DNA from: an uncultured Clostridia bacterium
GTDB lineage: Bacteria; Bacillota; Clostridia; Christensenellales; UBA1242
Reading direction: 5' to 3'
DNA length: 57,338 nt
Assembly: GCA_947625515.1 (NCBI GenBank)
Contig: CANQOO010000007.1
Span: forward strand, 1 to 57,338
Below the pieces are notes generated by a model, which was not told the origin of the DNA, made no database searches, and worked only from the letters and a program-made list of their open reading frames with translations. Positions 1 through 57,338 of this stretch are shown one piece after another (position 1 is the first letter of the stretch; every line of letters begins with the position of its first letter). A program made the position numbers and the translations under genes.

Positions 1-432
1 ACATTTTTGGACGAAGAAAAGAGCAAATATTGGGAGCCATATGCGGCACTTCCAAGTGAAAGACTTGAAACTTTGAAAATTTTGCATGACGATGGCATCA
101 AGACCTTTGCAAGTTTTGAGCCGACCATCGAACCGGAAGAAAGTTTGGCGCTTATCCGCAAAACTTTGGAACTCGACTGTGTGGACCACTATAAAATCGG
201 GAAAATCAACAACTACAAAAGTGAGGACAAGTGGCAAGACTGGGCAAAATATCTGCAAGATTGCGTTAATTTGCTTAGGCCGACAGGTAAACAAGTTTAT
301 TACAAATTTTGCCTTAGAAAACTCGCGCCAAACATTGAACTTTTGCCAGAAGAGAAAAATCCGGATGAATACATAGTCCGCGCGACTGATGAAAATGTCC
401 AAACAAGTTTGTTTGATGGAGATTTGAAATGA
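1..432 (+). CDS. Radical SAM family protein, C-terminal fragment (cut by window edge)
   Basis: The frame is open to the first base of the window, so only the last 143 codons are seen. The fragment resembles the C-terminal half of SPL-like radical SAM proteins: a segment reading FASFEPTIEPEESLALI is followed by VDHYKIGKINNY and a conserved tail. The CxxxCxxC cluster that would bind the 4Fe-4S centre must lie upstream of the window. The stop overlaps the next start by four bases (ATGA at 429-432), so the two genes are probably translationally coupled. Pairing of such a radical SAM protein with a DUF488 protein is, to my recollection, common in bacteria, but the substrate is unknown. The family call rests on the C-terminal pattern alone and is moderate. 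Confidence 0.6.
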   Translation, partial: TFLDEEKSKYWEPYAALPSERLETLKILHDDGIKTFASFEPTIEPEESLALIRKTLELDCVDHYKIGKINNYKSEDKWQDWAKYLQDCVNLLRPTGKQVYYKFCLRKLAPNIELLPEEKNPDEYIVRATDENVQTSLFDGDLK

Positions 433-779
433 AAACGGGATATTTTGGAAAAGTTAGGAGTTATCCAAAGGACAAAGGATATCGTTTTGTTTCAATCGCG
501 AGATTTGCCAAGTTTTGGGACGGAGATACATATCCAAAGCTCGCGCCACCGGCGGAGATAATCAAAATCAAAGACGAAAAATTTTATAAGAAAATTTATT
601 ATGACAAAGTACTGTCAAAGGTAAATCCTCAACAAGTCTATGACGAACTTGGCGATAACGCAGTTTTGCTTTGTTATGAGAAATATTCCGACATTGAAAA
701 TGGCACAACTTTTTGCCATCGCAGAATGGTGGCGAAGTGGTTGGAAGACAATTTGGGGATAAAAGTGGATGAATTATAA
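429..779 (+). CDS. DUF488 family protein
   Basis: This is a complete 116-residue protein. It carries the marks of DUF488: an N-terminal Y-F-G-K segment with a lysine-rich stretch, a central KLAPPAEI region, a V-L-L-C-Y-E-K strand, and a closing FCHRRMVAKWLE motif. The Cys of LLCYEK and the Cys-His-Arg of FCHRR are the conserved residues of the family. No reaction is established for this family. The ATG overlaps the stop of the upstream radical SAM gene, so the two form one operon, which ends at the hairpin at 881-923. Confidence 0.75.
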   Translation: MKTGYFGKVRSYPKDKGYRFVSIARFAKFWDGDTYPKLAPPAEIIKIKDEKFYKKIYYDKVLSKVNPQQVYDELGDNAVLLCYEKYSDIENGTTFCHRRMVAKWLEDNLGIKVDEL

Positions 780-880
780 TGTTTATAACTCTAAATCAAA
801 CAAAACACTTTTATAAAACTTAATCCCACAAAAATTCTTGTGTTAGGATTGGATGGCGGTCTCTCCGCCAAAAGGGAACT

Positions 881-923
881 GTTCGCACCCTAAACTTAAA
901 AATGGGTGTGAACTTTTCTTTTT
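881..923 (+). terminator. Rho-independent terminator after the DUF488 gene
   Basis: GTTCGCACCC at 881-890 pairs with GGGTGTGAAC at 904-913 (one G-U pair), followed by a T-rich tract. A second small hairpin, TGGCGG-TCTCT-CCGCCA at 854-870, lies just before it. Confidence 0.75.
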
Positions 924-1051
924 ATATGTTTGTGATGTGTGGGAATATTTTTTAACTCTTGACTTTCTTAATAAATTGTTTATAATAATAACAAGAGAGG
1001 TGTAATTTCGATACAATTTTAAATATTGAGAACATTGATAAAATAAAAAAT

Positions 1052-2470
1052 TTGAGTGGGAAAGTTGTTATTGACATAACCGACCACAATGTAAGTAAGC
1101 AGCAACTTGACATTTTAAAACAAGCAGCCCCAAGCAATCAAATTGTTGTGCAGGACACAAATTGGTTTGGTGGTGTTTGGTCTTTAAGCGATTTTTTGAA
1201 CGCAGAAAACTTGCTGGAAATGACTGCCGAAAAAATTAAATCAAAAGAATTGTCCCCTTTTGAACAATTTATTTGTGCTTACCACTACGCAACAAATCGC
1301 AACTACAAATTTGCACCAAAAGGCTCCCCTTTCCAAGCGTGCAGAAGCTATGTGGACGTTTTAAACAATGGCTATTGTGTATGCGTTGGATATGCCACAA
1401 TTTTGAAAAGACTTTGCGAAAAATTGGGGATGCAGTGTGCGGTTCAGGGCTGTTTGGCAAAAGACAAATATGGCAAAACAGTAAATCATGCCAATTGTTT
1501 GGTGTTTTTGAAAGATGAAAAATATGGCATTTGTGGACTTTTTTACAGCGATCCACGTATGGATTGCTTGGACTTTCAAGACAAAAGTGGCTTGGCTTGG
1601 AATTTGAACATGCTTGCCCTGCCTATAACTGAAATTGGCAAAATTATGATTAAGCTTTGGGATGATGACACGATAATTGAAATCAACGATTTTCAAAGCA
1701 TCTATTATTCCAGAAAACCAACAGAGCTTGATTTGGATTATTTTGGCAAATTCTTTAACTTCAAAGAAGCAAAAACAGTCATGCAACTTAAATATTGCAA
1801 AGAAATAACTTTTAATCAAATTCAAACTGCGTTAAAAAATATTGGGTTTAATCAAGAACAACTCACAGCAACCGCCAAAAACTTTGCAGAGAGAAAGAGG
1901 CTGTTCTTACAAGAATTTGAAAGTTCAAACTCAATTTCAAACGAATGGGAAAAAAGATTGGCTTTTGGACAATATGTGCAAGATTTTGTCTCGCACGCTG
2001 GCAGAAAGAACAATGTGTGCAAGCTTGATTGTGCAACTTTTGTTTATTTAGTTTATAAAAATTTCTTTGGCGTTGATATTCTTGAAAACGGATATGGAGC
2101 AAGTTGGACAGGTAAAATTGCAACATCTAAAATTGGGGCAGAGCCGAAATTTATTGATGAGAACGCACCAATAGAACAAAAAATCAACTTCATAGATACA
2201 AAATGTAGGGTTGGAGATATTTTGTTGTTCCATAGGCAAGCGAAAAAAGCAAACACAGTTTCAGACAAAAATTATTATCCCGGACATTGTGCTATTTATT
2301 TAGGCAATCACAAATTTATTGATTCAAGATTAACCACAAGGGGAGGAATTGCAATTTGTGACATAGAAAATGATAATTATATGCCAAACTTTGTTGGATT
2401 TAAAGATGTTATTTCATCACTTAACATTGATAAAAAACCTAAAAATAAAAATTTGTCAATAGAAGTCTAG
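1052..2470 (+). CDS. Transglutaminase-like plus NlpC/P60 fusion protein, start uncertain
   Basis: The protein has two cysteine-peptidase-like domains. The N-terminal part (about residues 60-170) has a transglutaminase-like core: a CVGYA motif with the likely nucleophile Cys111, then NHANC and a following S-D-P that supply candidate His and Asp. The C-terminal part (about 290-450) is NlpC/P60-like, with DCATFVYLVY (Cys near 330) and GHCAIYLG (His near 412). No signal peptide is visible in the reading used. The coordinates use a TTG at 1052, which has no ribosome binding site. A good one, AGAGAGG, lies at 994-1000, and the frame stays open back to a TAA at 989, but it holds no ATG, GTG or TTG at suitable spacing. 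Either a rare start codon is used or the original start has been lost. A cell-wall or cyclic-peptide role is possible but not shown. Confidence 0.7.
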   Translation: MSGKVVIDITDHNVSKQQLDILKQAAPSNQIVVQDTNWFGGVWSLSDFLNAENLLEMTAEKIKSKELSPFEQFICAYHYATNRNYKFAPKGSPFQACRSYVDVLNNGYCVCVGYATILKRLCEKLGMQCAVQGCLAKDKYGKTVNHANCLVFLKDEKYGICGLFYSDPRMDCLDFQDKSGLAWNLNMLALPITEIGKIMIKLWDDDTIIEINDFQSIYYSRKPTELDLDYFGKFFNFKEAKTVMQLKYCKEITFNQIQTALKNIGFNQEQLTATAKNFAERKRLFLQEFESSNSISNEWEKRLAFGQYVQDFVSHAGRKNNVCKLDCATFVYLVYKNFFGVDILENGYGASWTGKIATSKIGAEPKFIDENAPIEQKINFIDTKCRVGDILLFHRQAKKANTVSDKNYYPGHCAIYLGNHKFIDSRLTTRGGIAICDIENDNYMPNFVGFKDVISSLNIDKKPKNKNLSIEV

Positions 2471-2506
2471 GTGCATACAAGCACCCTGATAGACCGCCAA
2501 GGAACA

Positions 2507-2535
2507 AATCCAAACACTGACGTTTGGATTGTTTT
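2507..2535 (+). terminator. Terminator of the transglutaminase/NlpC gene
   Basis: A perfect 9-bp inverted repeat, AATCCAAAC / GTTTGGATT, is followed by G and four T residues. A small GGTGC/GCACC hairpin at 2470-2485 precedes it. Confidence 0.85.
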
Positions 2536-2843
2536 ATGTTAACACCATCAATGCCTTGTTTAAGGCAAATTTTTTTGTAACGTTTTGTAAAGTATTGTAA
2601 AGTTTCTTCAAAACTCAGCAGATTAGCGTTGCATTGCGGCAACGTATGTCACTCACCCTGTGAAGTGTATATTTAAAAGTGTAAATTTGTTATAAATTCT
2701 TTTATTGATACGCCGCACAGGCCTATATACTTACAATATATATTACAAATTTTATTAGAGGTTTAAAAATTTTAAAGACATTTCGGAAGTCAAAACAATA
2801 ATATATCAAAAATGTCATATAAAATGTCACTTTAAAATGTGGC
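2536..2843. other. Intergenic DNA without a recognisable gene
   Basis: No coding frame is convincing here. Visible structures are three spaced TTGTAA-type words at about 2573-2602, a 6-bp hairpin CGTTGC/GCAACG at 2627-2644, and AT-rich DNA up to the next terminator. Confidence 0.5.
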
Positions 2844-2878
2844 AGAGCCAAAAGTTTGTCAAATTTTGGCTCTTTTTC
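2844..2878 (+). terminator. Strong terminator just upstream of the collagen-like gene
   Basis: A perfect 10-bp inverted repeat AGAGCCAAAA / TTTTGGCTCT is followed by a T run. It ends about 30 bases before the next start codon and well past the terminator at 2507. It may end a short unannotated transcript or attenuate read-through into the collagen-like gene. Confidence 0.75.
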
Positions 2879-2908
2879 ATATTTTGAAATAGAGAGGTTT
2901 AAAAGAAC

Positions 2909-3979
2909 ATGATTTTTTATCGAAAAGGAAATGATGGTTCAAAGCCGTGCTGCGAAAATCTTTATCCGCCGAACATCACCTTGCCGCAAAATTTTTCACC
3001 TTCGGGCGTGTTGAGCGGCATGCAAGGTGCCGGCATGCAAGGAGTCACTGGGCCAACAGGAGCCACCGGACCTGCCGGAGCAACTGGTCCGACTGGCGAG
3101 CAAGGGCTGCAAGGTCCTGCTGGGGCAACGGGTGCAACAGGAGCGACAGGGGCAACCGGAGCCACCGGCCCTCAAGGAGCGGATGGCACTCCTGGTGGTC
3201 CAATTGGTCCAACCGGAGCCACCGGACCAACCGGCCCGACGGGTGCAACTGGGGCAACAGGTCCTGCCGGGGCAACAGGTCCCGCTGGGGAGCAAGGCAT
3301 TGCTGGCGTGCCAGAGACAATTTCCATTGGCAGCACAATCACCGCCAATCCGCTTGACGAGGCAGAAGTTATTGACAACTTTTTGGGTGGCAATCACGAA
3401 ATAAGTTTTGTTATCCCGCGTGGAATAACAGGCCAGCAGGGGGAAATGGGTCCTCCGGGACCACAAGGGGCTCCCGGTCCACAAGGTCCTGCTGGAGAAA
3501 GAGGTGAGCAAGGCCCGCCCGGTCCCGCAGGTCCACAAGGCACGCAGGGCCAAGAAGGTCCTCCGGGGCCATCCGGATTGCCAGCCATAAATGTGGCGGC
3601 ATACTTTTCTGCCGTTTCCGCAACAATGCAAGACGACCCGCAATTTGAAATGGATTTAAGTCTTCCCGCAAGGCAAAACTCCATCTCTCTTGACATGGGC
3701 GTCAACAGCATCAAACTGGTGCAGGGCTATTATCAAATCAGCTATGGCACAAGCGTGAATGCCAACATGACCGGCCAAACATATCCAAAAATTTGGCTGG
3801 AAATCGACGGCCAAGAGCAGGATGTGACTGTGCGAGAAGGCAACCCGCAAGGGAGATACTTTTTGGGCGGAGAATTTTTCTATCACGTCACAAAATCAGA
3901 GTCCACACTGGACTTTGCCGTCACAAACGACAGCACCGTGCGTTTTTCAAACACCTATCTATTCATTCGCCGCATCTAA
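2909..3979 (+). CDS. Collagen-like repeat protein (exosporium/surface type)
   Basis: This 356-residue protein has three parts. Residues 1-36 are a non-repetitive head with a Cys-Cys pair. Two Gly-X-Y blocks follow, the first rich in GATGPTG units (about 40-130) and the second in [10 protein letters not shown]-type units (about 172-227). A linker between them (IGSTITAN...[11 protein letters not shown]) matches the pattern common between collagen blocks in clostridial surface proteins. The last 130 residues form a globular, probably C1q/BclA-like, beta-rich domain ending [12 protein letters not shown] ribosome binding site AGAGAGG precedes the ATG. There is no signal peptide, as in exosporium collagen-like proteins loaded from the mother cell. 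A spore-coat or exosporium role is therefore plausible but rests on family resemblance only. Confidence 0.85.
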
Positions 3980-3990
3980 TCAGCTACAGA

Positions 3991-4089
3991 CTTGTTCGAG
4001 TCCTGCAAGCATCCGCCAATGCACGTTTTGTTCAAGGCATCCAAGCATCCGATATTGCACTTTGTTCGAGGCCTCCAAGCACTGCATTG
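3991..4089 (+). repeat. Degenerate tandem repeat, period about 35-36 bp, 2.8 copies
   Basis: Three imperfect units begin at 3991, 4027 and 4062. Each starts with TTGTTC(G/A)AG, continues with CCAAGCA or GCAAGCA, and ends near TTGCA. The array lies between the collagen-like and desulfoferrodoxin genes. The unit is not a dyad, so this is a simple duplication and not a CRISPR array. Confidence 0.7.
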
Positions 4090-4279
4090 ATAAAAAATCT
4101 AATCCAGTTGCGTTTTTGTGAAATTTCTTCGCATTTTAATCACAAATTGCAACACACCCATAAGCCGCTTCTTTTTGCAAACGGCTTTCTCTTTAAACAA
4201 AATGCTTAGGTTAAAAATTTTCAAACGCCATGCTCGTCCATATTTTCAGGCATGCTTGCTGCACAACCACGCAATGATT

Positions 4280-4307
4280 TTGCCATTCCACTCCAATCTG
4301 CTATAAT
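4280..4307 (+). promoter_or_regulatory. Sigma-A-type promoter of the desulfoferrodoxin gene
   Basis: TTGCCA at 4280-4285, a 16-base spacer, then TATAAT at 4302-4307. The ribosome binding site GGAGAGGAG lies at 4311-4319, so the leader is only about a dozen bases. Confidence 0.7.
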
Positions 4308-4326
4308 ATGGGAGAGGAGAAAACAT

Positions 4327-4707
4327 ATGAAAACACTGAAATTTTTTAGATGCAAACACTGCCAAAACGTCGTTGTAAAGCTTGTGGACAGGGACGTTCC
4401 TATTTTTTGCTGCGGCGAAAAAATGGAAGAACTTGTAGCCAACACTGTGGAGGCGTCCACCGAGAAACACGTGCCGGTTGTCAGCGTGAATGGCGGCATT
4501 GCAACAGTTGAAGTTGGCAGTGTTGCCCACCCAATGGAGGAGGCACACTACATAAACTTCATCTCCCTTGAAACCACGTCGAATTGCACAATCGTTTCGC
4601 TGCGACCAAGCACCGCTCCAAAAGCGGAGATTTTTGTTGGAAATGAAAAAATTATTGCAGCATATGAATACTGCAATTTGCACGGCTTGTGGAAAACTGA
4701 GTTTTAA
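4327..4707 (+). CDS. dfx: Desulfoferrodoxin (superoxide reductase)
   Basis: A 126-residue two-domain superoxide reductase, which reduces superoxide to hydrogen peroxide without releasing oxygen. The N-terminal desulforedoxin-like domain binds Fe(SCys)4 through CKHC (Cys9, Cys12) and the CC pair near residue 30. The catalytic domain has all expected ligands of the second iron: EKHVP, VAHPMEEAHYI (two His) and the closing CNLHGLW (Cys and His). The start at 4327 is chosen for its strong ribosome binding site and the homologous start MKTLKFFRCKHC; the frame is open further upstream but has no such signal. With the rubrerythrin at 8981 it indicates an anaerobe with oxygen-defence enzymes. Confidence 0.95.
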   Translation: MKTLKFFRCKHCQNVVVKLVDRDVPIFCCGEKMEELVANTVEASTEKHVPVVSVNGGIATVEVGSVAHPMEEAHYINFISLETTSNCTIVSLRPSTAPKAEIFVGNEKIIAAYEYCNLHGLWKTEF

Positions 4708-4789
4708 TTTTTCTGACTAAGATTTAATTTTTAAGCGGTTTTTCGAAGTTCGAAATTTATTAAACAAATTTTATTTTCTAGGACTGAAA

Positions 4790-6025
4790 TCAATCGTTTT
4801 TGACTGCTATTTTGTCAAAATTTTCAATCGTTTCAATCAATTTTCTTGGCGACAAAGTATTGCTTTTGCCTTGATAGGAATATATCAATTCCCGCAAATC
4901 AACAAGGCAGACAGCCACCCTGTCGTCATCTTTTTTATTGCAGAAATTCTCGTCCGCCCTGGCGTCCCGACAAGCATAGCCCACGCACTTGATGGGCTGG
5001 CTATCCTCGGCGGAGTAAGGCAACAAAAAGACAGACTTCACATGAAAATCTTGCTCTTTTTCGGGCAAATTGTCACGCAGAAAGTGATTGTATCCAATCT
5101 GCTTGGAAATGTCCGAGGAAGCCGGCAAATCTTTGGCACTGCCCGTGTATCCAAAGTTGTAATATTTAGAGTCAACAACATAATATGTCCAGCTTCTTTC
5201 ATCTTTCATGATTGTGTCAGGTCGAAGTTTGGAGGACGGCACCCGCTGAGGTAAATAGTAGGAATAAGTGTTATAAAATTTCTTGACATCCTCCGTTCCG
5301 AACACATGATTTATCAAAAATTCAAAAACATATTCAAAATCCTTGTCAAAAATTGAAAAGCCCCAACCCGAAGTTTTTTCATTTTGATGATTGACAATGG
5401 AAAGCAAATGTCGAAGCAGAGTTTTCTTGTCATCTTTGTTTGTGCTTTGAAGCTCTTTTGTCAAGAAAAAGGAAAGAAAATCCTTGTCCTTTTCCACATC
5501 ATACATCGCATGCTCCGTCCGCTCAATGCCAAAAATGAAGCCCAGCCTCAGCACCGAATATTCCAAACACGCCTTATATATCTGCGTGATAATTCTAGAC
5601 TCATCAATCGTGACACGGCTACGGATGGGATTGGGATAAATCACATTTCCGCCGCTTAGCCACACCGGCGAATGTCTGATGGTCTTTCCCCAATGAATTC
5701 GACCAGCTCCGCTCGTGCCAAAAACTTTTTCCGTTTCCACATAATAGCCGTGGTCAATGTAGTCTTGCATAAGCCACAACATGGAATGAAATTGCAAAAG
5801 CTGTGCGTTACCGCCCCCAAACAGATATTTTTGCTCAACATGCTTCAAAAGGAGCAAAATATTTTTTGCTTCTCGCTTAAAAAGTTGTTCGTCGTGTTTG
5901 CCATCCAGTTCTGCATCGCGAAAATATTTGCATGGAAAGACAAAAGCCCCGTTTTCTGAATTGAAGCCCACAAATTCACTTTCGCCTTTGTCCTTTGGCA
6001 CAACAAACTTAATTGAATTGTTCAT
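4790..6025 (-). CDS. LlaJI-type/McrC-like restriction endonuclease subunit
   Basis: This 411-residue protein resembles the LlaJI family, the nuclease partner of McrB-type motors. Around residues 270-290 it has a PD-(D/E)XK-type core: RPDTIM followed by VVDSKYY, with Asp, Asp and Lys as likely catalytic residues, then SDISKQIGYNHFL as the following helix. A GGAG ribosome binding site lies five bases before the ATG. It is downstream of and co-oriented with the McrB-like gene (6530-8746), separated by an unusual 505-bp AT-rich stretch. LlaJI-type systems normally carry cytosine methyltransferases. None is visible here, so the pair may cut modified DNA as McrBC does. The specificity is unknown. 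Confidence 0.75.
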   Translation of the reverse strand: MNNSIKFVVPKDKGESEFVGFNSENGAFVFPCKYFRDAELDGKHDEQLFKREAKNILLLLKHVEQKYLFGGGNAQLLQFHSMLWLMQDYIDHGYYVETEKVFGTSGAGRIHWGKTIRHSPVWLSGGNVIYPNPIRSRVTIDESRIITQIYKACLEYSVLRLGFIFGIERTEHAMYDVEKDKDFLSFFLTKELQSTNKDDKKTLLRHLLSIVNHQNEKTSGWGFSIFDKDFEYVFEFLINHVFGTEDVKKFYNTYSYYLPQRVPSSKLRPDTIMKDERSWTYYVVDSKYYNFGYTGSAKDLPASSDISKQIGYNHFLRDNLPEKEQDFHVKSVFLLPYSAEDSQPIKCVGYACRDARADENFCNKKDDDRVAVCLVDLRELIYSYQGKSNTLSPRKLIETIENFDKIAVKND

Positions 6026-6529
6026 CCAAACTCCGCATGATATTCGCTTTGATTACGTTAGCATTCTTAATATTTAATTTTTTTGCACAATTTTTACAAT
6101 TGTCCGCTTATTTCGCGTTTTTTGTTTATTTTACATTTTTACTGCAACAATTTGTTGCAAATTTTGTTAAAATATAAGTATTTTTTTTCTTAAAATTTAT
6201 CTTCAAATTTTATTAGTAATTTAATTTAGCATTTTTAAAAATAATTTTCCATAAAATTCCATAAAATTAACGCAAAAACCCACATTTTTCGTTTTTTTTG
6301 ATTTTATTTACCTATTTTTCCATGCGTTATTTCCGCTATTTTATTGCGTTTTTATATTTCAACCTATTTTTTTGATATTTTTTTTAAAAATTTGACATTT
6401 TCGCGTTTTTTTTACGTATTTTTTTAGAATTTATTATATATTTTATGCGTTTTATTTGCAATTTTAATATGTAAAAAATTCTAAACAAAATTGCAATATA
6501 AAAAATTATTTTTTTAACTGCTTTTTGCG
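6026..6529. other. Very AT-rich, T-tract-rich spacer between the two restriction genes
   Basis: No gene is visible. The plus strand is a succession of T runs broken by GCGTTTT and CCTATTTTT words, with several stops in every frame. Such phased A/T tracts usually curve DNA. It could hold a promoter for the nuclease gene, but no clear -35/-10 pair stands out. Confidence 0.5.
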
Positions 6530-8746
6530 TCAATTTTCTTGTTCAATAATGACTGCTGAGGCATATAATTTTGCCATTTTTTCGCACCTATCATTAAAAA
6601 CATTTTCGTTAGCCATAAATTTTTCAATCACAGCATCCAAAGTCTTCAAATCAGAACGGAAAAGTGTCTCTTTATTATATTTCACAACGTCGTTCCACAG
6701 ATAGACAAAAATTTTCTCCGCAAACATCTGCAAATTGGCAAGTTCTGCTTTTTTCACAAAATGCGTGCCAAGAAGTTTATCCTCCGCAACCATGCCGTCG
6801 TTGCACTGGTCAACAATGTCGCTGTTGAGAGCCGTGGCAAAATCTCGCCAAGTAAAATTCCTGTCCGCCACTTGCATTTTAAGCAGGTCATCCGTCGAGT
6901 CATTGAAATTGTTTGGAACGCGGGACATGTGCCATCTTCGCTTAAATGCTGTGTCCAGTGTAAAAACGTTTTGGTCGCTTGTGTTCATGGTGGCAAAAAT
7001 TGTAAGATTATCCGGAATAAAAACATTTTTCTGGATTATCCCATGTTTTGCCAGCCATTTCAGAATTTCGATGTTATAGACTGGATATTCGCTATTGCCA
7101 TCATCGTCTCGGTCCAAAAGTTGGAATAGGTCTCCAAAAATTGCAGGTGCATTGCCGCGGTTTATTTCTTCAATCACAAGGAAAAAGTTGTTGCCCGCAC
7201 GATCGGACAGTGCATCTTTGAGAATTTCCAAGAACGGCCCGGCATGAAATTCATATTTAATCTTATCTCCATCCATTTCTGGCAAAATTTGCCCAACAAA
7301 ATCGCTGTAAGAATATTCTGGATGGAAGAGAATGCGTTTGCAGAATCTTTCGTCCAAATTGCTGCCACTTTGTGCAAAATTTTCAATAGTTTGGTTGGAA
7401 TTTTCGTGATTTTTTGCAAAAACATCGCCTTCTTTGCCGTTTTTTGCAATTTTATGGTCAAATTTATTTTTCGAAAGATGCAAAAGCTTGTTCACCTTGT
7501 GGCTCTTGCCGCAACCTGGAACACCATAAAATATTGTATTTGCCGAAAGAAGTCCCTCTTTTTTAAGCTGTTCGCTGACAACTGCATTGACAGGGTCAAG
7601 CGTGTTTACATCAAAAAATTTCGAAAAACGCCCTTTTTGCGTGTTTTTTGAAACATTATTTAAATTTAGGTCATTTTGATTAGATTCAATTTTCGTGTTA
7701 TTTTGAAAATCGGGTGCAGCCTTAGTACTGCTGCCCACTCCGATATATTTAGCACGCTCGTTTTTATAATCCACAAAACGTCTCAAATACGTTTCCCAGT
7801 TACGCAAATCAGAAAATTTATTTGCTTTCGCAGCGACAACATTTTCATCATTTCTCAATAGGTTCAAAAGGGAAGCACATTTGTCCTTTTCAAACTCCTT
7901 GTTCGCATCCACGCCAAATGCAGCCTCGATTGCCCGCACGCCATTGTCATAATTTGAAGCAGACTTGACTCCCTTTTCTTTAAGCCAAATCACAAAATCC
8001 TTCTTTTTCCCGCCCTGCGAGTTGACCGCACCGCCAACTTCGTCCAGTGGCGGGTTATTGTTTGAACAAAACAGGTCGTAAAAGCCCTTCAAATTGGCGA
8101 TATTGCCCGAAATGACAGTTTTTCCGGACGAAATTACCTTAAAAAGCTTACTTTTCGAAGATTTTATGGTATATTCTCCAAATTTGAAATTTTCGCTTTT
8201 GAATCGTGAAACAACATCATCCGAAATGAAAGAGGCAGGGAAAAGCCTAAATTCTTCCCCAGATTTATAAATCTGAACATCCTCAGATTGTGGATTGACC
8301 TCATTTTCAGATTGCAGCACAAGAATTTTGCGATAATGTGATTCATCCGCCACATATTGCAGCACTTTTATGCGGTCAGAAATGACGTCAATCGCTCCAG
8401 GAGAGGCAAGCTGCAACTCAAAAAAGCAAATATTCCGCACTTGGCTAACACACTGATTCAAAAGATTCATGTCGAGTTTAAACAGTTTTAGTGCCAAAAA
8501 CTGCTCATTTGTCCTAATTGGAGGCGAAAATTTGGCAACTAGACTGAAACAAAGCCTTCGAAAAGCAGGATTTTTAGCATCTTCCAAACGTTCTGCTTTC
8601 CACAATTCCTCCACTTGCCGACCTTCGGGATGGATAAATGCAAAATCACCCACATCAATGCCATTGAACCATTTTGGATGTTCCTCAAAAACCTTCTCCT
8701 CAACAATTTTAGGTGAATTTAACTTTGCAAAAAAGACTTTATTCAT
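6530..8746 (-). CDS. McrB-like AAA+ NTPase of a restriction system
   Basis: This 738-residue motor protein would translocate DNA for the nuclease encoded downstream. About residues 1-230 form a target-recognition region starting with a possible EVE/PUA-like fold (GIDVGDFAFIHPEG...ELWKAER). Residues about 250-330 hold a small helical domain (SNYDNGVRAIEAAF...NWETYLRRF). The C-terminal half is the McrB NTPase: Walker A GVPGCGKSH near 406-416, the FHPEYSYSDFVGQ segment, the Walker B/McrB signature LVIEEINRGNAPAIFGDLFQ, and MNTSDQNVFTLDTAFKRRW with the sensor and arginine finger. The ribosome binding site GGAGG precedes the ATG. The NTPase is GTP-dependent in McrB itself, which I infer here by family only. 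Confidence 0.85.
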   Translation of the reverse strand: MNKVFFAKLNSPKIVEEKVFEEHPKWFNGIDVGDFAFIHPEGRQVEELWKAERLEDAKNPAFRRLCFSLVAKFSPPIRTNEQFLALKLFKLDMNLLNQCVSQVRNICFFELQLASPGAIDVISDRIKVLQYVADESHYRKILVLQSENEVNPQSEDVQIYKSGEEFRLFPASFISDDVVSRFKSENFKFGEYTIKSSKSKLFKVISSGKTVISGNIANLKGFYDLFCSNNNPPLDEVGGAVNSQGGKKKDFVIWLKEKGVKSASNYDNGVRAIEAAFGVDANKEFEKDKCASLLNLLRNDENVVAAKANKFSDLRNWETYLRRFVDYKNERAKYIGVGSSTKAAPDFQNNTKIESNQNDLNLNNVSKNTQKGRFSKFFDVNTLDPVNAVVSEQLKKEGLLSANTIFYGVPGCGKSHKVNKLLHLSKNKFDHKIAKNGKEGDVFAKNHENSNQTIENFAQSGSNLDERFCKRILFHPEYSYSDFVGQILPEMDGDKIKYEFHAGPFLEILKDALSDRAGNNFFLVIEEINRGNAPAIFGDLFQLLDRDDDGNSEYPVYNIEILKWLAKHGIIQKNVFIPDNLTIFATMNTSDQNVFTLDTAFKRRWHMSRVPNNFNDSTDDLLKMQVADRNFTWRDFATALNSDIVDQCNDGMVAEDKLLGTHFVKKAELANLQMFAEKIFVYLWNDVVKYNKETLFRSDLKTLDAVIEKFMANENVFNDRCEKMAKLYASAVIIEQEN

Positions 8747-8980
8747 CCTTATCCTCCAAATTTTTCACATGTCAACAATACCTACAAACATACGCTTTTC
8801 ATTTTATTTATCGCGTTTTTGCTATAACATTATCAATTATAAGTTGTGCATTGTTTTGCCGCATACAATTGTTGATATCAATATAATGGTTATATTAAAA
8901 TAACTAGGCATCAGTAATACCTTGCTTGTCCTTATTATTGCAACAAGTTTTAGCAGATAAAAAGTAGATTATGGGTGAGA

Positions 8981-9523
8981 TTAAAATTCCTCATTGTAAA
9001 TTTCAAAATAAGCTTTTGGATGATTGCAAACAGGGCAAACCTCTGGTGCGTTTTCACCAACGTAAATATGCCCGCAATTCCTGCAAATCCACATTTTCTT
9101 TTCGGATTTTTTGAAAACTTTATTTTCCTTTACAAGTTCAAGAAGGCGATTGTATCTATCCTCATGACGACGTTCAATCTCAGCAACTGCATTAAATTTG
9201 TAAGCAAGCTCATCAAAGCCTTCTTCCTTGGCCTCTTCCGCCATTCTCTTATACATAGCGGTCCATTCTCCATGCTCACCTGCTGCTGCATCAATCAAAT
9301 TCTCAATGGTGCCAGGCACTTCTCCGCCGTGCAAATACTTAAACCAAAGCTTTGCATGCTCTTTTTCATTGTCAGCAGTCTCTGAAAAAATGGCTGCAAT
9401 TTGCTCATAGCCATCCTTTTTGGCCTTAGAGCCATAATATGTGTATTTATTGCGGGCTTGACTTTCGCCAGCAAATGCCTCCATAAGATTTTTTTCGGTT
9501 TTTGTTCCTTTAAGATTTTTCAT
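8981..9523 (-). CDS. rbr: Rubrerythrin
   Basis: This 180-residue diiron peroxidase reduces hydrogen peroxide with electrons from a rubredoxin-type carrier in the cytoplasm. The four-helix ferritin-like part (1-140) has the expected iron-binding EXXH-like pairs: [23 protein letters not shown], then AAGEHGEW and [10 protein letters not shown]. The C-terminal rubredoxin-like domain carries CRNCGHIY and CPVCNHP for Fe(SCys)4. The start is preceded by AAGGAG at 9531-9536. It works in sequence with desulfoferrodoxin: superoxide to peroxide, then peroxide to water. Confidence 0.96.
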
Positions 9524-9558
9524 TGTTTTTCTCCTTTTAAGACTATTTTCACAGCAAA

Positions 9559-9588
9559 ATTATATCATTTTTCGCTTATTATAGTCAA
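9559..9588 (-). promoter_or_regulatory. Promoter of the rubrerythrin gene
   Basis: On the minus strand, TTGACT (9583-9588), an 18-base spacer and TATAAT (9559-9564), with a leader of about 29 bases that carries the ribosome binding site. Confidence 0.75.
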
Positions 9589-9711
9589 GAAAAATACACT
9601 CAGCAAATTTGTCTAATGGCTCAGTTGCTTTTTCAAAATTATACGGTCTTCATAATTATACGGACGCTTATAACATAATTCATTTATCATCATAACTTCG
9701 CTCTTTTACAA

Positions 9712-9780
9712 TACTTTTCGTGCTGGCATTAAGTTTTCTACAAAGCATTACTTTTCGTGCTGGCATTAGGTTTTTACAAA
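9712..9780 (+). repeat. Tandem repeat, period 37 bp, two copies
   Basis: TACTTTTCGTGCTGGCATTA starts at 9712 and again at 9749, followed in both by (A/G)GTTTT and TACAAA. The 20-base core is identical between copies. The repeat lies between rubrerythrin and the parS sites, in DNA without a gene. Confidence 0.8.
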
Positions 9781-9844
9781 ACTTTACGACATTTTACTTT
9801 TTGCTCTCTACACTTTACACTTTGCCTTATTTTTTAAACCAAAA

Positions 9845-9860
9845 TGTTTCACGTGAAACA
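9845..9860 (+). other. parS: parS site 1 (ParB-binding centromere)
   Basis: TGTTTCACGTGAAACA is a perfect 16-bp palindrome identical to the bacterial parS consensus. It lies downstream of parB. Confidence 0.97.
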
Positions 9861-10094
9861 TTTTAATTTCTTTATGTTATGTTATGCCAATTATATATCC
9901 TTCAAAGAAAAACATATTAATGCAAGCATTACTTTTACAATACGGTATAAGTTTAAGCAGCCGTAAATTTTAAGACAGCTCACAAACACTTTCTAAAATT
10001 TTAATTGTCTGTAAATCATAAATGATGAACAAAACTATGTAAATGTGTTTCGCTTAGAACATTGAAAGCAATTTTTAGGAATTAAAATGAACAA

Positions 10095-10110
10095 TGTTTC
10101 ACGTGAAACA
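10095..10110 (+). other. parS: parS site 2
   Basis: A second perfect copy of TGTTTCACGTGAAACA, 250 bp from site 1. Confidence 0.97.
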
Positions 10111-10144
10111 ATTTGAAATGAGTTTAAGAGAAATATAAAAGGAA

Positions 10145-10160
10145 TGTTTCACGTGAAACA
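10145..10160 (+). other. parS: parS site 3
   Basis: A third perfect copy, 50 bp from site 2 and 70 bp from the end of parB. Flanking bases extend the palindrome (GGAA...TTCC), and the hairpin could also act as the parB transcription end. Confidence 0.97.
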
Positions 10161-10229
10161 TTCCAATTTAAGAAATTTACAAACAAGAACTAAAATTTTT
10201 ATATGCACCTATGAACAAAATCGAGAAAT

Positions 10230-11171
10230 TTATGAATTTCTCCCGTTGCGTCTATTGTAATTTTGCAAATCTTGCAGTGTCATTTCTTTTTTATTAAGAA
10301 GTTCTAATAATTCAGCAATGCGATCTAGGTCATCTCGGCTATAATAATCGATGTAAATTCTACCCTTTCGGTCGTTTCCTATTGCTGAAACTTTTGTTGC
10401 AAAAGTCTTTTGCATCTGATTGATAAGTTCTTTCAATTCAAGCGATTGTTCTTCCTTAACTTCTCGTTTCGGAGTTGGCGACGTATAATTCTTCACTGCT
10501 TTTTCCAGGTCACGCACACTTAAATTTTTGCTCACAATCATCTGGGCGAGTCTTAATTGCTCACGAGGGTCCTCAATCACAACCAAGGCACGAGCGTGGC
10601 CTGCCGAAATTTTTCCTTCTTCGACCAACTTCAAAACGTCGGGATAAAGAGTCAAAATTCTGAGAGTGTTGGCAATGTTAGAGCGGCTCTTTCCAATTCT
10701 TTCGGAGACAACCTCTTGGGTGAGATTATATTCATCCATAAGTTGCTTAATCGCTCTTGCAGCCTCAACAGGGTTCAAGTCCTCTCTTTGCAAATTTTCA
10801 ATTATGCTTATTTCTTTAATTTGTTTTTCGGTGTAATTCTTAACGACAGCCGGAACCTTGTCAAGTCCACACAAACGGGCTGCACGCCATCTTCTTTCAC
10901 CGGCAATGATAAGAAAATCTCCATTAGCCTGCTTATTCAGCACAATGGGCTGAACAATGCCGTGAACTTTAATCGATGCGGCAAGTTCTTTTAGGGCATC
11001 CTCGTCAAAATTCTTTCGAGGCTGATTTGGATTTGGCTTAATTTTGTCAATTTCAATTTCAAGAACACCGCCGACAGCAGGCTTTTCATTGGTTATGTTT
11101 TTATAATTTTCAGGCTCATCATATATGCCAAACAGTGCATTCAGCCCTTTTCCCAAACCCTTATTATTCAT
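10230..11171 (-). CDS. parB: Chromosome partitioning protein ParB (Spo0J)
   Basis: This 313-residue protein binds parS and spreads as a CTP-dependent clamp to load condensin and guide the origin. It begins NNKGLGKGLNALFG, the usual ParB opening. The ParB/Srx CTPase domain has IKPNPNQPRKNF, GERRWRAARL and ENLQREDLNPVEAA. The central helix-turn-helix domain has LTQEVVSERIGKSRSNIANTLR and GHARALV, and the C-terminal dimerisation domain follows. Its AAGGAGG ribosome binding site sits inside the last codons of parA, so translation is coupled. Three parS sites lie immediately downstream. Confidence 0.97.
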   Translation of the reverse strand: MNNKGLGKGLNALFGIYDEPENYKNITNEKPAVGGVLEIEIDKIKPNPNQPRKNFDEDALKELAASIKVHGIVQPIVLNKQANGDFLIIAGERRWRAARLCGLDKVPAVVKNYTEKQIKEISIIENLQREDLNPVEAARAIKQLMDEYNLTQEVVSERIGKSRSNIANTLRILTLYPDVLKLVEEGKISAGHARALVVIEDPREQLRLAQMIVSKNLSVRDLEKAVKNYTSPTPKREVKEEQSLELKELINQMQKTFATKVSAIGNDRKGRIYIDYYSRDDLDRIAELLELLNKKEMTLQDLQNYNRRNGRNS

Positions 11172-11175
11172 CTTT

Positions 11176-12003
11176 TTATTCCTCCTTCATTCCATTTCTG
11201 GTTTTTGCTTTTTTAACTTTTGAAATTTTTTCAAAGTCAGAATTTGCACGTTTAAGAATCTCTTCGGCAAGGCTCAAATACGCCTCCGCCCCTTTGGAAT
11301 TTGCGTCGTAAAGAGCAATTGGAAGCCCATGACTTGGTGCTTCTGCCAGCCGAATATTACGCGGAATTGTGGTCACATACACCTTTTTATTGAAAAATTT
11401 TATGATTTCGTTGCTCACCTGATTTGTTAAATTATATCTCTTATCTTTCATCGTCATGACAACACCCTCGATGTCGAGGTTGGGATTAAGGTGATATTTA
11501 ATCAGCCTAACAGTGTTCATCAATTGAGTTAATCCTTCCAACGCGAAATATTCGCACTGAATCGGCACAATCAAACTGTCAGCCGCAGTGAGAGCGTTCA
11601 CGGTAATTAATGCAAGAGATGGTGGACAATCTATTAAAATAAAGTCATACGCATCGCGAATCTCGTCCAAAATGCGTTTAATCACTTTTTCACGCTGAGG
11701 AATTTGCACCAACTCAACTTCGGCACCAGCAAGGTCAACTGTGGAAGGAATGACATACAAATTTTTGATAATTGTCGGTTTAATCACGTCCTGATAGTCG
11801 CTTTCTCCGCCAATAAGGTCATAAATCGTCTTTAAATCCTTGGTTTTGTTAATTCCGACTGCACTTGTGGCGTTCCCCTGGGCGTCAACGTCCACCAAAA
11901 GCACCTTTTTGCCCATAAGTGCCATATACGTTGCGACATTCACGCACGTTGTGGTCTTTCCAACTCCACCCTTCTGATTCGCAAAAGCAATAATTTTTCC
12001 CAT
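11176..12003 (-). CDS. parA: Chromosome partitioning ATPase ParA (Soj)
   Basis: This 275-residue deviant Walker ATPase moves or positions ParB-parS complexes and, in relatives, regulates DnaA. The start at 12003 gives MGKIIAFANQKGGVGKTTT with the deviant Walker A motif at residues 10-17. DVDAQGNATSA and DFILIDCPPSL (Walker B) follow. An upstream in-frame ATG exists, but the AAGGATG ribosome binding site and homology favour this start. The gene lies five bases upstream of parB in one transcript. Confidence 0.96.
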   Translation of the reverse strand: MGKIIAFANQKGGVGKTTTCVNVATYMALMGKKVLLVDVDAQGNATSAVGINKTKDLKTIYDLIGGESDYQDVIKPTIIKNLYVIPSTVDLAGAEVELVQIPQREKVIKRILDEIRDAYDFILIDCPPSLALITVNALTAADSLIVPIQCEYFALEGLTQLMNTVRLIKYHLNPNLDIEGVVMTMKDKRYNLTNQVSNEIIKFFNKKVYVTTIPRNIRLAEAPSHGLPIALYDANSKGAEAYLSLAEEILKRANSDFEKISKVKKAKTRNGMKEE

Positions 12004-12070
12004 ACACATCCTTTTTGAGAAACATCCTGAAACAAACAATTTGTCAAGAAAAACAATCTCAATCAAACAA

Positions 12071-12099
12071 ATTATACAATAAACAAATTAAAAAAACAA
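12071..12099 (-). promoter_or_regulatory. Probable parA-parB promoter
   Basis: On the minus strand TTGTTT (12094-12099), a 17-base spacer and TATAAT (12071-12076) lie about 70 bases upstream of parA. The rest of 12004-12332 is AT-rich and shows no gene. Confidence 0.5.
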
Positions 12100-12332
12100 A
12101 AAAAATAAGAAAAAATCGCGGTTTTTTGCAATTTTTCTCATTTTTTTTAAATTTTTAACAAAAGATATGCCGTGCTTTGAAAAGAATGATATGAATATTC
12201 TGAACGAAAAATAGAATTTGATGCAATTGTAATAAAATAACTATTTTTCAAAAGAAGATAAATATAACTTAAAAAAGAAAAGTTTTTTTGTAAAATGGCA
12301 AACATATCATGAAACAGAACGCTTTTCATTTT

Positions 12333-13040
12333 TTAAATAATCGGTTCGGTTTTAGGTTTATTGCCGCTGCGGGGATATTTTGTCGGAGTGGCGGAGACTT
12401 TTCGAATTATCAAAATTTTTCGCTCCATCAACTCCATGTCCGGCTCTTTAATAACAAAATTTTCAATTTTCTCCACTTTACCGCCTAAAACTCGAATGGA
12501 CTTTTCTGCCTGAGAAAGTTCTTCGTCAAGTTTCGCCGATTTATATATCACCGCACAGCCACCAATTTTAACAAGCGGAAGCAGATATTCCGCAAGCGTG
12601 CAAAGCGGGGCGACGGCTCTTGCCACGGCAACATCAAATTTCTCACGATTGTTTTTCGCAAAATCTTCTGCTCGGGCGTGAATTGCGTGCATTTTGTCAA
12701 ATTTTTGGCTTAAAATCACATCTTCAAGAAAATTCACCCGCTTGCCCAAACTGTCAACCATATATATGTCAAGGTCGGGGCGAACAATTTTCAATGGCAC
12801 CGCGGGAAACCCCGCTCCGCTGCCAACATCCACAACAGTGGCACCCTTTGGCAAAAACTTGGCACCCAGCACACTGTCCAAAAAGTGTTTCACTGCAACA
12901 TCTTTTTCCTCAATGATGGCGGTGAGATTAAAGAGCTTATTGGTTTCCACAAGATGATGAAAAAACAAATCAAACTGCTGCTCTTGATTTTTATTTAACT
13001 TAATGCCATATTTTTGAAATAAATTTGCTAAATTTTCCAT
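12333..13040 (-). CDS. rsmG: 16S rRNA (guanine527-N7)-methyltransferase RsmG
   Basis: This 235-residue Rossmann-fold enzyme uses S-adenosylmethionine to methylate G527 in the 530 loop of 16S rRNA. The SAM-binding motif VVDVGSGAGFPAVPLKIV is followed by VDSLGKRVNFLEDV and by the family motif VAVARAVAPL. The C-terminus ends in a basic, Pro-rich tail. It follows mnmG after 152 bases of AT-rich DNA, the same order as in other Bacillota, so it is probably co-transcribed with mnmE-mnmG. No clear ribosome binding site is seen before the ATG. Confidence 0.96.
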   Translation of the reverse strand: MENLANLFQKYGIKLNKNQEQQFDLFFHHLVETNKLFNLTAIIEEKDVAVKHFLDSVLGAKFLPKGATVVDVGSGAGFPAVPLKIVRPDLDIYMVDSLGKRVNFLEDVILSQKFDKMHAIHARAEDFAKNNREKFDVAVARAVAPLCTLAEYLLPLVKIGGCAVIYKSAKLDEELSQAEKSIRVLGGKVEKIENFVIKEPDMELMERKILIIRKVSATPTKYPRSGNKPKTEPII

Positions 13041-13192
13041 GTTTTTGCACTTTTTCTTTTTATTAGTGTTATCTTTTTTATGTCACTTTTGATTTTTAAA
13101 TCATTTTTTAAAATCAATTTCTTTAAGTTTCAGTTTAAGTTTTTAATCTTCTCTTATTTTTGTTAATTTTTAATTTCGCATTGTCTTTAAAT

Positions 13193-15061
13193 TCACTTTG
13201 AAGAATTTGCCTTCTTAACAAGAATGGAGAGAATGGAAATGTCCGCAGGGGAGACTCCTGAAATTCTCGATGCTTGACCCAAATTTAATGGGCGAATTTG
13301 GCTCAGTTTTTCTCTAGCCTCAACACGCAGACCTTTGATTGACATGTAATCAAAATTTTCTGGAATTTCCACGCTTTCGTTAGCAAGCATTTTGTCAATT
13401 TCATCTTGCTGCTGCTTCAAATAGCCTTCATATTTGCACTTCGTGTTGACAATTTCAAGCAGCCTCTTGTCAAAATCGCCAAAAAGGTGATATGCCTGGT
13501 CAATTTTGAAAATATCCAAATTATTTCTTTTTAAGAGGTCTGCAAAATGTGGATTTTCCTTAGGGAGCGGCTCAGAATTTTCCGCGAAAAGTGTTTCCAA
13601 TTTTTCATCCAATTTCACTTTTTGCGACAAAATTTCCTCAATTTTCTTGATTTTTTCGCATTTTTGGCAATATTTTTCCCAACGCTCATCGCTGACAAGC
13701 CCAACTCTTCTGCCAATTTCAGTCAGCCGCAAATCCGCATTGTCCTGCCGCAGCAGCAGGCGATATTCCGCTCGGCTGGTCATCATGCGGTATGGCTCGT
13801 TGGTGCCTTTTGTGACAATGTCATCAATCAGCACGCCAATGTATCCATCGCTGCGTTTAAGCACAAGTTGAGGTTTGTTTTGATTATACAAGCTTGCGTT
13901 GATGCCAGCAACAATACCTTGTGCTGCGGCCTCTTCATATCCACTTGTGCCGTTAATCTGCCCCGCGAAGAAAAGCCCATCGATTGTTTTCAGTTCAAGG
14001 GTGGGACGCAGTTGCGTCGGGTCGATGCAGTCATATTCAATCGCGTAGGCGTCCCGCATAATTTCCGCTTTTTCCAGCCCAATCACCGAATGCACCATTT
14101 CAAGTTGAAGGTCCGCCGGCATTGAGGTGGAAAAGCCCTGCAAATACATTTCTTTCGTGTCCAACGCCTCAGGCTCCAAAAAGAGTTGGTGACGGTCGCG
14201 GTCGGCAAATCGCACAACTTTGGTTTCGATTGACGGGCAATATCTTGGCCCAACGCCTTTGATTTCGCCCGAAATTGCAGGGGCCTTGTCCAAATTGTCT
14301 CGAATGATTTGATGTGTTTGCGGGGTGGTGTAGGTCAGATAGCATTCCGCCCGATTCTCCACCTTTTTCTCCGTCATTGTGGAGAAAGAGAGAATGTCCT
14401 CTTCGCCCTTCTGCACCTCCATCTGCGAAAAATCAACACTTCTGGCATGAATCCTCACCGGAGTGCCAGTTTTGAAGCGAAGCAGCTTGATGCCAAGTGC
14501 CGCAAGGCTGTCCGAAAGTGTCGCAGAATTTTTGAAGCCATTTGGCCCAATAAATTGCCGCGTATGCCCAATGATTATGTCGCTTTTCAAATACACTCCC
14601 GTGGCGAAAACAACACTTTTGGCACGATATTGAAGTCCAAGATGAGTTGTTATGATTTTATAACCATCGTCCGCAATTTCGATTTTGTCAACCTCACCTT
14701 GCCTGACAAAAAGGTTAGGTTCGCTTTCCAGAACCTTTTTCATTTGAGAGTGATATTCGTTCTTGTCCGCCTGCACACGCAAACTTTGCACCGCTGGGCC
14801 TTTGCCACGATTCAGCATTCGAATTTGCAGTGCCGTTTGGTCGGCATTTATGCCCATTTGCCCGCCAAGGGCGTCAATCTCTGCCACAAGTTGCCCTTTG
14901 GCTGTGCCGCCAATGGAAGGATTGCACGCCAAGAAAGCAATGGCATCCAAACTTATGGTCAAAAGCAGTGTTCTGTTGCCTGTGCGTGCAAGTGCCAAAG
15001 CCGCTTCACAGCCGGCATGTCCAGCACCCACAACAATGCTGTCAAAATTTTCCATTCTCAT
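13193..15061 (-). CDS. mnmG: tRNA uridine-5-carboxymethylaminomethyl modification enzyme MnmG
   Basis: This 622-residue FAD protein works with MnmE to build the cmnm5 group on the wobble U34 of certain tRNAs. The dinucleotide-binding motif VVGAGHAGCEAALALARTG is at the N-terminus. Family motifs NPSIGGTAKGQL, NRGKGPAVQSLR, GTPVRI and GTSGYEEAAAQG follow, with the helical C-terminal MnmE-binding region at the end. The first ATG is chosen because AAGG is five bases upstream; a second ATG two codons on is possible. It starts seven bases after the mnmE stop. Confidence 0.97.
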   Translation of the reverse strand: MRMENFDSIVVGAGHAGCEAALALARTGNRTLLLTISLDAIAFLACNPSIGGTAKGQLVAEIDALGGQMGINADQTALQIRMLNRGKGPAVQSLRVQADKNEYHSQMKKVLESEPNLFVRQGEVDKIEIADDGYKIITTHLGLQYRAKSVVFATGVYLKSDIIIGHTRQFIGPNGFKNSATLSDSLAALGIKLLRFKTGTPVRIHARSVDFSQMEVQKGEEDILSFSTMTEKKVENRAECYLTYTTPQTHQIIRDNLDKAPAISGEIKGVGPRYCPSIETKVVRFADRDRHQLFLEPEALDTKEMYLQGFSTSMPADLQLEMVHSVIGLEKAEIMRDAYAIEYDCIDPTQLRPTLELKTIDGLFFAGQINGTSGYEEAAAQGIVAGINASLYNQNKPQLVLKRSDGYIGVLIDDIVTKGTNEPYRMMTSRAEYRLLLRQDNADLRLTEIGRRVGLVSDERWEKYCQKCEKIKKIEEILSQKVKLDEKLETLFAENSEPLPKENPHFADLLKRNNLDIFKIDQAYHLFGDFDKRLLEIVNTKCKYEGYLKQQQDEIDKMLANESVEIPENFDYMSIKGLRVEAREKLSQIRPLNLGQASRISGVSPADISILSILVKKANSSK

Positions 15062-15068
15062 GTTCGCC

Positions 15069-16406
15069 TTATTTCCCCAAACAAAACTTGCTGAAAATTA
15101 GGTCAATGATGTCCTCATTTTCTGTGTTTCCAGTAATTTTCCCCAAAATTTGCCAAATTTTCTTAATTTGCATCGCAACAATGTCCAAGGACGGCATCTG
15201 TTCTTTCAAAACTTCTTGCATCACGTTCTCCGCTTCCTGCAAAATGCCAAACTGACGCTGATTTGTTATGACAAGTTTGTTGAAGTCAATTTCCTTCTCA
15301 ATCACCAGCTTCTTAATTTTTTCCTTCAAGGCAGAAATGTTTTTGTTTTGCAGTGCGGAAACTTCAATCTCGTTGTCCTTCTTTGGAAGAAGCCGCTTTT
15401 TGTCCGTTTTGTTGATGACATACACCACATTTTTGGCACTTTGTTGAAGCAGTTTTTCAATTTGCTTGTCGTCCTCACTCATCGGTTCGCTGCCGTCAAG
15501 CACAAAAAGCACAACGTCCGCTGCCTTGGCACTTTGCTTGCTTTTCTCAATGCCCAGACTTTCCACAAAATCTTCCGTGTCGCGGATGCCTGCCGTGTCC
15601 GTCAGGTTAAACTTCACGCCATCGAAAGAAAAACTTTCCACAATCTGGTCACGGGTCGTGCCTTGAATGTCGGTGACAATGGCACGCTCTTTGCCAAGCA
15701 AGGCATTCATTATGCTGCTTTTGCCAACATTTGTCCTGCCCACAAGGGCAACGTTGATGCCGTCGCTAAGATATTTCGCACTTTTGGAGTTTTCCAAAAT
15801 CTCTTCAAGTTCGCCGGAAAGTTTTTTCAGCCTCGAAAAAACATTCGTTTTCAATTTTGTTTCTTCCGTCTCGTCAGGATAGTCCATGCCGACTTCAAGT
15901 TCCGCCAAAATTGTTTTCAAACTTTCCTGGACAGACAAAATTCTTTGGGCGAGGGCACCGTTTGTCACCTGCAAACTTGACACAAGTTCCCCTTCGCTTT
16001 CAGCATTTATCTCCCCAATGATGGCCTCTGCCTTATCAAGCGTAATCTTCCCATTCAAAAACGCCCGCTTGGAAAATTCCCCAGGCTCTGCCAAAACCGC
16101 ACCTGCCTGCAACACTCTTTCCAGCACTTTTTGTGCCAGCAGCACGCCGCCATGAATTTGAAATTCCACCACGTCCTGCCCAGTGTATGAAAAGGGGGCT
16201 TTGAAATACACCATAAGGCACTGCTCAAAAACATTTTCTTCCAAGCACAATCTGCCAAAATACATGTGGCGAGGCTGAACATCTTGCATGTTTTTTGAAA
16301 TGAAAATGCTTTGGGCAATTTTCAAACTGTCCTTTCCACTCAATCTAACAATCGCAACCGCACCGGTGCCAAGAGGCGTGGCGATGGCGGCAATACATTT
16401 TTCCAT
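15069..16406 (-). CDS. mnmE: tRNA modification GTPase MnmE
   Basis: This 445-residue GTPase partners MnmG. The N-terminal tetrahydrofolate-binding domain begins CIAAIATPLGTGAVAIVRLSG. The inserted G domain has GRTNVGKSSIMNALLG (P-loop), DTAGIRDTED (switch II) and NKTD. The C-terminus ends FCLGK, close to the family's CIGK tail, with the catalytic Cys. The ATG is not preceded by a ribosome binding site. Instead a good promoter puts the predicted transcript start on the ATG itself (see 16413-16441), so the mRNA may be leaderless. The gene heads the mnmE-mnmG-rsmG cluster. Confidence 0.97.
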   Translation of the reverse strand: MEKCIAAIATPLGTGAVAIVRLSGKDSLKIAQSIFISKNMQDVQPRHMYFGRLCLEENVFEQCLMVYFKAPFSYTGQDVVEFQIHGGVLLAQKVLERVLQAGAVLAEPGEFSKRAFLNGKITLDKAEAIIGEINAESEGELVSSLQVTNGALAQRILSVQESLKTILAELEVGMDYPDETEETKLKTNVFSRLKKLSGELEEILENSKSAKYLSDGINVALVGRTNVGKSSIMNALLGKERAIVTDIQGTTRDQIVESFSFDGVKFNLTDTAGIRDTEDFVESLGIEKSKQSAKAADVVLFVLDGSEPMSEDDKQIEKLLQQSAKNVVYVINKTDKKRLLPKKDNEIEVSALQNKNISALKEKIKKLVIEKEIDFNKLVITNQRQFGILQEAENVMQEVLKEQMPSLDIVAMQIKKIWQILGKITGNTENEDIIDLIFSKFCLGK

Positions 16407-16412
16407 GTGAAT

Positions 16413-16441
16413 ATTTTATCAGAAGCCCGCAAAAATTTCAA
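16413..16441 (-). promoter_or_regulatory. mnmE promoter with start point on the ATG (leaderless geometry)
   Basis: On the minus strand TTGAAA (16436-16441), a 17-base spacer and TAAAAT (16413-16418) are followed by six bases and then the mnmE ATG. Counting the last -10 base as -7 puts +1 on the A of the start codon. Confidence 0.7.
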
Positions 16442-16635
16442 GCATTCTTTTCATCTTCCTGCCTCTTTTGCAAAAAATATGCACTGCGTTCCTGAAAAAT
16501 TTAAAAAGGTTGTGCTTCTTCGAAAACAATTAATGGAATAGATAAAGATTTATTGTCCAAATCAATTTTTTCCAAAAGTTTTTGTCACTCATTTTGCACT
16601 TTGCTCATATGAAATGCTTGAAAAAGGAGTTTTTT

Positions 16636-17661
16636 ATGCCAAATTCAGATTATTACATTGGCGGCAATGACGAGCACGGCGTCAATCCGCCCACTCCCGG
16701 AAAACGGACACCTGTTGTGCCGGGGCTTAACCGAACAATTTATGAAAACGAATTCAATCGTGCAGCCAAAGACAAATTTTTGGAGGCGTGCCTGAGACAG
16801 GGATTTTCTGTGTATGACGTCAAGCCAGAAGAGCAAGATGTTTCCATAACTCAGCGGGTGGTGAGAATCAATCGGCAAAACCTGACCGCTCTTGTCACTT
16901 TTGCTTACAACGCATATGGCGAATCCTTCAACAATGTGTCCGGCGTGGAGGTGTTCTATTCTCCAACAAATCCAAAAGCCACGCAAAGCCAGCGGCTTGC
17001 CCAAAGAATTTATGAACGGCTGTTGCAGGGCACCCCTCAAAATGGCCGCGGAGTGAAGCCTCTTGACGTTGGGGTGCTTTCAAGTGTGAATTGTGTCTCT
17101 GCCCTCATTGAGGCTGGGTTTATGACCAATCTTGCTGAGGCACGCAGAATGATTAATCCGCTCTTTCAGACGGAAGTTGGCGAAGAAGCATGCCAAGGCG
17201 TTTGCGACTTTTTGGGCGTGGATTTTGTGCCTCGCGGGAATCTGGAAAATTATCCTCTTCTCCGCCGCGGTGCCGACAACAATTTTGTTTTCTTGCTGCA
17301 ATTCATTCTCAATCAATATGGTGCAAACTTGACCGTTGACGGAATTTTTGGTGCCAACACCGAAGCGGCTGTGCGGCAGTTTCAAACGCAAAACGGTCTT
17401 TCCGTGGACGGCGTCGTGGGGCCAAACACTTGGGGGACGCTTTTGACGCTTATGCCATATCCAACTCTTCGCCAGGGTCAGCGAGGGGCATACGTGCGGC
17501 TGATGCAAAGCCTGCTGGAAAGCAATCTTGTGCCTGTGGGTGGGATTGATGGAATTTTCGGAGCTAACACCGAGGCAGCTGTGCGACAATTTCAATCCCA
17601 AAACGGCCTTGCCGTCGATGGCATCGTGGGGCCAAACACTTGGAACGCTTTGACGGACTAA
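16636..17661 (+). CDS. Amidase_3-like protein with two peptidoglycan-binding domains, active site incomplete
   Basis: This 341-residue protein resembles N-acetylmuramoyl-L-alanine amidases. The amidase-like part (1-180) keeps His14 (DEHGVNPPTPGKR), Glu39 in YENEFNRA, SGVEVFY, RGVKPLDVGVL and Glu159 in LIEAGFMTN. However, the third zinc-ligand motif, normally S-I-H-x-N-A, reads TFAYNAYG, with Ala90 where His is expected. Two PG_binding_1 repeats (about 205-275 and 281-341) each contain VDGIFGANTEAAVRQFQ and VDG(V/I)VGPNTW. No signal peptide is seen. The start is set by AAGGAG six bases upstream. It lies on the opposite strand to its neighbours, between mnmE and yidC where jag usually sits. It may be a spore-wall protein or a non-catalytic binder. 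Confidence 0.8.
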   Translation: MPNSDYYIGGNDEHGVNPPTPGKRTPVVPGLNRTIYENEFNRAAKDKFLEACLRQGFSVYDVKPEEQDVSITQRVVRINRQNLTALVTFAYNAYGESFNNVSGVEVFYSPTNPKATQSQRLAQRIYERLLQGTPQNGRGVKPLDVGVLSSVNCVSALIEAGFMTNLAEARRMINPLFQTEVGEEACQGVCDFLGVDFVPRGNLENYPLLRRGADNNFVFLLQFILNQYGANLTVDGIFGANTEAAVRQFQTQNGLSVDGVVGPNTWGTLLTLMPYPTLRQGQRGAYVRLMQSLLESNLVPVGGIDGIFGANTEAAVRQFQSQNGLAVDGIVGPNTWNALTD

Positions 17662-17751
17662 GTCAATTCAAAAGCGAGCTTCGCAAGAAGCGACTGACGT
17701 CTAATTCAATTATTTCTTTATTTATTTCATAAAATTTATTTCATTTTCATT

Positions 17752-17803
17752 TCTATTAATTCTTCTATATTAATTCTTATCTATTAATTCTGCTCTATTC
17801 TTT
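17752..17803 (+). repeat. Short AT-rich tandem repeat
   Basis: The word TATTAATTCT recurs at a spacing of about 14-16 bp. It lies in the gap between the convergent amidase-like gene and yidC. Confidence 0.6.
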
Positions 17804-17870
17804 TCTTTCTTATAATAATTCACTTTTAACTGACTTTTAATGGTTCACTATATTGAAAAAAAATTCAAAA

Positions 17871-17897
17871 AAAAACAAAGATACACTCTTTGTTTTT
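17871..17897. terminator. Bidirectional terminator downstream of yidC
   Basis: AAAAACAAAG (17871-17880) and CTTTGTTTTT (17888-17897) form a 10-bp stem with T runs on both strands. It can end the rpmH-rnpA-yidD-yidC transcript and the convergent amidase-like transcript. Confidence 0.8.
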
Positions 17898-17930
17898 TTA
17901 TTTCAACTTAATTTTTCAATTTCAATCTTT

Positions 17931-19265
17931 TTATCTGTCTTTGCGGCGATAGTCAACCACAACCTCAGTTTTTTGTTTTTTCTTCTTTTCGTCAAGTTCA
18001 TTCCATTTCTTCACAACAAAAGTTGTCAGCGGGGTGAGGGCAAGCATCATCAACTGCCCAACAATCAGATAGATTGCGAACAAACTTGTGTACATGAAGG
18101 TGAAAATTCCAATGATAAGCGGCATAACGAAATACATTGCAATGCTCTGCTTTTGTTTTGGCTCACCTTTCTTTCTCATCAAGAAATTTGACAGCCACAT
18201 TGAAAGCACGGATGTTGCCACCGCAATGATTGTGAGGATGTAATATCCATTCACGCCAAGAGCGTCTTTGTCAATGCCGGCAACGACATTTTTGAAGATT
18301 GTGCCTTCAAAATCATTTTTCTCTTCGGCAAGTTTTTCGTCCTCGGAATAGAACGCCTGCATGTAGGACTTAATTTCGGACTCTGTGAAAAGCGGGCTTG
18401 TTGGGCTTTCCGGTTTATAGATGTTCTTAATCCACAAAAAGCCTTCCTGCTCTGCCTTATATTGCTCATTCACAAGTTCTTCCGCTGCGGTCTTCAACGC
18501 CACGCTCAATTTAGTTGGGGCATAGTCAGGGGCCTCAATTTTAGGAGTTTCCGTTTCAGGCTCTTCCTCATCGGCAGACGCTTCTGGCTGCTCAACTTTG
18601 GCAGGCTCTTCAACATATGTCTTAACAAGCCTCCACACTGCTTCATTGTCGTTTGCAAGATTTTCATCAAACTCCACCGCAGTGGTGCTTGCAACATCCT
18701 CGCCAGCCTTAAAGACAGAAAGTTTCAGTTGTCTCGCACCAGTCTCCAATTCCACAATTTCTACTTTCAGGCTGTCGCCCTCGGCAAAATCGACATCGTC
18801 AGCAATGCTGTTGAGATTGATGACATTGGCATAGATGTTTTTCATGTCTTGATATTTTTCCACAATGTTGAAGTTTGAAACTGCCTGCAAGGAATTCCAA
18901 AGTGTCAAAAACACCGTAAATTGCAACACAAGTGCCACCAGCATCGGCAGGCAGCTGCCCATCATGTTGAATTGATATTTTTTATATATCTCGTTTGTCT
19001 TTTTTTGCAGTGTGGCGGGGTCATTGCCATATTTTGCCTTAACCGCGTCCAGTTCTGGCTTCATTTTATTGTTGATGTCGGCATTTTTCATTGTCACTTT
19101 TTTGTTGACAATGTCCACAAGTGCAAACAACAGCCTAACAATGACGGCAATCAAAATCACCGCCAAAATGTATGTGCCAAGTGCACCCTTAAACGCCTCC
19201 AAAATGGATTGCCACATTCCCTGAGGCTGTTTAAGTGTGACAAGCAAAGTGCTTACAAAATCCAT
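17931..19265 (-). CDS. yidC: Membrane protein insertase YidC with a large extracytoplasmic insertion
   Basis: This 444-residue insertase places proteins in the cytoplasmic membrane with or without Sec. The order of segments is: TM1 about 30-52 with the conserved Arg in AVIVRLLF; a cytoplasmic hairpin (NNKMKPELDAVKAKY...IYKKYQFN); TM2 about 100-128; a 200-residue outside region (129-340) with an acidic stretch ADEEEPETETPK; TM3 about 345-368; and the last hydrophobic pair about 380-430 before a basic tail. The usual loop between TM2 and TM3 is far shorter, so the insertion is a peculiarity. AAGGAG lies seven bases before the ATG. The start overlaps the end of yidD by 13 bases. Confidence 0.93.
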   Translation of the reverse strand: MDFVSTLLVTLKQPQGMWQSILEAFKGALGTYILAVILIAVIVRLLFALVDIVNKKVTMKNADINNKMKPELDAVKAKYGNDPATLQKKTNEIYKKYQFNMMGSCLPMLVALVLQFTVFLTLWNSLQAVSNFNIVEKYQDMKNIYANVINLNSIADDVDFAEGDSLKVEIVELETGARQLKLSVFKAGEDVASTTAVEFDENLANDNEAVWRLVKTYVEEPAKVEQPEASADEEEPETETPKIEAPDYAPTKLSVALKTAAEELVNEQYKAEQEGFLWIKNIYKPESPTSPLFTESEIKSYMQAFYSEDEKLAEEKNDFEGTIFKNVVAGIDKDALGVNGYYILTIIAVATSVLSMWLSNFLMRKKGEPKQKQSIAMYFVMPLIIGIFTFMYTSLFAIYLIVGQLMMLALTPLTTFVVKKWNELDEKKKKQKTEVVVDYRRKDR

Positions 19266-19567
19266 ATGTTCTCTCCTTTAATGTTGATTGGCACGGGGTC
19301 AAGCCCTCTTCTTTTCTGCCACGGCACGCACCTAAAAAGCCGTTTCAGTCCCAGCCAGCCGCCCTTAAAAACACCAAATTCCTTGACTGCCAAAACCATA
19401 TAGTTTGAGCAGGTCGGCACAAAGATGCAGCAGTGCGGCAAAAGTGGCGAAATGCAAAATTTGAAAAAATAAACCGGCAGCAAGCAAATATGTTTAACAC
19501 CATTTTTCAGCCAGTGCTTTTTCTGAGCTGGGGGTTGCGTGCCGCGTTCTTTTTCGTCAGTTTTCAA
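19253..19567 (-). CDS. yidD: Membrane protein insertion efficiency factor YidD
   Basis: A small membrane-associated protein that aids YidC/Sec insertion. The family core is complete: YFFKFCISPLLP, then the Cys-containing CIFVPTCSNYMVLAVKEFGVFKGGWLGLKRLFRC and P-W...GLDPVP. No ATG is available. I chose the TTG at 19567, preceded by AAGGGAAG, giving 104 residues; a TTG at 19603 would add 12 residues and lengthen the overlap with rnpA. The gene overlaps rnpA at its 5' end and yidC at its 3' end. Confidence 0.9.
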   Translation of the reverse strand: MKTDEKERGTQPPAQKKHWLKNGVKHICLLPVYFFKFCISPLLPHCCIFVPTCSNYMVLAVKEFGVFKGGWLGLKRLFRCVPWQKRRGLDPVPINIKGENIWIL

Positions 19568-19901
19568 CTTTCTTCCCTTGACATTTTTTTTCAAACTTTC
19601 CAAACAAGTATTCCACTTGTTTTTTCAGTGTGGCATAATCCAAAGCGGTGGCGTTTTCTTTTGCCATCAAAACATAGTTGAAATGCCCCGGCACGGGAAA
19701 GTTTCTCACAATTTCACGCAGGCGGCGTTTCAGCAAATTTCTTTTGTTGGCCTTGCCAAGTTTTTTGCTGATGGAAAAGCCAATTTTATAGTCGCTGAAT
19801 TTGCTCTTAACCACAAAAAGAGTGAAGTTCTCGGTATGCACCCTTTCACCCTTTTTGTAGATATAACTAAATTGGCTGTTCTTTTTCAGTCTGTGGTCCA
19901 T
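19557..19901 (-). CDS. rnpA: Ribonuclease P protein component
   Basis: This 114-residue basic protein binds the catalytic RNA of RNase P for 5' maturation of tRNAs. It shows LKKNSQFSYIYKKGERV, the Phe-rich strand ENFTLFVVKSK, IGFSISKKLGKANKRNLLKRRLRE (the RNR-type motif) and NYVLMAKENA. It starts nine bases after rpmH, the standard arrangement. Confidence 0.96.
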   Translation of the reverse strand: MDHRLKKNSQFSYIYKKGERVHTENFTLFVVKSKFSDYKIGFSISKKLGKANKRNLLKRRLREIVRNFPVPGHFNYVLMAKENATALDYATLKKQVEYLFGKFEKKCQGKKVEN

Positions 19902-19910
19902 AGAAAAACC

Positions 19911-20045
19911 TTAAGCAGAGATTTTCTTTCTTCCTCTGTTTCTTCTTCTTTTCAAAACATTTCTTCCGCCCTTAGTTTTCATTCTTTCGCGGAAGCCATG
20001 AACTTTGCTTCTTTGACGTTTTTTTGGTTGATAAGTTCTTTTCAT
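19911..20045 (-). CDS. rpmH: 50S ribosomal protein L34
   Basis: A 44-residue protein starting [18 protein letters not shown], followed by [13 protein letters not shown] and an Arg/Lys-rich tail ending ISA. This is the textbook L34 sequence. AGGAG lies seven bases before the ATG. It is the first gene of the rpmH-rnpA-yidD-yidC operon. Confidence 0.97.
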
Positions 20046-20099
20046 AATTTTCTCCTAATTTCTTTTGCAAAATTTCCTGCTGCAAAAAGTTTCTGTGAT

Positions 20100-20128
20100 A
20101 TTATAAAGGAAAAAAAACAATTTGTCAA
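20100..20128 (-). promoter_or_regulatory. rpmH operon promoter
   Basis: On the minus strand TTGACA (20123-20128), a 17-base spacer and TATAAT (20100-20105): a full consensus promoter. The leader to rpmH is about 48 bases. Confidence 0.88.
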
Positions 20129-20297
20129 CCTTCCGCATCCGATTTTTAAGGAATTTTTCATTCTTTTTTGTCAAAAGAAAGAAAAGATTTGCAAAAATCA
20201 TCAATCGTGTTTGGCTCGCAAGGGAAATCCTAAATGGTTTTCAAATGAATGGTCTTCAAAAAATTTTTCAAATGCTCAGAAGAAATTCAAAAATCTG

Positions 20298-20396
20298 ACT
20301 GAAAATTTTAAATTAGAAGAGATTAAAAAAATTAACTGAAAATTTTATATCGAAGGAATTAAAAAATTTGATTAAAAATTTTAAAAGAGAAAAAAA
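20298..20396 (+). repeat. Degenerate AT-rich tandem repeat, period 36-37 bp
   Basis: Units starting at 20298, 20335 and 20371 share (ACTG)AAAATTTTA, then GAAG(A/G)(G/A)ATTAAAAAA. The third copy is the most diverged. It lies in the 460-bp gap between the rpmH promoter and the next plus-strand gene. No gene is seen in the rest of the gap. Confidence 0.55.
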
Positions 20397-20442
20397 ATAC
20401 CAATTTTTCCAAAAAAAATTTAAAAAATTTTAACATTTCCTC

Positions 20443-20470
20443 TTGACATGTCGAAATTTCATGATATAAT
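20443..20470 (+). promoter_or_regulatory. Consensus promoter of the 114-residue protein gene
   Basis: TTGACA (20443-20448), a 16-base spacer and TATAAT (20465-20470). The leader is about 29 bases and includes AAAAGGAG. Confidence 0.85.
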
Positions 20471-20505
20471 TTGTTCACCAAAAAAAAATAAAAAGGAGAA
20501 TATAT

Positions 20506-20850
20506 ATGAAAAACAACATCGAAGAAGAACTTGGAATCACTGGAAACAAAAAAGTCGGACTTAGGAAATTGGCTTGCCGTCTTGGACAACGCAATATAGA
20601 CAATCCTAACAGAGACCGCAAACAGAAATTGCCTCGCTGGCAGAAAACTATTGCCGAAAGAAGACATGCAAAAACGGCAGCTGATAACAAAGCAGAAATT
20701 GACGAAAACGCTTTCACAAACTATATTTTGGAAGCAGAAAAACAAGCATCAGTCCGTGAAACATATTCTGACAAAGTTAGGGTTGACCACACCTTCACAA
20801 AAGAATATGAAAAGATTCTTGTTGAACAAAACATTGAACTTGGCAAATAA
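20506..20850 (+). CDS. Small basic protein of unknown function
   Basis: I do not recognise this 114-residue protein. It is highly charged and has no membrane segment, Cys pair or signal peptide: a basic N-terminal half (GLRKLACRLGQRN...DRKQKLPRWQKTIAERRHAKTA) and a mixed-charge helical C-terminal half. The basic half could bind nucleic acid. It is its own transcription unit, with a consensus promoter, a good ribosome binding site and a strong terminator, placed between rpmH and dnaN on the strand opposite to both. Small genes between rpmH and dnaA/dnaN are unusual, so the location beside the origin is notable. Confidence 0.8.
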   Translation: MKNNIEEELGITGNKKVGLRKLACRLGQRNIDNPNRDRKQKLPRWQKTIAERRHAKTAADNKAEIDENAFTNYILEAEKQASVRETYSDKVRVDHTFTKEYEKILVEQNIELGK

Positions 20851-20893
20851 TGCAAACACGACACGACTTTCAAGTTGGTCGTGAGAAAATATT

Positions 20894-20931
20894 AAAAACA
20901 CCATCGCTCAATCACGGTGGTGTTTTTGTTT
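20894..20931 (+). terminator. Terminator of the 114-residue protein gene
   Basis: AAAAACACCATCG (20894-20906) pairs with CGGTGGTGTTTTT (20915-20927) with one G-U pair, followed by more T residues. The rest of the gap to 21205 holds no gene. Confidence 0.9.
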
Positions 20932-21152
20932 TATCTTATTTTGCTTTTTATGTTTCATTCTTTGGTCTTGCATTGCTTATCGTTGTTTTTTTTACATAAG
21001 GCAAGACGTTAACGCTCTTAATTTTTAAAGCACAAATGAAATAGAGCAAATTGTCAAATAAAATTCCGTCAACTCACTTCTTTATATCATATTGCCTCAA
21101 AACCTTTGCACATCAAGCATTTCACAAAGACCTTAATTTCCTTTCAAACTTG

Positions 21153-21168
21153 CATTTCGCGTGAATCA
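21153..21168 (+). other. Degenerate parS-like sequence
   Basis: CATTTCGCGTGAATCA matches the parS consensus at 12 of 16 positions and keeps CGTGAA. It lies just downstream of dnaN between the arms of a longer inverted repeat (ATTTCACAAA near 21119 and TTTGTGAAAT near 21170). Binding by ParB is uncertain. Confidence 0.3.
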
Positions 21169-21205
21169 TTTGTGAAATTTCAATAACAACCTTTCACAAG
21201 AAGTT

Positions 21206-22306
21206 TCAGCCAATCATTCTCACTGGGAGGATGAGATACAAAAATTCGTCGCCCTCAACTGGCACAATAACACACGGATTGGCAGGGGCATTAAAGCAAA
21301 TTTTCACAAATTCGTCTGTGTTTGCACGCAAATTTTCGATGAAATATCTTGCATTAAATGCAATCAAAAGTTCTTTGCCTGTGGTGTTGACTGGCACGTT
21401 TTCTTTGACATTTCCAAGTTCGGAATTTGATGTGATGCACAAATTCTTCTCTTTGACATCAAATTTCACACAATTGCCCTGTCCCACTTTGGAAAGAAGG
21501 GATGCTCTTTCAAGGGCGTCGGCAAACTGGTCTTTGTTCACAACGCAAATGGTCTCATAATTTGCCGAAATGATTTGCTTATAGTTGACAAAATCGCCTT
21601 CAAGCAGCCTTGATGTGAGTTTTGTGTCGCCAAAGTCAATCATTATGGTGGACTTATCCACATACACGTTGATGATGTCGTCACTATCATCCAAAAGTCT
21701 GGAAATTTCGTTCAAACTCTTTGCTGGCACAACAAAACTTTCTGTGATGTTTGAAATGACCGGCTTCTTAACTTTTGCAAGGCGATATCCATCCAATGCA
21801 ATGGCGTTTATCTCGTTTCCGTTCAGGTCCAAAAGCACACCTTTCAAAATTGGGCGGCTGTCGTCAACTGCCACCGAAAAAATGGTTTTGGAGATGAGGG
21901 TTTTGAGATTTTTCTTGGAAATTCCAAAGAAATGCTCCCCTTCCACCTGCTTAAAATCCGGATATTCCTGTGCGTTATAGCACTGGATTATCGACTGGCT
22001 GTCGTCATATTTGATGATAAGCTGATTTTTGTCGTTCACTTCAAGTTCAATCATCTCGTTGGTCAATTTCTTGATAAACTCGGTGATAAACTTGCCTGGC
22101 ACAACTGCTTCACCTTCTTCCTTGATGTTTGCCTTAATCTTTTTCTTGATGGAAAGTTCTGTGTCTGTGGCGGAAAGTGTGAGAGCGTCATCCTCGGCAA
22201 CAAGTTTGATGCCTTCCAAAATCGGATTGGTGATTTTGTTTGAAATGGCCTTGCTCACACTCAAAAACGCATCAGAAAGTTCAATCCCGTGGCAACTTAC
22301 AATCAT
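21206..22306 (-). CDS. dnaN: DNA polymerase III beta subunit (sliding clamp)
   Basis: This 366-residue protein forms the ring-shaped clamp that holds DNA polymerase III on its template. The sequence has the three-domain clamp pattern: an N-terminal LSDAFLSVSKAISNKITNPILEGI, central ILKGVLLDLNG and LDGYRLAKV, and a C-terminal FLYLILPVRM. The ATG at 22306 is chosen because AAGGAG lies six bases upstream and the start MIVSCHGIEL fits the family length; an upstream TTG in frame is ignored. It is downstream of dnaA across the origin spacer and has its own promoter. Confidence 0.97.
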   Translation of the reverse strand: MIVSCHGIELSDAFLSVSKAISNKITNPILEGIKLVAEDDALTLSATDTELSIKKKIKANIKEEGEAVVPGKFITEFIKKLTNEMIELEVNDKNQLIIKYDDSQSIIQCYNAQEYPDFKQVEGEHFFGISKKNLKTLISKTIFSVAVDDSRPILKGVLLDLNGNEINAIALDGYRLAKVKKPVISNITESFVVPAKSLNEISRLLDDSDDIINVYVDKSTIMIDFGDTKLTSRLLEGDFVNYKQIISANYETICVVNKDQFADALERASLLSKVGQGNCVKFDVKEKNLCITSNSELGNVKENVPVNTTGKELLIAFNARYFIENLRANTDEFVKICFNAPANPCVIVPVEGDEFLYLILPVRMIG

Positions 22307-22347
22307 TTTCTTCTCCTTCAAGTCTTTGCGACTTCTCTTACGCTTTC

Positions 22348-22376
22348 ATTATAGCACTTTCGCCAAAACATTCCAA
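22348..22376 (-). promoter_or_regulatory. dnaN promoter
   Basis: On the minus strand TTGGAA (22371-22376), a 17-base spacer and TATAAT (22348-22353). The leader is about 35 bases. Confidence 0.75.
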
Positions 22377-22499
22377 CAAATTTTCAAACAAATTGTTCTC
22401 ATTTCAAAAATTTTTCCTTCCCGGCAATTTCCTCCCACTCAAATTTCTTTTCATACATTTTTCTTGTTGCCAAACTTTTCTTTTATAACTTCCGCGACC

Positions 22500-22956
22500 T
22501 TTCCTTTATAATATTAAAATAACAAAAAAATTATAAAAAATAATATTCAAAAAAATTTTAGCAAGAAAAATATTGAAAAAATAAACAAAAAAAATAATAA
22601 AATAGCAAAATAAAATAGAAAAAAAATGAAATAAGCAAATAAAAACGCATATTTTTTAATATATTTTTCAAATCACAAAAATTTGCTTGTCAAGAAAATA
22701 TGCCAAATATTTATTCCCCTGTGTTTATCGCGTGAAAAAAGATATTAAAAAAAATAATGTGAGCACCTGCGGCACCCACTTTTTATGTTATTTTTTATTT
22801 TTTTTAAGTTATTATTATATTTATTAGGGCTGTGGAAATGTTGATAACTTTTTGAAATATTTTGCAAACCCCAAAATGTGGTCAAAAATTGTCCGAAAAA
22901 TCACAAGATATTGTGTGTGGCAGTTGCCCGGACGAATGTGGACAAGTTGTGGGAAG
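22500..22956. other. oriC: Chromosomal replication origin (oriC), AT-rich unwinding region
   Basis: The dnaA-dnaN spacer contains a stretch at about 22500-22820 that is almost entirely A and T, with long A runs on the plus strand. It is followed by a DnaA-box cluster (22831-22993) adjoining the dnaA end. This matches the Gram-positive pattern of boxes next to an AT-rich unwinding element. Further weak TGTGG words at 22831-22839 and 22877-22885 may add DnaA contacts. Gene orientation on both sides switches here. Confidence 0.85.
22937..22945 (-). promoter_or_regulatory. DnaA box (one mismatch)
   Basis: The minus strand reads TTGTCCACA against the consensus TTATCCACA. Confidence 0.7.
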
Positions 22957-22965
22957 TTATCCACT
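22957..22965 (+). promoter_or_regulatory. DnaA box (one mismatch), overlapping the dnaA stop
   Basis: TTATCCACT. Its first three bases are the complement of the dnaA stop codon. Confidence 0.7.
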
Positions 22966-24306
22966 TGTCAACATATTTCGAATGTTATCCACAAGCGTCT
23001 GAGTTTTCTTGTTAACTTTCAATTCTTCCGTAATCTTGTCGCGGCTGTGCATGATGGTGGTGTGGTCACGTCCGCCAAAAAGTTTTCCAATGTTCACAAG
23101 TGGAAGATTGAGAATTTCGCTGATAAGATATATGGCAATCATGCGAGGCTCCACAATCTCTTTGTTCTTCTTCTTGCCGGTGATGTCGTTGTAGGAAACG
23201 TTGAAGTAGTCGCAAACGGTGGAGATGATTCTGTCCGGCGTGAGGTCGTTTTTAAGTTCTTCCTTCTGATTTTTGAAAATTTCCTGAGCCTCTTCCATCG
23301 TGGCAACCTTTTTGCCGGAGAGGGTTGCAAGAAAATACACTTCCGAAAGTTTTCCTTCCAAGTCGCGGACACTGCTGTCCACATGCTCGGCAATATATTC
23401 AATCACGTCGTCCTCAACATAATATTTTTCGAGTTGGCTTTTCTTTTGCAAAATGGCAATGCGGGTTTCAATCTCTGGCTTTTGAATGTCGTGAATAAGT
23501 CCGCTGGAAAAACGGGAGCGAAGGCGGTCCTCCAAAGTGGAAATTTCCTTTGGCGGACGGTCGGAGCAGATGATGACCTGCTTGTTGCTCATGATAAGGT
23601 CGTTGAATGTGAGGAAAAACTCTTCCTGAGTTTCTTTTTTGTTTGAAATAAGTTGAATATCGTCCACCATCAGCACGTCAAGGTTGCGATATTTCCCGCG
23701 AAATTCCATCACTGCCTGCGTTTTGGATGGCGATTGAAGAGAGGAAATATAGTCGCTGGTGAACTTTCCAAACGGCACATATTCCACTTTAAGCTCTGGA
23801 TTATTTTCGCGGATGAAGTTGCCGATGGCGTGCAAAAGGTGCGTCTTTCCAAGCCCGACTCCGCCATATATGAAAAGAGGGTTATATCTTTTCCCCGGAT
23901 GTTCTGCCACCGTGCGGGCGGCAGCATAGACAAACTGATTGCTCTTGCCCACAACAAAGTTGTCAAACGTGAATTTTTCCACAAACGGATTTTTCTCTTC
24001 CTTTTTTGCGGACTGAGTTTGTGCCACCTTGCTGCTTTTAAGAAATTCCATCTCTTCATTTTGGTCCAGCACCACAATTTTCAGTGGTCTGCCCACGACC
24101 TCAAAACAGCAGTCGCCAATGGCATCCAAAAAATTTCGCAAAATTTGATTTTTTGCCGAAACGCTCTGTGCGGCAATTACAAAATTGTCTTGGTCGTCAA
24201 TTTCAAGCGGTTTGATGGTCTTTATCCAAAGCATGAAAGAAACGGATGAAACACGCAGTTCAAGTTTTTCCAAGACTTGCTGCCAAATGAATGAAATGTC
24301 TTGCAT
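22957..24306 (-). CDS. dnaA: Chromosomal replication initiator protein DnaA
   Basis: This 449-residue initiator binds DnaA boxes and opens the origin. Domain I is residues 1-80 (ISFIWQQVLEKLELRVS). A short linker follows, then the AAA+ domain with Walker A GGVGLGKTH near 147-155, Walker B VLMVDDIQ and ERFSSG-like arginine-finger regions. Domain IV has the DnaA signature GGRDHTTIMHSRDKI near residue 410. The ATG at 24306 follows GGGAGAG; an earlier ATG in frame would add 12 hydrophobic residues and is less likely. The 3' end carries DnaA boxes. Confidence 0.98.
   Translation of the reverse strand: MQDISFIWQQVLEKLELRVSSVSFMLWIKTIKPLEIDDQDNFVIAAQSVSAKNQILRNFLDAIGDCCFEVVGRPLKIVVLDQNEEMEFLKSSKVAQTQSAKKEEKNPFVEKFTFDNFVVGKSNQFVYAAARTVAEHPGKRYNPLFIYGGVGLGKTHLLHAIGNFIRENNPELKVEYVPFGKFTSDYISSLQSPSKTQAVMEFRGKYRNLDVLMVDDIQLISNKKETQEEFFLTFNDLIMSNKQVIICSDRPPKEISTLEDRLRSRFSSGLIHDIQKPEIETRIAILQKKSQLEKYYVEDDVIEYIAEHVDSSVRDLEGKLSEVYFLATLSGKKVATMEEAQEIFKNQKEELKNDLTPDRIISTVCDYFNVSYNDITGKKKNKEIVEPRMIAIYLISEILNLPLVNIGKLFGGRDHTTIMHSRDKITEELKVNKKTQTLVDNIRNMLTSG
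22985..22993 (+). promoter_or_regulatory. DnaA box (perfect), inside the dnaA 3' end
   Basis: TTATCCACA is an exact consensus match, within codons for the last residues of DnaA. Confidence 0.85.
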
Positions 24307-24363
24307 ACAGCTCTCCCACAAAAAAATCAGAAAATCTGACAAAAAGCCAAAAATTCTAACATT

Positions 24364-24392
24364 ATTATATCAAACATTTTAAAATAAGTAAA
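24364..24392 (-). promoter_or_regulatory. Probable dnaA promoter
   Basis: On the minus strand TTTACT (24387-24392), a 17-base spacer and TATAAT (24364-24369), giving a leader of about 50 bases. No DnaA box is seen in this dnaA-recF spacer. Confidence 0.5.
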
Positions 24393-24553
24393 ACAAAAAT
24401 GTCAAGCAGGATATCCGAAAAAAGATGTTTTTGAGGCAAATTCTTCAAGAAGTGGGATTCAGCATAAACAAAATTTGAAAAGCGAAAATAAAGATTGTTT
24501 TTTTTACAAGGCGTCGGAAAAACTGCGGCGTTAAAAAGATTTGGCAATAAAGT

Positions 24554-24582
24554 TTGGAAAAAAGAGAAATTTGTGATAAAAT
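24554..24582 (+). promoter_or_regulatory. recF promoter with start point on the GTG (leaderless geometry)
   Basis: TTGGAA (24554-24559), a 17-base spacer and TAAAAT (24577-24582), then six bases to the GTG at 24589. The predicted +1 is the first base of the start codon. No ribosome binding site is present. Confidence 0.65.
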
Positions 24583-24588
24583 AAGTGT

Positions 24589-25695
24589 GTGAAAATAAGT
24601 GAGCTGGAAATTAAGAATTTCAGAAACTACAAAAGCCTCAAAGTGTCGTTTGACGAGAAGGTGAATGTTTTCATTGGCAAAAATGCCCAGGGCAAAACCA
24701 ATCTTTTGGAGAGCATTTTTTGTTGTTGCATAGGCAAAAGTTTCAAAAACTGCAAAGATAAGGAACTGATTTTGTGGGGACAGGATGCCGCTTCCGTCAA
24801 AATGACGGCGGAAAAGAAATTTCGCGATGTGAAGGTGGAAATTTTTTATGACCGCTCTCGAAAAAAAACTGTCAAAATCAACTCGCTTCCAATCAAGCGG
24901 CTTGGTGAACTTATTGGCGAGGTGAATGTTGTTTTTTTCAGCCCGCAAGAACTTAAACTTGTCAAAGAAAGTCCGGAGCAAAGGCGGACGTTTATGGATA
25001 TCGACATAAGCCAGCAAAGCAGGAGATATTTCTATCAACTTTCCCGCTATGAAAAAATTTTGGCAAACAGGAACAAACTTTTCAAAATTTGCAGCACTCT
25101 TGATGCGGTGAAGGAAACGATTGACATTTGGGACAGGGCACTTGTTTCGTCGGCAAAAATTTTGGCGTTTGAGCGTCAGAAATTTGTGCAAGAAATTTTG
25201 CCTTATGCACAAAAAGCACACAGTTTCATAAGCGGCGGAAAGGAAAATTTGCAACTTTCATATCGCTGCGGATGCGGCGTGCCGCTGGACGAAAATTTTG
25301 AAGAAAATATGGCAAAACTTCTTCGGAAAAATCTGGAAAAAGACTTCAAACTTGGCTACACCTCCATCGGGCCGCATCGCGATGACATAGACATCTTTTT
25401 GAACGATGTTGAGGTGAAAAATTTTGGCTCGCAGGGGCAGCAACGCACTGTGGCACTTTCGCTTAAACTTGCCGAACTTGAAAACATGAAAGCAAATTGC
25501 GGGGAATATCCAATTTTGCTTTTGGACGATGTTTTTTCCGAACTTGATGCCGAGCGTCAGGCAAGGCTTTTGAAGTTTGTCGGCCGCACTCAAACATTCA
25601 TCACTTGCACGGACGAACGAGAAATTGAAGGCACGCTTTTTCATGTGTCCGCAGGACAAGTCACAAAAATCGAGCGGCACACCCAAAAAAGATAG
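24589..25695 (+). CDS. recF: DNA replication and repair protein RecF
   Basis: This 368-residue SMC-like ATPase helps load RecA at gaps. It begins with GTG and continues KISELEIKNFRNYKSL. The Walker A motif GKNAQGKTNLLES lies at about residues 30-42, the signature GSQGQQRTVALSLKLAE near 285-300, and Walker B LLLDDVFSELDAERQ follows. It is transcribed divergently from dnaA, unlike the usual dnaA-dnaN-recF run, and the small S4-domain gene that often precedes recF is absent. Confidence 0.96.
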   Translation: MKISELEIKNFRNYKSLKVSFDEKVNVFIGKNAQGKTNLLESIFCCCIGKSFKNCKDKELILWGQDAASVKMTAEKKFRDVKVEIFYDRSRKKTVKINSLPIKRLGELIGEVNVVFFSPQELKLVKESPEQRRTFMDIDISQQSRRYFYQLSRYEKILANRNKLFKICSTLDAVKETIDIWDRALVSSAKILAFERQKFVQEILPYAQKAHSFISGGKENLQLSYRCGCGVPLDENFEENMAKLLRKNLEKDFKLGYTSIGPHRDDIDIFLNDVEVKNFGSQGQQRTVALSLKLAELENMKANCGEYPILLLDDVFSELDAERQARLLKFVGRTQTFITCTDEREIEGTLFHVSAGQVTKIERHTQKR

Positions 25696-25724
25696 TCTTT
25701 TGGCAAAAAATGACAGAATTTTTG

Positions 25725-25752
25725 TTGCAAATTGACGCACAAGTGATATAAA
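25725..25752 (+). promoter_or_regulatory. Promoter of the large CvpA-like gene
   Basis: TTGCAA (25725-25730), a 16-base spacer and TATAAA (25747-25752). The leader is about 68 bases. Confidence 0.5.
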
Positions 25753-25826
25753 ATAATGAAAACATTGGCAAAATAATTTTTGACAAAATTCATTTGCAAA
25801 TTCAGACGAAAAAAAGGAGAATAAAC

Positions 25827-28805
25827 ATGGAATCAGCATTTTTGTGGGGAGGAATTGGCGTTTTGCTGCTGTTCATTTTGATTGGATTTGTGGCTGGGCT
25901 TATTCGCGGGCTGAAAAGGTCGGCTTTGCACATCCTCTTCTTTGTGGTAAGTTTTGTTGTGGCATTTTTCATAACAAAGCCAATCACATCTGCTCTTTTG
26001 GGCATTTCAATCACGATTGACGGCACTGCGACAACGCTTGGGGACATTGTTTTCACAATGATCAACAAGTCTTTTGATTTATCTCAATATCAAGCGGCGG
26101 GCGACTTTGCCAAAACGCTTCCACTTTCGCTTGCCAGCCCAATCATGTTCATCCTCATTTCGCTGATTGTATATTTTCTGTTTGACATCATCTATCTCAT
26201 TGTGGCACGCGTTTCTTTTGGCAAGAAAAAACAAGATTTTGCTCAAAGAAAGCCACTGCGTTGGTATGGCAGTGCGGTTGGTGCTGTGGAAGGCTTTTTG
26301 TTTATGTTCCTTCTCTTCGCTCCGCTGGCATCTCTCACTTCAACATATACTCAGTTGGCATCTGGTGAAGCCGCACAAAATGCAACGACGACGGCATATG
26401 TTGCCGCACAGCAAGAAGATTCTTCTTCTGACCTTCCGCAAATATCTGACCTTATTGCAGACAATGTCCCAAGCCTTGTGGATGACATCATCAAAGCTTT
26501 CAACGGCAGCGTCGTGGGGCAAGTTGCAGGTGCGGGCGGATTGAATGACGCACTTTTTGACTATCTTTCCGCATCCAAAGTTAACGGGGAGAGCATCAAT
26601 CTTCGCAAAGATATTCTCACACTTGCGGACACATATGACGAATTTGTCATTGCTTACAACGCGGCAAGGGAAGGCAAGATTGACCAAATTGAACTGACCG
26701 CTTTGAAAACAAATCTTGAAAAATTCTTAAATGAAGGCTTGTTCAGCGGTGTTGTTGCCCCAACAGTGAAAGATTTGGTGGTGAACATCAATCTTGACAA
26801 TCCACCAGAATTCATTGCAAGCAACGAATTTTTGATGGACCTTGTCACTGAACTGAAAACAGGCTTTTCGTCAAGTGACTTTGAGGCAAAAACATATCTG
26901 AAAGACGACCTTTTGAAGATTGTCGATGTTGCAGACATTGTGCTGTCCAGCAACTTATATAATGATTTCCAGAATTTGGACACATCAAATATGGAGGCAA
27001 TCCTCAAAAAAGTGTCCGAAAAAAGTGAGGACATAAAAACGATTGTGGATGAGGTGTTCACACTTCACATCCTCAACTATGGCATCAACGCAGTCGGCAA
27101 CTTTGCATCCGACAAAATTTCCGAATATTTTGACAATGCAGACATCAAACTTAACCTCTCTGCACAGGACAAAACCGCACTTATTTCCCAGACTTTGGAC
27201 GCTCTGCAATCCGCCCTGGAAATTAACGACAAGCTTCCAATTTCAAGCCTCTTTGACGGCGACCCGCTTGCCGCTCTTGCAGACATCACGGACCTTGACC
27301 AAATCCTCTTGCAGGTGGGCGAAACGCTGGACGAAATTCGCAATCTTGACATTCTTGTCTTTCCTGCACAAGCAGGTGGCGAAACAAAATATGTGTTCGA
27401 CGAAATTTTGACGCATTTCCACATCTCGTTGCTTGGCGACACCGTCAAGGACACCACAATTGGCACAAATGGCAAGATTGATTCCTATCAAGCACTTTGC
27501 AAACACCTGTTGAAGCCGGTGCAACTTGTGGAAAAAATGGATATTCTCTCCATTATCAACAATGCAAAGGTGGAGGACATCCTTGACAAACTGCTTAACG
27601 AAATGAATGGCACTCAGCAAAACTCCAAATTGCTGGCACAACTGCTGCTGCCGTTCTACGAACTTGACGAAGCTTCCATCAACACCGAGGAGCCAGACTC
27701 CACAATTCGCAAAAAAGTTTTTGATGAGATTGTCACTCAGTTGGATGAAAATGTGAACGAAATCAGCTTTGAGGATGCAACCACTGTCAACACATATGAA
27801 AATTGGGAATCAGAACTTTCCAAGATGGGCGAAACGCTTTTGCTTCTGGATGACAAAAACTTTAAGATTGAAGCCCAGGGAAAAGAATACACCTACATCC
27901 GCTATATGCTTTCCGAAAACGGCGAGCTGAGGACTTTGGTGGACAAAATTGTTCAGGATGGAAGACTTAAAAACATCCTCAAATCTCTGTTCAACTGCAA
28001 CACATTTGACCCACTTGTGGATGAAATTTTTGCAGAACTAGACAAAGCTCTTGCCGAACTTACTGGCGTTAAGCAAGGCGTTGTGACAACCGATTATTCG
28101 AGATTGGATGAAGCACAAGAAGACGAAATTGAAGCCGTTGCCGAGGTGTTTGAAAAGATGCTTAGCTTTGCAAACAACGATGCAAATCAAGACCTCAACA
28201 ACGTGTCATTCACGGAAATTGGAGAACTTTTGGACAGCATCAAAACAAATGCCTACAATTCTGGCACAAAAGACGGCGTATTTAAGGCGGCATTTGAAAA
28301 TCTTATCTGGTATCTCACTGGGCAGGACATCTCGGGAGGTCACACATATCAAAATGTGACAAGCAGCAAGCCTTTCTCTGAGAGCAACACATTTGATAAA
28401 TATCTCAAAAACGGGCAAGGCACAATTGACTATTACACCGTCAACTTCCAGCAAGAATTTGCCGAACTTGAAGATGTCAAAAACTTTGTTCAGGCTTTGA
28501 AAGACCAGAATGTCACAAACTTTGTAATTGACAAAGACCCGTCAAGAATTCAAGAAAGTGTGAACACCTTGATTGCAAACTTCAACAGTGTCCTTGGGCA
28601 ACACAGCACAACCGAGCAAGAAAAAATCACCGTTCTTACCAACGCGAGAAGGTTTATCGACGCGGCTGACGATGAGGGCGAAATCTTGCAGGATGCAAGC
28701 GACCCAACTGTCAAGCCTGTGCTTAGTGCTGCCATTGAGGCCACCTACCCTGACAGCGTTGACCTTCAAAATGCAGTCAAAAAACTTCTTGGCATTGAGG
28801 ACTAA
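25827..28805 (+). CDS. Large CvpA-like membrane protein with a long helical domain
   Basis: This 992-residue protein has a CvpA-like membrane part in its first 180 residues: a first helix (WGGIGVLLLFILIGFVAGLI), a G-L-K-R-S turn, a second helix (ILFFVVSFVVAFFI), then two more hydrophobic segments (SPIMFILISLIVYFLFDIIY and GFLFMFLLFAPL). The remaining 800 residues are charged, helix-rich and Asp/Glu/Leu-heavy with no motif I can name. AAGGAG is seven bases before the ATG at 25827. It is a single-gene unit with its own terminator, between recF and rsmH where gyrB/gyrA are often found. CvpA itself is 160-220 residues, so the extension is exceptional. Confidence 0.75.
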   Translation: MESAFLWGGIGVLLLFILIGFVAGLIRGLKRSALHILFFVVSFVVAFFITKPITSALLGISITIDGTATTLGDIVFTMINKSFDLSQYQAAGDFAKTLPLSLASPIMFILISLIVYFLFDIIYLIVARVSFGKKKQDFAQRKPLRWYGSAVGAVEGFLFMFLLFAPLASLTSTYTQLASGEAAQNATTTAYVAAQQEDSSSDLPQISDLIADNVPSLVDDIIKAFNGSVVGQVAGAGGLNDALFDYLSASKVNGESINLRKDILTLADTYDEFVIAYNAAREGKIDQIELTALKTNLEKFLNEGLFSGVVAPTVKDLVVNINLDNPPEFIASNEFLMDLVTELKTGFSSSDFEAKTYLKDDLLKIVDVADIVLSSNLYNDFQNLDTSNMEAILKKVSEKSEDIKTIVDEVFTLHILNYGINAVGNFASDKISEYFDNADIKLNLSAQDKTALISQTLDALQSALEINDKLPISSLFDGDPLAALADITDLDQILLQVGETLDEIRNLDILVFPAQAGGETKYVFDEILTHFHISLLGDTVKDTTIGTNGKIDSYQALCKHLLKPVQLVEKMDILSIINNAKVEDILDKLLNEMNGTQQNSKLLAQLLLPFYELDEASINTEEPDSTIRKKVFDEIVTQLDENVNEISFEDATTVNTYENWESELSKMGETLLLLDDKNFKIEAQGKEYTYIRYMLSENGELRTLVDKIVQDGRLKNILKSLFNCNTFDPLVDEIFAELDKALAELTGVKQGVVTTDYSRLDEAQEDEIEAVAEVFEKMLSFANNDANQDLNNVSFTEIGELLDSIKTNAYNSGTKDGVFKAAFENLIWYLTGQDISGGHTYQNVTSSKPFSESNTFDKYLKNGQGTIDYYTVNFQQEFAELEDVKNFVQALKDQNVTNFVIDKDPSRIQESVNTLIANFNSVLGQHSTTEQEKITVLTNARRFIDAADDEGEILQDASDPTVKPVLSAAIEATYPDSVDLQNAVKKLLGIED

Positions 28806-28824
28806 AAATTTTTAATAAAAAAAT

Positions 28825-28862
28825 ACATAAAGAGAGAAAGTGCTTCTCTCTTTTATGTTTTC
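28825..28862 (+). terminator. Terminator of the CvpA-like gene
   Basis: ACATAAAGAGAGAA (28825-28838) pairs with TTCTCTCTTTTATGT (28844-28858) with one bulged T, followed by TTTC. Confidence 0.85.
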
Positions 28863-28877
28863 TTTCATCAAAACATT

Positions 28878-28905
28878 TTGCAAAAACAACGTTTTGTGCT
28901 AAGAT
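28878..28905 (+). promoter_or_regulatory. rsmH promoter with start point on the ATG (leaderless geometry)
   Basis: TTGCAA (28878-28883), a 16-base spacer and TAAGAT (28900-28905), then six bases to the rsmH ATG at 28912. No ribosome binding site lies between. Confidence 0.6.
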
Positions 28906-28911
28906 TTTTGT

Positions 28912-29844
28912 ATGGAATTTAAACATATTCCCGTCATGCTGAGCGAAGTGGTTGACGGGCTGGACATCAAACAGGAAGGCACGTATGTGGATTGCACTGT
29001 CGGCGGGGCGGGACATTCGCTGGAAATTGCCAAGAGACTGAAAGGCGGCCGCCTTATCTGTTTTGACCGCGACCAAAACGCCATCGACAAAAGCAGACAG
29101 GTGCTGGCAAAATTTCCTTGCGTCACACTGATTAAGGACAACTACAAAAACGCTCCGCAGGTGCTTAAAGAAATGGGCGTGCAGCAAATTGACGGCTTTT
29201 TGGTGGATCTGGGGGTCAGTTCGCATCAGATTGATGAGGGCGAGCGAGGTTTTTCTTTTGTTCACGACGGAGTTTTGGACATGAGGATGGATAAATCGGA
29301 GGACGTGCCGACCGCCAAAGAAATTGTGGCAACTTTTTCGGAGGACGAGCTTGCACGCATTTTCAAAGAGTTTGGGGAAGAGGAATTTGCCAAAACAATC
29401 GCACGCAATCTCGTGAAAGCCCGCGAAAAAGCGGAAATTTGCACCACATTTCAACTTCGGGATATCATTGAAAGCAGCCTGCCTAAAAAAGTGGTGTTCT
29501 CCCGCGGCGGGGCTTCAAAAAAAGTCTTTCAGGCACTGAGGATTTTCATAAATGGCGAACTTGACGGTCTGGAAAATTTCCTCACCGAAATGATTGGCAT
29601 GCTTTCCGTGGGCGGACGCGGCTGCGTGCTGACCTTCCACAGCCTTGAAGACAGAATTGTGAAGAATGTCTTTAAATTAGAAAGCACCGACTGCATTTGC
29701 CCGCCAAAAACGCCAATTTGCATCTGCGGGCATAAGGCGAGGGTGAAACTTGTCAGCCGCAAGCCGATTGTCGCAACTTTGCAAGAGCAGCAGCAAAACA
29801 GTCGAAGCACTTGTGCAAAACTTCGAATTGTGCAGCGGATTTAA
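28912..29844 (+). CDS. rsmH: 16S rRNA (cytosine1402-N4)-methyltransferase RsmH
   Basis: This 310-residue SAM-dependent enzyme methylates C1402 in the ribosomal P site. Family marks are the start HIPVMLSEVVDGL, the SAM motif DCTVGGAGHSLEI, DGFLVDLGVSSHQID, RGFSFVHDGVLDMRMD and the late GGRGCVLTFHSLEDRIVK, with a C-terminal Cys-x-Cys segment. It is the first gene of a reduced division cluster; mraZ is missing upstream. It may be translated from a leaderless mRNA. Confidence 0.97.
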   Translation: MEFKHIPVMLSEVVDGLDIKQEGTYVDCTVGGAGHSLEIAKRLKGGRLICFDRDQNAIDKSRQVLAKFPCVTLIKDNYKNAPQVLKEMGVQQIDGFLVDLGVSSHQIDEGERGFSFVHDGVLDMRMDKSEDVPTAKEIVATFSEDELARIFKEFGEEEFAKTIARNLVKAREKAEICTTFQLRDIIESSLPKKVVFSRGGASKKVFQALRIFINGELDGLENFLTEMIGMLSVGGRGCVLTFHSLEDRIVKNVFKLESTDCICPPKTPICICGHKARVKLVSRKPIVATLQEQQQNSRSTCAKLRIVQRI

Positions 29845-29991
29845 ATCAAGCGAAATTTGAGCTTTCAAAACAAAACAACACTTTGTCAAGAAGATGTAAC
29901 GCTTTACAAAAAAAACTAAGATGATTTCTTTCGAAAATTCCGCAAAAATCTTGTGAAAAACATAAAAATGGAAGGAGAAAAATAGAAATAT

Positions 29992-30966
29992 ATGGACAGG
30001 CTTTTCGAAACGCAAAAAAAAGTTGAAACAAAGACTGAACAAAAAATTCCGCAAAGTAGTGGCGGCACAAAACGCTTTTCGCTGAAAACCCCGCAGGAGC
30101 AAACTTTGCAGTTTGAGGAAAAAACTTTTTCATTGCAGGAAAATCAGCCGCAGGCTCAGCAACAAAATTCTTCCTTGATTGATGCTCAGACTGTGGACTT
30201 TCAGCAAAATGTAACTCAATCGCAAAGCACTCAAAATTTCCAGTCGCAGAACGCCCAGCCATCGCAAGGTCAGCAAAGCCTTAATATGCCAGAGAAGACT
30301 GAGCAAGTTTCCGCTTCCACATCCTACATCCAGTCTTTTGAAAACAAAACGGTTGCGGACATTTTGCGGGACGATGCGGAAAGAAAAGCCGCCGAGATGA
30401 ACGTTCTTGAAAAACAAAAAGAGGCGTTAGGCGACGGGGCGATTGACCTGAATATGACCATTGAGGCGTTTCAGCAAAAGAATGCCACGCCGCACGCTGG
30501 CAAGCCTACGCCGGTGCAAGCGGACGTCACTGGCACACAAACAGAAGAAATTTCGCAGGGCACGCAAGAGAATTTGACAATCATTGAAAAGCCCAACTAT
30601 GATTTTTTGCAAGAGCCAAAAAGAAAAATCAAACTTTCCAAAAAAGAGTGTCACAAGACAAAAAGACTTTCCAGCAAAGCTGCCGCTGCCGTCTTGGCGG
30701 TGACGCTTGCAGGAAGTGGCGTGATTTGTGCTTGCAATGCACTTTTGATTGACCAAATGTCGGCGTCATATATTCAGATTGACGAAACTTACAAGATGAA
30801 TTTGGCGAAATATCTTAAAGACATCAACAATCTTGATGCCACAAAAAAAAGTATGGAGTTTTTGGAAACATATCCAGACGACGTGCTGGATGCCGGCGAC
30901 ATCGGAGAAAAGAGCAACTGGTTTGACAGGCTATGCAATTTCTTAGGAGGGCTGTTTGGAGGTTAA
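29992..30966 (+). CDS. Single-pass membrane protein in the ftsL position, long Gln-rich cytoplasmic tail
   Basis: This 324-residue protein has a low-complexity, Gln/Thr/Ser-rich N-terminal region (1-215), a basic stretch (KRKIKLSKKECHKTKRLSSK), one membrane helix (about 223-247, AAAAVLAVTLAGSGVICA), and a 75-residue external tail with a helical segment (YKMNLAKYLKDINNL). No named domain is visible. By order (rsmH, this gene, class B PBP) and topology it occupies the place of FtsL, whose usual length is 90-130 residues. AAGGAG lies upstream. The stop touches the start of the next gene. An FtsL role is inferred from position and topology only. Confidence 0.7.
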   Translation: MDRLFETQKKVETKTEQKIPQSSGGTKRFSLKTPQEQTLQFEEKTFSLQENQPQAQQQNSSLIDAQTVDFQQNVTQSQSTQNFQSQNAQPSQGQQSLNMPEKTEQVSASTSYIQSFENKTVADILRDDAERKAAEMNVLEKQKEALGDGAIDLNMTIEAFQQKNATPHAGKPTPVQADVTGTQTEEISQGTQENLTIIEKPNYDFLQEPKRKIKLSKKECHKTKRLSSKAAAAVLAVTLAGSGVICACNALLIDQMSASYIQIDETYKMNLAKYLKDINNLDATKKSMEFLETYPDDVLDAGDIGEKSNWFDRLCNFLGGLFGG

Positions 30967-32862
30967 ATGCAGCGACCTTACACCCTTCATTCTCTTCAAA
31001 AACGCATCAAAGCGGTGTTTTTGGTGCTTCTTTTTGTTGTCCTGAGCCTGTGCGTCAGGCTTTTTGTTGTGCAAATAATAAATGGCAAGCAGCTTCAAAT
31101 TCGGGCGACCGACCAGTGGACGCGTGACCTTGCCCTCACCGCTCCGAGAGGGAAAATTTTGGATGCGACGGGTGACAGTTTGGCAGTTTCTTACACCACA
31201 TATGATGTGTATGTGCGTGGGAGAGAAGTTAAGGACGCCGAAGAGGTGACCTCGCTTCTTTGCAGCCTGCTGGATTTGGACCACGACAAGACTTATGCCA
31301 AAGTTTCCCGCAAAAACATCTCTGAGGTGCTCATCAAACTTCAAGTGGAAGGCGAAACTGCACAAAAAATATATGACGCCAAACTTGATGGAATATATCT
31401 GTCCGAAAATGTGGGAAGATATTATGTGTATGGCAACTTGCTGACGCAACTTTTGGGCTTTTCGTCAGTGGACAACGTGGGACAGTCCGGGCTGGAAGCA
31501 TATCTTGACACCTATCTTAAAGGCGTGGACGGATATTCCTACGTGCAGAGCGACCTGCAAGGAAAAGAAATTGGCGGAAAAATCAGATATTATCTTCCTG
31601 GCACGGCGGGGGATGACGTCACCTTGACGGCAAACAGCAAGGTGCAAATTCTGTTGGAGCGAGTCTTGGAGCAGGCATATGTAGAGCAGCAAGCGAAAGC
31701 GGTGACGGGCATTGTCATGAACGCTAAAACAAGCCAGGTGCTGGCAATTTCTTGCAAGCCGAGTTTTGACCTCAACGACCCGCCGCGGAACGACCTATCT
31801 TTGCTTTTCGAGCAGTCCAAGATGAAGGCGATAACCGACACATATGAGCCCGGCTCCACCTTCAAAATTCTCACCGTTGCCGCCGCACTGGAAGCGGGCG
31901 TTGTCAGTCTGGACGACAGGTTCTATTGCCCCGGCTTTCGCGTGATTGACGGTCAACGCATCAAGTGCTGGAAAAGCATCGGCCACGGCAGCCAAAATTT
32001 GATTGAGGCGTTTGCCAATTCTTGCAACTGCTGCTTTATGGACCTTGCTCTTCGCCTTGGCGTGGACAGATTTTATGAATATATGCAAAAATTTGGTTTG
32101 GGGCAAAAGACGGGCATCACGCTGCGTGGCGAAAGTGGCGGCATTCTGATGCCAAAATCTCAGGTGAAGCGGGTTGACCTTGCCCGCATGGGCTTTGGGC
32201 ATGCCATTGCCGTCACGCCGCTGCAACTTTTGTCCATTGTTGCGGGCATCACCGGTGGCGGAGTCTGGAAAACCCCAACCGTGATTGAAAAAATTGAAGA
32301 TGTGCATGGGGCGGTCACATTCACCCCGCAAGTGCAGGAGAGGCAGATTATTTCCGCCAAGACCAGCCAGACAGTGAACGAGCTTTTGCAGTTTGCAGAA
32401 AACAAAACAGGAAAACTGACTTTTGTGGAAGGATACAATGTGGGCGGCAAAACAGGCACTGCACAAAAATATGGCGAAAACGGCATTATTGCACAAGGAA
32501 AATATATTTCCAGTTTCATCGGCACCTATCCCGCTGACAATCCGGACTATCTTTTCATGATTTTGGTGGATGAGCCAAGTGCAGGGGCGTATTATGGCTC
32601 TTTGGTGGCGGCACCATATGGGAAAAGTTTTTTCAGCCAACTTTTTGAGTTTTATGACATGCCAAAAGACGACGAAAGCGTTGTCGCAGAGCCGACCGTC
32701 ATGCCCGAACTTGTGGGTTTGGCACTTTCGGACGCGGTGATTGAACTGAGAAGAGCGGGGCTGAATTTTGAAATTGACGGTGAAGGCGGCAGGATTTTGC
32801 AGCAGCTTCCGCCCGCTGGCACCAAACTTTGCAAGGGCGACACGGTGCTTTTGGTGACATAA
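30967..32862 (+). CDS. ftsI: Class B penicillin-binding protein (FtsI/SpoVD type) with PASTA domain
   Basis: This 631-residue transpeptidase cross-links septal or spore-cortex peptidoglycan. The order is: an N-terminal anchor (VFLVLLFVVLSLCVRLFVV), the dimerisation domain starting APRGKILDATGDSLAVS, and the transpeptidase domain with STFK near residue 298, SCN near 352 and KTGT near 495. A single C-terminal PASTA domain (MPELVGLALSDAVIELRRAG...LCKGDTVLLV) closes it. One PASTA domain is typical of SpoVD and clostridial FtsI. GGAGG precedes the ATG, which directly follows the stop of the FtsL-like gene. mraY and murF do not follow. Confidence 0.94.
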   Translation: MQRPYTLHSLQKRIKAVFLVLLFVVLSLCVRLFVVQIINGKQLQIRATDQWTRDLALTAPRGKILDATGDSLAVSYTTYDVYVRGREVKDAEEVTSLLCSLLDLDHDKTYAKVSRKNISEVLIKLQVEGETAQKIYDAKLDGIYLSENVGRYYVYGNLLTQLLGFSSVDNVGQSGLEAYLDTYLKGVDGYSYVQSDLQGKEIGGKIRYYLPGTAGDDVTLTANSKVQILLERVLEQAYVEQQAKAVTGIVMNAKTSQVLAISCKPSFDLNDPPRNDLSLLFEQSKMKAITDTYEPGSTFKILTVAAALEAGVVSLDDRFYCPGFRVIDGQRIKCWKSIGHGSQNLIEAFANSCNCCFMDLALRLGVDRFYEYMQKFGLGQKTGITLRGESGGILMPKSQVKRVDLARMGFGHAIAVTPLQLLSIVAGITGGGVWKTPTVIEKIEDVHGAVTFTPQVQERQIISAKTSQTVNELLQFAENKTGKLTFVEGYNVGGKTGTAQKYGENGIIAQGKYISSFIGTYPADNPDYLFMILVDEPSAGAYYGSLVAAPYGKSFFSQLFEFYDMPKDDESVVAEPTVMPELVGLALSDAVIELRRAGLNFEIDGEGGRILQQLPPAGTKLCKGDTVLLVT

Positions 32863-32884
32863 AATGAAAAGCCTGAAAAAAGAT

Positions 32885-32913
32885 TTGCTAAAATTTTTCA
32901 AAAATTGTAAAAT
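32885..32913 (+). promoter_or_regulatory. Promoter of the YugP-like gene with start point on the ATG (leaderless geometry)
   Basis: TTGCTA (32885-32890), a 17-base spacer and TAAAAT (32908-32913), then six bases to the ATG at 32920. No ribosome binding site is seen. Confidence 0.65.
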
Positions 32914-32919
32914 AACAAT

Positions 32920-33648
32920 ATGTGGACTTATGTAATAATTGGCGTTGTTGTTATGCTGGTGGCGGGGCTGTGCTTTGCACTTGCCGTGGCAGGCTTTTCT
33001 GGCGAGAACTTTGTGGAGAAACTTCGGCAGTTGGATGCCACGCCAAACAGCCTTCGGGCAACCACACTTTCATATGTTGAGAGCATAAACAAAAGATATT
33101 TTGGCGGCAAATTGAGATTGCAAGATTGCCCAGAGTTTGAGGACCATTACAGTCGCGGAGTGGTTGCACTTTCGGAAAAAACGATGCAGAGCAACAGCAT
33201 TGCGTCTTTTGCCATTGTTTCTCACGAACTGGGGCATGCCAAGCAGGATTTTTCTGGCGACACGCTGACCAAGCACTGGAAACTTCGCCGAGCGGTGAAA
33301 ATATGCGGATTGTTTTTCATGCCGCTCTTTCTTGCAGGCACGGTGCTTTCGCTTTTGTGGGTTTTTGAGATTTTGCCCCAACTTGTCTATGTCTGCCTGG
33401 GCGTTGGGCTTGTGGCGGCGAGCATAGTCATCTTCTTTTTGGCAATCATTTTGAAATGGAGAGAGATTAAGATTGAACGTGAAGCCTCCGATTTTGCTTT
33501 GCAATTTCTGGGCGAATATCTTTCGGACGAGGAAGTGAAACTTGCACAAGAACTCTTGAACGCCGCCCGCTTGACATATTGGGCATCCTTAATTCGCACT
33601 CTGCTGTCTTGGACGCTGCTGACGGGCAAAACAAAATTGTTCAATTGA
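32920..33648 (+). CDS. YugP-family zinc metallopeptidase, membrane-bound
   Basis: This 242-residue protein belongs to the Zn_peptidase_2/YugP family. It has an N-terminal membrane helix (VIIGVVVMLVAGLCFALAVAG), the zinc motif HELGH near residues 103-107, two central membrane helices, and EREASDFALQFL, which should carry the third zinc ligand. The NSIASFAIVSHELGHAKQD context fits the family well. The substrate is unknown. It ends at the hairpin at 33657. Confidence 0.9.
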   Translation: MWTYVIIGVVVMLVAGLCFALAVAGFSGENFVEKLRQLDATPNSLRATTLSYVESINKRYFGGKLRLQDCPEFEDHYSRGVVALSEKTMQSNSIASFAIVSHELGHAKQDFSGDTLTKHWKLRRAVKICGLFFMPLFLAGTVLSLLWVFEILPQLVYVCLGVGLVAASIVIFFLAIILKWREIKIEREASDFALQFLGEYLSDEEVKLAQELLNAARLTYWASLIRTLLSWTLLTGKTKLFN

Positions 33649-33656
33649 AAAAAAAC

Positions 33657-33680
33657 AAGCACCCGCGGGTGCTTATTTTT
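33657..33680. terminator. Bidirectional terminator between the YugP-like and DUF1540 genes
   Basis: AAGCACCCGCGGGTGCTT is a perfect palindrome flanked by A and T runs. The DUF1540 stop codon (33673-33675) lies in its right arm. Confidence 0.88.
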
Positions 33681-33846
33681 CTTTACTGATGAAACTCTTG
33701 CAAAAGTGTGCTTTTTCTCCGTTTGGCATTGGTTGTCCGTCGCCTTGCGACACGTCAATGACAGATTTGTTGCAGTTGCAACCTTTTTCGTTATAGACGC
33801 AAGTTTTCACATTGCACCTAACGCCAGAGTTTAAGTCTTCGACCAT
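33673..33846 (-). CDS. DUF1540 small cysteine-rich protein
   Basis: A 57-residue protein with the DUF1540 pattern: VRCNVKTCVYN, a CNCNKS pair, then HFCKSF. The spaced Cys residues suggest metal binding. The ATG at 33846 is favoured by AAGGAGGG just upstream over an earlier in-frame ATG. DUF1540 proteins are common in anaerobic Clostridia; their function is not known. Confidence 0.85.
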   Translation of the reverse strand: MVEDLNSGVRCNVKTCVYNEKGCNCNKSVIDVSQGDGQPMPNGEKAHFCKSFISKEK

Positions 33847-34180
33847 TTTTCCCTCCTTCACCACCTAGTTTGTCACATAGGCAAGCGTTCTATTCAGCCA
33901 CATCCCCAAAATTTTTGCCGACCTAGATTTGCGATTGCAAAAGAGCCGCCACATCTAAACTTTTCATGTGCAGGCACCTCATTTCAATCTTTTAATAATT
34001 TTTTTATTTCCTAAAAAGCAACATTCAAAATATTGCTTGCAAATAATCGGCATTGTAAAATGACGCTGTGTTATCTTAAAAAACATGCCAAATTTTTATG
34101 TGACGGGCGGAAAAAAGAGGATTTTTGTGATATTCTGCATAGAAAAAATTTCAAAAACATATATAATGTTGTTGAAATTG
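33847..34180. other. Intergenic DNA without a recognisable gene
   Basis: The stretch upstream of the small membrane protein gene shows no coding frame with a ribosome binding site and no clear RNA fold. Confidence 0.4.
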
Positions 34181-34209
34181 TTGACATTTCCAATTTTTTT
34201 GACTAAAAT
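34181..34209 (+). promoter_or_regulatory. Promoter of the small membrane protein gene
   Basis: TTGACA (34181-34186), a 17-base spacer and TAAAAT (34204-34209). The leader is about 40 bases, with AAAAGGAG before the ATG. Confidence 0.8.
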
Positions 34210-34255
34210 TGAAGTGTAACAAAAATTACAAATTTATTTAAAAGGAGAATTAGAG

Positions 34256-34489
34256 ATGAAGGATATCATTAAGACATTTGATAATTTCCCACTTCTCGTT
34301 AAGATCATTTTGGCTCTGCCAGTTCTTGACATCTGCTGGGCAATTTATCGTCTTTGCCGTTCAATCGACAAGAAGAACACTGTTGGCATCGTTCTTGGCA
34401 TTCTGATGTTGTTCTTCTGCCCAGCCATCGTTTGGGTTCTTGACATCATCACTCTTCTTGTGATGGGCAAAGTTATCTGGATTGACTAA
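34256..34489 (+). CDS. Small two-helix membrane protein
   Basis: This 77-residue protein has two hydrophobic helices (LLVKIILALPVLDICWAIY and GIVLGILMLFFCPAIVWVLDI) joined by a charged turn, CRSIDKKN. I do not recognise a family with certainty; small membrane proteins of this shape are frequent in Clostridia. It is monocistronic, with a near-consensus promoter, a strong ribosome binding site and a strong terminator, suggesting high expression. Confidence 0.8.
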   Translation: MKDIIKTFDNFPLLVKIILALPVLDICWAIYRLCRSIDKKNTVGIVLGILMLFFCPAIVWVLDIITLLVMGKVIWID

Positions 34490-34501
34490 TTCCAGAGAAA
34501 A

Positions 34502-34533
34502 AAACTCTCTCGGCTTGCCGGGGGAGTTTTTTT
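34502..34533 (+). terminator. Terminator of the small membrane protein gene
   Basis: AAACTCTCTCGGC (34502-34514) pairs with GCCGGGGGAGTTT (34517-34529) with G-U pairs, followed by a T run. Confidence 0.88.
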
Positions 34534-34754
34534 GTAAATTATTTTTGTTTTCACATTTTTCACTTTATGTTTTTATAATGTTCACTTGATGTTTTACAAT
34601 TGCAGCACCTGATGTTTATACAGTTTCCAATTTATGCTGTTGCTGTCTTTCAGTTTGAAGGACTCCGCTTTTCAAAATTTTTCAGTTTTGCCTTTATTGT
34701 TTGATGCCAACACAAAAGTTTCTTTCATAATATTTTTCCTTGATAAATAATTTT

Positions 34755-36122
34755 TTAAAATTTGATTTTGTCTTCAACATATTGCACAAGCTTGTCAATT
34801 TGCAGGCGAATTTGCTGCATACTGTCGCGGTCGCGGACGGTCACGGTGTTGTCCTCAAGCGTGTCAAAGTCGATTGTCACGCAAAGCGGAGTGCCAATCT
34901 CGTCCTGGCGGCGATAGCGTTTGCCAATCGAGCCTGCCTCGTCATAGTCGCACATGAAGTGTTTGGAAAGGTGGGCATAGACCTCGCGGGCTTTTTCGGA
35001 AAGATTCTTTTGCAGCGGCAGAACAGCCACTTTATATGGTGCCAGGGCAGGATGCAGGTGCATGACAACACGCGTTTCGCCGTTTTCCAAATTTTCTTCG
35101 TCATACGCCTCGCAAAGCACCGCCAAAACAAGTCTGTCCGCACCGATGGAATATTCAATGACAGTCGGCACAAACTTTTCATTTGAGACGGGGTCGAGAT
35201 ATTGCATCGACTTTCCGCTGAACTCCTGATGACGGGACAAATCCCATGTGCCGCGATGATGGATGCCATTTAGCTCCTCCCAGCCGATTGGGAATTTGTA
35301 TTGAATGTCGCAGGCGGCCTTTGCATAGTGAGCCAATTTGTCATGGTCGTGGAAGCGAAGATTTTCCTCTTTCAGCCCCACATCTTTGGCAAATTGCAGT
35401 GCCGCAGCCTTGTTTTTTTCATAAATTTCCATGGAGTTTTCATCGCGACAGAATGTTTGAAATTCCATTTGCTCAAATTCAATCGTTCTGAAAAGAAAGT
35501 TTCCTGGCGTAATTTCATTTCGGAAGGACTTTCCAATTTGAGCAATGGAAAAAGGCACCTTCGCACGGGTGGTGCGTTGAACATTCAAAAAATTGACATA
35601 TTCACCTTGACAGGTTTCTGGACGAAGATACACCACGTCTGCCTCCGCTTCCAGGCTGCCGCGGGAAGTCTTGAACATTGGGTTAAACTTCCTTATCGGC
35701 GTCCAATCAAAATTGCCGCAGTGAGGGCAGCAAATGTGATGGTCGGAGATGTATTTTTCAAGTTCTTCATTGCTCATAGCCTCAGCAGCGACACTGCCTT
35801 TGCTGTGAGCCTCAATCAAAGTGTCCGCACGGAAACGCTGCTTGCATTTCTTGCAATCCATTTTCGGGTCGCCAAAACTTTGCACGTGACCGCTGGCTTC
35901 CCAAACTTTTGGATTCATCAAAATCGCCGCATCCACGCCATAAGAATTTGGCTCTTCCTGCACAAATCTTTTCCACCAAGCACGCTTGATATTGTTTTTC
36001 AGTTCCACTCCCACCGGGCCAAAATCCCACGTGTTTGCAAAACCGTTGTAAATCTCGCTGCCCGGAAAGACAAATCCGCGACTTTTGCAAAGATTGACAA
36101 TTTTGTCCATTGTTTTTTCCAT
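34755..36122 (-). CDS. glyS: Glycyl-tRNA synthetase (alpha2 type)
   Basis: This 455-residue class II synthetase charges tRNA-Gly. It is the single-chain dimeric type: FVFPGSEIYNGFANTWDFGPVG at the N-terminus, FNPMFKTSRG, LRPETCQGEYVNF (motif 2 region), QIGKSFRNEITPG, and motif 3 in EYSIGADRLVLAVL. A C-terminal anticodon-binding domain follows (PALAPYKVAVLPL). A zinc-binding set is present in CKKCKQRF and CPHCGNFDW. GGAG lies before the ATG. It is controlled by the T-box upstream. Confidence 0.96.
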   Translation of the reverse strand: MEKTMDKIVNLCKSRGFVFPGSEIYNGFANTWDFGPVGVELKNNIKRAWWKRFVQEEPNSYGVDAAILMNPKVWEASGHVQSFGDPKMDCKKCKQRFRADTLIEAHSKGSVAAEAMSNEELEKYISDHHICCPHCGNFDWTPIRKFNPMFKTSRGSLEAEADVVYLRPETCQGEYVNFLNVQRTTRAKVPFSIAQIGKSFRNEITPGNFLFRTIEFEQMEFQTFCRDENSMEIYEKNKAAALQFAKDVGLKEENLRFHDHDKLAHYAKAACDIQYKFPIGWEELNGIHHRGTWDLSRHQEFSGKSMQYLDPVSNEKFVPTVIEYSIGADRLVLAVLCEAYDEENLENGETRVVMHLHPALAPYKVAVLPLQKNLSEKAREVYAHLSKHFMCDYDEAGSIGKRYRRQDEIGTPLCVTIDFDTLEDNTVTVRDRDSMQQIRLQIDKLVQYVEDKIKF

Positions 36123-36240
36123 TTTTCTCTCCTTTATTTTGTTTTTTTATTGTGATTCTTTGTTTTTGGCTTTAATTTAGGCAAATTTGTGCAAAATTTT
36201 CTGTTTTTTTTGCCGTTTTTTGCCAATTTTTTGCATTAAG

Positions 36241-36384
36241 GAAAAACAAAAACCCTATGCAAAAATCTGCATAGGGGCGATTTTTTAAGTTCGCTGTTCC
36301 ACCCTAATTCGTGAGAAACTCACCTTATTTCACGTCTTTACGCCGACAAGCGTTTGCTCGGGAGTTGCCAATTCCGTCATTGCA
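36241..36384 (-). promoter_or_regulatory. Glycine T-box riboswitch with a very short 5' region
   Basis: Read on the minus strand, the conserved T-box AGGGTGGAACAGCGA (36292-36306) can form the antiterminator with TCGCCCCT downstream, leaving a seven-base bulge TGGAACA. TGGA would pair with UCCA of a tRNA-Gly having U73. The competing terminator is CCCTATGCA/TGCATAGGG plus T runs (36241-36277). A stem III hairpin GTGAG-TTT-CTCAC precedes the T-box, and a GGC specifier sits in the loop of GGA-ATTGGCAAC-TCC (about 36361-36375). Only about 75 bases lie between the predicted +1 and the T-box, too few for a standard Stem I. Confidence 0.88.
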
Positions 36385-36389
36385 CAAAT

Positions 36390-36418
36390 ATCATATTACA
36401 AATTTTCAAAAATGTCAA
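36390..36418 (-). promoter_or_regulatory. glyS/T-box promoter
   Basis: On the minus strand TTGACA (36413-36418), a 17-base spacer and TATGAT (36390-36395); +1 near 36383. The DNA between this promoter and 36586 is AT-rich and shows no gene. Confidence 0.8.
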
Positions 36419-36586
36419 TAATTTTCAAGAAAAATACAAATTTTCGGCAATTTTTGCTTTTTTTTGTGTAAAAAATTAAAATTTGCTGAATTTTATGAGC
36501 CTTAAATTGGCATTGATGAAATGAAATTTGCCACCTGTTTTGAATTAAACGTCAAAGTGCGGCTGTTTTTGAAAATTTTGAAAAGT

Positions 36587-38167
36587 TTATGACTTAAACT
36601 TTTCCATATATTCTTCATAACTCATTTGCTTGTCGATGATTGTGTTTTCGTCCACAATGTCGATGATGCGATTCGCCACAGTTTCGATGATTTCTTGGTC
36701 GCCGGTGGCAAAAAGCATTGGACCTTTGAAATTTGTCATGCCCTTGTTGAGGGAGGTGATGCTTTCAAGGTCCAGGTGGTTGGTCGGCTCGTCAAGGATG
36801 AGCACATTTCCGCTTTCCAGCATAATTTTTGCCAGCATGCATCGCACTCGCTCGCCGCCGGAGAGGACATTGACCTCCTTCAAACTTTCTTCGCCCGAAA
36901 ACAACATTCTGCCCAGCCAACCTCGCACAAAACTTTCCGTCTTGTCTTTGGAAAATTGCCTCAGCCAGTCCACAATGGAAAGATGGCAGCCTTCAAAAAA
37001 CTCGCGATTGTCTTGCGGAAGATAGGACGCCTTGATGGTTTTGCCCCAGCGAATGCTGCCGCTGTCAGGCTCTTCTTTTCCTGCCAAAATGTTGAAAAGT
37101 GTGGTCAAAACAAGCGAATTTTGCGACAAAAACACAATTTTTTGTCCATGCTCCACAGTGAAAGACAGATTTTTGAACATCCCTTTTTTCGTCAGCCCTT
37201 CCACCTTCAAAATTTCCTTGCCAATTTCTTGCTCTGGCTTGAAATCGACATATGGATATTTTCGCGAGGACGGCTTGAAATCGTCCAAAGTGAGTTTTTC
37301 CAGTTCTTTCTTGCGGCTTGTGGCCTGCTTGGATTTTGAAGCGTTTGCGGAAAATCGTGCGATAAAGTCCTTCAACTCTTTGGCACGCTCTTCTGCTTTT
37401 TTGTTTTGGTCTTTCTTTTGCCTTGCAAGCAGTTGGCTGGTTTCATACCAAAAATCATAGTTGCCAAGATACATATTTATTTCGCCAAAATCCACATCGC
37501 AAATGTGCGTGCAAACTTTGTTCAAAAAGTGACGATTGTGTGACACGATGATGACAATATTTTCAAAATCCAGCAAAAAGTTTTCCAGCCAGCGGATGGT
37601 CTTAAAATCCAAATTGTTTGTTGGCTCATCCAAAATCAAGATGTCAGGATTGCCAAAAAGTGCCTGAGCAAGCAGCACTTTCACCTTAACTTTGGCGTCA
37701 AGTGAGCTCATAAGGTCATAAAAACAACTCTCCGGCACGCCCAAGTTTTGCAAAAGCGACTTTGCCTCCCCGTCCGCTTCCCAGCCGCCAAGTTCGGCAA
37801 ATTCCGTTTCAAGTTCTCCTGCACGGATGCCGTCCTCGTCCGAAAAATCCGGCTTGGCATAGAGGGCGTCCTTTTCTTTCTGAATTTCCATCAGGCGTTT
37901 ATGCCCCAAAAGCACGGTGTCCAAAACCGTTTCGCCGTCATATTTGTTCTGATTTTGCTCCAAGACGGACATACGCTCACCGGGGCTGACCACAACCTCG
38001 CCGGTGTTTGGCTCAATTTCGCCCGTCAAAATCTTCAAAAAAGTGGATTTTCCCGCCCCATTTGCACCAATGATGCCATAGCAGTTGCCCTTGGTGAATT
38101 TCAGGTTGACATCCTTATAAAGTCGCCTGCCGCCAAATGCGAGCGACACGTTGATTGCTTGAATCAT
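36587..38167 (-). CDS. ABC-F family ATPase (YkpA/YbiT-like)
   Basis: This 526-residue protein has two ABC ATPase domains and no membrane segments; ABC-F proteins act on the ribosome. Domain 1 has an intact Walker A GANGAGKST, a degenerate signature (SSLDAKVK), Walker B ILILDEPTNNLD and SHNRHFL. The linker is basic (RFSANASKSKQATSRKKELEKL). Domain 2 has a degenerate Walker A (FLSQNSLVLTTLF) but an intact LSGGERVR and LILDEPTNHLD. As I recall, these asymmetries are typical of the YkpA/YbiT branch and not a sign of decay. Its start overlaps the stop of the upstream gene by four bases, so the two are co-translated. Confidence 0.92.
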   Translation of the reverse strand: MIQAINVSLAFGGRRLYKDVNLKFTKGNCYGIIGANGAGKSTFLKILTGEIEPNTGEVVVSPGERMSVLEQNQNKYDGETVLDTVLLGHKRLMEIQKEKDALYAKPDFSDEDGIRAGELETEFAELGGWEADGEAKSLLQNLGVPESCFYDLMSSLDAKVKVKVLLAQALFGNPDILILDEPTNNLDFKTIRWLENFLLDFENIVIIVSHNRHFLNKVCTHICDVDFGEINMYLGNYDFWYETSQLLARQKKDQNKKAEERAKELKDFIARFSANASKSKQATSRKKELEKLTLDDFKPSSRKYPYVDFKPEQEIGKEILKVEGLTKKGMFKNLSFTVEHGQKIVFLSQNSLVLTTLFNILAGKEEPDSGSIRWGKTIKASYLPQDNREFFEGCHLSIVDWLRQFSKDKTESFVRGWLGRMLFSGEESLKEVNVLSGGERVRCMLAKIMLESGNVLILDEPTNHLDLESITSLNKGMTNFKGPMLFATGDQEIIETVANRIIDIVDENTIIDKQMSYEEYMEKFKS

Positions 38168-38931
38168 GTTTTCTCCTTGCTGACATTTTTTTGTTTTTGT
38201 TTTGCTTGAATGCCAAGTTGTTTGTTTTGCGTGCGAACCTTTTGCACATCTTTTTGATTTTGCAATTTTTTGGCATTTTTTGCGGTTTTTTCTGCATTTT
38301 TTGCTTTTTTATTGTGCAAATCATGTGCAATTTTTGCTTCTTTTTGATGCTGTTTTTCTTTGGCAGATTTTTTCTTCTTCGCGTTTTCAAACGCCTGCAA
38401 TTTTTCGGCATAACTTTTCATATACTTTCCTTCCAAGCCGGAAAGTAAGGCGGAAAAATTGACATTCGCATCATATAGTCCGTCCAAGAATTCTCCAAAG
38501 ATTGGGTCAAGATTATATAACTGCCGATAGGCATCAATTTCGTCAAAATCTTGCCCATGAAAATCCTTCAAAAGTGCATGCGAAAGTTCTTGTCTCAGTT
38601 GAAGATAAAAATCAAATTTTTGACAAAATTCAACAGAAAAATTTGACAAAAATTGCGGGTTTTTTGCGAGTTTTTGAATTTTTTGAACATTTTTCACCGA
38701 ATTTCTTATGTGTTTTTTGAAATTGTTTTTCTCTTCGTAAACAAACGGCGGAAAAATGTTTTCATTTGCAAATTCATTCAATAAAAGTCGCTCTTTGATT
38801 GAGCTTTCGTTCACGTCAAAGTCCATCGGCAAGCAGTGCGTCCCAGAAAGCCGATAAAGCCGCCCAAGTTTCGGATTTACGAGGTTGAGATAATTGAAAA
38901 TTTCCATGTTGTTGTTAAGTTTTTTCTTCAT
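38164..38931 (-). CDS. Uncharacterised protein with a Lys-rich coiled tail, in operon with the ABC-F gene
   Basis: I do not recognise this 255-residue protein. The first 150 residues look globular (EIFNYLNLVNPKLGRLYRLSG, YLQLRQELSHALLKDFHG, FGEFLDGLYDANVNF). The last 80 are Lys/Ala/Gln-rich and probably helical (KKKKSAKEKQHQKEAKIAHD), which could bind RNA or ribosomes. The start is at 38931 (MKKKLNNNMEIF). A consensus promoter places +1 exactly on this ATG and there is no ribosome binding site, so the mRNA is probably leaderless. The shared transcript with the ABC-F ATPase hints at a ribosome-linked role. Confidence 0.7.
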   Translation of the reverse strand: MKKKLNNNMEIFNYLNLVNPKLGRLYRLSGTHCLPMDFDVNESSIKERLLLNEFANENIFPPFVYEEKNNFKKHIRNSVKNVQKIQKLAKNPQFLSNFSVEFCQKFDFYLQLRQELSHALLKDFHGQDFDEIDAYRQLYNLDPIFGEFLDGLYDANVNFSALLSGLEGKYMKSYAEKLQAFENAKKKKSAKEKQHQKEAKIAHDLHNKKAKNAEKTAKNAKKLQNQKDVQKVRTQNKQLGIQAKQKQKNVSKEKT

Positions 38932-38937
38932 GATGCC

Positions 38938-38966
38938 ATTATACCTCAAAAACCTTCCTGTGTCAA
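38938..38966 (-). promoter_or_regulatory. Consensus promoter with start point on the ATG (leaderless geometry)
   Basis: On the minus strand TTGACA (38961-38966), a 17-base spacer and TATAAT (38938-38943), then six bases to the ATG at 38931. It is the clearest of the five leaderless-type promoters in the window. Confidence 0.85.
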
Positions 38967-39009
38967 CCGAATTTTTTCTTCTTTTTCTGACGAAAGTGTA
39001 AATATTTAC

Positions 39010-39038
39010 TTGATAAAAATTGTTTGAAAATGTATAAT
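39010..39038 (+). promoter_or_regulatory. Promoter of the giant surface protein gene
   Basis: TTGATA (39010-39015), a 17-base spacer and TATAAT (39033-39038), giving a leader of about 85 bases. It is divergent from the promoter at 38938-38966. Confidence 0.8.
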
Positions 39039-39075
39039 ATATTTCAGATGCGACAGTTTGTCTCATAACCTGCGT

Positions 39076-39095
39076 GCAAAGCAAGATTGCTTTGC
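39076..39095 (+). promoter_or_regulatory. Leader hairpin before the giant gene
   Basis: GCAAAGCA-AGAT-TGCTTTGC is a perfect 8-bp hairpin in the 5' leader. No T run follows, so it is not a simple terminator. It may stabilise the mRNA or bind a factor. Confidence 0.5.
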
Positions 39096-39129
39096 GTTTA
39101 AGTGGGCAAAACTTTTTTGGAGTTTTTGT

Positions 39130-42100
39130 ATGAAAAAGAAACACAAAGTTTTAAGTTGGTGGGCGACCCTCTTGCTGACATTTGCAGCATTTGTGGGGGT
39201 TATTGGCGTCACCGTGCTTGTGATGTATTTGACCGGACAGTTCAACAAGGTTGTTGTCTGGCCGGAGGATATGACATTTTCCACTGATGTGGATGGTGCA
39301 GGATTTTTTGATGGCGAGGGCAACCTTTTTGTCGCCACAAACTTTTCTCGTGAAAGCACCAAGCCCGCCACGTCCGTTTTTTTGACCATCTCCACCACCA
39401 CGCAAGAGGTGACAGAAGACGAAGTGACTTTGTTTTTGGATGGCGACCGCACAAAAACTTCCAATGGTGTGATAACCGTTCCGCAAACCATCCGCCTGAA
39501 CAAGCCGTTTGAGGTGAAATTGGACGTTACGGATGGCTATGTGAATGGCGGCACTGCTGTGATCACTGCCGTTTCGGCCGACCAAACTTTGGAGCGTCAA
39601 ACGTTGAAAGTATTTGTGGACAAGCCAGTTGAGAGTTTTGATGTGCAAATCTCTGGCGGCGAGAAGGACTCTGACGGACAATTCAATGTTGTAACTGGGG
39701 CGACCTTCAATTTTCAAACGCTTTTCACTCCGCAAGAAAGTGCCAAGGCGTTCAGCCAAGAAGATGCACAAAAACAAGTTTTCTTCCACAACACAAGTGC
39801 CTACATCGACTATGACTGGGAGAATCACAACTTTTTCACTCAAAAACAGAGCGGCGAGGCTTTTGATGAGGTGACATTCTATGTTTTTGCAAATGCCGCT
39901 TTTCAAAATCAGGTGCTGGACAGATTTTCTGACCTTGTCAATCAGCCAAGCATGTATAACTCTTCTGTCATCACCTATCTGACGCAAAACTTCCAAGAAA
40001 GTGAAAATACATATCTCACAAAAACAATCAATGTGCATGTCAAAAATGCCACGGTGACATATGTCAACATCGATAAAGCAGGCGGCACAATAGACGGCGG
40101 AACGCGGGATAAATATTTCACTCTCACTGCACGTTCCGCAAGTGGCGACAACACAGACTCTCTTGGCATCAACATCAGAGAAAATGCCACATCTTCAAAT
40201 CTTGACGGGCTTTTGGGCAATGTCGGCATCAAGATTGACAAAAACGATTCTTCTCTCATTCTTGACAACCGACGCATTGACCAGTTGAATGTGGCAGGAT
40301 ATGTGATGAAGGTTGTCTCCAACGTTTCCAGCCAGGGCACAACATATCAAATCACGAAAGAACTTTTTGATAAGACAAACTATCAAAAATATCTCACAGC
40401 CCCAGCAGGCACAGAATATTACATCCTTCCTTGCACCAGCCCAACCTACGCCACGGAATATTATTGGAGAATTGCGGCAACGGACGTTCTGCCGCACACA
40501 CTGCATGTGAACTTCTTCTTTGAGGATGCTTCGGGCAGATATGCAAACTTCTTCGCATTTGACCCAAGTGCAGAAAATGCAGAAAAAACTGTCACATATG
40601 TTGCAGAGGACCATCCACAAGAGCCGGCCGCTTGGACAAATCGAAACACTGTTGACCTTGAAATTGCATATGACGAAGAGGGCTTGGCACAAAATGCCCA
40701 GGTGACACTTTCGGACTATGTTCAAGAAATTGCTTCCACAAATGTCTATACAAAAACCAAATTTTTCTTGTTTGTCAACAACACCGACACGCACAATATT
40801 TCTTTTGATGCAACAGAAGCATTCAATGTTCAGCCAGCAAAGACATATCAGCAAGACTATCTCGGCGAAGAACTTAACATTTGGGGCTTTGCAAATGCGG
40901 CAGGATATCAACTTTTTGAGGTGGATTCTGACGACCTGTTGATTGCCAAAATACGTGTTCCAGAAAAAGTGGAGGTGTATGCACTTATCGCCATCATCCA
41001 AACGGATGTTGACGGAAAAATCCTTCTTGACAACGCTGGAAACTATAAGATTGTCAACCTCAGCGACCTCAAACGCGTGCGTGTGGACAGTGCACTTTCC
41101 GTTTCAAATATGACGCCGGTGTTTACATTCACCCAAGTTGTCCCGCAGGATATGGCCTCGCAGATTTATTACATCCCTTCTGCAATCAGAGGAGAGGATG
41201 GCAATCAAAGCATAATCCGCTTCACATTGCAATATAACTGCGGCGAAAATTCGGATGCGGAAGACTGGGCAAGAGACGCCAGAAAAATTGCATCTGCATT
41301 TGACACAAGGACGCTTCAAGTTGTTTGCACCGATGCACAGGGCGTGATTTTGGACGCACCATATGTCAGCATGAGCAGCTCTCCAAGAGAGATGTTTGAG
41401 GTGGACGGTCAGCCGGGGCAGTTGACTGCAACTGGCACGCGTAAGCAGACACTTTATTTTGTCGGCGAAATTGCCATCACAAAAGAACTTTTTGCTTATT
41501 CTGCAAGTGAAAACACTGTGACGTCCATGGACATCTATCTTCACCTTAAATTCAACAATGGCAGAGATGATTTTGATAAGTCCATCACCAAAGAGGGAGA
41601 GGCAACTTGCAACCACTTTGTTGTGTATTATCAGACTCCACAAACCCTCACCGCAGACTTTATGAGGGACCCAATCAACGGTGACACCGACATTTCCGTG
41701 ACAATCGGACAGGGCGGCAGTGGCACCGGTCAAGTGACATTGCAATGGGGAAGATACAGCCTTCAAAACTCTCCAACCGACCCAAGGCAACCACTGACAA
41801 TTCCGGAGCTTTTGAACTTTATTAACGGAAAACTGAATTTCACAATCACCGACGAGCACGGTCAGGAAATTGACACCAATCCGGACACGGGGCTTTATCG
41901 AATCATGTTCCGCGAGGAAGGCACTGCAAACCTGCTTCGCTTCAACCCAACCAGCAACGCTCTGCAAAACTTTGACGCCACAAAATCTGGTGAAAACAAA
42001 ACAAAGCTGGTGGTGGAAATTATGGAAAATGTGCCAGACGGCAGGATAATTTCCAACCTGACTCAGCAATTTGATTTCACAATCACTGGCGAAGGCGTGA

Positions 42101-45100
42101 CAAAGGTGGAACAAGAAAATGACGGACAGGTGCTTGATTCCGACCTTTCAGTGGAAGAAAACTATCATACAAGTGCGGACACTGCCCAAGTGGAAATCAG
42201 AAAAGATATTGCACCTGGAACTGACCAGATTTCTCTTAAAAAACTGCTTAGAGTCTATATCGGCACCAGCGGAGACTTTTATCAAGGCGACATGAGGGTG
42301 CGACTTGACAGCACTTTCATCACCACACTTTCTGACCAAGATTCTCAGGACCTTGCAAAGATGTTGCGTTTTGACATCGATGATGCCGCAGAAGCAAAAG
42401 AAAACATGCGAGAATATCTCGACCAAGACCTTGATTGGCTGACGCTGAGATATCCATTCAATGCCGACACAACCTTGTCTTTTGTTGTCACTGACACAAA
42501 TGCAACGATGTTCTCGGTCGCACTTAATCTTGTCATCAGAAAACAGGTGAACATTGTCAATGGATTTGACAGTTACAATCAGCAGAAAGGCTATTCGGAT
42601 TATCTTGTCAAACTTGGAAATGTCACCCCTGCACTTTTTGCCGACAATCAATATGACATCTCCGAACTCTTCCAGTTGACCAATCCAAAAGTTGGGCAGG
42701 TTGGAACTGACTATTCTTGGACAAATGGACTGAGCGGCGAGGATTTGCTTGTCACAGATTCCAGTCTGCTTACAGTTGAACAAGAAGGCGAAAATTATGT
42801 GCTTAAAATTGGAAATGTCACAAGATTTGACACCGTCACATTCACACTTTATTATGGCGTTCAGTCCAGTTTTGCTCTCAACACAGGCGACATAACGCTT
42901 TATATCAATCCAAACATTGCCATTGTGGAGCGAAACATTCCAACAGGCAAAAATGCACCATTCGTCAACCTGAACAAACTTAGCGACACCGAGGTCGGCG
43001 GAGAAGGACTGCTTTCCACAAACTTTGTCTTCTGCAAAGCTACATCCTACATCGACAATGTTGTGAATGGCACACAAAAATTGGAGGATTTGCAGGGGAG
43101 CGACCTTGTGGACATCATAACTTCGCCGTGGACTTTCACAAATGTCACACCTAAGCAAAACGGCAATGACAGAGATTTCATCAACATTGGCACAATCGGC
43201 TCAAATGCAGACAGAAAATTTGCCTACCTATTTAACAGGACGGCTCCAAACCTGTCACTCAAACTGGGCGAAAACTTTGTTCAAAATTTCCGCATCAAAA
43301 CATCCGGCGACGACATGCATGCAGTCCGCGTGCAAGAAGTTGGGCAGGGTGCAGATGTGCAGAGAAAAATTATTCTTTGCAAAGACGAAAACGGCAACCT
43401 GAAAAATGTGGAAATTTCCATCGAACTTGGCTTTGGAGAGGATGAATATCAGACAATCCGAGCCATCCTATATCGCAGAAGCAATCAACCGGGCGGGGCG
43501 TTGGCACCAGAGCAGAAAGATGTTCAAATTGTCACTCTCAGCACGCAAGAGGGTGCTCAGCACGTTTTGAAAACATATGTTTTGCTTGCCCAGAGTGAAT
43601 ATTACAACATCAAAGATGGCTTCAACTTTGCCGGCAGCACGGGATATATCATCAACGGCTCAGCAAATCAAATTTTCACTGGGGCAATGACAGAATTTTT
43701 CAGCAGCAACAACACTCTCACAGTTTCTGCCAGTCCAACCGACGCAAATGGCGGTGCACTTCAAAATTTGACGCTGACCATCAATGCCATCATATCCAGA
43801 ATTGGCGAAAAATTTGTCCTCTATGGCAATGACGACAAATTTAACGTGTTTGAGGACGCGGAATTTTGGGCATTGCTGCAAGACCCTGCATCCGTTGGGG
43901 CGTTCCAAGAATTGGAAGCTGGAAAGAAATATAAACTCTTCCACACACTGGATTTGGCTGGCGGCATTGAAACGGAAGAGGATATGACATATGGCACCTA
44001 TGGTTTCTATTATGACCAGCAAAAGAGCGGAGCAGAAAATGGCTCTCGCCGTGCGGTGACCACTGAGGTATATCGCCTTGTGAACGGGCAAAAAACCATA
44101 ATGCGACTTTCCGACATCGGCACCTTTGTTGACAAGGAAGGAAAACTTACTGGCAGTTTGGATTATCTGCAACTCAATCACGTTTCCACTGAATATGACA
44201 ACACCTTCATTGAGATTTCCCTTCCGTTCAGACACAACGGCAACGTCTTTACATATAAATATCGCATCAAAGTGCTGCCAGACTTTGCACCGGGCAGCAT
44301 GGCATATCCTTTTGCCGACGATGCGGAATATCTTGACAGTTTGCAACCATCATATGTTGGTCAAGGCACATATCAAGACGGCTCTCAGCAAAAGACGGGA
44401 TTTGGGAATTATCAAATCAATTTGGATGAGGTGCTGGACAACACCAACAGCAAATTTGGCGGCGAGGCACATCGCTTCACATCTCCAACCGCACTGAAAG
44501 GCAATTTGGACGATTTGGTGGGCACATACAACCTGTCGGCCGCATATGTCAACAACTTCTCTGTGGATTTGGCAAACAACGCATATTTCACCTACACACT
44601 TGACGGCTCCAATTTGTCCGTGACACTCAAACAAGCAAATGTGCAAATTGAACTTAACATTGAAAAATCGTTCACGGCGGGCGGCATAAGGCTTTTTGGC
44701 GGCGAACTGACATATCGTCTGTGCTTCAATATGGGCAGCCCATATGCAACATATGTTGACCGCAGCAAGGTGAACGGAACCTATGAGGCCACCCTCACCG
44801 CAAATGCTGGTGAAAACACTTTTGCCATCGACCTGTTGATGGGCGAAGGCGTGCAAACACGCATTTCTGATTTTGACTTCATCATCAAGGCAAAAGACGG
44901 CAAAATTTCCGACGCTCTTTCTGCATATGAGCTTAAAGACGACGGCTCAAACGGCAAAGTTTTGGCTGTCACACCTTTGCAGGATGTTGCAAAAAATGTG
45001 ACCATTGAAATTGGCATTTATCCAAAAGAGGGAATGTCACAAAGAGTTGTGCTTAAATTTGAAATTCTTGTGACCGGCTTCTATCAATTCCAAGTTGGAG

Positions 45101-48100
45101 AAAACTTTGTTGGCGGAACGGAATATTCTTTCTTTGGCGAGCATGGCATCTTCACACAACTTGACGACATTTCGGACGGAGTGCACAGCTTGTCTCAGCC
45201 AAGTGCCACACAAAATTATAGCGTTGCACTTTCGCTTACAGACGGAGCCGAAAAGGTGACGTTTGGAGCTGTGGAAGTGGAAAAACATGCACTGCTTAAA
45301 ATTTCGCAGCAGACCGCGGGCGATTCCACCGATTTGTCTGCAAGCAAGATTGAATTTGCTCATCTTCCAGCAGGCGTCACATTCAATTTCCAGGCTGTCA
45401 TCACACGAAAAGTGACTGGTGGTGCATCTTCTTCTTACACATTCAACTTCTCTCTTGACGTTGCACAAAGCGTGAATGTGAGCGACATCCTCCATGCAGA
45501 CCTTGGCACTGTGTATGGCGGAGTAAAGTACGTGCTTGGCATGTATGACGTAAGTGACGGCGATGTGACAAGCGAGGATGCTTTTGGCAAGCAAGACAAA
45601 CTTGTGGAAAAGGCCAAGTTTGCACTGAAAGGCACATCTGGGGAATATGCCTTTGCAGAGCAAGAGGAGGTTCCATACACCAATCTTGATGGCGGCGTGG
45701 CAGAGTGGATGACCTCCGCACCTTCCGAAAGACAAAAATTGACATTTGTGCCGATGTTTGTCGGCGGATACACTGAGTCATCCAAAGATTTTTATGTCAC
45801 ATACACCTTCAAAAATGGTCAGAAAAATGTTGACGGCAGTGATGTGGCATTCAGCCTCACATTTGTGCTGAATTTGACCTTCCAGATTATGCCAAGCGTG
45901 GATGTGCAGTTGCATACACCGGCACCTGACCAAAAAACACATACAAATGTGGAATATCTCACCACAGCTGTGGAAGCAAGCACTTCTTCAAACTATGATG
46001 TGCTGATTGACAACTTCTTTAACACTCAAACAGAATTTGCCATGAAAGACGGCAGCAGCGTTCTGCCAAGAGTGACTGTAAAAAATGTGGAAGCACTTAA
46101 AGCATATTCTTTGCAGAAGCAATGGACGATTTTTGTGGCAAAACTTGAAAATGTCAACCTGGCGGTGGAATATGTTGGCTCTGGTCACACCAACCGCGTC
46201 ATCAAGCCGGAGAACTTCACGGCAGATGGCAGTTTGTTGGATGCGGAAGCCGCTCAAAACATTCGCTTGACATTCTCACTTGTTGACCCAACAAATGATG
46301 GCCGCGTGGAATTTGGCATCATGGTCAACGGAGTGCGTGCAACCTTGAAAGGACAAAACAGCAACTATGTTGTGCAAGTTATGCGGGTTGGCTCGGCAGC
46401 CGTTGGAGTTGTGCGAAACGCAACAAACTATGTCAACGACAGCGAAACCATCTATGCGGAAGACATTGCCACATATTCGGACAAGAGAATTTTTGGCGAC
46501 GACCGCATTGTGCAGTTCAATGCAAAACAGGCAGGCACTTATCACCTTAAATTTGTGGACGACGGCTCGGTTATTAAACACGTTGTCGTCACCGCTCCAA
46601 CTGCAAACGTTGTTGTGAACGCAGACGTTGGCGAGCCGCTGACCGGCTTCCACCTTGACGGGGTTTATCGCACTTATGACCGCACAGGCGGCTTTATGGA
46701 ACAACTTAATTTGGAAAACACATTCAATGTTCTTCCAACAGTCACATCCAGGCTTGTGGCAATGTATGCTCTTGGCACAAGCGACGAAATGCCAATTGTG
46801 TTTGACGACACCATGCAGTTTGTGCTGGCAAGGGAAATTGTTGTGGACGAAGACACCACCACACGCGTTCTCACCAAGGCGTCAGACCTTGTTTTGACAA
46901 ACAAAGAAGCGGCAAATGGCGACGAGGGCGTGAAATATGACGTCATCATTGCCAAAGGCGGCATCCAAAATGCCATCCTCACCAGCGGCACATACAACGT
47001 GCATCTGACGATTGATTTTGGCATCACTGGCGTGGCAGAAAACGGAGATGGCAGCGACAACCTCACATTGGAAATTGTTGCCGGACATGACTATGTTCTT
47101 CTTGGCGACGGCGGGGCTAATACGCTTAACAATCAGCTGCATATTCGCAGCACCAGACGCGGAACAGATTACACTCGCGAAATGATGAGACAGGGTTCTG
47201 GAAACTTTGACCTGAAAATCTATGGCTTTGCGGACACCCCAATTGTCACAGACACCAAACCTGTTGACCAGTTGCCTTCAACTTGGACGCAAAGAGAAAT
47301 TGACCTTGCAGTCAGTGCCGGTCAGATTCACGAGAGTCTGATAAGCACTCCTGTCACACTTGCAAATAAGGACACAATATATTATTTCACCGGGCTGACA
47401 CCTCGTGCAAACGGCTTTGCGATTAACGGGGAAAACAATCAGGCGAACACATACAACTATTTGACCACAATTGGTCAAGTTGACACTCAGCAGGGCGAGG
47501 CTTCATCCAGTCGAGAAATTGACTACACAATCTCCGCACAGGGTGCAAGCAACGACGGCAACCACGTGATGGTGAAAGTGATTTATTCTGTTGACATGGG
47601 CGGCTCTGATGAAAGCATAATCAGTGAATATCACAACATTCTTTTCAGGGTTGTTCCAAACAGCATGAATGGCTATGTTGCAGCAAACCAGAACGACACA
47701 TCAATCAGCTTCAAACAAAACTACACTTCCGATTCAGGGGTTGTCATGGCAGACGTGTCTCGCACATTTGGCTTGCGGCACACCGTTGCAAACAACTATG
47801 CAAATCCGTTCGTCATCACAAACGACCAGATTCTCAAACAAGGGAAAAATGCCTTCTTCAATCTTGTCAACACTGATGTTGACGGCGTGGAAAAAGCCAC
47901 AGACGCCATTGAACGCTCTGTTGTGACGGCAAACATGTTTGGCGGAAAGACAAATTCTGCCAGAGAATTCACTTTTGAATTTGGCCGCGATCAAACGGTT
48001 GTCACGGACGGCGTAACAACCAAGCATAACGACCTGCTTGATGCCCTCAATTTTGGGACTGGCTGGAATTCAACCGCTTCTGGCTGGTGGAAAGGCACTT

Positions 48101-51100
48101 CGACGGCAGACTCGGGCACATACAAACTATCTGTTGGCCTTGCGGGCGACATCGTTGAACTTGGCGAAAAGCTTTATTACATCGATTTTGAAAACAAGTT
48201 TGGCTTCACGGGACGTTTCTTCTTCAAGATTGTTGCGTCCAGCAAACCGACCATCAAATCTTCCAGCACGTCACTGCTTGTTGAGGGCGATTCCATTGCT
48301 GTCGGCACGGAATTTAGAGTGATTACCACTCAGACAGACAACGCCGGCTTTGTTCAATATTCTTCCTTCAAATATGTCAAGGGGCACGACGAACTGAGAA
48401 CAGGAAGTTCCGCTTCAACCATAAAAGTTGTTGCACAACTGGCAACATCTGCGGATGGCGTGTGGATGTTGACAAAATCTCAAAGTGCATCTGCAAGCAC
48501 ATCATGGAAAATAAACGACGACGGCAATAATTGGAAAACTGAGGCGGACATCAAGAAGGATAATGTGACGGAGGATATGCTTGAAGGGGCGACCATCACT
48601 GTGTATGTCAAATATGTCGGAGATGCCAAAGATGCATCACTTCGCTACGGCACATCTAAATCTGGCAGCTTTGTTGACATTGTTGACGAGACCAAAGGCA
48701 CCGAAGACCCTTGCAAGCCAATCACACTGTTGTTTAAAGAGGACCCAAGTTATGCACAGCCTGATTTCAGCAACCCAGATTCCGAGGATGGCTTGGCAAA
48801 CATTCACACCGTCACACTTGCAAACTTCCCTGCATATGGCTTTGAAAAAGACACACCTGTGGACGACGCGATGAAACAACAATTTGTTTCCAGTTTGGAC
48901 GACATCAAAGTTGCAAGAATTGAGTTCTGGCATGGCGGCAAACTGATTGACACAAGCACAAACAACACCCAAGGCACAACGCTTATCACGGGCGAGAATC
49001 ATCAGTTCTATGACGGAAGCAGCTTCTCAGTCGGCAAAAAGCTGGTACAAAGCTTGCTGTTCAAAGTGCCATACATTGCTCCTAGACTGTTTGGGCATGG
49101 GCAAATTCTCAATGATGTGACCATGAACATCGTGCTTTCCAAAAAGCTTCCAAGAGGAGGAACTGTTGAAGCTGTGCTTTCAAAACAAGTTTCTATTTCA
49201 AGAGAAGAAGAGGACTTGTTTGGCACAGAAGGAAAGGCAAAAGACCTTCGCGACGGAGATTCTCCAATGCCAACTTACACTGGCGACGTGCTGAACGACA
49301 CGCTTGAAGTTGAGCTTGACCCTGGCGAAAGCACAACATTCATCTTGCTGCACGATGTGAAATTCACGCAATCTTCTCAGCCAGATGCTGTCTTTGACCA
49401 AGGCGTTGTGACATTCAAAAACTATAACGGCAAAACAATCAAAACAACACCAATCACTCTCACAAACAACACAGACTATGTTCAGACGCAATACATCAGC
49501 ATCACTGACAACCTGATTGATATGGATGACAAGGAAGAAAACTTGGCAGAAGGCGATTCATTCTATATCTATCGTTTCACAAAATTGAACCCACGCGTTC
49601 AGGTTGTGCCAAGAGACGCCGTGTTTGCTTACAATGGTGCAAGAGATGACGGCACAAGCACAAAAACTTTGTCAGTTGGCTGCCTGAGATGGGGCAACAT
49701 GGGCAAAGTGCAAATTCGCCAAGCAGTTGACGTATGCCAAGGCAATACGATTGAAAAATATGGCACCTCAGACATAGGAATTGCAAACGCGTCACTTCGC
49801 ATGTATATCCCAAGTGTCAAGGCACTGGGCAGCGAAAAGACCATGAGCCGCAAACTGTTTTTCCTGTATGAGAAAAACGAAAAAATATATCAGTTTGCTC
49901 AGGACTTTACAATTCACCCTGAATACAGTTTTGCGACAAAGCAAAATCTGACTGCAAGTGGCGACACAATTGAGGTTTCTGATTATTATCAGCTGCAAAA
50001 TGGCACTTCCGAGACTTTCTATGCTGTTCCACTGCGTGGCTGGGCAGGAAAAACAGATTCGTTTGGCGGAGATGTGCATGTTTCTGACTTCAACAGAGAA
50101 AACTCCACATCACTTGCCACAGGCATTCAGCCATATGAGTTCAACTTTGTCATCTCATCCACAGACCCATCCGGCTCGGCATTTGTTGATGAATTTGGCA
50201 CTCTAAGCACATCCCGCAACTTCACAATCTCAGACGATTTGCTGCTTTTGACAATTTATGTGAAAGTTTCGGGTGCGGATGGCAACTTTGAAGAATCCAA
50301 CACCATCCTCGAACTTGCCAAGTTCAGCATCCGCCTTGTGCCAAAATTTGGCGACCCAGTTCTTATAAGCGGTCAAAACACGCAAAGAACATTTGTCAAT
50401 GGTGATTCTTTTGTGATGCTTCCTTCAAATTGGACGCTGAGAGGTTCTGCTGGCTCGCTGAGCACAAGCAATGCACTGCAAACAACAACAAAAAATCTTG
50501 GCACATATGCTTGCAATGTCGGCTCCGTAATTGACTTCTCGCAGCTGCTTAAAGATAAGGATGCGGAAATTGGCATCACCGGCAATGCAAACAAGGTATA
50601 TCACGTGCTGAAAGTTGGCAGCGACGAGATTTACTGCCGCGACAACATCAATCATTGGACATTCTCGGAGGCTGGTCAGCAACAAGTCACTCTTCTTGTC
50701 ACAAGCAGAGACCCAGCCACAAGTGACTATGCTTGGCAGCTTTGCACGCTGACAATGCACGTATTTGGCACTGACACAATTCAGCAAAACTCCATTGCTT
50801 TGAGGTTGGAAGATGCTGAAACGGTTGAATACAACTTGCTTAGACTGCAAAGTGGGGATGGCACATGGTTTGTGTTTGATGAAAACACCAACGCTGTGCA
50901 AAGAATTGACAGAAGAATGGGGTCAAGCGGAAATGTCGCACCTTTAAGTTTGAATAAAGCGGACGGAGCAATTCAAGAAAAGACGCTCATCTTCTCATCT
51001 TCCGACAAATACATCGTGCACAAGGCCACTTTCTATCTGTATGAAGAAGGAACAAAGCCAATCAGTGTTGCATTGACGGTTGGACAGAGTTGCAACCTGC

Positions 51101-51987
51101 AAAGCCTTGTCAAGGATTTGTTCGAAACAACCGAAGACGGCACAACCTATCAGTTCCGCTCATTTGGCGGAAACAACGGCGAAGTGCTGAACGCAAACGC
51201 CATTTATGTTGCCAAAGGCGGGTCGGGCAACAGCGTCAAGGAGAATTTCTTGATTGTTGCCACCGATTCTCATGGCAAGGTCACAGTGCAGAGTGCTCAA
51301 ATTTCCTTCAAGACCATTTCTTCCACTGTGGATAGCACTGCAGGAATGTTTGTGACAAGACAAAAAACTCCTGCAACCGAAAAAGGCAAGCCAGACAAAT
51401 TCTTTGTCGAAGCCGACGCCATCAAAGGAAAGATTCGTCAAGTTTTGCAAATTCCAGACGGCACATCCGAAACGGAAGGTGGCACAAGAGCGTTCTACAC
51501 CATTCAGACCCGTGCAAGCACCGGCGTGCTGAGCGGGATTGGCAGCCAGATTGAAGTTTCGTCTGCAAATCAAGAGCGGCAAGAGTTTGTTGTGACATAT
51601 CGCTTGGCTGCGGATGGGCCAATTCGCATCAAGAGAGTGGCACTGCTGCTCTATTTCCACGAAAATGAAAACGAAATTGAAGTGACTGTTGATAAACTTG
51701 GCGAAAGCGTGCCGTTCGCATTGGCAAATGTGAATCAGCAAGTGCTTGACGCCATCAATGCCCACCTTTCTGCCAGCGACGATGGCGAGGTGAGCGGCGT
51801 TGTGGCATATTATACTTTGGATGAAAAAACAGGCATGCTCTCCGTTATGGACCGCATTTCAAAATTGGAGCGTGGCGTGGCAGGCTCGCCAGACTTTGAA
51901 GGGCAATTCCTTGTCACAGTTTCTGGCAGGTCATTCATAATCAGGCTCAAACTTTATGTTGATGCCGTCGGGACATCTGACCCATAA
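39130..51987 (+). CDS. Giant membrane-anchored extracellular protein of tandem beta-type domains
   Basis: This is an uninterrupted 4,285-codon gene. The N-terminus is basic (MKKKHKVLSWW) with one hydrophobic segment (about 8-34) and no clear signal-peptidase site, so it is probably a type II membrane anchor with everything else outside. The rest is Thr/Ser/Asp/Asn-rich, Cys-poor and predicted beta, and seems built of many diverged Ig- or cadherin-like domains. A strand rich in alternating Phe/Leu/Ile/Val that often ends in Val-Pro or Ile-Pro recurs at intervals (TFQIMPSVDV, RIKVLPDFAP, ILFRVVPNSM, DFTIHPEYSF, SIRLVPKFGD). There is no LPXTG, SLH or other wall-binding motif, and the C-terminus ends RLKLYVDAVGTSDP. 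GGAG is seven bases before the ATG. The role is unknown; adhesion or a cell-envelope scaffold are candidates. Confidence 0.9.
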   Translation: MKKKHKVLSWWATLLLTFAAFVGVIGVTVLVMYLTGQFNKVVVWPEDMTFSTDVDGAGFFDGEGNLFVATNFSRESTKPATSVFLTISTTTQEVTEDEVTLFLDGDRTKTSNGVITVPQTIRLNKPFEVKLDVTDGYVNGGTAVITAVSADQTLERQTLKVFVDKPVESFDVQISGGEKDSDGQFNVVTGATFNFQTLFTPQESAKAFSQEDAQKQVFFHNTSAYIDYDWENHNFFTQKQSGEAFDEVTFYVFANAAFQNQVLDRFSDLVNQPSMYNSSVITYLTQNFQESENTYLTKTINVHVKNATVTYVNIDKAGGTIDGGTRDKYFTLTARSASGDNTDSLGINIRENATSSNLDGLLGNVGIKIDKNDSSLILDNRRIDQLNVAGYVMKVVSNVSSQGTTYQITKELFDKTNYQKYLTAPAGTEYYILPCTSPTYATEYYWRIAATDVLPHTLHVNFFFEDASGRYANFFAFDPSAENAEKTVTYVAEDHPQEPAAWTNRNTVDLEIAYDEEGLAQNAQVTLSDYVQEIASTNVYTKTKFFLFVNNTDTHNISFDATEAFNVQPAKTYQQDYLGEELNIWGFANAAGYQLFEVDSDDLLIAKIRVPEKVEVYALIAIIQTDVDGKILLDNAGNYKIVNLSDLKRVRVDSALSVSNMTPVFTFTQVVPQDMASQIYYIPSAIRGEDGNQSIIRFTLQYNCGENSDAEDWARDARKIASAFDTRTLQVVCTDAQGVILDAPYVSMSSSPREMFEVDGQPGQLTATGTRKQTLYFVGEIAITKELFAYSASENTVTSMDIYLHLKFNNGRDDFDKSITKEGEATCNHFVVYYQTPQTLTADFMRDPINGDTDISVTIGQGGSGTGQVTLQWGRYSLQNSPTDPRQPLTIPELLNFINGKLNFTITDEHGQEIDTNPDTGLYRIMFREEGTANLLRFNPTSNALQNFDATKSGENKTKLVVEIMENVPDGRIISNLTQQFDFTITGEGVTKVEQENDGQVLDSDLSVEENYHTSADTAQVEIRKDIAPGTDQISLKKLLRVYIGTSGDFYQGDMRVRLDSTFITTLSDQDSQDLAKMLRFDIDDAAEAKENMREYLDQDLDWLTLRYPFNADTTLSFVVTDTNATMFSVALNLVIRKQVNIVNGFDSYNQQKGYSDYLVKLGNVTPALFADNQYDISELFQLTNPKVGQVGTDYSWTNGLSGEDLLVTDSSLLTVEQEGENYVLKIGNVTRFDTVTFTLYYGVQSSFALNTGDITLYINPNIAIVERNIPTGKNAPFVNLNKLSDTEVGGEGLLSTNFVFCKATSYIDNVVNGTQKLEDLQGSDLVDIITSPWTFTNVTPKQNGNDRDFINIGTIGSNADRKFAYLFNRTAPNLSLKLGENFVQNFRIKTSGDDMHAVRVQEVGQGADVQRKIILCKDENGNLKNVEISIELGFGEDEYQTIRAILYRRSNQPGGALAPEQKDVQIVTLSTQEGAQHVLKTYVLLAQSEYYNIKDGFNFAGSTGYIINGSANQIFTGAMTEFFSSNNTLTVSASPTDANGGALQNLTLTINAIISRIGEKFVLYGNDDKFNVFEDAEFWALLQDPASVGAFQELEAGKKYKLFHTLDLAGGIETEEDMTYGTYGFYYDQQKSGAENGSRRAVTTEVYRLVNGQKTIMRLSDIGTFVDKEGKLTGSLDYLQLNHVSTEYDNTFIEISLPFRHNGNVFTYKYRIKVLPDFAPGSMAYPFADDAEYLDSLQPSYVGQGTYQDGSQQKTGFGNYQINLDEVLDNTNSKFGGEAHRFTSPTALKGNLDDLVGTYNLSAAYVNNFSVDLANNAYFTYTLDGSNLSVTLKQANVQIELNIEKSFTAGGIRLFGGELTYRLCFNMGSPYATYVDRSKVNGTYEATLTANAGENTFAIDLLMGEGVQTRISDFDFIIKAKDGKISDALSAYELKDDGSNGKVLAVTPLQDVAKNVTIEIGIYPKEGMSQRVVLKFEILVTGFYQFQVGENFVGGTEYSFFGEHGIFTQLDDISDGVHSLSQPSATQNYSVALSLTDGAEKVTFGAVEVEKHALLKISQQTAGDSTDLSASKIEFAHLPAGVTFNFQAVITRKVTGGASSSYTFNFSLDVAQSVNVSDILHADLGTVYGGVKYVLGMYDVSDGDVTSEDAFGKQDKLVEKAKFALKGTSGEYAFAEQEEVPYTNLDGGVAEWMTSAPSERQKLTFVPMFVGGYTESSKDFYVTYTFKNGQKNVDGSDVAFSLTFVLNLTFQIMPSVDVQLHTPAPDQKTHTNVEYLTTAVEASTSSNYDVLIDNFFNTQTEFAMKDGSSVLPRVTVKNVEALKAYSLQKQWTIFVAKLENVNLAVEYVGSGHTNRVIKPENFTADGSLLDAEAAQNIRLTFSLVDPTNDGRVEFGIMVNGVRATLKGQNSNYVVQVMRVGSAAVGVVRNATNYVNDSETIYAEDIATYSDKRIFGDDRIVQFNAKQAGTYHLKFVDDGSVIKHVVVTAPTANVVVNADVGEPLTGFHLDGVYRTYDRTGGFMEQLNLENTFNVLPTVTSRLVAMYALGTSDEMPIVFDDTMQFVLAREIVVDEDTTTRVLTKASDLVLTNKEAANGDEGVKYDVIIAKGGIQNAILTSGTYNVHLTIDFGITGVAENGDGSDNLTLEIVAGHDYVLLGDGGANTLNNQLHIRSTRRGTDYTREMMRQGSGNFDLKIYGFADTPIVTDTKPVDQLPSTWTQREIDLAVSAGQIHESLISTPVTLANKDTIYYFTGLTPRANGFAINGENNQANTYNYLTTIGQVDTQQGEASSSREIDYTISAQGASNDGNHVMVKVIYSVDMGGSDESIISEYHNILFRVVPNSMNGYVAANQNDTSISFKQNYTSDSGVVMADVSRTFGLRHTVANNYANPFVITNDQILKQGKNAFFNLVNTDVDGVEKATDAIERSVVTANMFGGKTNSAREFTFEFGRDQTVVTDGVTTKHNDLLDALNFGTGWNSTASGWWKGTSTADSGTYKLSVGLAGDIVELGEKLYYIDFENKFGFTGRFFFKIVASSKPTIKSSSTSLLVEGDSIAVGTEFRVITTQTDNAGFVQYSSFKYVKGHDELRTGSSASTIKVVAQLATSADGVWMLTKSQSASASTSWKINDDGNNWKTEADIKKDNVTEDMLEGATITVYVKYVGDAKDASLRYGTSKSGSFVDIVDETKGTEDPCKPITLLFKEDPSYAQPDFSNPDSEDGLANIHTVTLANFPAYGFEKDTPVDDAMKQQFVSSLDDIKVARIEFWHGGKLIDTSTNNTQGTTLITGENHQFYDGSSFSVGKKLVQSLLFKVPYIAPRLFGHGQILNDVTMNIVLSKKLPRGGTVEAVLSKQVSISREEEDLFGTEGKAKDLRDGDSPMPTYTGDVLNDTLEVELDPGESTTFILLHDVKFTQSSQPDAVFDQGVVTFKNYNGKTIKTTPITLTNNTDYVQTQYISITDNLIDMDDKEENLAEGDSFYIYRFTKLNPRVQVVPRDAVFAYNGARDDGTSTKTLSVGCLRWGNMGKVQIRQAVDVCQGNTIEKYGTSDIGIANASLRMYIPSVKALGSEKTMSRKLFFLYEKNEKIYQFAQDFTIHPEYSFATKQNLTASGDTIEVSDYYQLQNGTSETFYAVPLRGWAGKTDSFGGDVHVSDFNRENSTSLATGIQPYEFNFVISSTDPSGSAFVDEFGTLSTSRNFTISDDLLLLTIYVKVSGADGNFEESNTILELAKFSIRLVPKFGDPVLISGQNTQRTFVNGDSFVMLPSNWTLRGSAGSLSTSNALQTTTKNLGTYACNVGSVIDFSQLLKDKDAEIGITGNANKVYHVLKVGSDEIYCRDNINHWTFSEAGQQQVTLLVTSRDPATSDYAWQLCTLTMHVFGTDTIQQNSIALRLEDAETVEYNLLRLQSGDGTWFVFDENTNAVQRIDRRMGSSGNVAPLSLNKADGAIQEKTLIFSSSDKYIVHKATFYLYEEGTKPISVALTVGQSCNLQSLVKDLFETTEDGTTYQFRSFGGNNGEVLNANAIYVAKGGSGNSVKENFLIVATDSHGKVTVQSAQISFKTISSTVDSTAGMFVTRQKTPATEKGKPDKFFVEADAIKGKIRQVLQIPDGTSETEGGTRAFYTIQTRASTGVLSGIGSQIEVSSANQERQEFVVTYRLAADGPIRIKRVALLLYFHENENEIEVTVDKLGESVPFALANVNQQVLDAINAHLSASDDGEVSGVVAYYTLDEKTGMLSVMDRISKLERGVAGSPDFEGQFLVTVSGRSFIIRLKLYVDAVGTSDP

Positions 51988-52005
51988 TTTTGAGAAAGTT
52001 CGTCT

Positions 52006-52031
52006 GACTGCCCCATAAATTTGGGGCAGTC
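52006..52031 (+). other. Strong hairpin between the giant gene and cls, without a T run
   Basis: GACTGCCCCA-TAAATT-TGGGGCAGTC is a perfect 10-bp GC-rich stem. It is followed by CCAAAG, not T residues. It may slow 3' decay of the giant mRNA or be an RNase processing point. Confidence 0.65.
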
Positions 52032-52091
52032 CCAAAGACGCATTGCAGCGAAGGAAACTTTGCAGCGATAAAAAATATTTAAGGTGAATTT

Positions 52092-53540
52092 ATGAACGTT
52101 TGGTTTTGGGTTTTTATCGCCTATATTTCAATCAACTTCCTATTGTTTCTTTCCATGGTGTTTCTTGAAAGACGCAAACTTTCAAGCATCATAAGCTGGA
52201 CAACAATCCTCACAATTTTGCCTATTGTGGGATATTTGCTTTACATCGTGTTTGGCAGTGGCCTTTCGGTGCGTGTCAGAAAGATGATTGCCGACCACAA
52301 ATTGTATGAAGTGGAATATGACGAGGCGATTGCAAACTATCTTCTCTCGGACGAATCCAGCAAAGAGAAATTGAAAGACGAAATGGGAATGATAAGCTGC
52401 TGCTATAAGTATGGCAGCATCATTTGCCCGGGCAATGACATCCAATTTTTCCTGTTTGGGGATGACAAAATCAACGCCCTTCTCACGGACATTGAGAATG
52501 CGAAAGAAAGCATCAATATGGAATATTATATCTTCGCGGACGACAATGTTGGCAAGCAGGTGATGGACGCTCTCATCAAAAAAGCGAAAGAAGGGGTGAA
52601 AGTGCGACTCATATATGACAGTGTTGGCTGCCTGCACGCCCCAAGACGTTTCTTCCGAAAATTGAAGAAAGCGGGCGGAGAGGTGGCGGAATTTTTCCCG
52701 CCGTTTGCCCATATTCGACTTATCAACTTGAAACTTAACTATCGCAACCACAAAAAAATTGTTGTGATTGACGGAAAAATTGCCTACACCGGCGGCATAA
52801 ACATTCGTGATGACCACATGGGCAGAAAAAAGCGTGTTTCGCCTTGGCGGGACTGCCACATCAGAATGATCGGTTCGGGCGTGTATCCTCTTCAAAACGC
52901 CTTCCTCAACGATTGGAGATATGCCAACAAAGAGAATTTCACTGCAAGCAAATATGTTGAAGAGGGGCTTTTCCCAAAGCCGGAAATTGGCGGGGACGCT
53001 TTCGTGCAGGTGGTCTGCTCCGGGCCGGACAGCGAGGTGCAAAACATCAAAGAGGTTTACATCAAAATGCTGACCAATGCAAAAAAAAGCATTCTGCTGC
53101 AAACGCCATATTTTGTGCCGGACGAGGCGTTTTTAAGTGCCCTTCGCATCGCTCTTGCCAGCGGCGTGGAGGTGAAAATCATGCTCCCGTCCAAGCCGGA
53201 CTATCGCACAATCTTCTGGGTTTCGCTTTCATATTTGAAAGAATTTGCCGAATTGGGTGCAGAAATATATCTGTATGACGGCTTCTTGCACAGCAAAGTT
53301 GTGGTGGTTGACGACATGCTGATGTCTGTCGGCACTTGCAACCTTGACCACCGCAGTTTTGCCCTAAATTTTGAGGACACCGTCATAATATACTCCAAAC
53401 AGTGCAACGCCCAATATCGCAAGTATTTCGACCACGACATCGTGCACTGCAAGCCTGCGGACACAATGTTTTTCAAGCGACAACGCTGGCTGACCAAGTT
53501 TGCACAAGCAATTTTCCGACTTTTCTCACAAATTTTCTAA
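52092..53540 (+). CDS. cls: Cardiolipin synthase (phospholipase D family)
   Basis: This 482-residue membrane enzyme joins two phosphatidylglycerols to make cardiolipin. Two N-terminal membrane helices (VFIAYISINFLLFLSMVF and ILTILPIVGYLLYIVFG) are followed by two phospholipase D motifs: NHKKIVVIDG with GGIN near residue 220, and LHSKVVVVDD with GTCNLDHRS near 400. Further family marks are SINMEYYIFADD, LIYDSVG and LLQTPYFVPDE. AAGGTG lies six bases before the ATG. It may share a transcript with the giant gene. Confidence 0.95.
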   Translation: MNVWFWVFIAYISINFLLFLSMVFLERRKLSSIISWTTILTILPIVGYLLYIVFGSGLSVRVRKMIADHKLYEVEYDEAIANYLLSDESSKEKLKDEMGMISCCYKYGSIICPGNDIQFFLFGDDKINALLTDIENAKESINMEYYIFADDNVGKQVMDALIKKAKEGVKVRLIYDSVGCLHAPRRFFRKLKKAGGEVAEFFPPFAHIRLINLKLNYRNHKKIVVIDGKIAYTGGINIRDDHMGRKKRVSPWRDCHIRMIGSGVYPLQNAFLNDWRYANKENFTASKYVEEGLFPKPEIGGDAFVQVVCSGPDSEVQNIKEVYIKMLTNAKKSILLQTPYFVPDEAFLSALRIALASGVEVKIMLPSKPDYRTIFWVSLSYLKEFAELGAEIYLYDGFLHSKVVVVDDMLMSVGTCNLDHRSFALNFEDTVIIYSKQCNAQYRKYFDHDIVHCKPADTMFFKRQRWLTKFAQAIFRLFSQIF

Positions 53541-53573
53541 GAACTTGCGAGTAATGGTTAAAAGAGGTTAAAA

Positions 53574-54122
53574 ATGGACTACAAAGATTTCATTCCACGC
53601 CAAGTGGCATTCGACGGATTTGTAAAGATGCGTAAAAGAATTTTGGACAGCGTTGACCGCGGTGAGTTTGCGGACGTCTTTGCAGATGTGTGTGCAAACG
53701 CTCTTGCAGGCGACAGCATTGCTCAGGATGTGGCGGCATACTTTTTCAACAAGGGGGTGCCGGGCTGGCTGTCCGAAAATTATCATCTTTACATGTCTTG
53801 GCAAATTCTGGCGGGGGCAAACGGCAACGAATTTGCCCTAGAAAAAATGGAATTTATGCTCAATTCTGCCCTGCAACCGCTCATCTATGATGAAGAAATT
53901 CTTGGGGCTGCCCTTGAAAGCGGCATCCTCAACAAAGACAACGCCATTATGGTGATTTCAAATTTGATTTGCGAGGCAGTGGCAGACTTTTTGCACCTCA
54001 ATCCGAAAGAACTTATCAAGTTCGACAACAAGCCTGTGCCATATTCTGCACAGGTCAACAGAATTTTTCTGGATGCCATTGCTGCCAGTGTGCCGATTGT
54101 CGCAAAATATATGCTGTCATGA
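53574..54122 (+). CDS. Uncharacterised 182-residue protein
   Basis: I do not recognise this protein. It appears all-helical and soluble, with repeated helix pairs (GEFADVFADVCANALAGDSIAQDVAAYFFNKG, then MSWQILAGANGNEFALEKMEFML), which resembles the spacing of helical repeat proteins. No membrane segment or catalytic motif is seen. AGAGG precedes the ATG, 33 bases after cls, so co-transcription with cls is likely. The stop codon is part of a terminator stem. Confidence 0.7.
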   Translation: MDYKDFIPRQVAFDGFVKMRKRILDSVDRGEFADVFADVCANALAGDSIAQDVAAYFFNKGVPGWLSENYHLYMSWQILAGANGNEFALEKMEFMLNSALQPLIYDEEILGAALESGILNKDNAIMVISNLICEAVADFLHLNPKELIKFDNKPVPYSAQVNRIFLDAIAASVPIVAKYMLS

Positions 54123-54139
54123 AATGTGACAGCTTTTTT
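54113..54139 (+). terminator. Terminator overlapping the stop codon of the 182-residue protein gene
   Basis: GCTGTCA (54113-54119) pairs with TGACAGC (54127-54133), followed by six T residues. The last two codons and the stop lie in the left arm and loop. Confidence 0.85.
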
Positions 54140-54151
54140 CACAAATATGTG

Positions 54152-54176
54152 CTGCCAAGGAATTTGGCAGTTTTTT
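54152..54176 (+). terminator. Second, tandem terminator
   Basis: CTGCCA (54152-54157) pairs with TGGCAG (54165-54170), followed by six T residues, only 12 bases after the first terminator. Confidence 0.82.
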
Positions 54177-54213
54177 ATGTCACAAAAAGTGCCAATAAGT
54201 CATAAAAAAGCAT

Positions 54214-54678
54214 ATGGAAAAATATGATGACGAACTTCTCCCCGAAAGTTTTGAGCAAATTGCCAAGGCATATTCCAAAACGCTGAAAGACAAGGGCTTT
54301 GTCTTTGTGCGGCTGGAAGAAGAGGAATTTAATTTGCTGCTCTGCGAAATTTTTGTTCTTATTTCAAAAATGCAGGCGTGCCTCAAAAAACTTTCCCGAA
54401 GCATGGATTCGCACGTGCTTGCGGAAAAATTGCGAACCGCCAAAGCAATGCTGCAAGACAAATTTGGACAAAAAGCCACTCACAAATTTGTCTGTGTTGA
54501 GGACGAAAGCGGAGCGTTTTTAAGCCTTGTCGCCATAGAAAACACTCTCATCATCAAACTCATGCTTCTTTCGGTGAAAAGTGGAGAATTGGAAGTTTGC
54601 AATCATGCCATAACTGCAATATCCAGTGTGTTTGCTGAGAGTTTTTCGTGCGAGGGCTTTCGCGTGAAAAACGAATGA
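54214..54678 (+). CDS. Uncharacterised 154-residue protein
   Basis: Not recognised. The sequence is acidic at the N-terminus (EKYDDELLPESFEQIAK), then helical (LLLCEIFVLISKMQACLKKLSR), with a later beta-rich part (HKFVCVEDESGAFLSLVAIENTL). No membrane segment or known motif is found. It follows two tandem terminators, so it should have its own promoter, but none is obvious and there is no clear ribosome binding site. The start at 54214 is therefore provisional. Confidence 0.6.
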   Translation: MEKYDDELLPESFEQIAKAYSKTLKDKGFVFVRLEEEEFNLLLCEIFVLISKMQACLKKLSRSMDSHVLAEKLRTAKAMLQDKFGQKATHKFVCVEDESGAFLSLVAIENTLIIKLMLLSVKSGELEVCNHAITAISSVFAESFSCEGFRVKNE

Positions 54679-54818
54679 AATTGCTGCAAACACGCAATTT
54701 TCGCAAGAAAAAATTTGCGAGAAGCAAAATAATTAAAAATATTAATAAATAATGTAATTGAAAAAATATAGTTAAAAAATATAATAAAAAAAATATATTG
54801 AAAAAATGATAAGAAAAT

Positions 54819-54846
54819 AAAAAAGCACATATTTGTGCTTTTTTTT
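54819..54846. terminator. Bidirectional terminator
   Basis: AAAAAAGCAC and GTGCTTTTTT flank a six-base loop, with A and T runs on both sides. It separates the 154-residue protein gene from the convergent coupling protein gene. The rest of 54679-54900 is AT-rich and empty. Confidence 0.85.
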
Positions 54847-54900
54847 GAAAATTTTGATTAAAATTTTAGAATTTTAGAATATCAAAAATTTTTGCTTGAA

Positions 54901-56910
54901 TTAGAAGCTAAACGGGCTGGAATTTTTTAAGATTATCTTGTTTCTCATTTTGATGTCATAATAAACTTTTTCAGTGTCAAGACTCTTTGCAACGCCTGCC
55001 GGCTTGATGTTGTCTTTGCGATAGAAAAACGGCGTTTCATACGTTGCTGTCTGCCTCAAACGCATTGGGTCAAAACGGAACAACTTGACAATGACGGTGT
55101 TTTTTGGAATTTGTCCCAATTCATATGGCGTGATGAGGGCACGGGTTGTGCGTTGAATTTGCGTGCTTGTGCTTTTTTGTTTGCCGTCATCTGTTTTTCC
55201 ACCCACATGTTTGGATTCGGAAGTGTTCTTTTCTTCGTGAATAAGTTGCACTTCGCCGCACTGCTTAGAGAAACTCTCCAAAGTGTTTCGGTCGTCAGTT
55301 CCCAAAAAGATTTGGGCGTTGCAGTTTCCGATGATTGTTTTTGCGGCGTCCTGACCATATTTTGTTTCCAACTGGGTGTAGGACTGCACAACCATTTCAT
55401 ACAAAATGTTGCGGCCGCGGGAGACGGTGATCATGCTGTCAAATTTCGGGATTGGCGGCAGGTTGCCGAACTCATCCAAGAGGAAATACACGTGTTGCGG
55501 GAGTTTTTTGTCTGGATATGACTGGGCCTTGTCAACAAGTCGTTTATACAGTTGCGATATGCACAAAATTGCCAAGTTGTGACGCTCTTCACGGTCGTCC
55601 GGGATGACAAGATAGAAAACAGTTGGCTTGGATGTGAAGTCGTCAAAGTTGAGATCGCTTTGGGAGGTCAGATAAGAAATGCCGATGTCGTTCATGAAAG
55701 AAATTTTTCCGTTCAACACGCCAATGTAGGATTTTGTGGTGTTTGGGGCATTGTTGATGACTGCGGAAGTGAGGTTCGGCACAACGGACGTCGCCTCATC
55801 TCTGCCCTGCAAAAGATATTTTCTGACCGTTTCAAACGGAGCGTCGGCGTCAGGGTCACGGAATGTGGCGATTTTGTAGAGGTTGAAAAAGTTGAATTTC
55901 TCTTTGGTCATTCCAAGTTCTGGAATGAGGCTGTCTTCCAGCATGGCAAGAGCACAGCCATACAGATAGTCCTGGGCACCCTCTTCCCAAGTTGGGTCGG
56001 AGGCGTTTTTAGATTTTGGTGCAATGGTGTTGCAAATTTCCTTAATTTCGTTTTGTGCGGTGTCGCAATAGACTTGCTCTGCCGACTTGACCGCCACACG
56101 CAAACTTTCTTCGTCTGGATATGCCACGCCCTCAAAGCCGAACCACTCTTTTCCATATTTTGTGCCATTGATGAGCTGATATCCAAAATCTTTTGGATTG
56201 GCACCATTGGAACATTTTTTGATGTTGTTTCTGCAATTTTTGCCTTTGTGATACAGGTCAAATGCATGTTCCATTGGGTTCCACCTTGTGGAAGAGAACG
56301 GGTCACGCAGGTCAAGCGAAATCACACGATAGCCCTCATCTTCCAGCACCTTGCTTGTCTGGGTGAAAAGTTCTCCCTTAGGGTCAGACACAACCAAACA
56401 AGGCTTTTCGCCCGAGTGTGCCAAAATTCTCAGTGTCGGGGCAAGGCAGGTTGTGGTCTTACCAGAGCCGGTGGTTCCGATGATGAGGCAGTGATATTCG
56501 TCCTTCATCCCCACTTGATATTTCCCATTGATAATCTGATTTTGAAAAACAATGCCCGTGTGTTTCAGCGAAGGCAGTTGTGCCCAAGTGGTGGAAATAA
56601 GCCCGCTCTTTTTTGGGATGTCCTCCGGTGCCAGCCATTTGGCATCATATGCAAGGTCCATTTCTGCCCCGCTTGCCGTTTTCCCTTTGGTGTTGGCTTC
56701 TGGCTTGGCGGAAGGCTTGCTTTTGGACATCATAGCAAATATCAACGCAAGTATTGCACCTGCACCTGCCCCAAAGCCAACATAGTCCCACGCCATAAGG
56801 GCTTCAACAATCTCGACATCTTCAATGAAATAGCACAGTGCCGCCCCGGCAAGATAGCCCACTATGCCCAAGATGATAAGTGCGATTAAAAATTTCTTTC
56901 CCTTTTTCAT
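54901..56910 (-). CDS. VirD4/TraG-type coupling protein (solitary)
   Basis: This 669-residue ATPase belongs to the type IV coupling family that feeds DNA-protein substrates to a conjugation channel. Two N-terminal membrane helices (FLIALIILGIVGYLAGAALCYF and VGFGAGAGAILALIFAMM) precede the cytoplasmic motor, with Walker A IIGTTGSGKTT near 146-156, VVSDPKGELF, and Walker B VYFLLDEFGNLPP near 475. VSRGRNILYEMVVQSYTQLE and later segments fit TraG/VirD4. The ATG at 56910 is preceded by AAGGAG; an adjacent TTG at 56913 is possible. No relaxase, channel or integrase gene is visible in the window, so it may be a remnant of, or border to, an integrative element, or have another transport role. Confidence 0.9.
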   Translation of the reverse strand: MKKGKKFLIALIILGIVGYLAGAALCYFIEDVEIVEALMAWDYVGFGAGAGAILALIFAMMSKSKPSAKPEANTKGKTASGAEMDLAYDAKWLAPEDIPKKSGLISTTWAQLPSLKHTGIVFQNQIINGKYQVGMKDEYHCLIIGTTGSGKTTTCLAPTLRILAHSGEKPCLVVSDPKGELFTQTSKVLEDEGYRVISLDLRDPFSSTRWNPMEHAFDLYHKGKNCRNNIKKCSNGANPKDFGYQLINGTKYGKEWFGFEGVAYPDEESLRVAVKSAEQVYCDTAQNEIKEICNTIAPKSKNASDPTWEEGAQDYLYGCALAMLEDSLIPELGMTKEKFNFFNLYKIATFRDPDADAPFETVRKYLLQGRDEATSVVPNLTSAVINNAPNTTKSYIGVLNGKISFMNDIGISYLTSQSDLNFDDFTSKPTVFYLVIPDDREERHNLAILCISQLYKRLVDKAQSYPDKKLPQHVYFLLDEFGNLPPIPKFDSMITVSRGRNILYEMVVQSYTQLETKYGQDAAKTIIGNCNAQIFLGTDDRNTLESFSKQCGEVQLIHEEKNTSESKHVGGKTDDGKQKSTSTQIQRTTRALITPYELGQIPKNTVIVKLFRFDPMRLRQTATYETPFFYRKDNIKPAGVAKSLDTEKVYYDIKMRNKIILKNSSPFSF

Positions 56911-57058
56911 CAAAATCGCTCCTTTAATATAAAAATATTTTACCTATAAATCTCAAAAAAAGCAAGCAAAGAAGCCCTTTTTCCAACAAAACTTGTGTAA
57001 AACATAAAAATTCATGCAAAAATTCAATCAAATATGACGCGTTGCCCACAAGAAAAAT

Positions 57059-57087
57059 TTGACAACCTTGCAAAAAAGTTGTATAAT
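57059..57087 (+). promoter_or_regulatory. Consensus promoter upstream of the tRNA-like region
   Basis: TTGACA (57059-57064), a 17-base spacer and TATAAT (57082-57087). Predicted +1 is near 57094, about 140 bases before the tRNA-like element. No convincing gene lies between; the stretch holds an AAATTG/CAATTT stem at about 57190-57222. Confidence 0.82.
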
Positions 57088-57232
57088 GAAAGTCAGTTGT
57101 CAATCAAGCACACAAGCCATTTCAAAACAGAGCCGAAGGAAACACAAATTTGGCATGGCAAAAGTGACAACATAATTGGCAGGCAAAGTAGTAAATTGCA
57201 ACGACAACGGTCTTACAATTTGCAAAAGAGAT

Positions 57233-57299
57233 GCTCCCATAGTGTAGTGGATAACACAACGGTCTTCGGAACAGATTTTGTGGGTTCGATTATCCCACT
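57233..57299 (+). pseudogene. Degenerate tRNA-Arg (anticodon TCG)-like element
   Basis: The 5' half is tRNA-like: acceptor strand GCTCCCA, TAGTGTAGTGGATAACAC as D arm, and an anticodon loop CTTCGGA (57264-57270) that would read TCG. The anticodon stem pairs at only three of five positions. The T arm GTGGG-TTCGATTAT-CCCAC has a nine-base loop, and the 3' acceptor strand TGGGAGC is missing, replaced by CTCAAAAAATA. It therefore looks like a decayed or truncated tRNA. Confidence 0.6.
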
Positions 57300-57317
57300 C
57301 AAAAAATAATCAATTAT

Positions 57318-57338
57318 GCTCCCGTAGTGAAATGGATA
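57318..57338 (+). tRNA. 5' part of a tRNA gene, cut by the window end
   Basis: GCTCCCGTAGTGAAATGGAT matches the element at 57233 at most positions and has the acceptor and D-arm pattern of a tRNA, probably Arg-like. The anticodon is beyond the window. Confidence 0.6.

Follow-up and report, generated by a model that had tools for sequence, protein, structure and literature searches.

It is well established that some bacterial genes are leaderless, with a -10 box located some 12 bp 5' of the start codon (Zheng et al. 2011, PMC3160421). The survey in question reports leaderless genes in 56 of 209 Firmicutes genomes, where they make up a mean of 4.2% of the genes and are concentrated in the Lactobacillales and Mycoplasma; the text examined contains no word beginning with "Clostridi". 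A study of Deinococcus-Thermus (PMC12340547) also scanned other phyla and may cover relatives of the lineage considered here, and the leaderless use that GeneMarkS-2 predicted in 21.6% of bacterial species (PMC9581028) may likewise include such relatives. In Clostridioides difficile 15 genes with leaderless starts have been reported and were called few (PMC7438776), while in C. phytofermentans leaderless starts amount to 4% of intergenic sense starts, described as much rarer than elsewhere, and the genes concerned have generally kept a ribosome binding site and usually possess a second upstream start (PMC5171806). Our literature searches found no paper linking the present lineage with leaderless genes, a result that carries little weight.

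The DNA described here comes from an uncultured Clostridia bacterium (assembly GCA_947625515.1), and by the window we mean the whole 57,338-nt stretch of contig CANQOO010000007.1 that was analysed. The first-pass annotation had claimed a common promoter geometry at five starts in this window, and direct reading bears this out, since all five carry a -35/-10 pair with a spacer of 16-17 bases whose -10 box ends exactly 6 bases 5' of the start codon (a distance we refer to as the gap; 6 in 5/5). In mnmE, which lies on the reverse strand (15069..16406, ATG; NCBIfam equivalog TIGR00450), the promoter at 16413..16441 of the same strand consists of the -35 box TTGAAA (16436-16441), 17 spacer bases and the -10 box TAAAAT (16413-16418), and the 6-nt discriminator ATTCAC (16407-16412) leads to a predicted +1 at 16406, on the ATG. 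The recF gene (24589..25695, forward strand; TIGR00611) starts with GTG, as mycobacterial leaderless transcripts do in addition to ATG, and is preceded at 24554..24582 by TTGGAA-N17-TAAAAT with a TGn extension and by the discriminator AAGTGT, predicting +1 at 24589. The promoter of rsmH (28912..29844, forward strand, ATG; TIGR00006) is found at 28878..28905 and reads TTGCAA-N16-TAAGAT, again with a TGn extension, followed by the discriminator TTTTGT and a predicted +1 at 28912, and that of a YugP-like Zn metallopeptidase gene (32920..33648, forward strand, ATG; Pfam Zn_peptidase_2, PF04298), here called yugP, is found at 32885..32913 and reads TTGCTA-N17-TAAAAT, followed by AACAAT and a predicted +1 at 32920. 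The fifth gene, which we call the 38,931 gene after its start, is located on the reverse strand (38164..38931) and encodes a protein of 255 aa that has been assigned to no family, as no Pfam or NCBIfam model matched it at 1e-3; its promoter at 38938..38966 of the reverse strand is composed of TTGACA (38961-38966), 17 spacer bases and TATAAT (38938-38943), and the 6-nt discriminator GGCATC separates this from the ATG and a predicted +1 at 38931. At its 3' end this gene runs into the beginning of an ABC-F gene (36587-38167), which makes it plausible that the two form a putative operon, the "ABC-F operon" of the first-pass annotation. The claim that all five starts are devoid of a ribosome binding site holds for four of the five inspected, since no Shine-Dalgarno (SD) word precedes mnmE, recF, rsmH or yugP, but needs qualification for the 38,931 gene, where a weak GAGGT, not a proper SD, is found 11 nt upstream of the start and overlaps the -10 box.

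It could be argued that these start codons have simply been misread, so that the true starts are located downstream behind an SD and the promoter merely happens to precede an upstream in-frame ATG. Indeed a gene caller blind to promoters shifted one of the five, placing the start of yugP at 32953 instead of 32920. However, the alignment with YugP orthologues begins at about the 32920 start, MnmE and RecF can be aligned with their orthologues from the first residues of the N-terminus or near them, and most of the rsmH relatives listed (45 of 80 loci) begin at the same residues. We accordingly regard misreading as highly unlikely, and the annotated start codons are probably the true ones, with that of yugP being less certain.

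Since TANNNT is a loose motif that is common in AT-rich DNA, occurring at about 4-6% per gap in rows of aligned orthologues, a chance match must also be considered. In the whole assembly (1,114,438 bases, 81% complete) the pattern TTG..TANNNT-N6-ATG is matched 59 times versus 19 times for the reversed control. For a finer count we used a 457 kb sample consisting of the window and 20 stretches of 20 kb, ten of them end to end in contig 1, five in contig 2 and five in contigs 3 and 4, the last five having been picked after pattern matches there were known. Genes were called with a simple script that picked starts blind to promoters (n=315), and a strict consensus (TTGNNN, spacer 15-18, TANNNT) was found at gap 6 before 14 of these 315 starts. 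In 300 dinucleotide shuffles the corresponding count averages 0.65 and never exceeds 5, and the remaining gaps between 0 and 14 hold 0-3 of the starts each. The first-pass annotation had named shuffled upstream regions as the yardstick, and measured against them the spacing is thus in excess in the genome sample. Split by origin, the strict count at gap 6 is 5/203 in contigs 1 and 2, 5/78 in the chosen stretches and 4/34 in the window. In a model-free scan, furthermore, 22 of 449 in-frame ATGs close to gene starts are preceded by TANNNT at gap 6, versus 3 of 319 out-of-frame ones. A permissive start model places gaps of 5-7 in 41 of 313 genes versus 14-29 at six shifted gap triples, and in view of this shifted-gap background, the least clean of our controls, we rely on the strict and promoter-blind counts instead; part of the list produced by the permissive model is background or ordinary leadered promoters. 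With the shuffled, out-of-frame and reversed controls all in agreement, and with the ratio across 298 genomes from outside the order being close to 1 (see below), we give practically no credence to the notion that AT-rich DNA has matched the motif by chance. The leaderless class probably comprises roughly 2-6% of the genes, where the lower figure derives from the strict 5/203 in stretches not chosen for matches and the upper from 20 scored calls among the 315 starts of the whole sample, and mycobacteria have a larger share of leaderless genes than this.

The statement of the first-pass annotation that most other genes have an SD agrees with the sample, in which 189 of the 315 called starts score as SD, and the two groups of genes differ sharply in where their promoters lie. 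A strong promoter (score 6.5 or more, in a scan running to gap 30) is found at gap 6 in 15 of the 126 genes without SD and at each other gap in 0-3 of them, whereas none of the 189 SD genes has one at gaps 0-11, their strong promoters appearing from gap 12 and being spread up to gap 30, where the scan ends. Similarly, in a second species of the same genus (G006) 8 of the 93 genes that lack an SD have a strong promoter at gap 6, and of the 195 with an SD two carry one at gap 1 and not a single gene carries one at gaps 2-15. It should also be mentioned that the base at -1 is a pyrimidine in 19 of the 20 leaderless calls versus 168 of the 295 other starts, as would be expected from the YR rule of transcription initiation (PMC4782308) if transcription began on the codon. 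No 16S gene, the tail of which would carry the anti-SD, turned up in the assembly, which is 81% complete.

Four of the genes, mnmE, recF, yugP and the 38,931 gene, retain the arrangement throughout the genus. Matches were found in 34 of 37 genus genomes for mnmE (full-length), 38 of 41 for recF, 39 of 41 for yugP and 16 of 41 for the 38,931 gene, and the set compared, with at most 30 loci per gene, comprises 30 for each of the first three and 16 for the last, own genome included; two of the 30 yugP rows were dropped as they offered no usable start, and the more distant yugP rows at the bottom of the set, with 36-45% identity, may include paralogues. With the own genome included, TANNNT is found at gap 5-7 in 26/30 rows for mnmE, and this gap is likewise seen in 27/30 for recF, 28/28 usable rows for yugP and 14/16 for the 38,931 gene. 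When the own genome is excluded, the best promoter within gaps 0-22 lies at gap 5-7 in 90 of 100 rows and at exactly 6 in 72, whereas 200 shuffles of the same rows place 13.9 on average, and at most 24, at gap 5-7. In the 104 rows that include our own, the base at -1 is a pyrimidine in 94 and an SD-like word occurs in 2, so these four genes lack the purine-rich stretch, 3-12 nt ahead of the codon, by which SD-led genes are recognised, and recF begins with GTG in 8 of its 30 rows. For three usable leaderless genes with orthologues in G006 the geometry is kept in 2/3, and as a control, SD genes with orthologues in the sample of that species show the motif at gap 5-7 in 0/30 and have kept their SD in 29/30, with other genes in the same comparison showing the motif in 1/36.

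The rsmH gene is an exception, as TANNNT is found at gap 5-7 in 1 of 20 relatives (the first 20 listed, their degree of kinship being unstated) and an SD-like site in 16 of the same 20. The geometry is likewise absent from rsmH of G006, a species of the same genus. An equal degree of conservation for the five starts is therefore ruled out, and the rsmH geometry looks local.

The best promoter lies elsewhere in 10 of the 100 orthologues, several of them with gaps of 8-9, corresponding to leaders of 2-3 bases, and this brings up the alternative that the genes are not strictly leaderless and that we are dealing with ordinary promoters in compact genomes, where transcription starts a few bases off the codon or where a promoter further upstream supplies the mRNA that is translated. 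The genomes of the genus are indeed small (about 0.7-1.5 Mb), and a second upstream start is usual for the genes of C. phytofermentans that have a leaderless one (PMC5171806). Compactness alone, however, predicts a spread of gaps and not the sharp peak seen at 6, it leaves the lack of strong promoters at gaps 0-11 in the 189 SD genes without explanation, and a longer leader would have no SD to make use of. In addition, another genome (about 2 Mb, 57% GC) shows the peak at gap 6 as well. We consequently find this alternative quite improbable, and a real leaderless class, existing beside a normal SD class, is very probably present in this genome. The leaderless reading has passed the tests that sequence allows, namely a sharp spacing, the lack of SD, starts in keeping with conserved N-termini, a spacing maintained among the 100 orthologues, the preference for C or T at -1, and a ratio that stays close to 1 in genomes from elsewhere in the phylum.

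To delimit the class taxonomically, the -10 box was narrowed to TANAAT and matches at gap 5-7 were compared with those at gap 11-13 within the same genomes, counting any matching ATG whether or not it is a gene start. The 248 genomes of the order give 9,372 versus 5,746 matches, with more at gap 5-7 in 208 of them and no excess in the remaining 40, which include most of families f4 and f24. The own genome gives 42 versus 26, and the ratio is 1.8 in the own genus (11 genomes), 1.6 in other genera of the own family (6 genomes), 1.7-2.5 in families f3 (533 versus 229), f6, f15, f17, f20, f25 and f32 (14-17 genomes each), 1.3 in f11 and f31, and below 1 in f4, f13 and f24. In 298 genomes of the same phylum from outside the order there are 8,880 versus 8,457 matches (ratio 1.05, median likewise 1.05), 160 of the 298 having more at gap 5-7, and a ratio of 1.6 is reached by 4 of the 173 such genomes with at least 40 matches, including one of the same class (G502, 73 versus 42). 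Promoter-blind calling in the 57% GC genome mentioned above (G052, of family f17) yields 131 genes without SD, 11 of which have a strong promoter at gap 6, and 193 SD genes, none of which has one at gaps 0-11. In a genome of 52% GC from f4 (G262), a family without excess of the pattern, none of the 109 genes without SD has one at gap 6. The scan and these two genomes thus assign the class to a portion of the order and show that it does not depend on low GC. Among 20 further families examined within the order, mnmE has gap 6 in two (G054 and G041) and no gap of 5-7 in 15, and three gave no match in the stretch.

The first-pass annotation had also noted that several of the genes concern tRNA, rRNA or ribosomes. 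We scanned 31 genes, comprising the five of the window and 26 of 35 calls of the permissive model from outside it (nine were omitted for low scores), and it should be borne in mind that some of the 26 added genes may be background. The families found include UvrD, UvrB, RecD2, SMC/RecF, a phage-integrase-type recombinase, Dus, RsfS, a PP-loop protein, MnmE, RsmH, SpoIIE, a MurB-type reductase, YgjP-like and YugP-like metallopeptidases and a GTPase with GTP-binding domains, which we take to be HflX-like; several of the 31 belong to no family. Judged by names, six of the 31 modify RNA or contribute to the function of ribosomes, and DNA repair or recombination accounts for another five. The proposed theme thus fits six genes and is too narrow, since UvrD, UvrB, RecD2, RecF and SpoIIE are also present, and a purely ribosomal or tRNA theme was set aside because of the DNA repair and recombination genes.

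For comparison we drew a random 30 of 122 SD genes and scanned them at a stricter cut-off; among them are five ribosomal proteins, the 10 and 60 kD chaperonins, two HU-type DNA-binding proteins, ClpP and RimP. Ribosomal proteins accordingly account for 0 of the 31 genes on the leaderless list versus 5 of the 30 SD genes (p = 0.024). Codon adaptation, calculated with eight abundant genes as reference, has a median of 0.640 for 20 leaderless genes versus 0.671 for 121 SD genes (p = 0.002; p = 0.013 for genes of at least 200 aa), and the top tenth contains 0 of the 20 versus 19 of the 121. However, the difference between the two medians is small, and other genes without SD have a value of 0.648 and are thus nearly as low as the leaderless ones, so the link to low abundance is a lead and is not specific to leaderless genes. 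It would seem, and this is the weakest of our suggestions, that the SD serves abundant proteins and that the leaderless class holds low-abundance enzymes acting in DNA repair, tRNA/rRNA modification and other processes.

As for mechanism, transcription would start at the start codon itself, and translation would then begin without SD pairing through recognition of the 5'-terminal start codon, as in other bacterial leaderless mRNAs. A division of labour, with abundant proteins made by way of the SD and low-abundance enzymes from leaderless mRNAs, may be added to these two steps as the least secure of the three. It might even be speculated, with considerable doubt, that several families of the order maintain a dedicated second route of expression, in which low-abundance genome-maintenance and RNA-modification genes are leaderless, are held so gene by gene by selection, and can be translated separately from SD-led synthesis. 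If so, their translation could be set apart for instance under stress or in the presence of antibiotics that block initiation on leadered mRNAs. The class would add part of a Clostridia order to the bacteria with a regular, conserved leaderless class, and since the same order has families with and without it, a comparison of gain and loss becomes possible. On a practical note, gene finders tuned to the SD can misplace such starts, and leaderless mRNAs differ in how their translation reacts to some antibiotics (PMC3160421, PMC9581028).

Among known systems, mycobacteria initiate transcription at the start codon (PMC4633059, PMC3898074), as is predicted here, although they belong to another phylum and differ in GC. 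In Deinococcus-Thermus a -10 motif directly before the ORF gives a leaderless mRNA, and the examples given there include RecF of D. radiodurans, in parallel to recF here; however, that arrangement concerns about 30% of ORFs on average, whereas a few percent of the genes have an adjacent -10 box here, beside a dominant SD class, and unlike the Deinococcus-Thermus layout the present one has a recognisable -35 box (PMC12340547). The leaderless starts of C. phytofermentans differ in that the ribosome binding site is generally kept there, while here the SD is absent and the geometry conserved (PMC5171806). There is a further resemblance to the TA-led genes of Zheng et al. (PMC3160421), which are defined by TANNNT about 12 bp upstream, counted from the first T, together with the lack of an SD, both of which are found here, and which share with our genes a TG extension, seen there in several low-GC genomes, and a share of a few percent of genes. 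In that survey the leaderless genes of Firmicutes are found mainly in the Lactobacillales and Mycoplasma, whereas the present analysis follows one Clostridia order gene by gene, and since leaderless genes themselves are already known, it is in this gene-by-gene conservation and in the limits of the class within a single order that the interest of the present case lies.

The 38,931 gene, one of the five starts whose geometry predicts a leaderless mRNA, encodes a 255-aa protein (38164-38931, reverse strand) and overlaps the ABC-F gene; its promoter is near consensus (TTGACA/TATAAT), it is present in 16 of the 41 genomes of the genus, the host's own included, and its product matched no family in Pfam or NCBIfam. 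GTG, the start codon of the likewise predicted leaderless recF, is found in 8 of the 30 recF loci compared among the matches listed for the genus, own locus included. After recF comes a 1,003-aa frame (25794-28805, forward strand), the sole Pfam match of which is Colicin V production (PF02674), at residues 23-203.

A single open frame of 4,309 codons, with TTG as listed start, occupies 39058-51987 (forward strand); it has no Pfam match at 1e-5 and is, as read from sequence, a giant predicted protein with no family assigned. The TraG/TraD-type coupling protein of type IV secretion encoded at 54901-56913 (reverse strand, PF02534) hints that a conjugative element may lie close to where the contig ends.

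Among genomes outside the host's order, one of about 1.2 Mb (G502), of the same class and another family, is an outlier, with 73 promoter-pattern matches at gaps of 5-7 bases between -10 box and any ATG, gene start or not, versus 42 at 11-13, and may possibly represent another lineage with leaderless genes.
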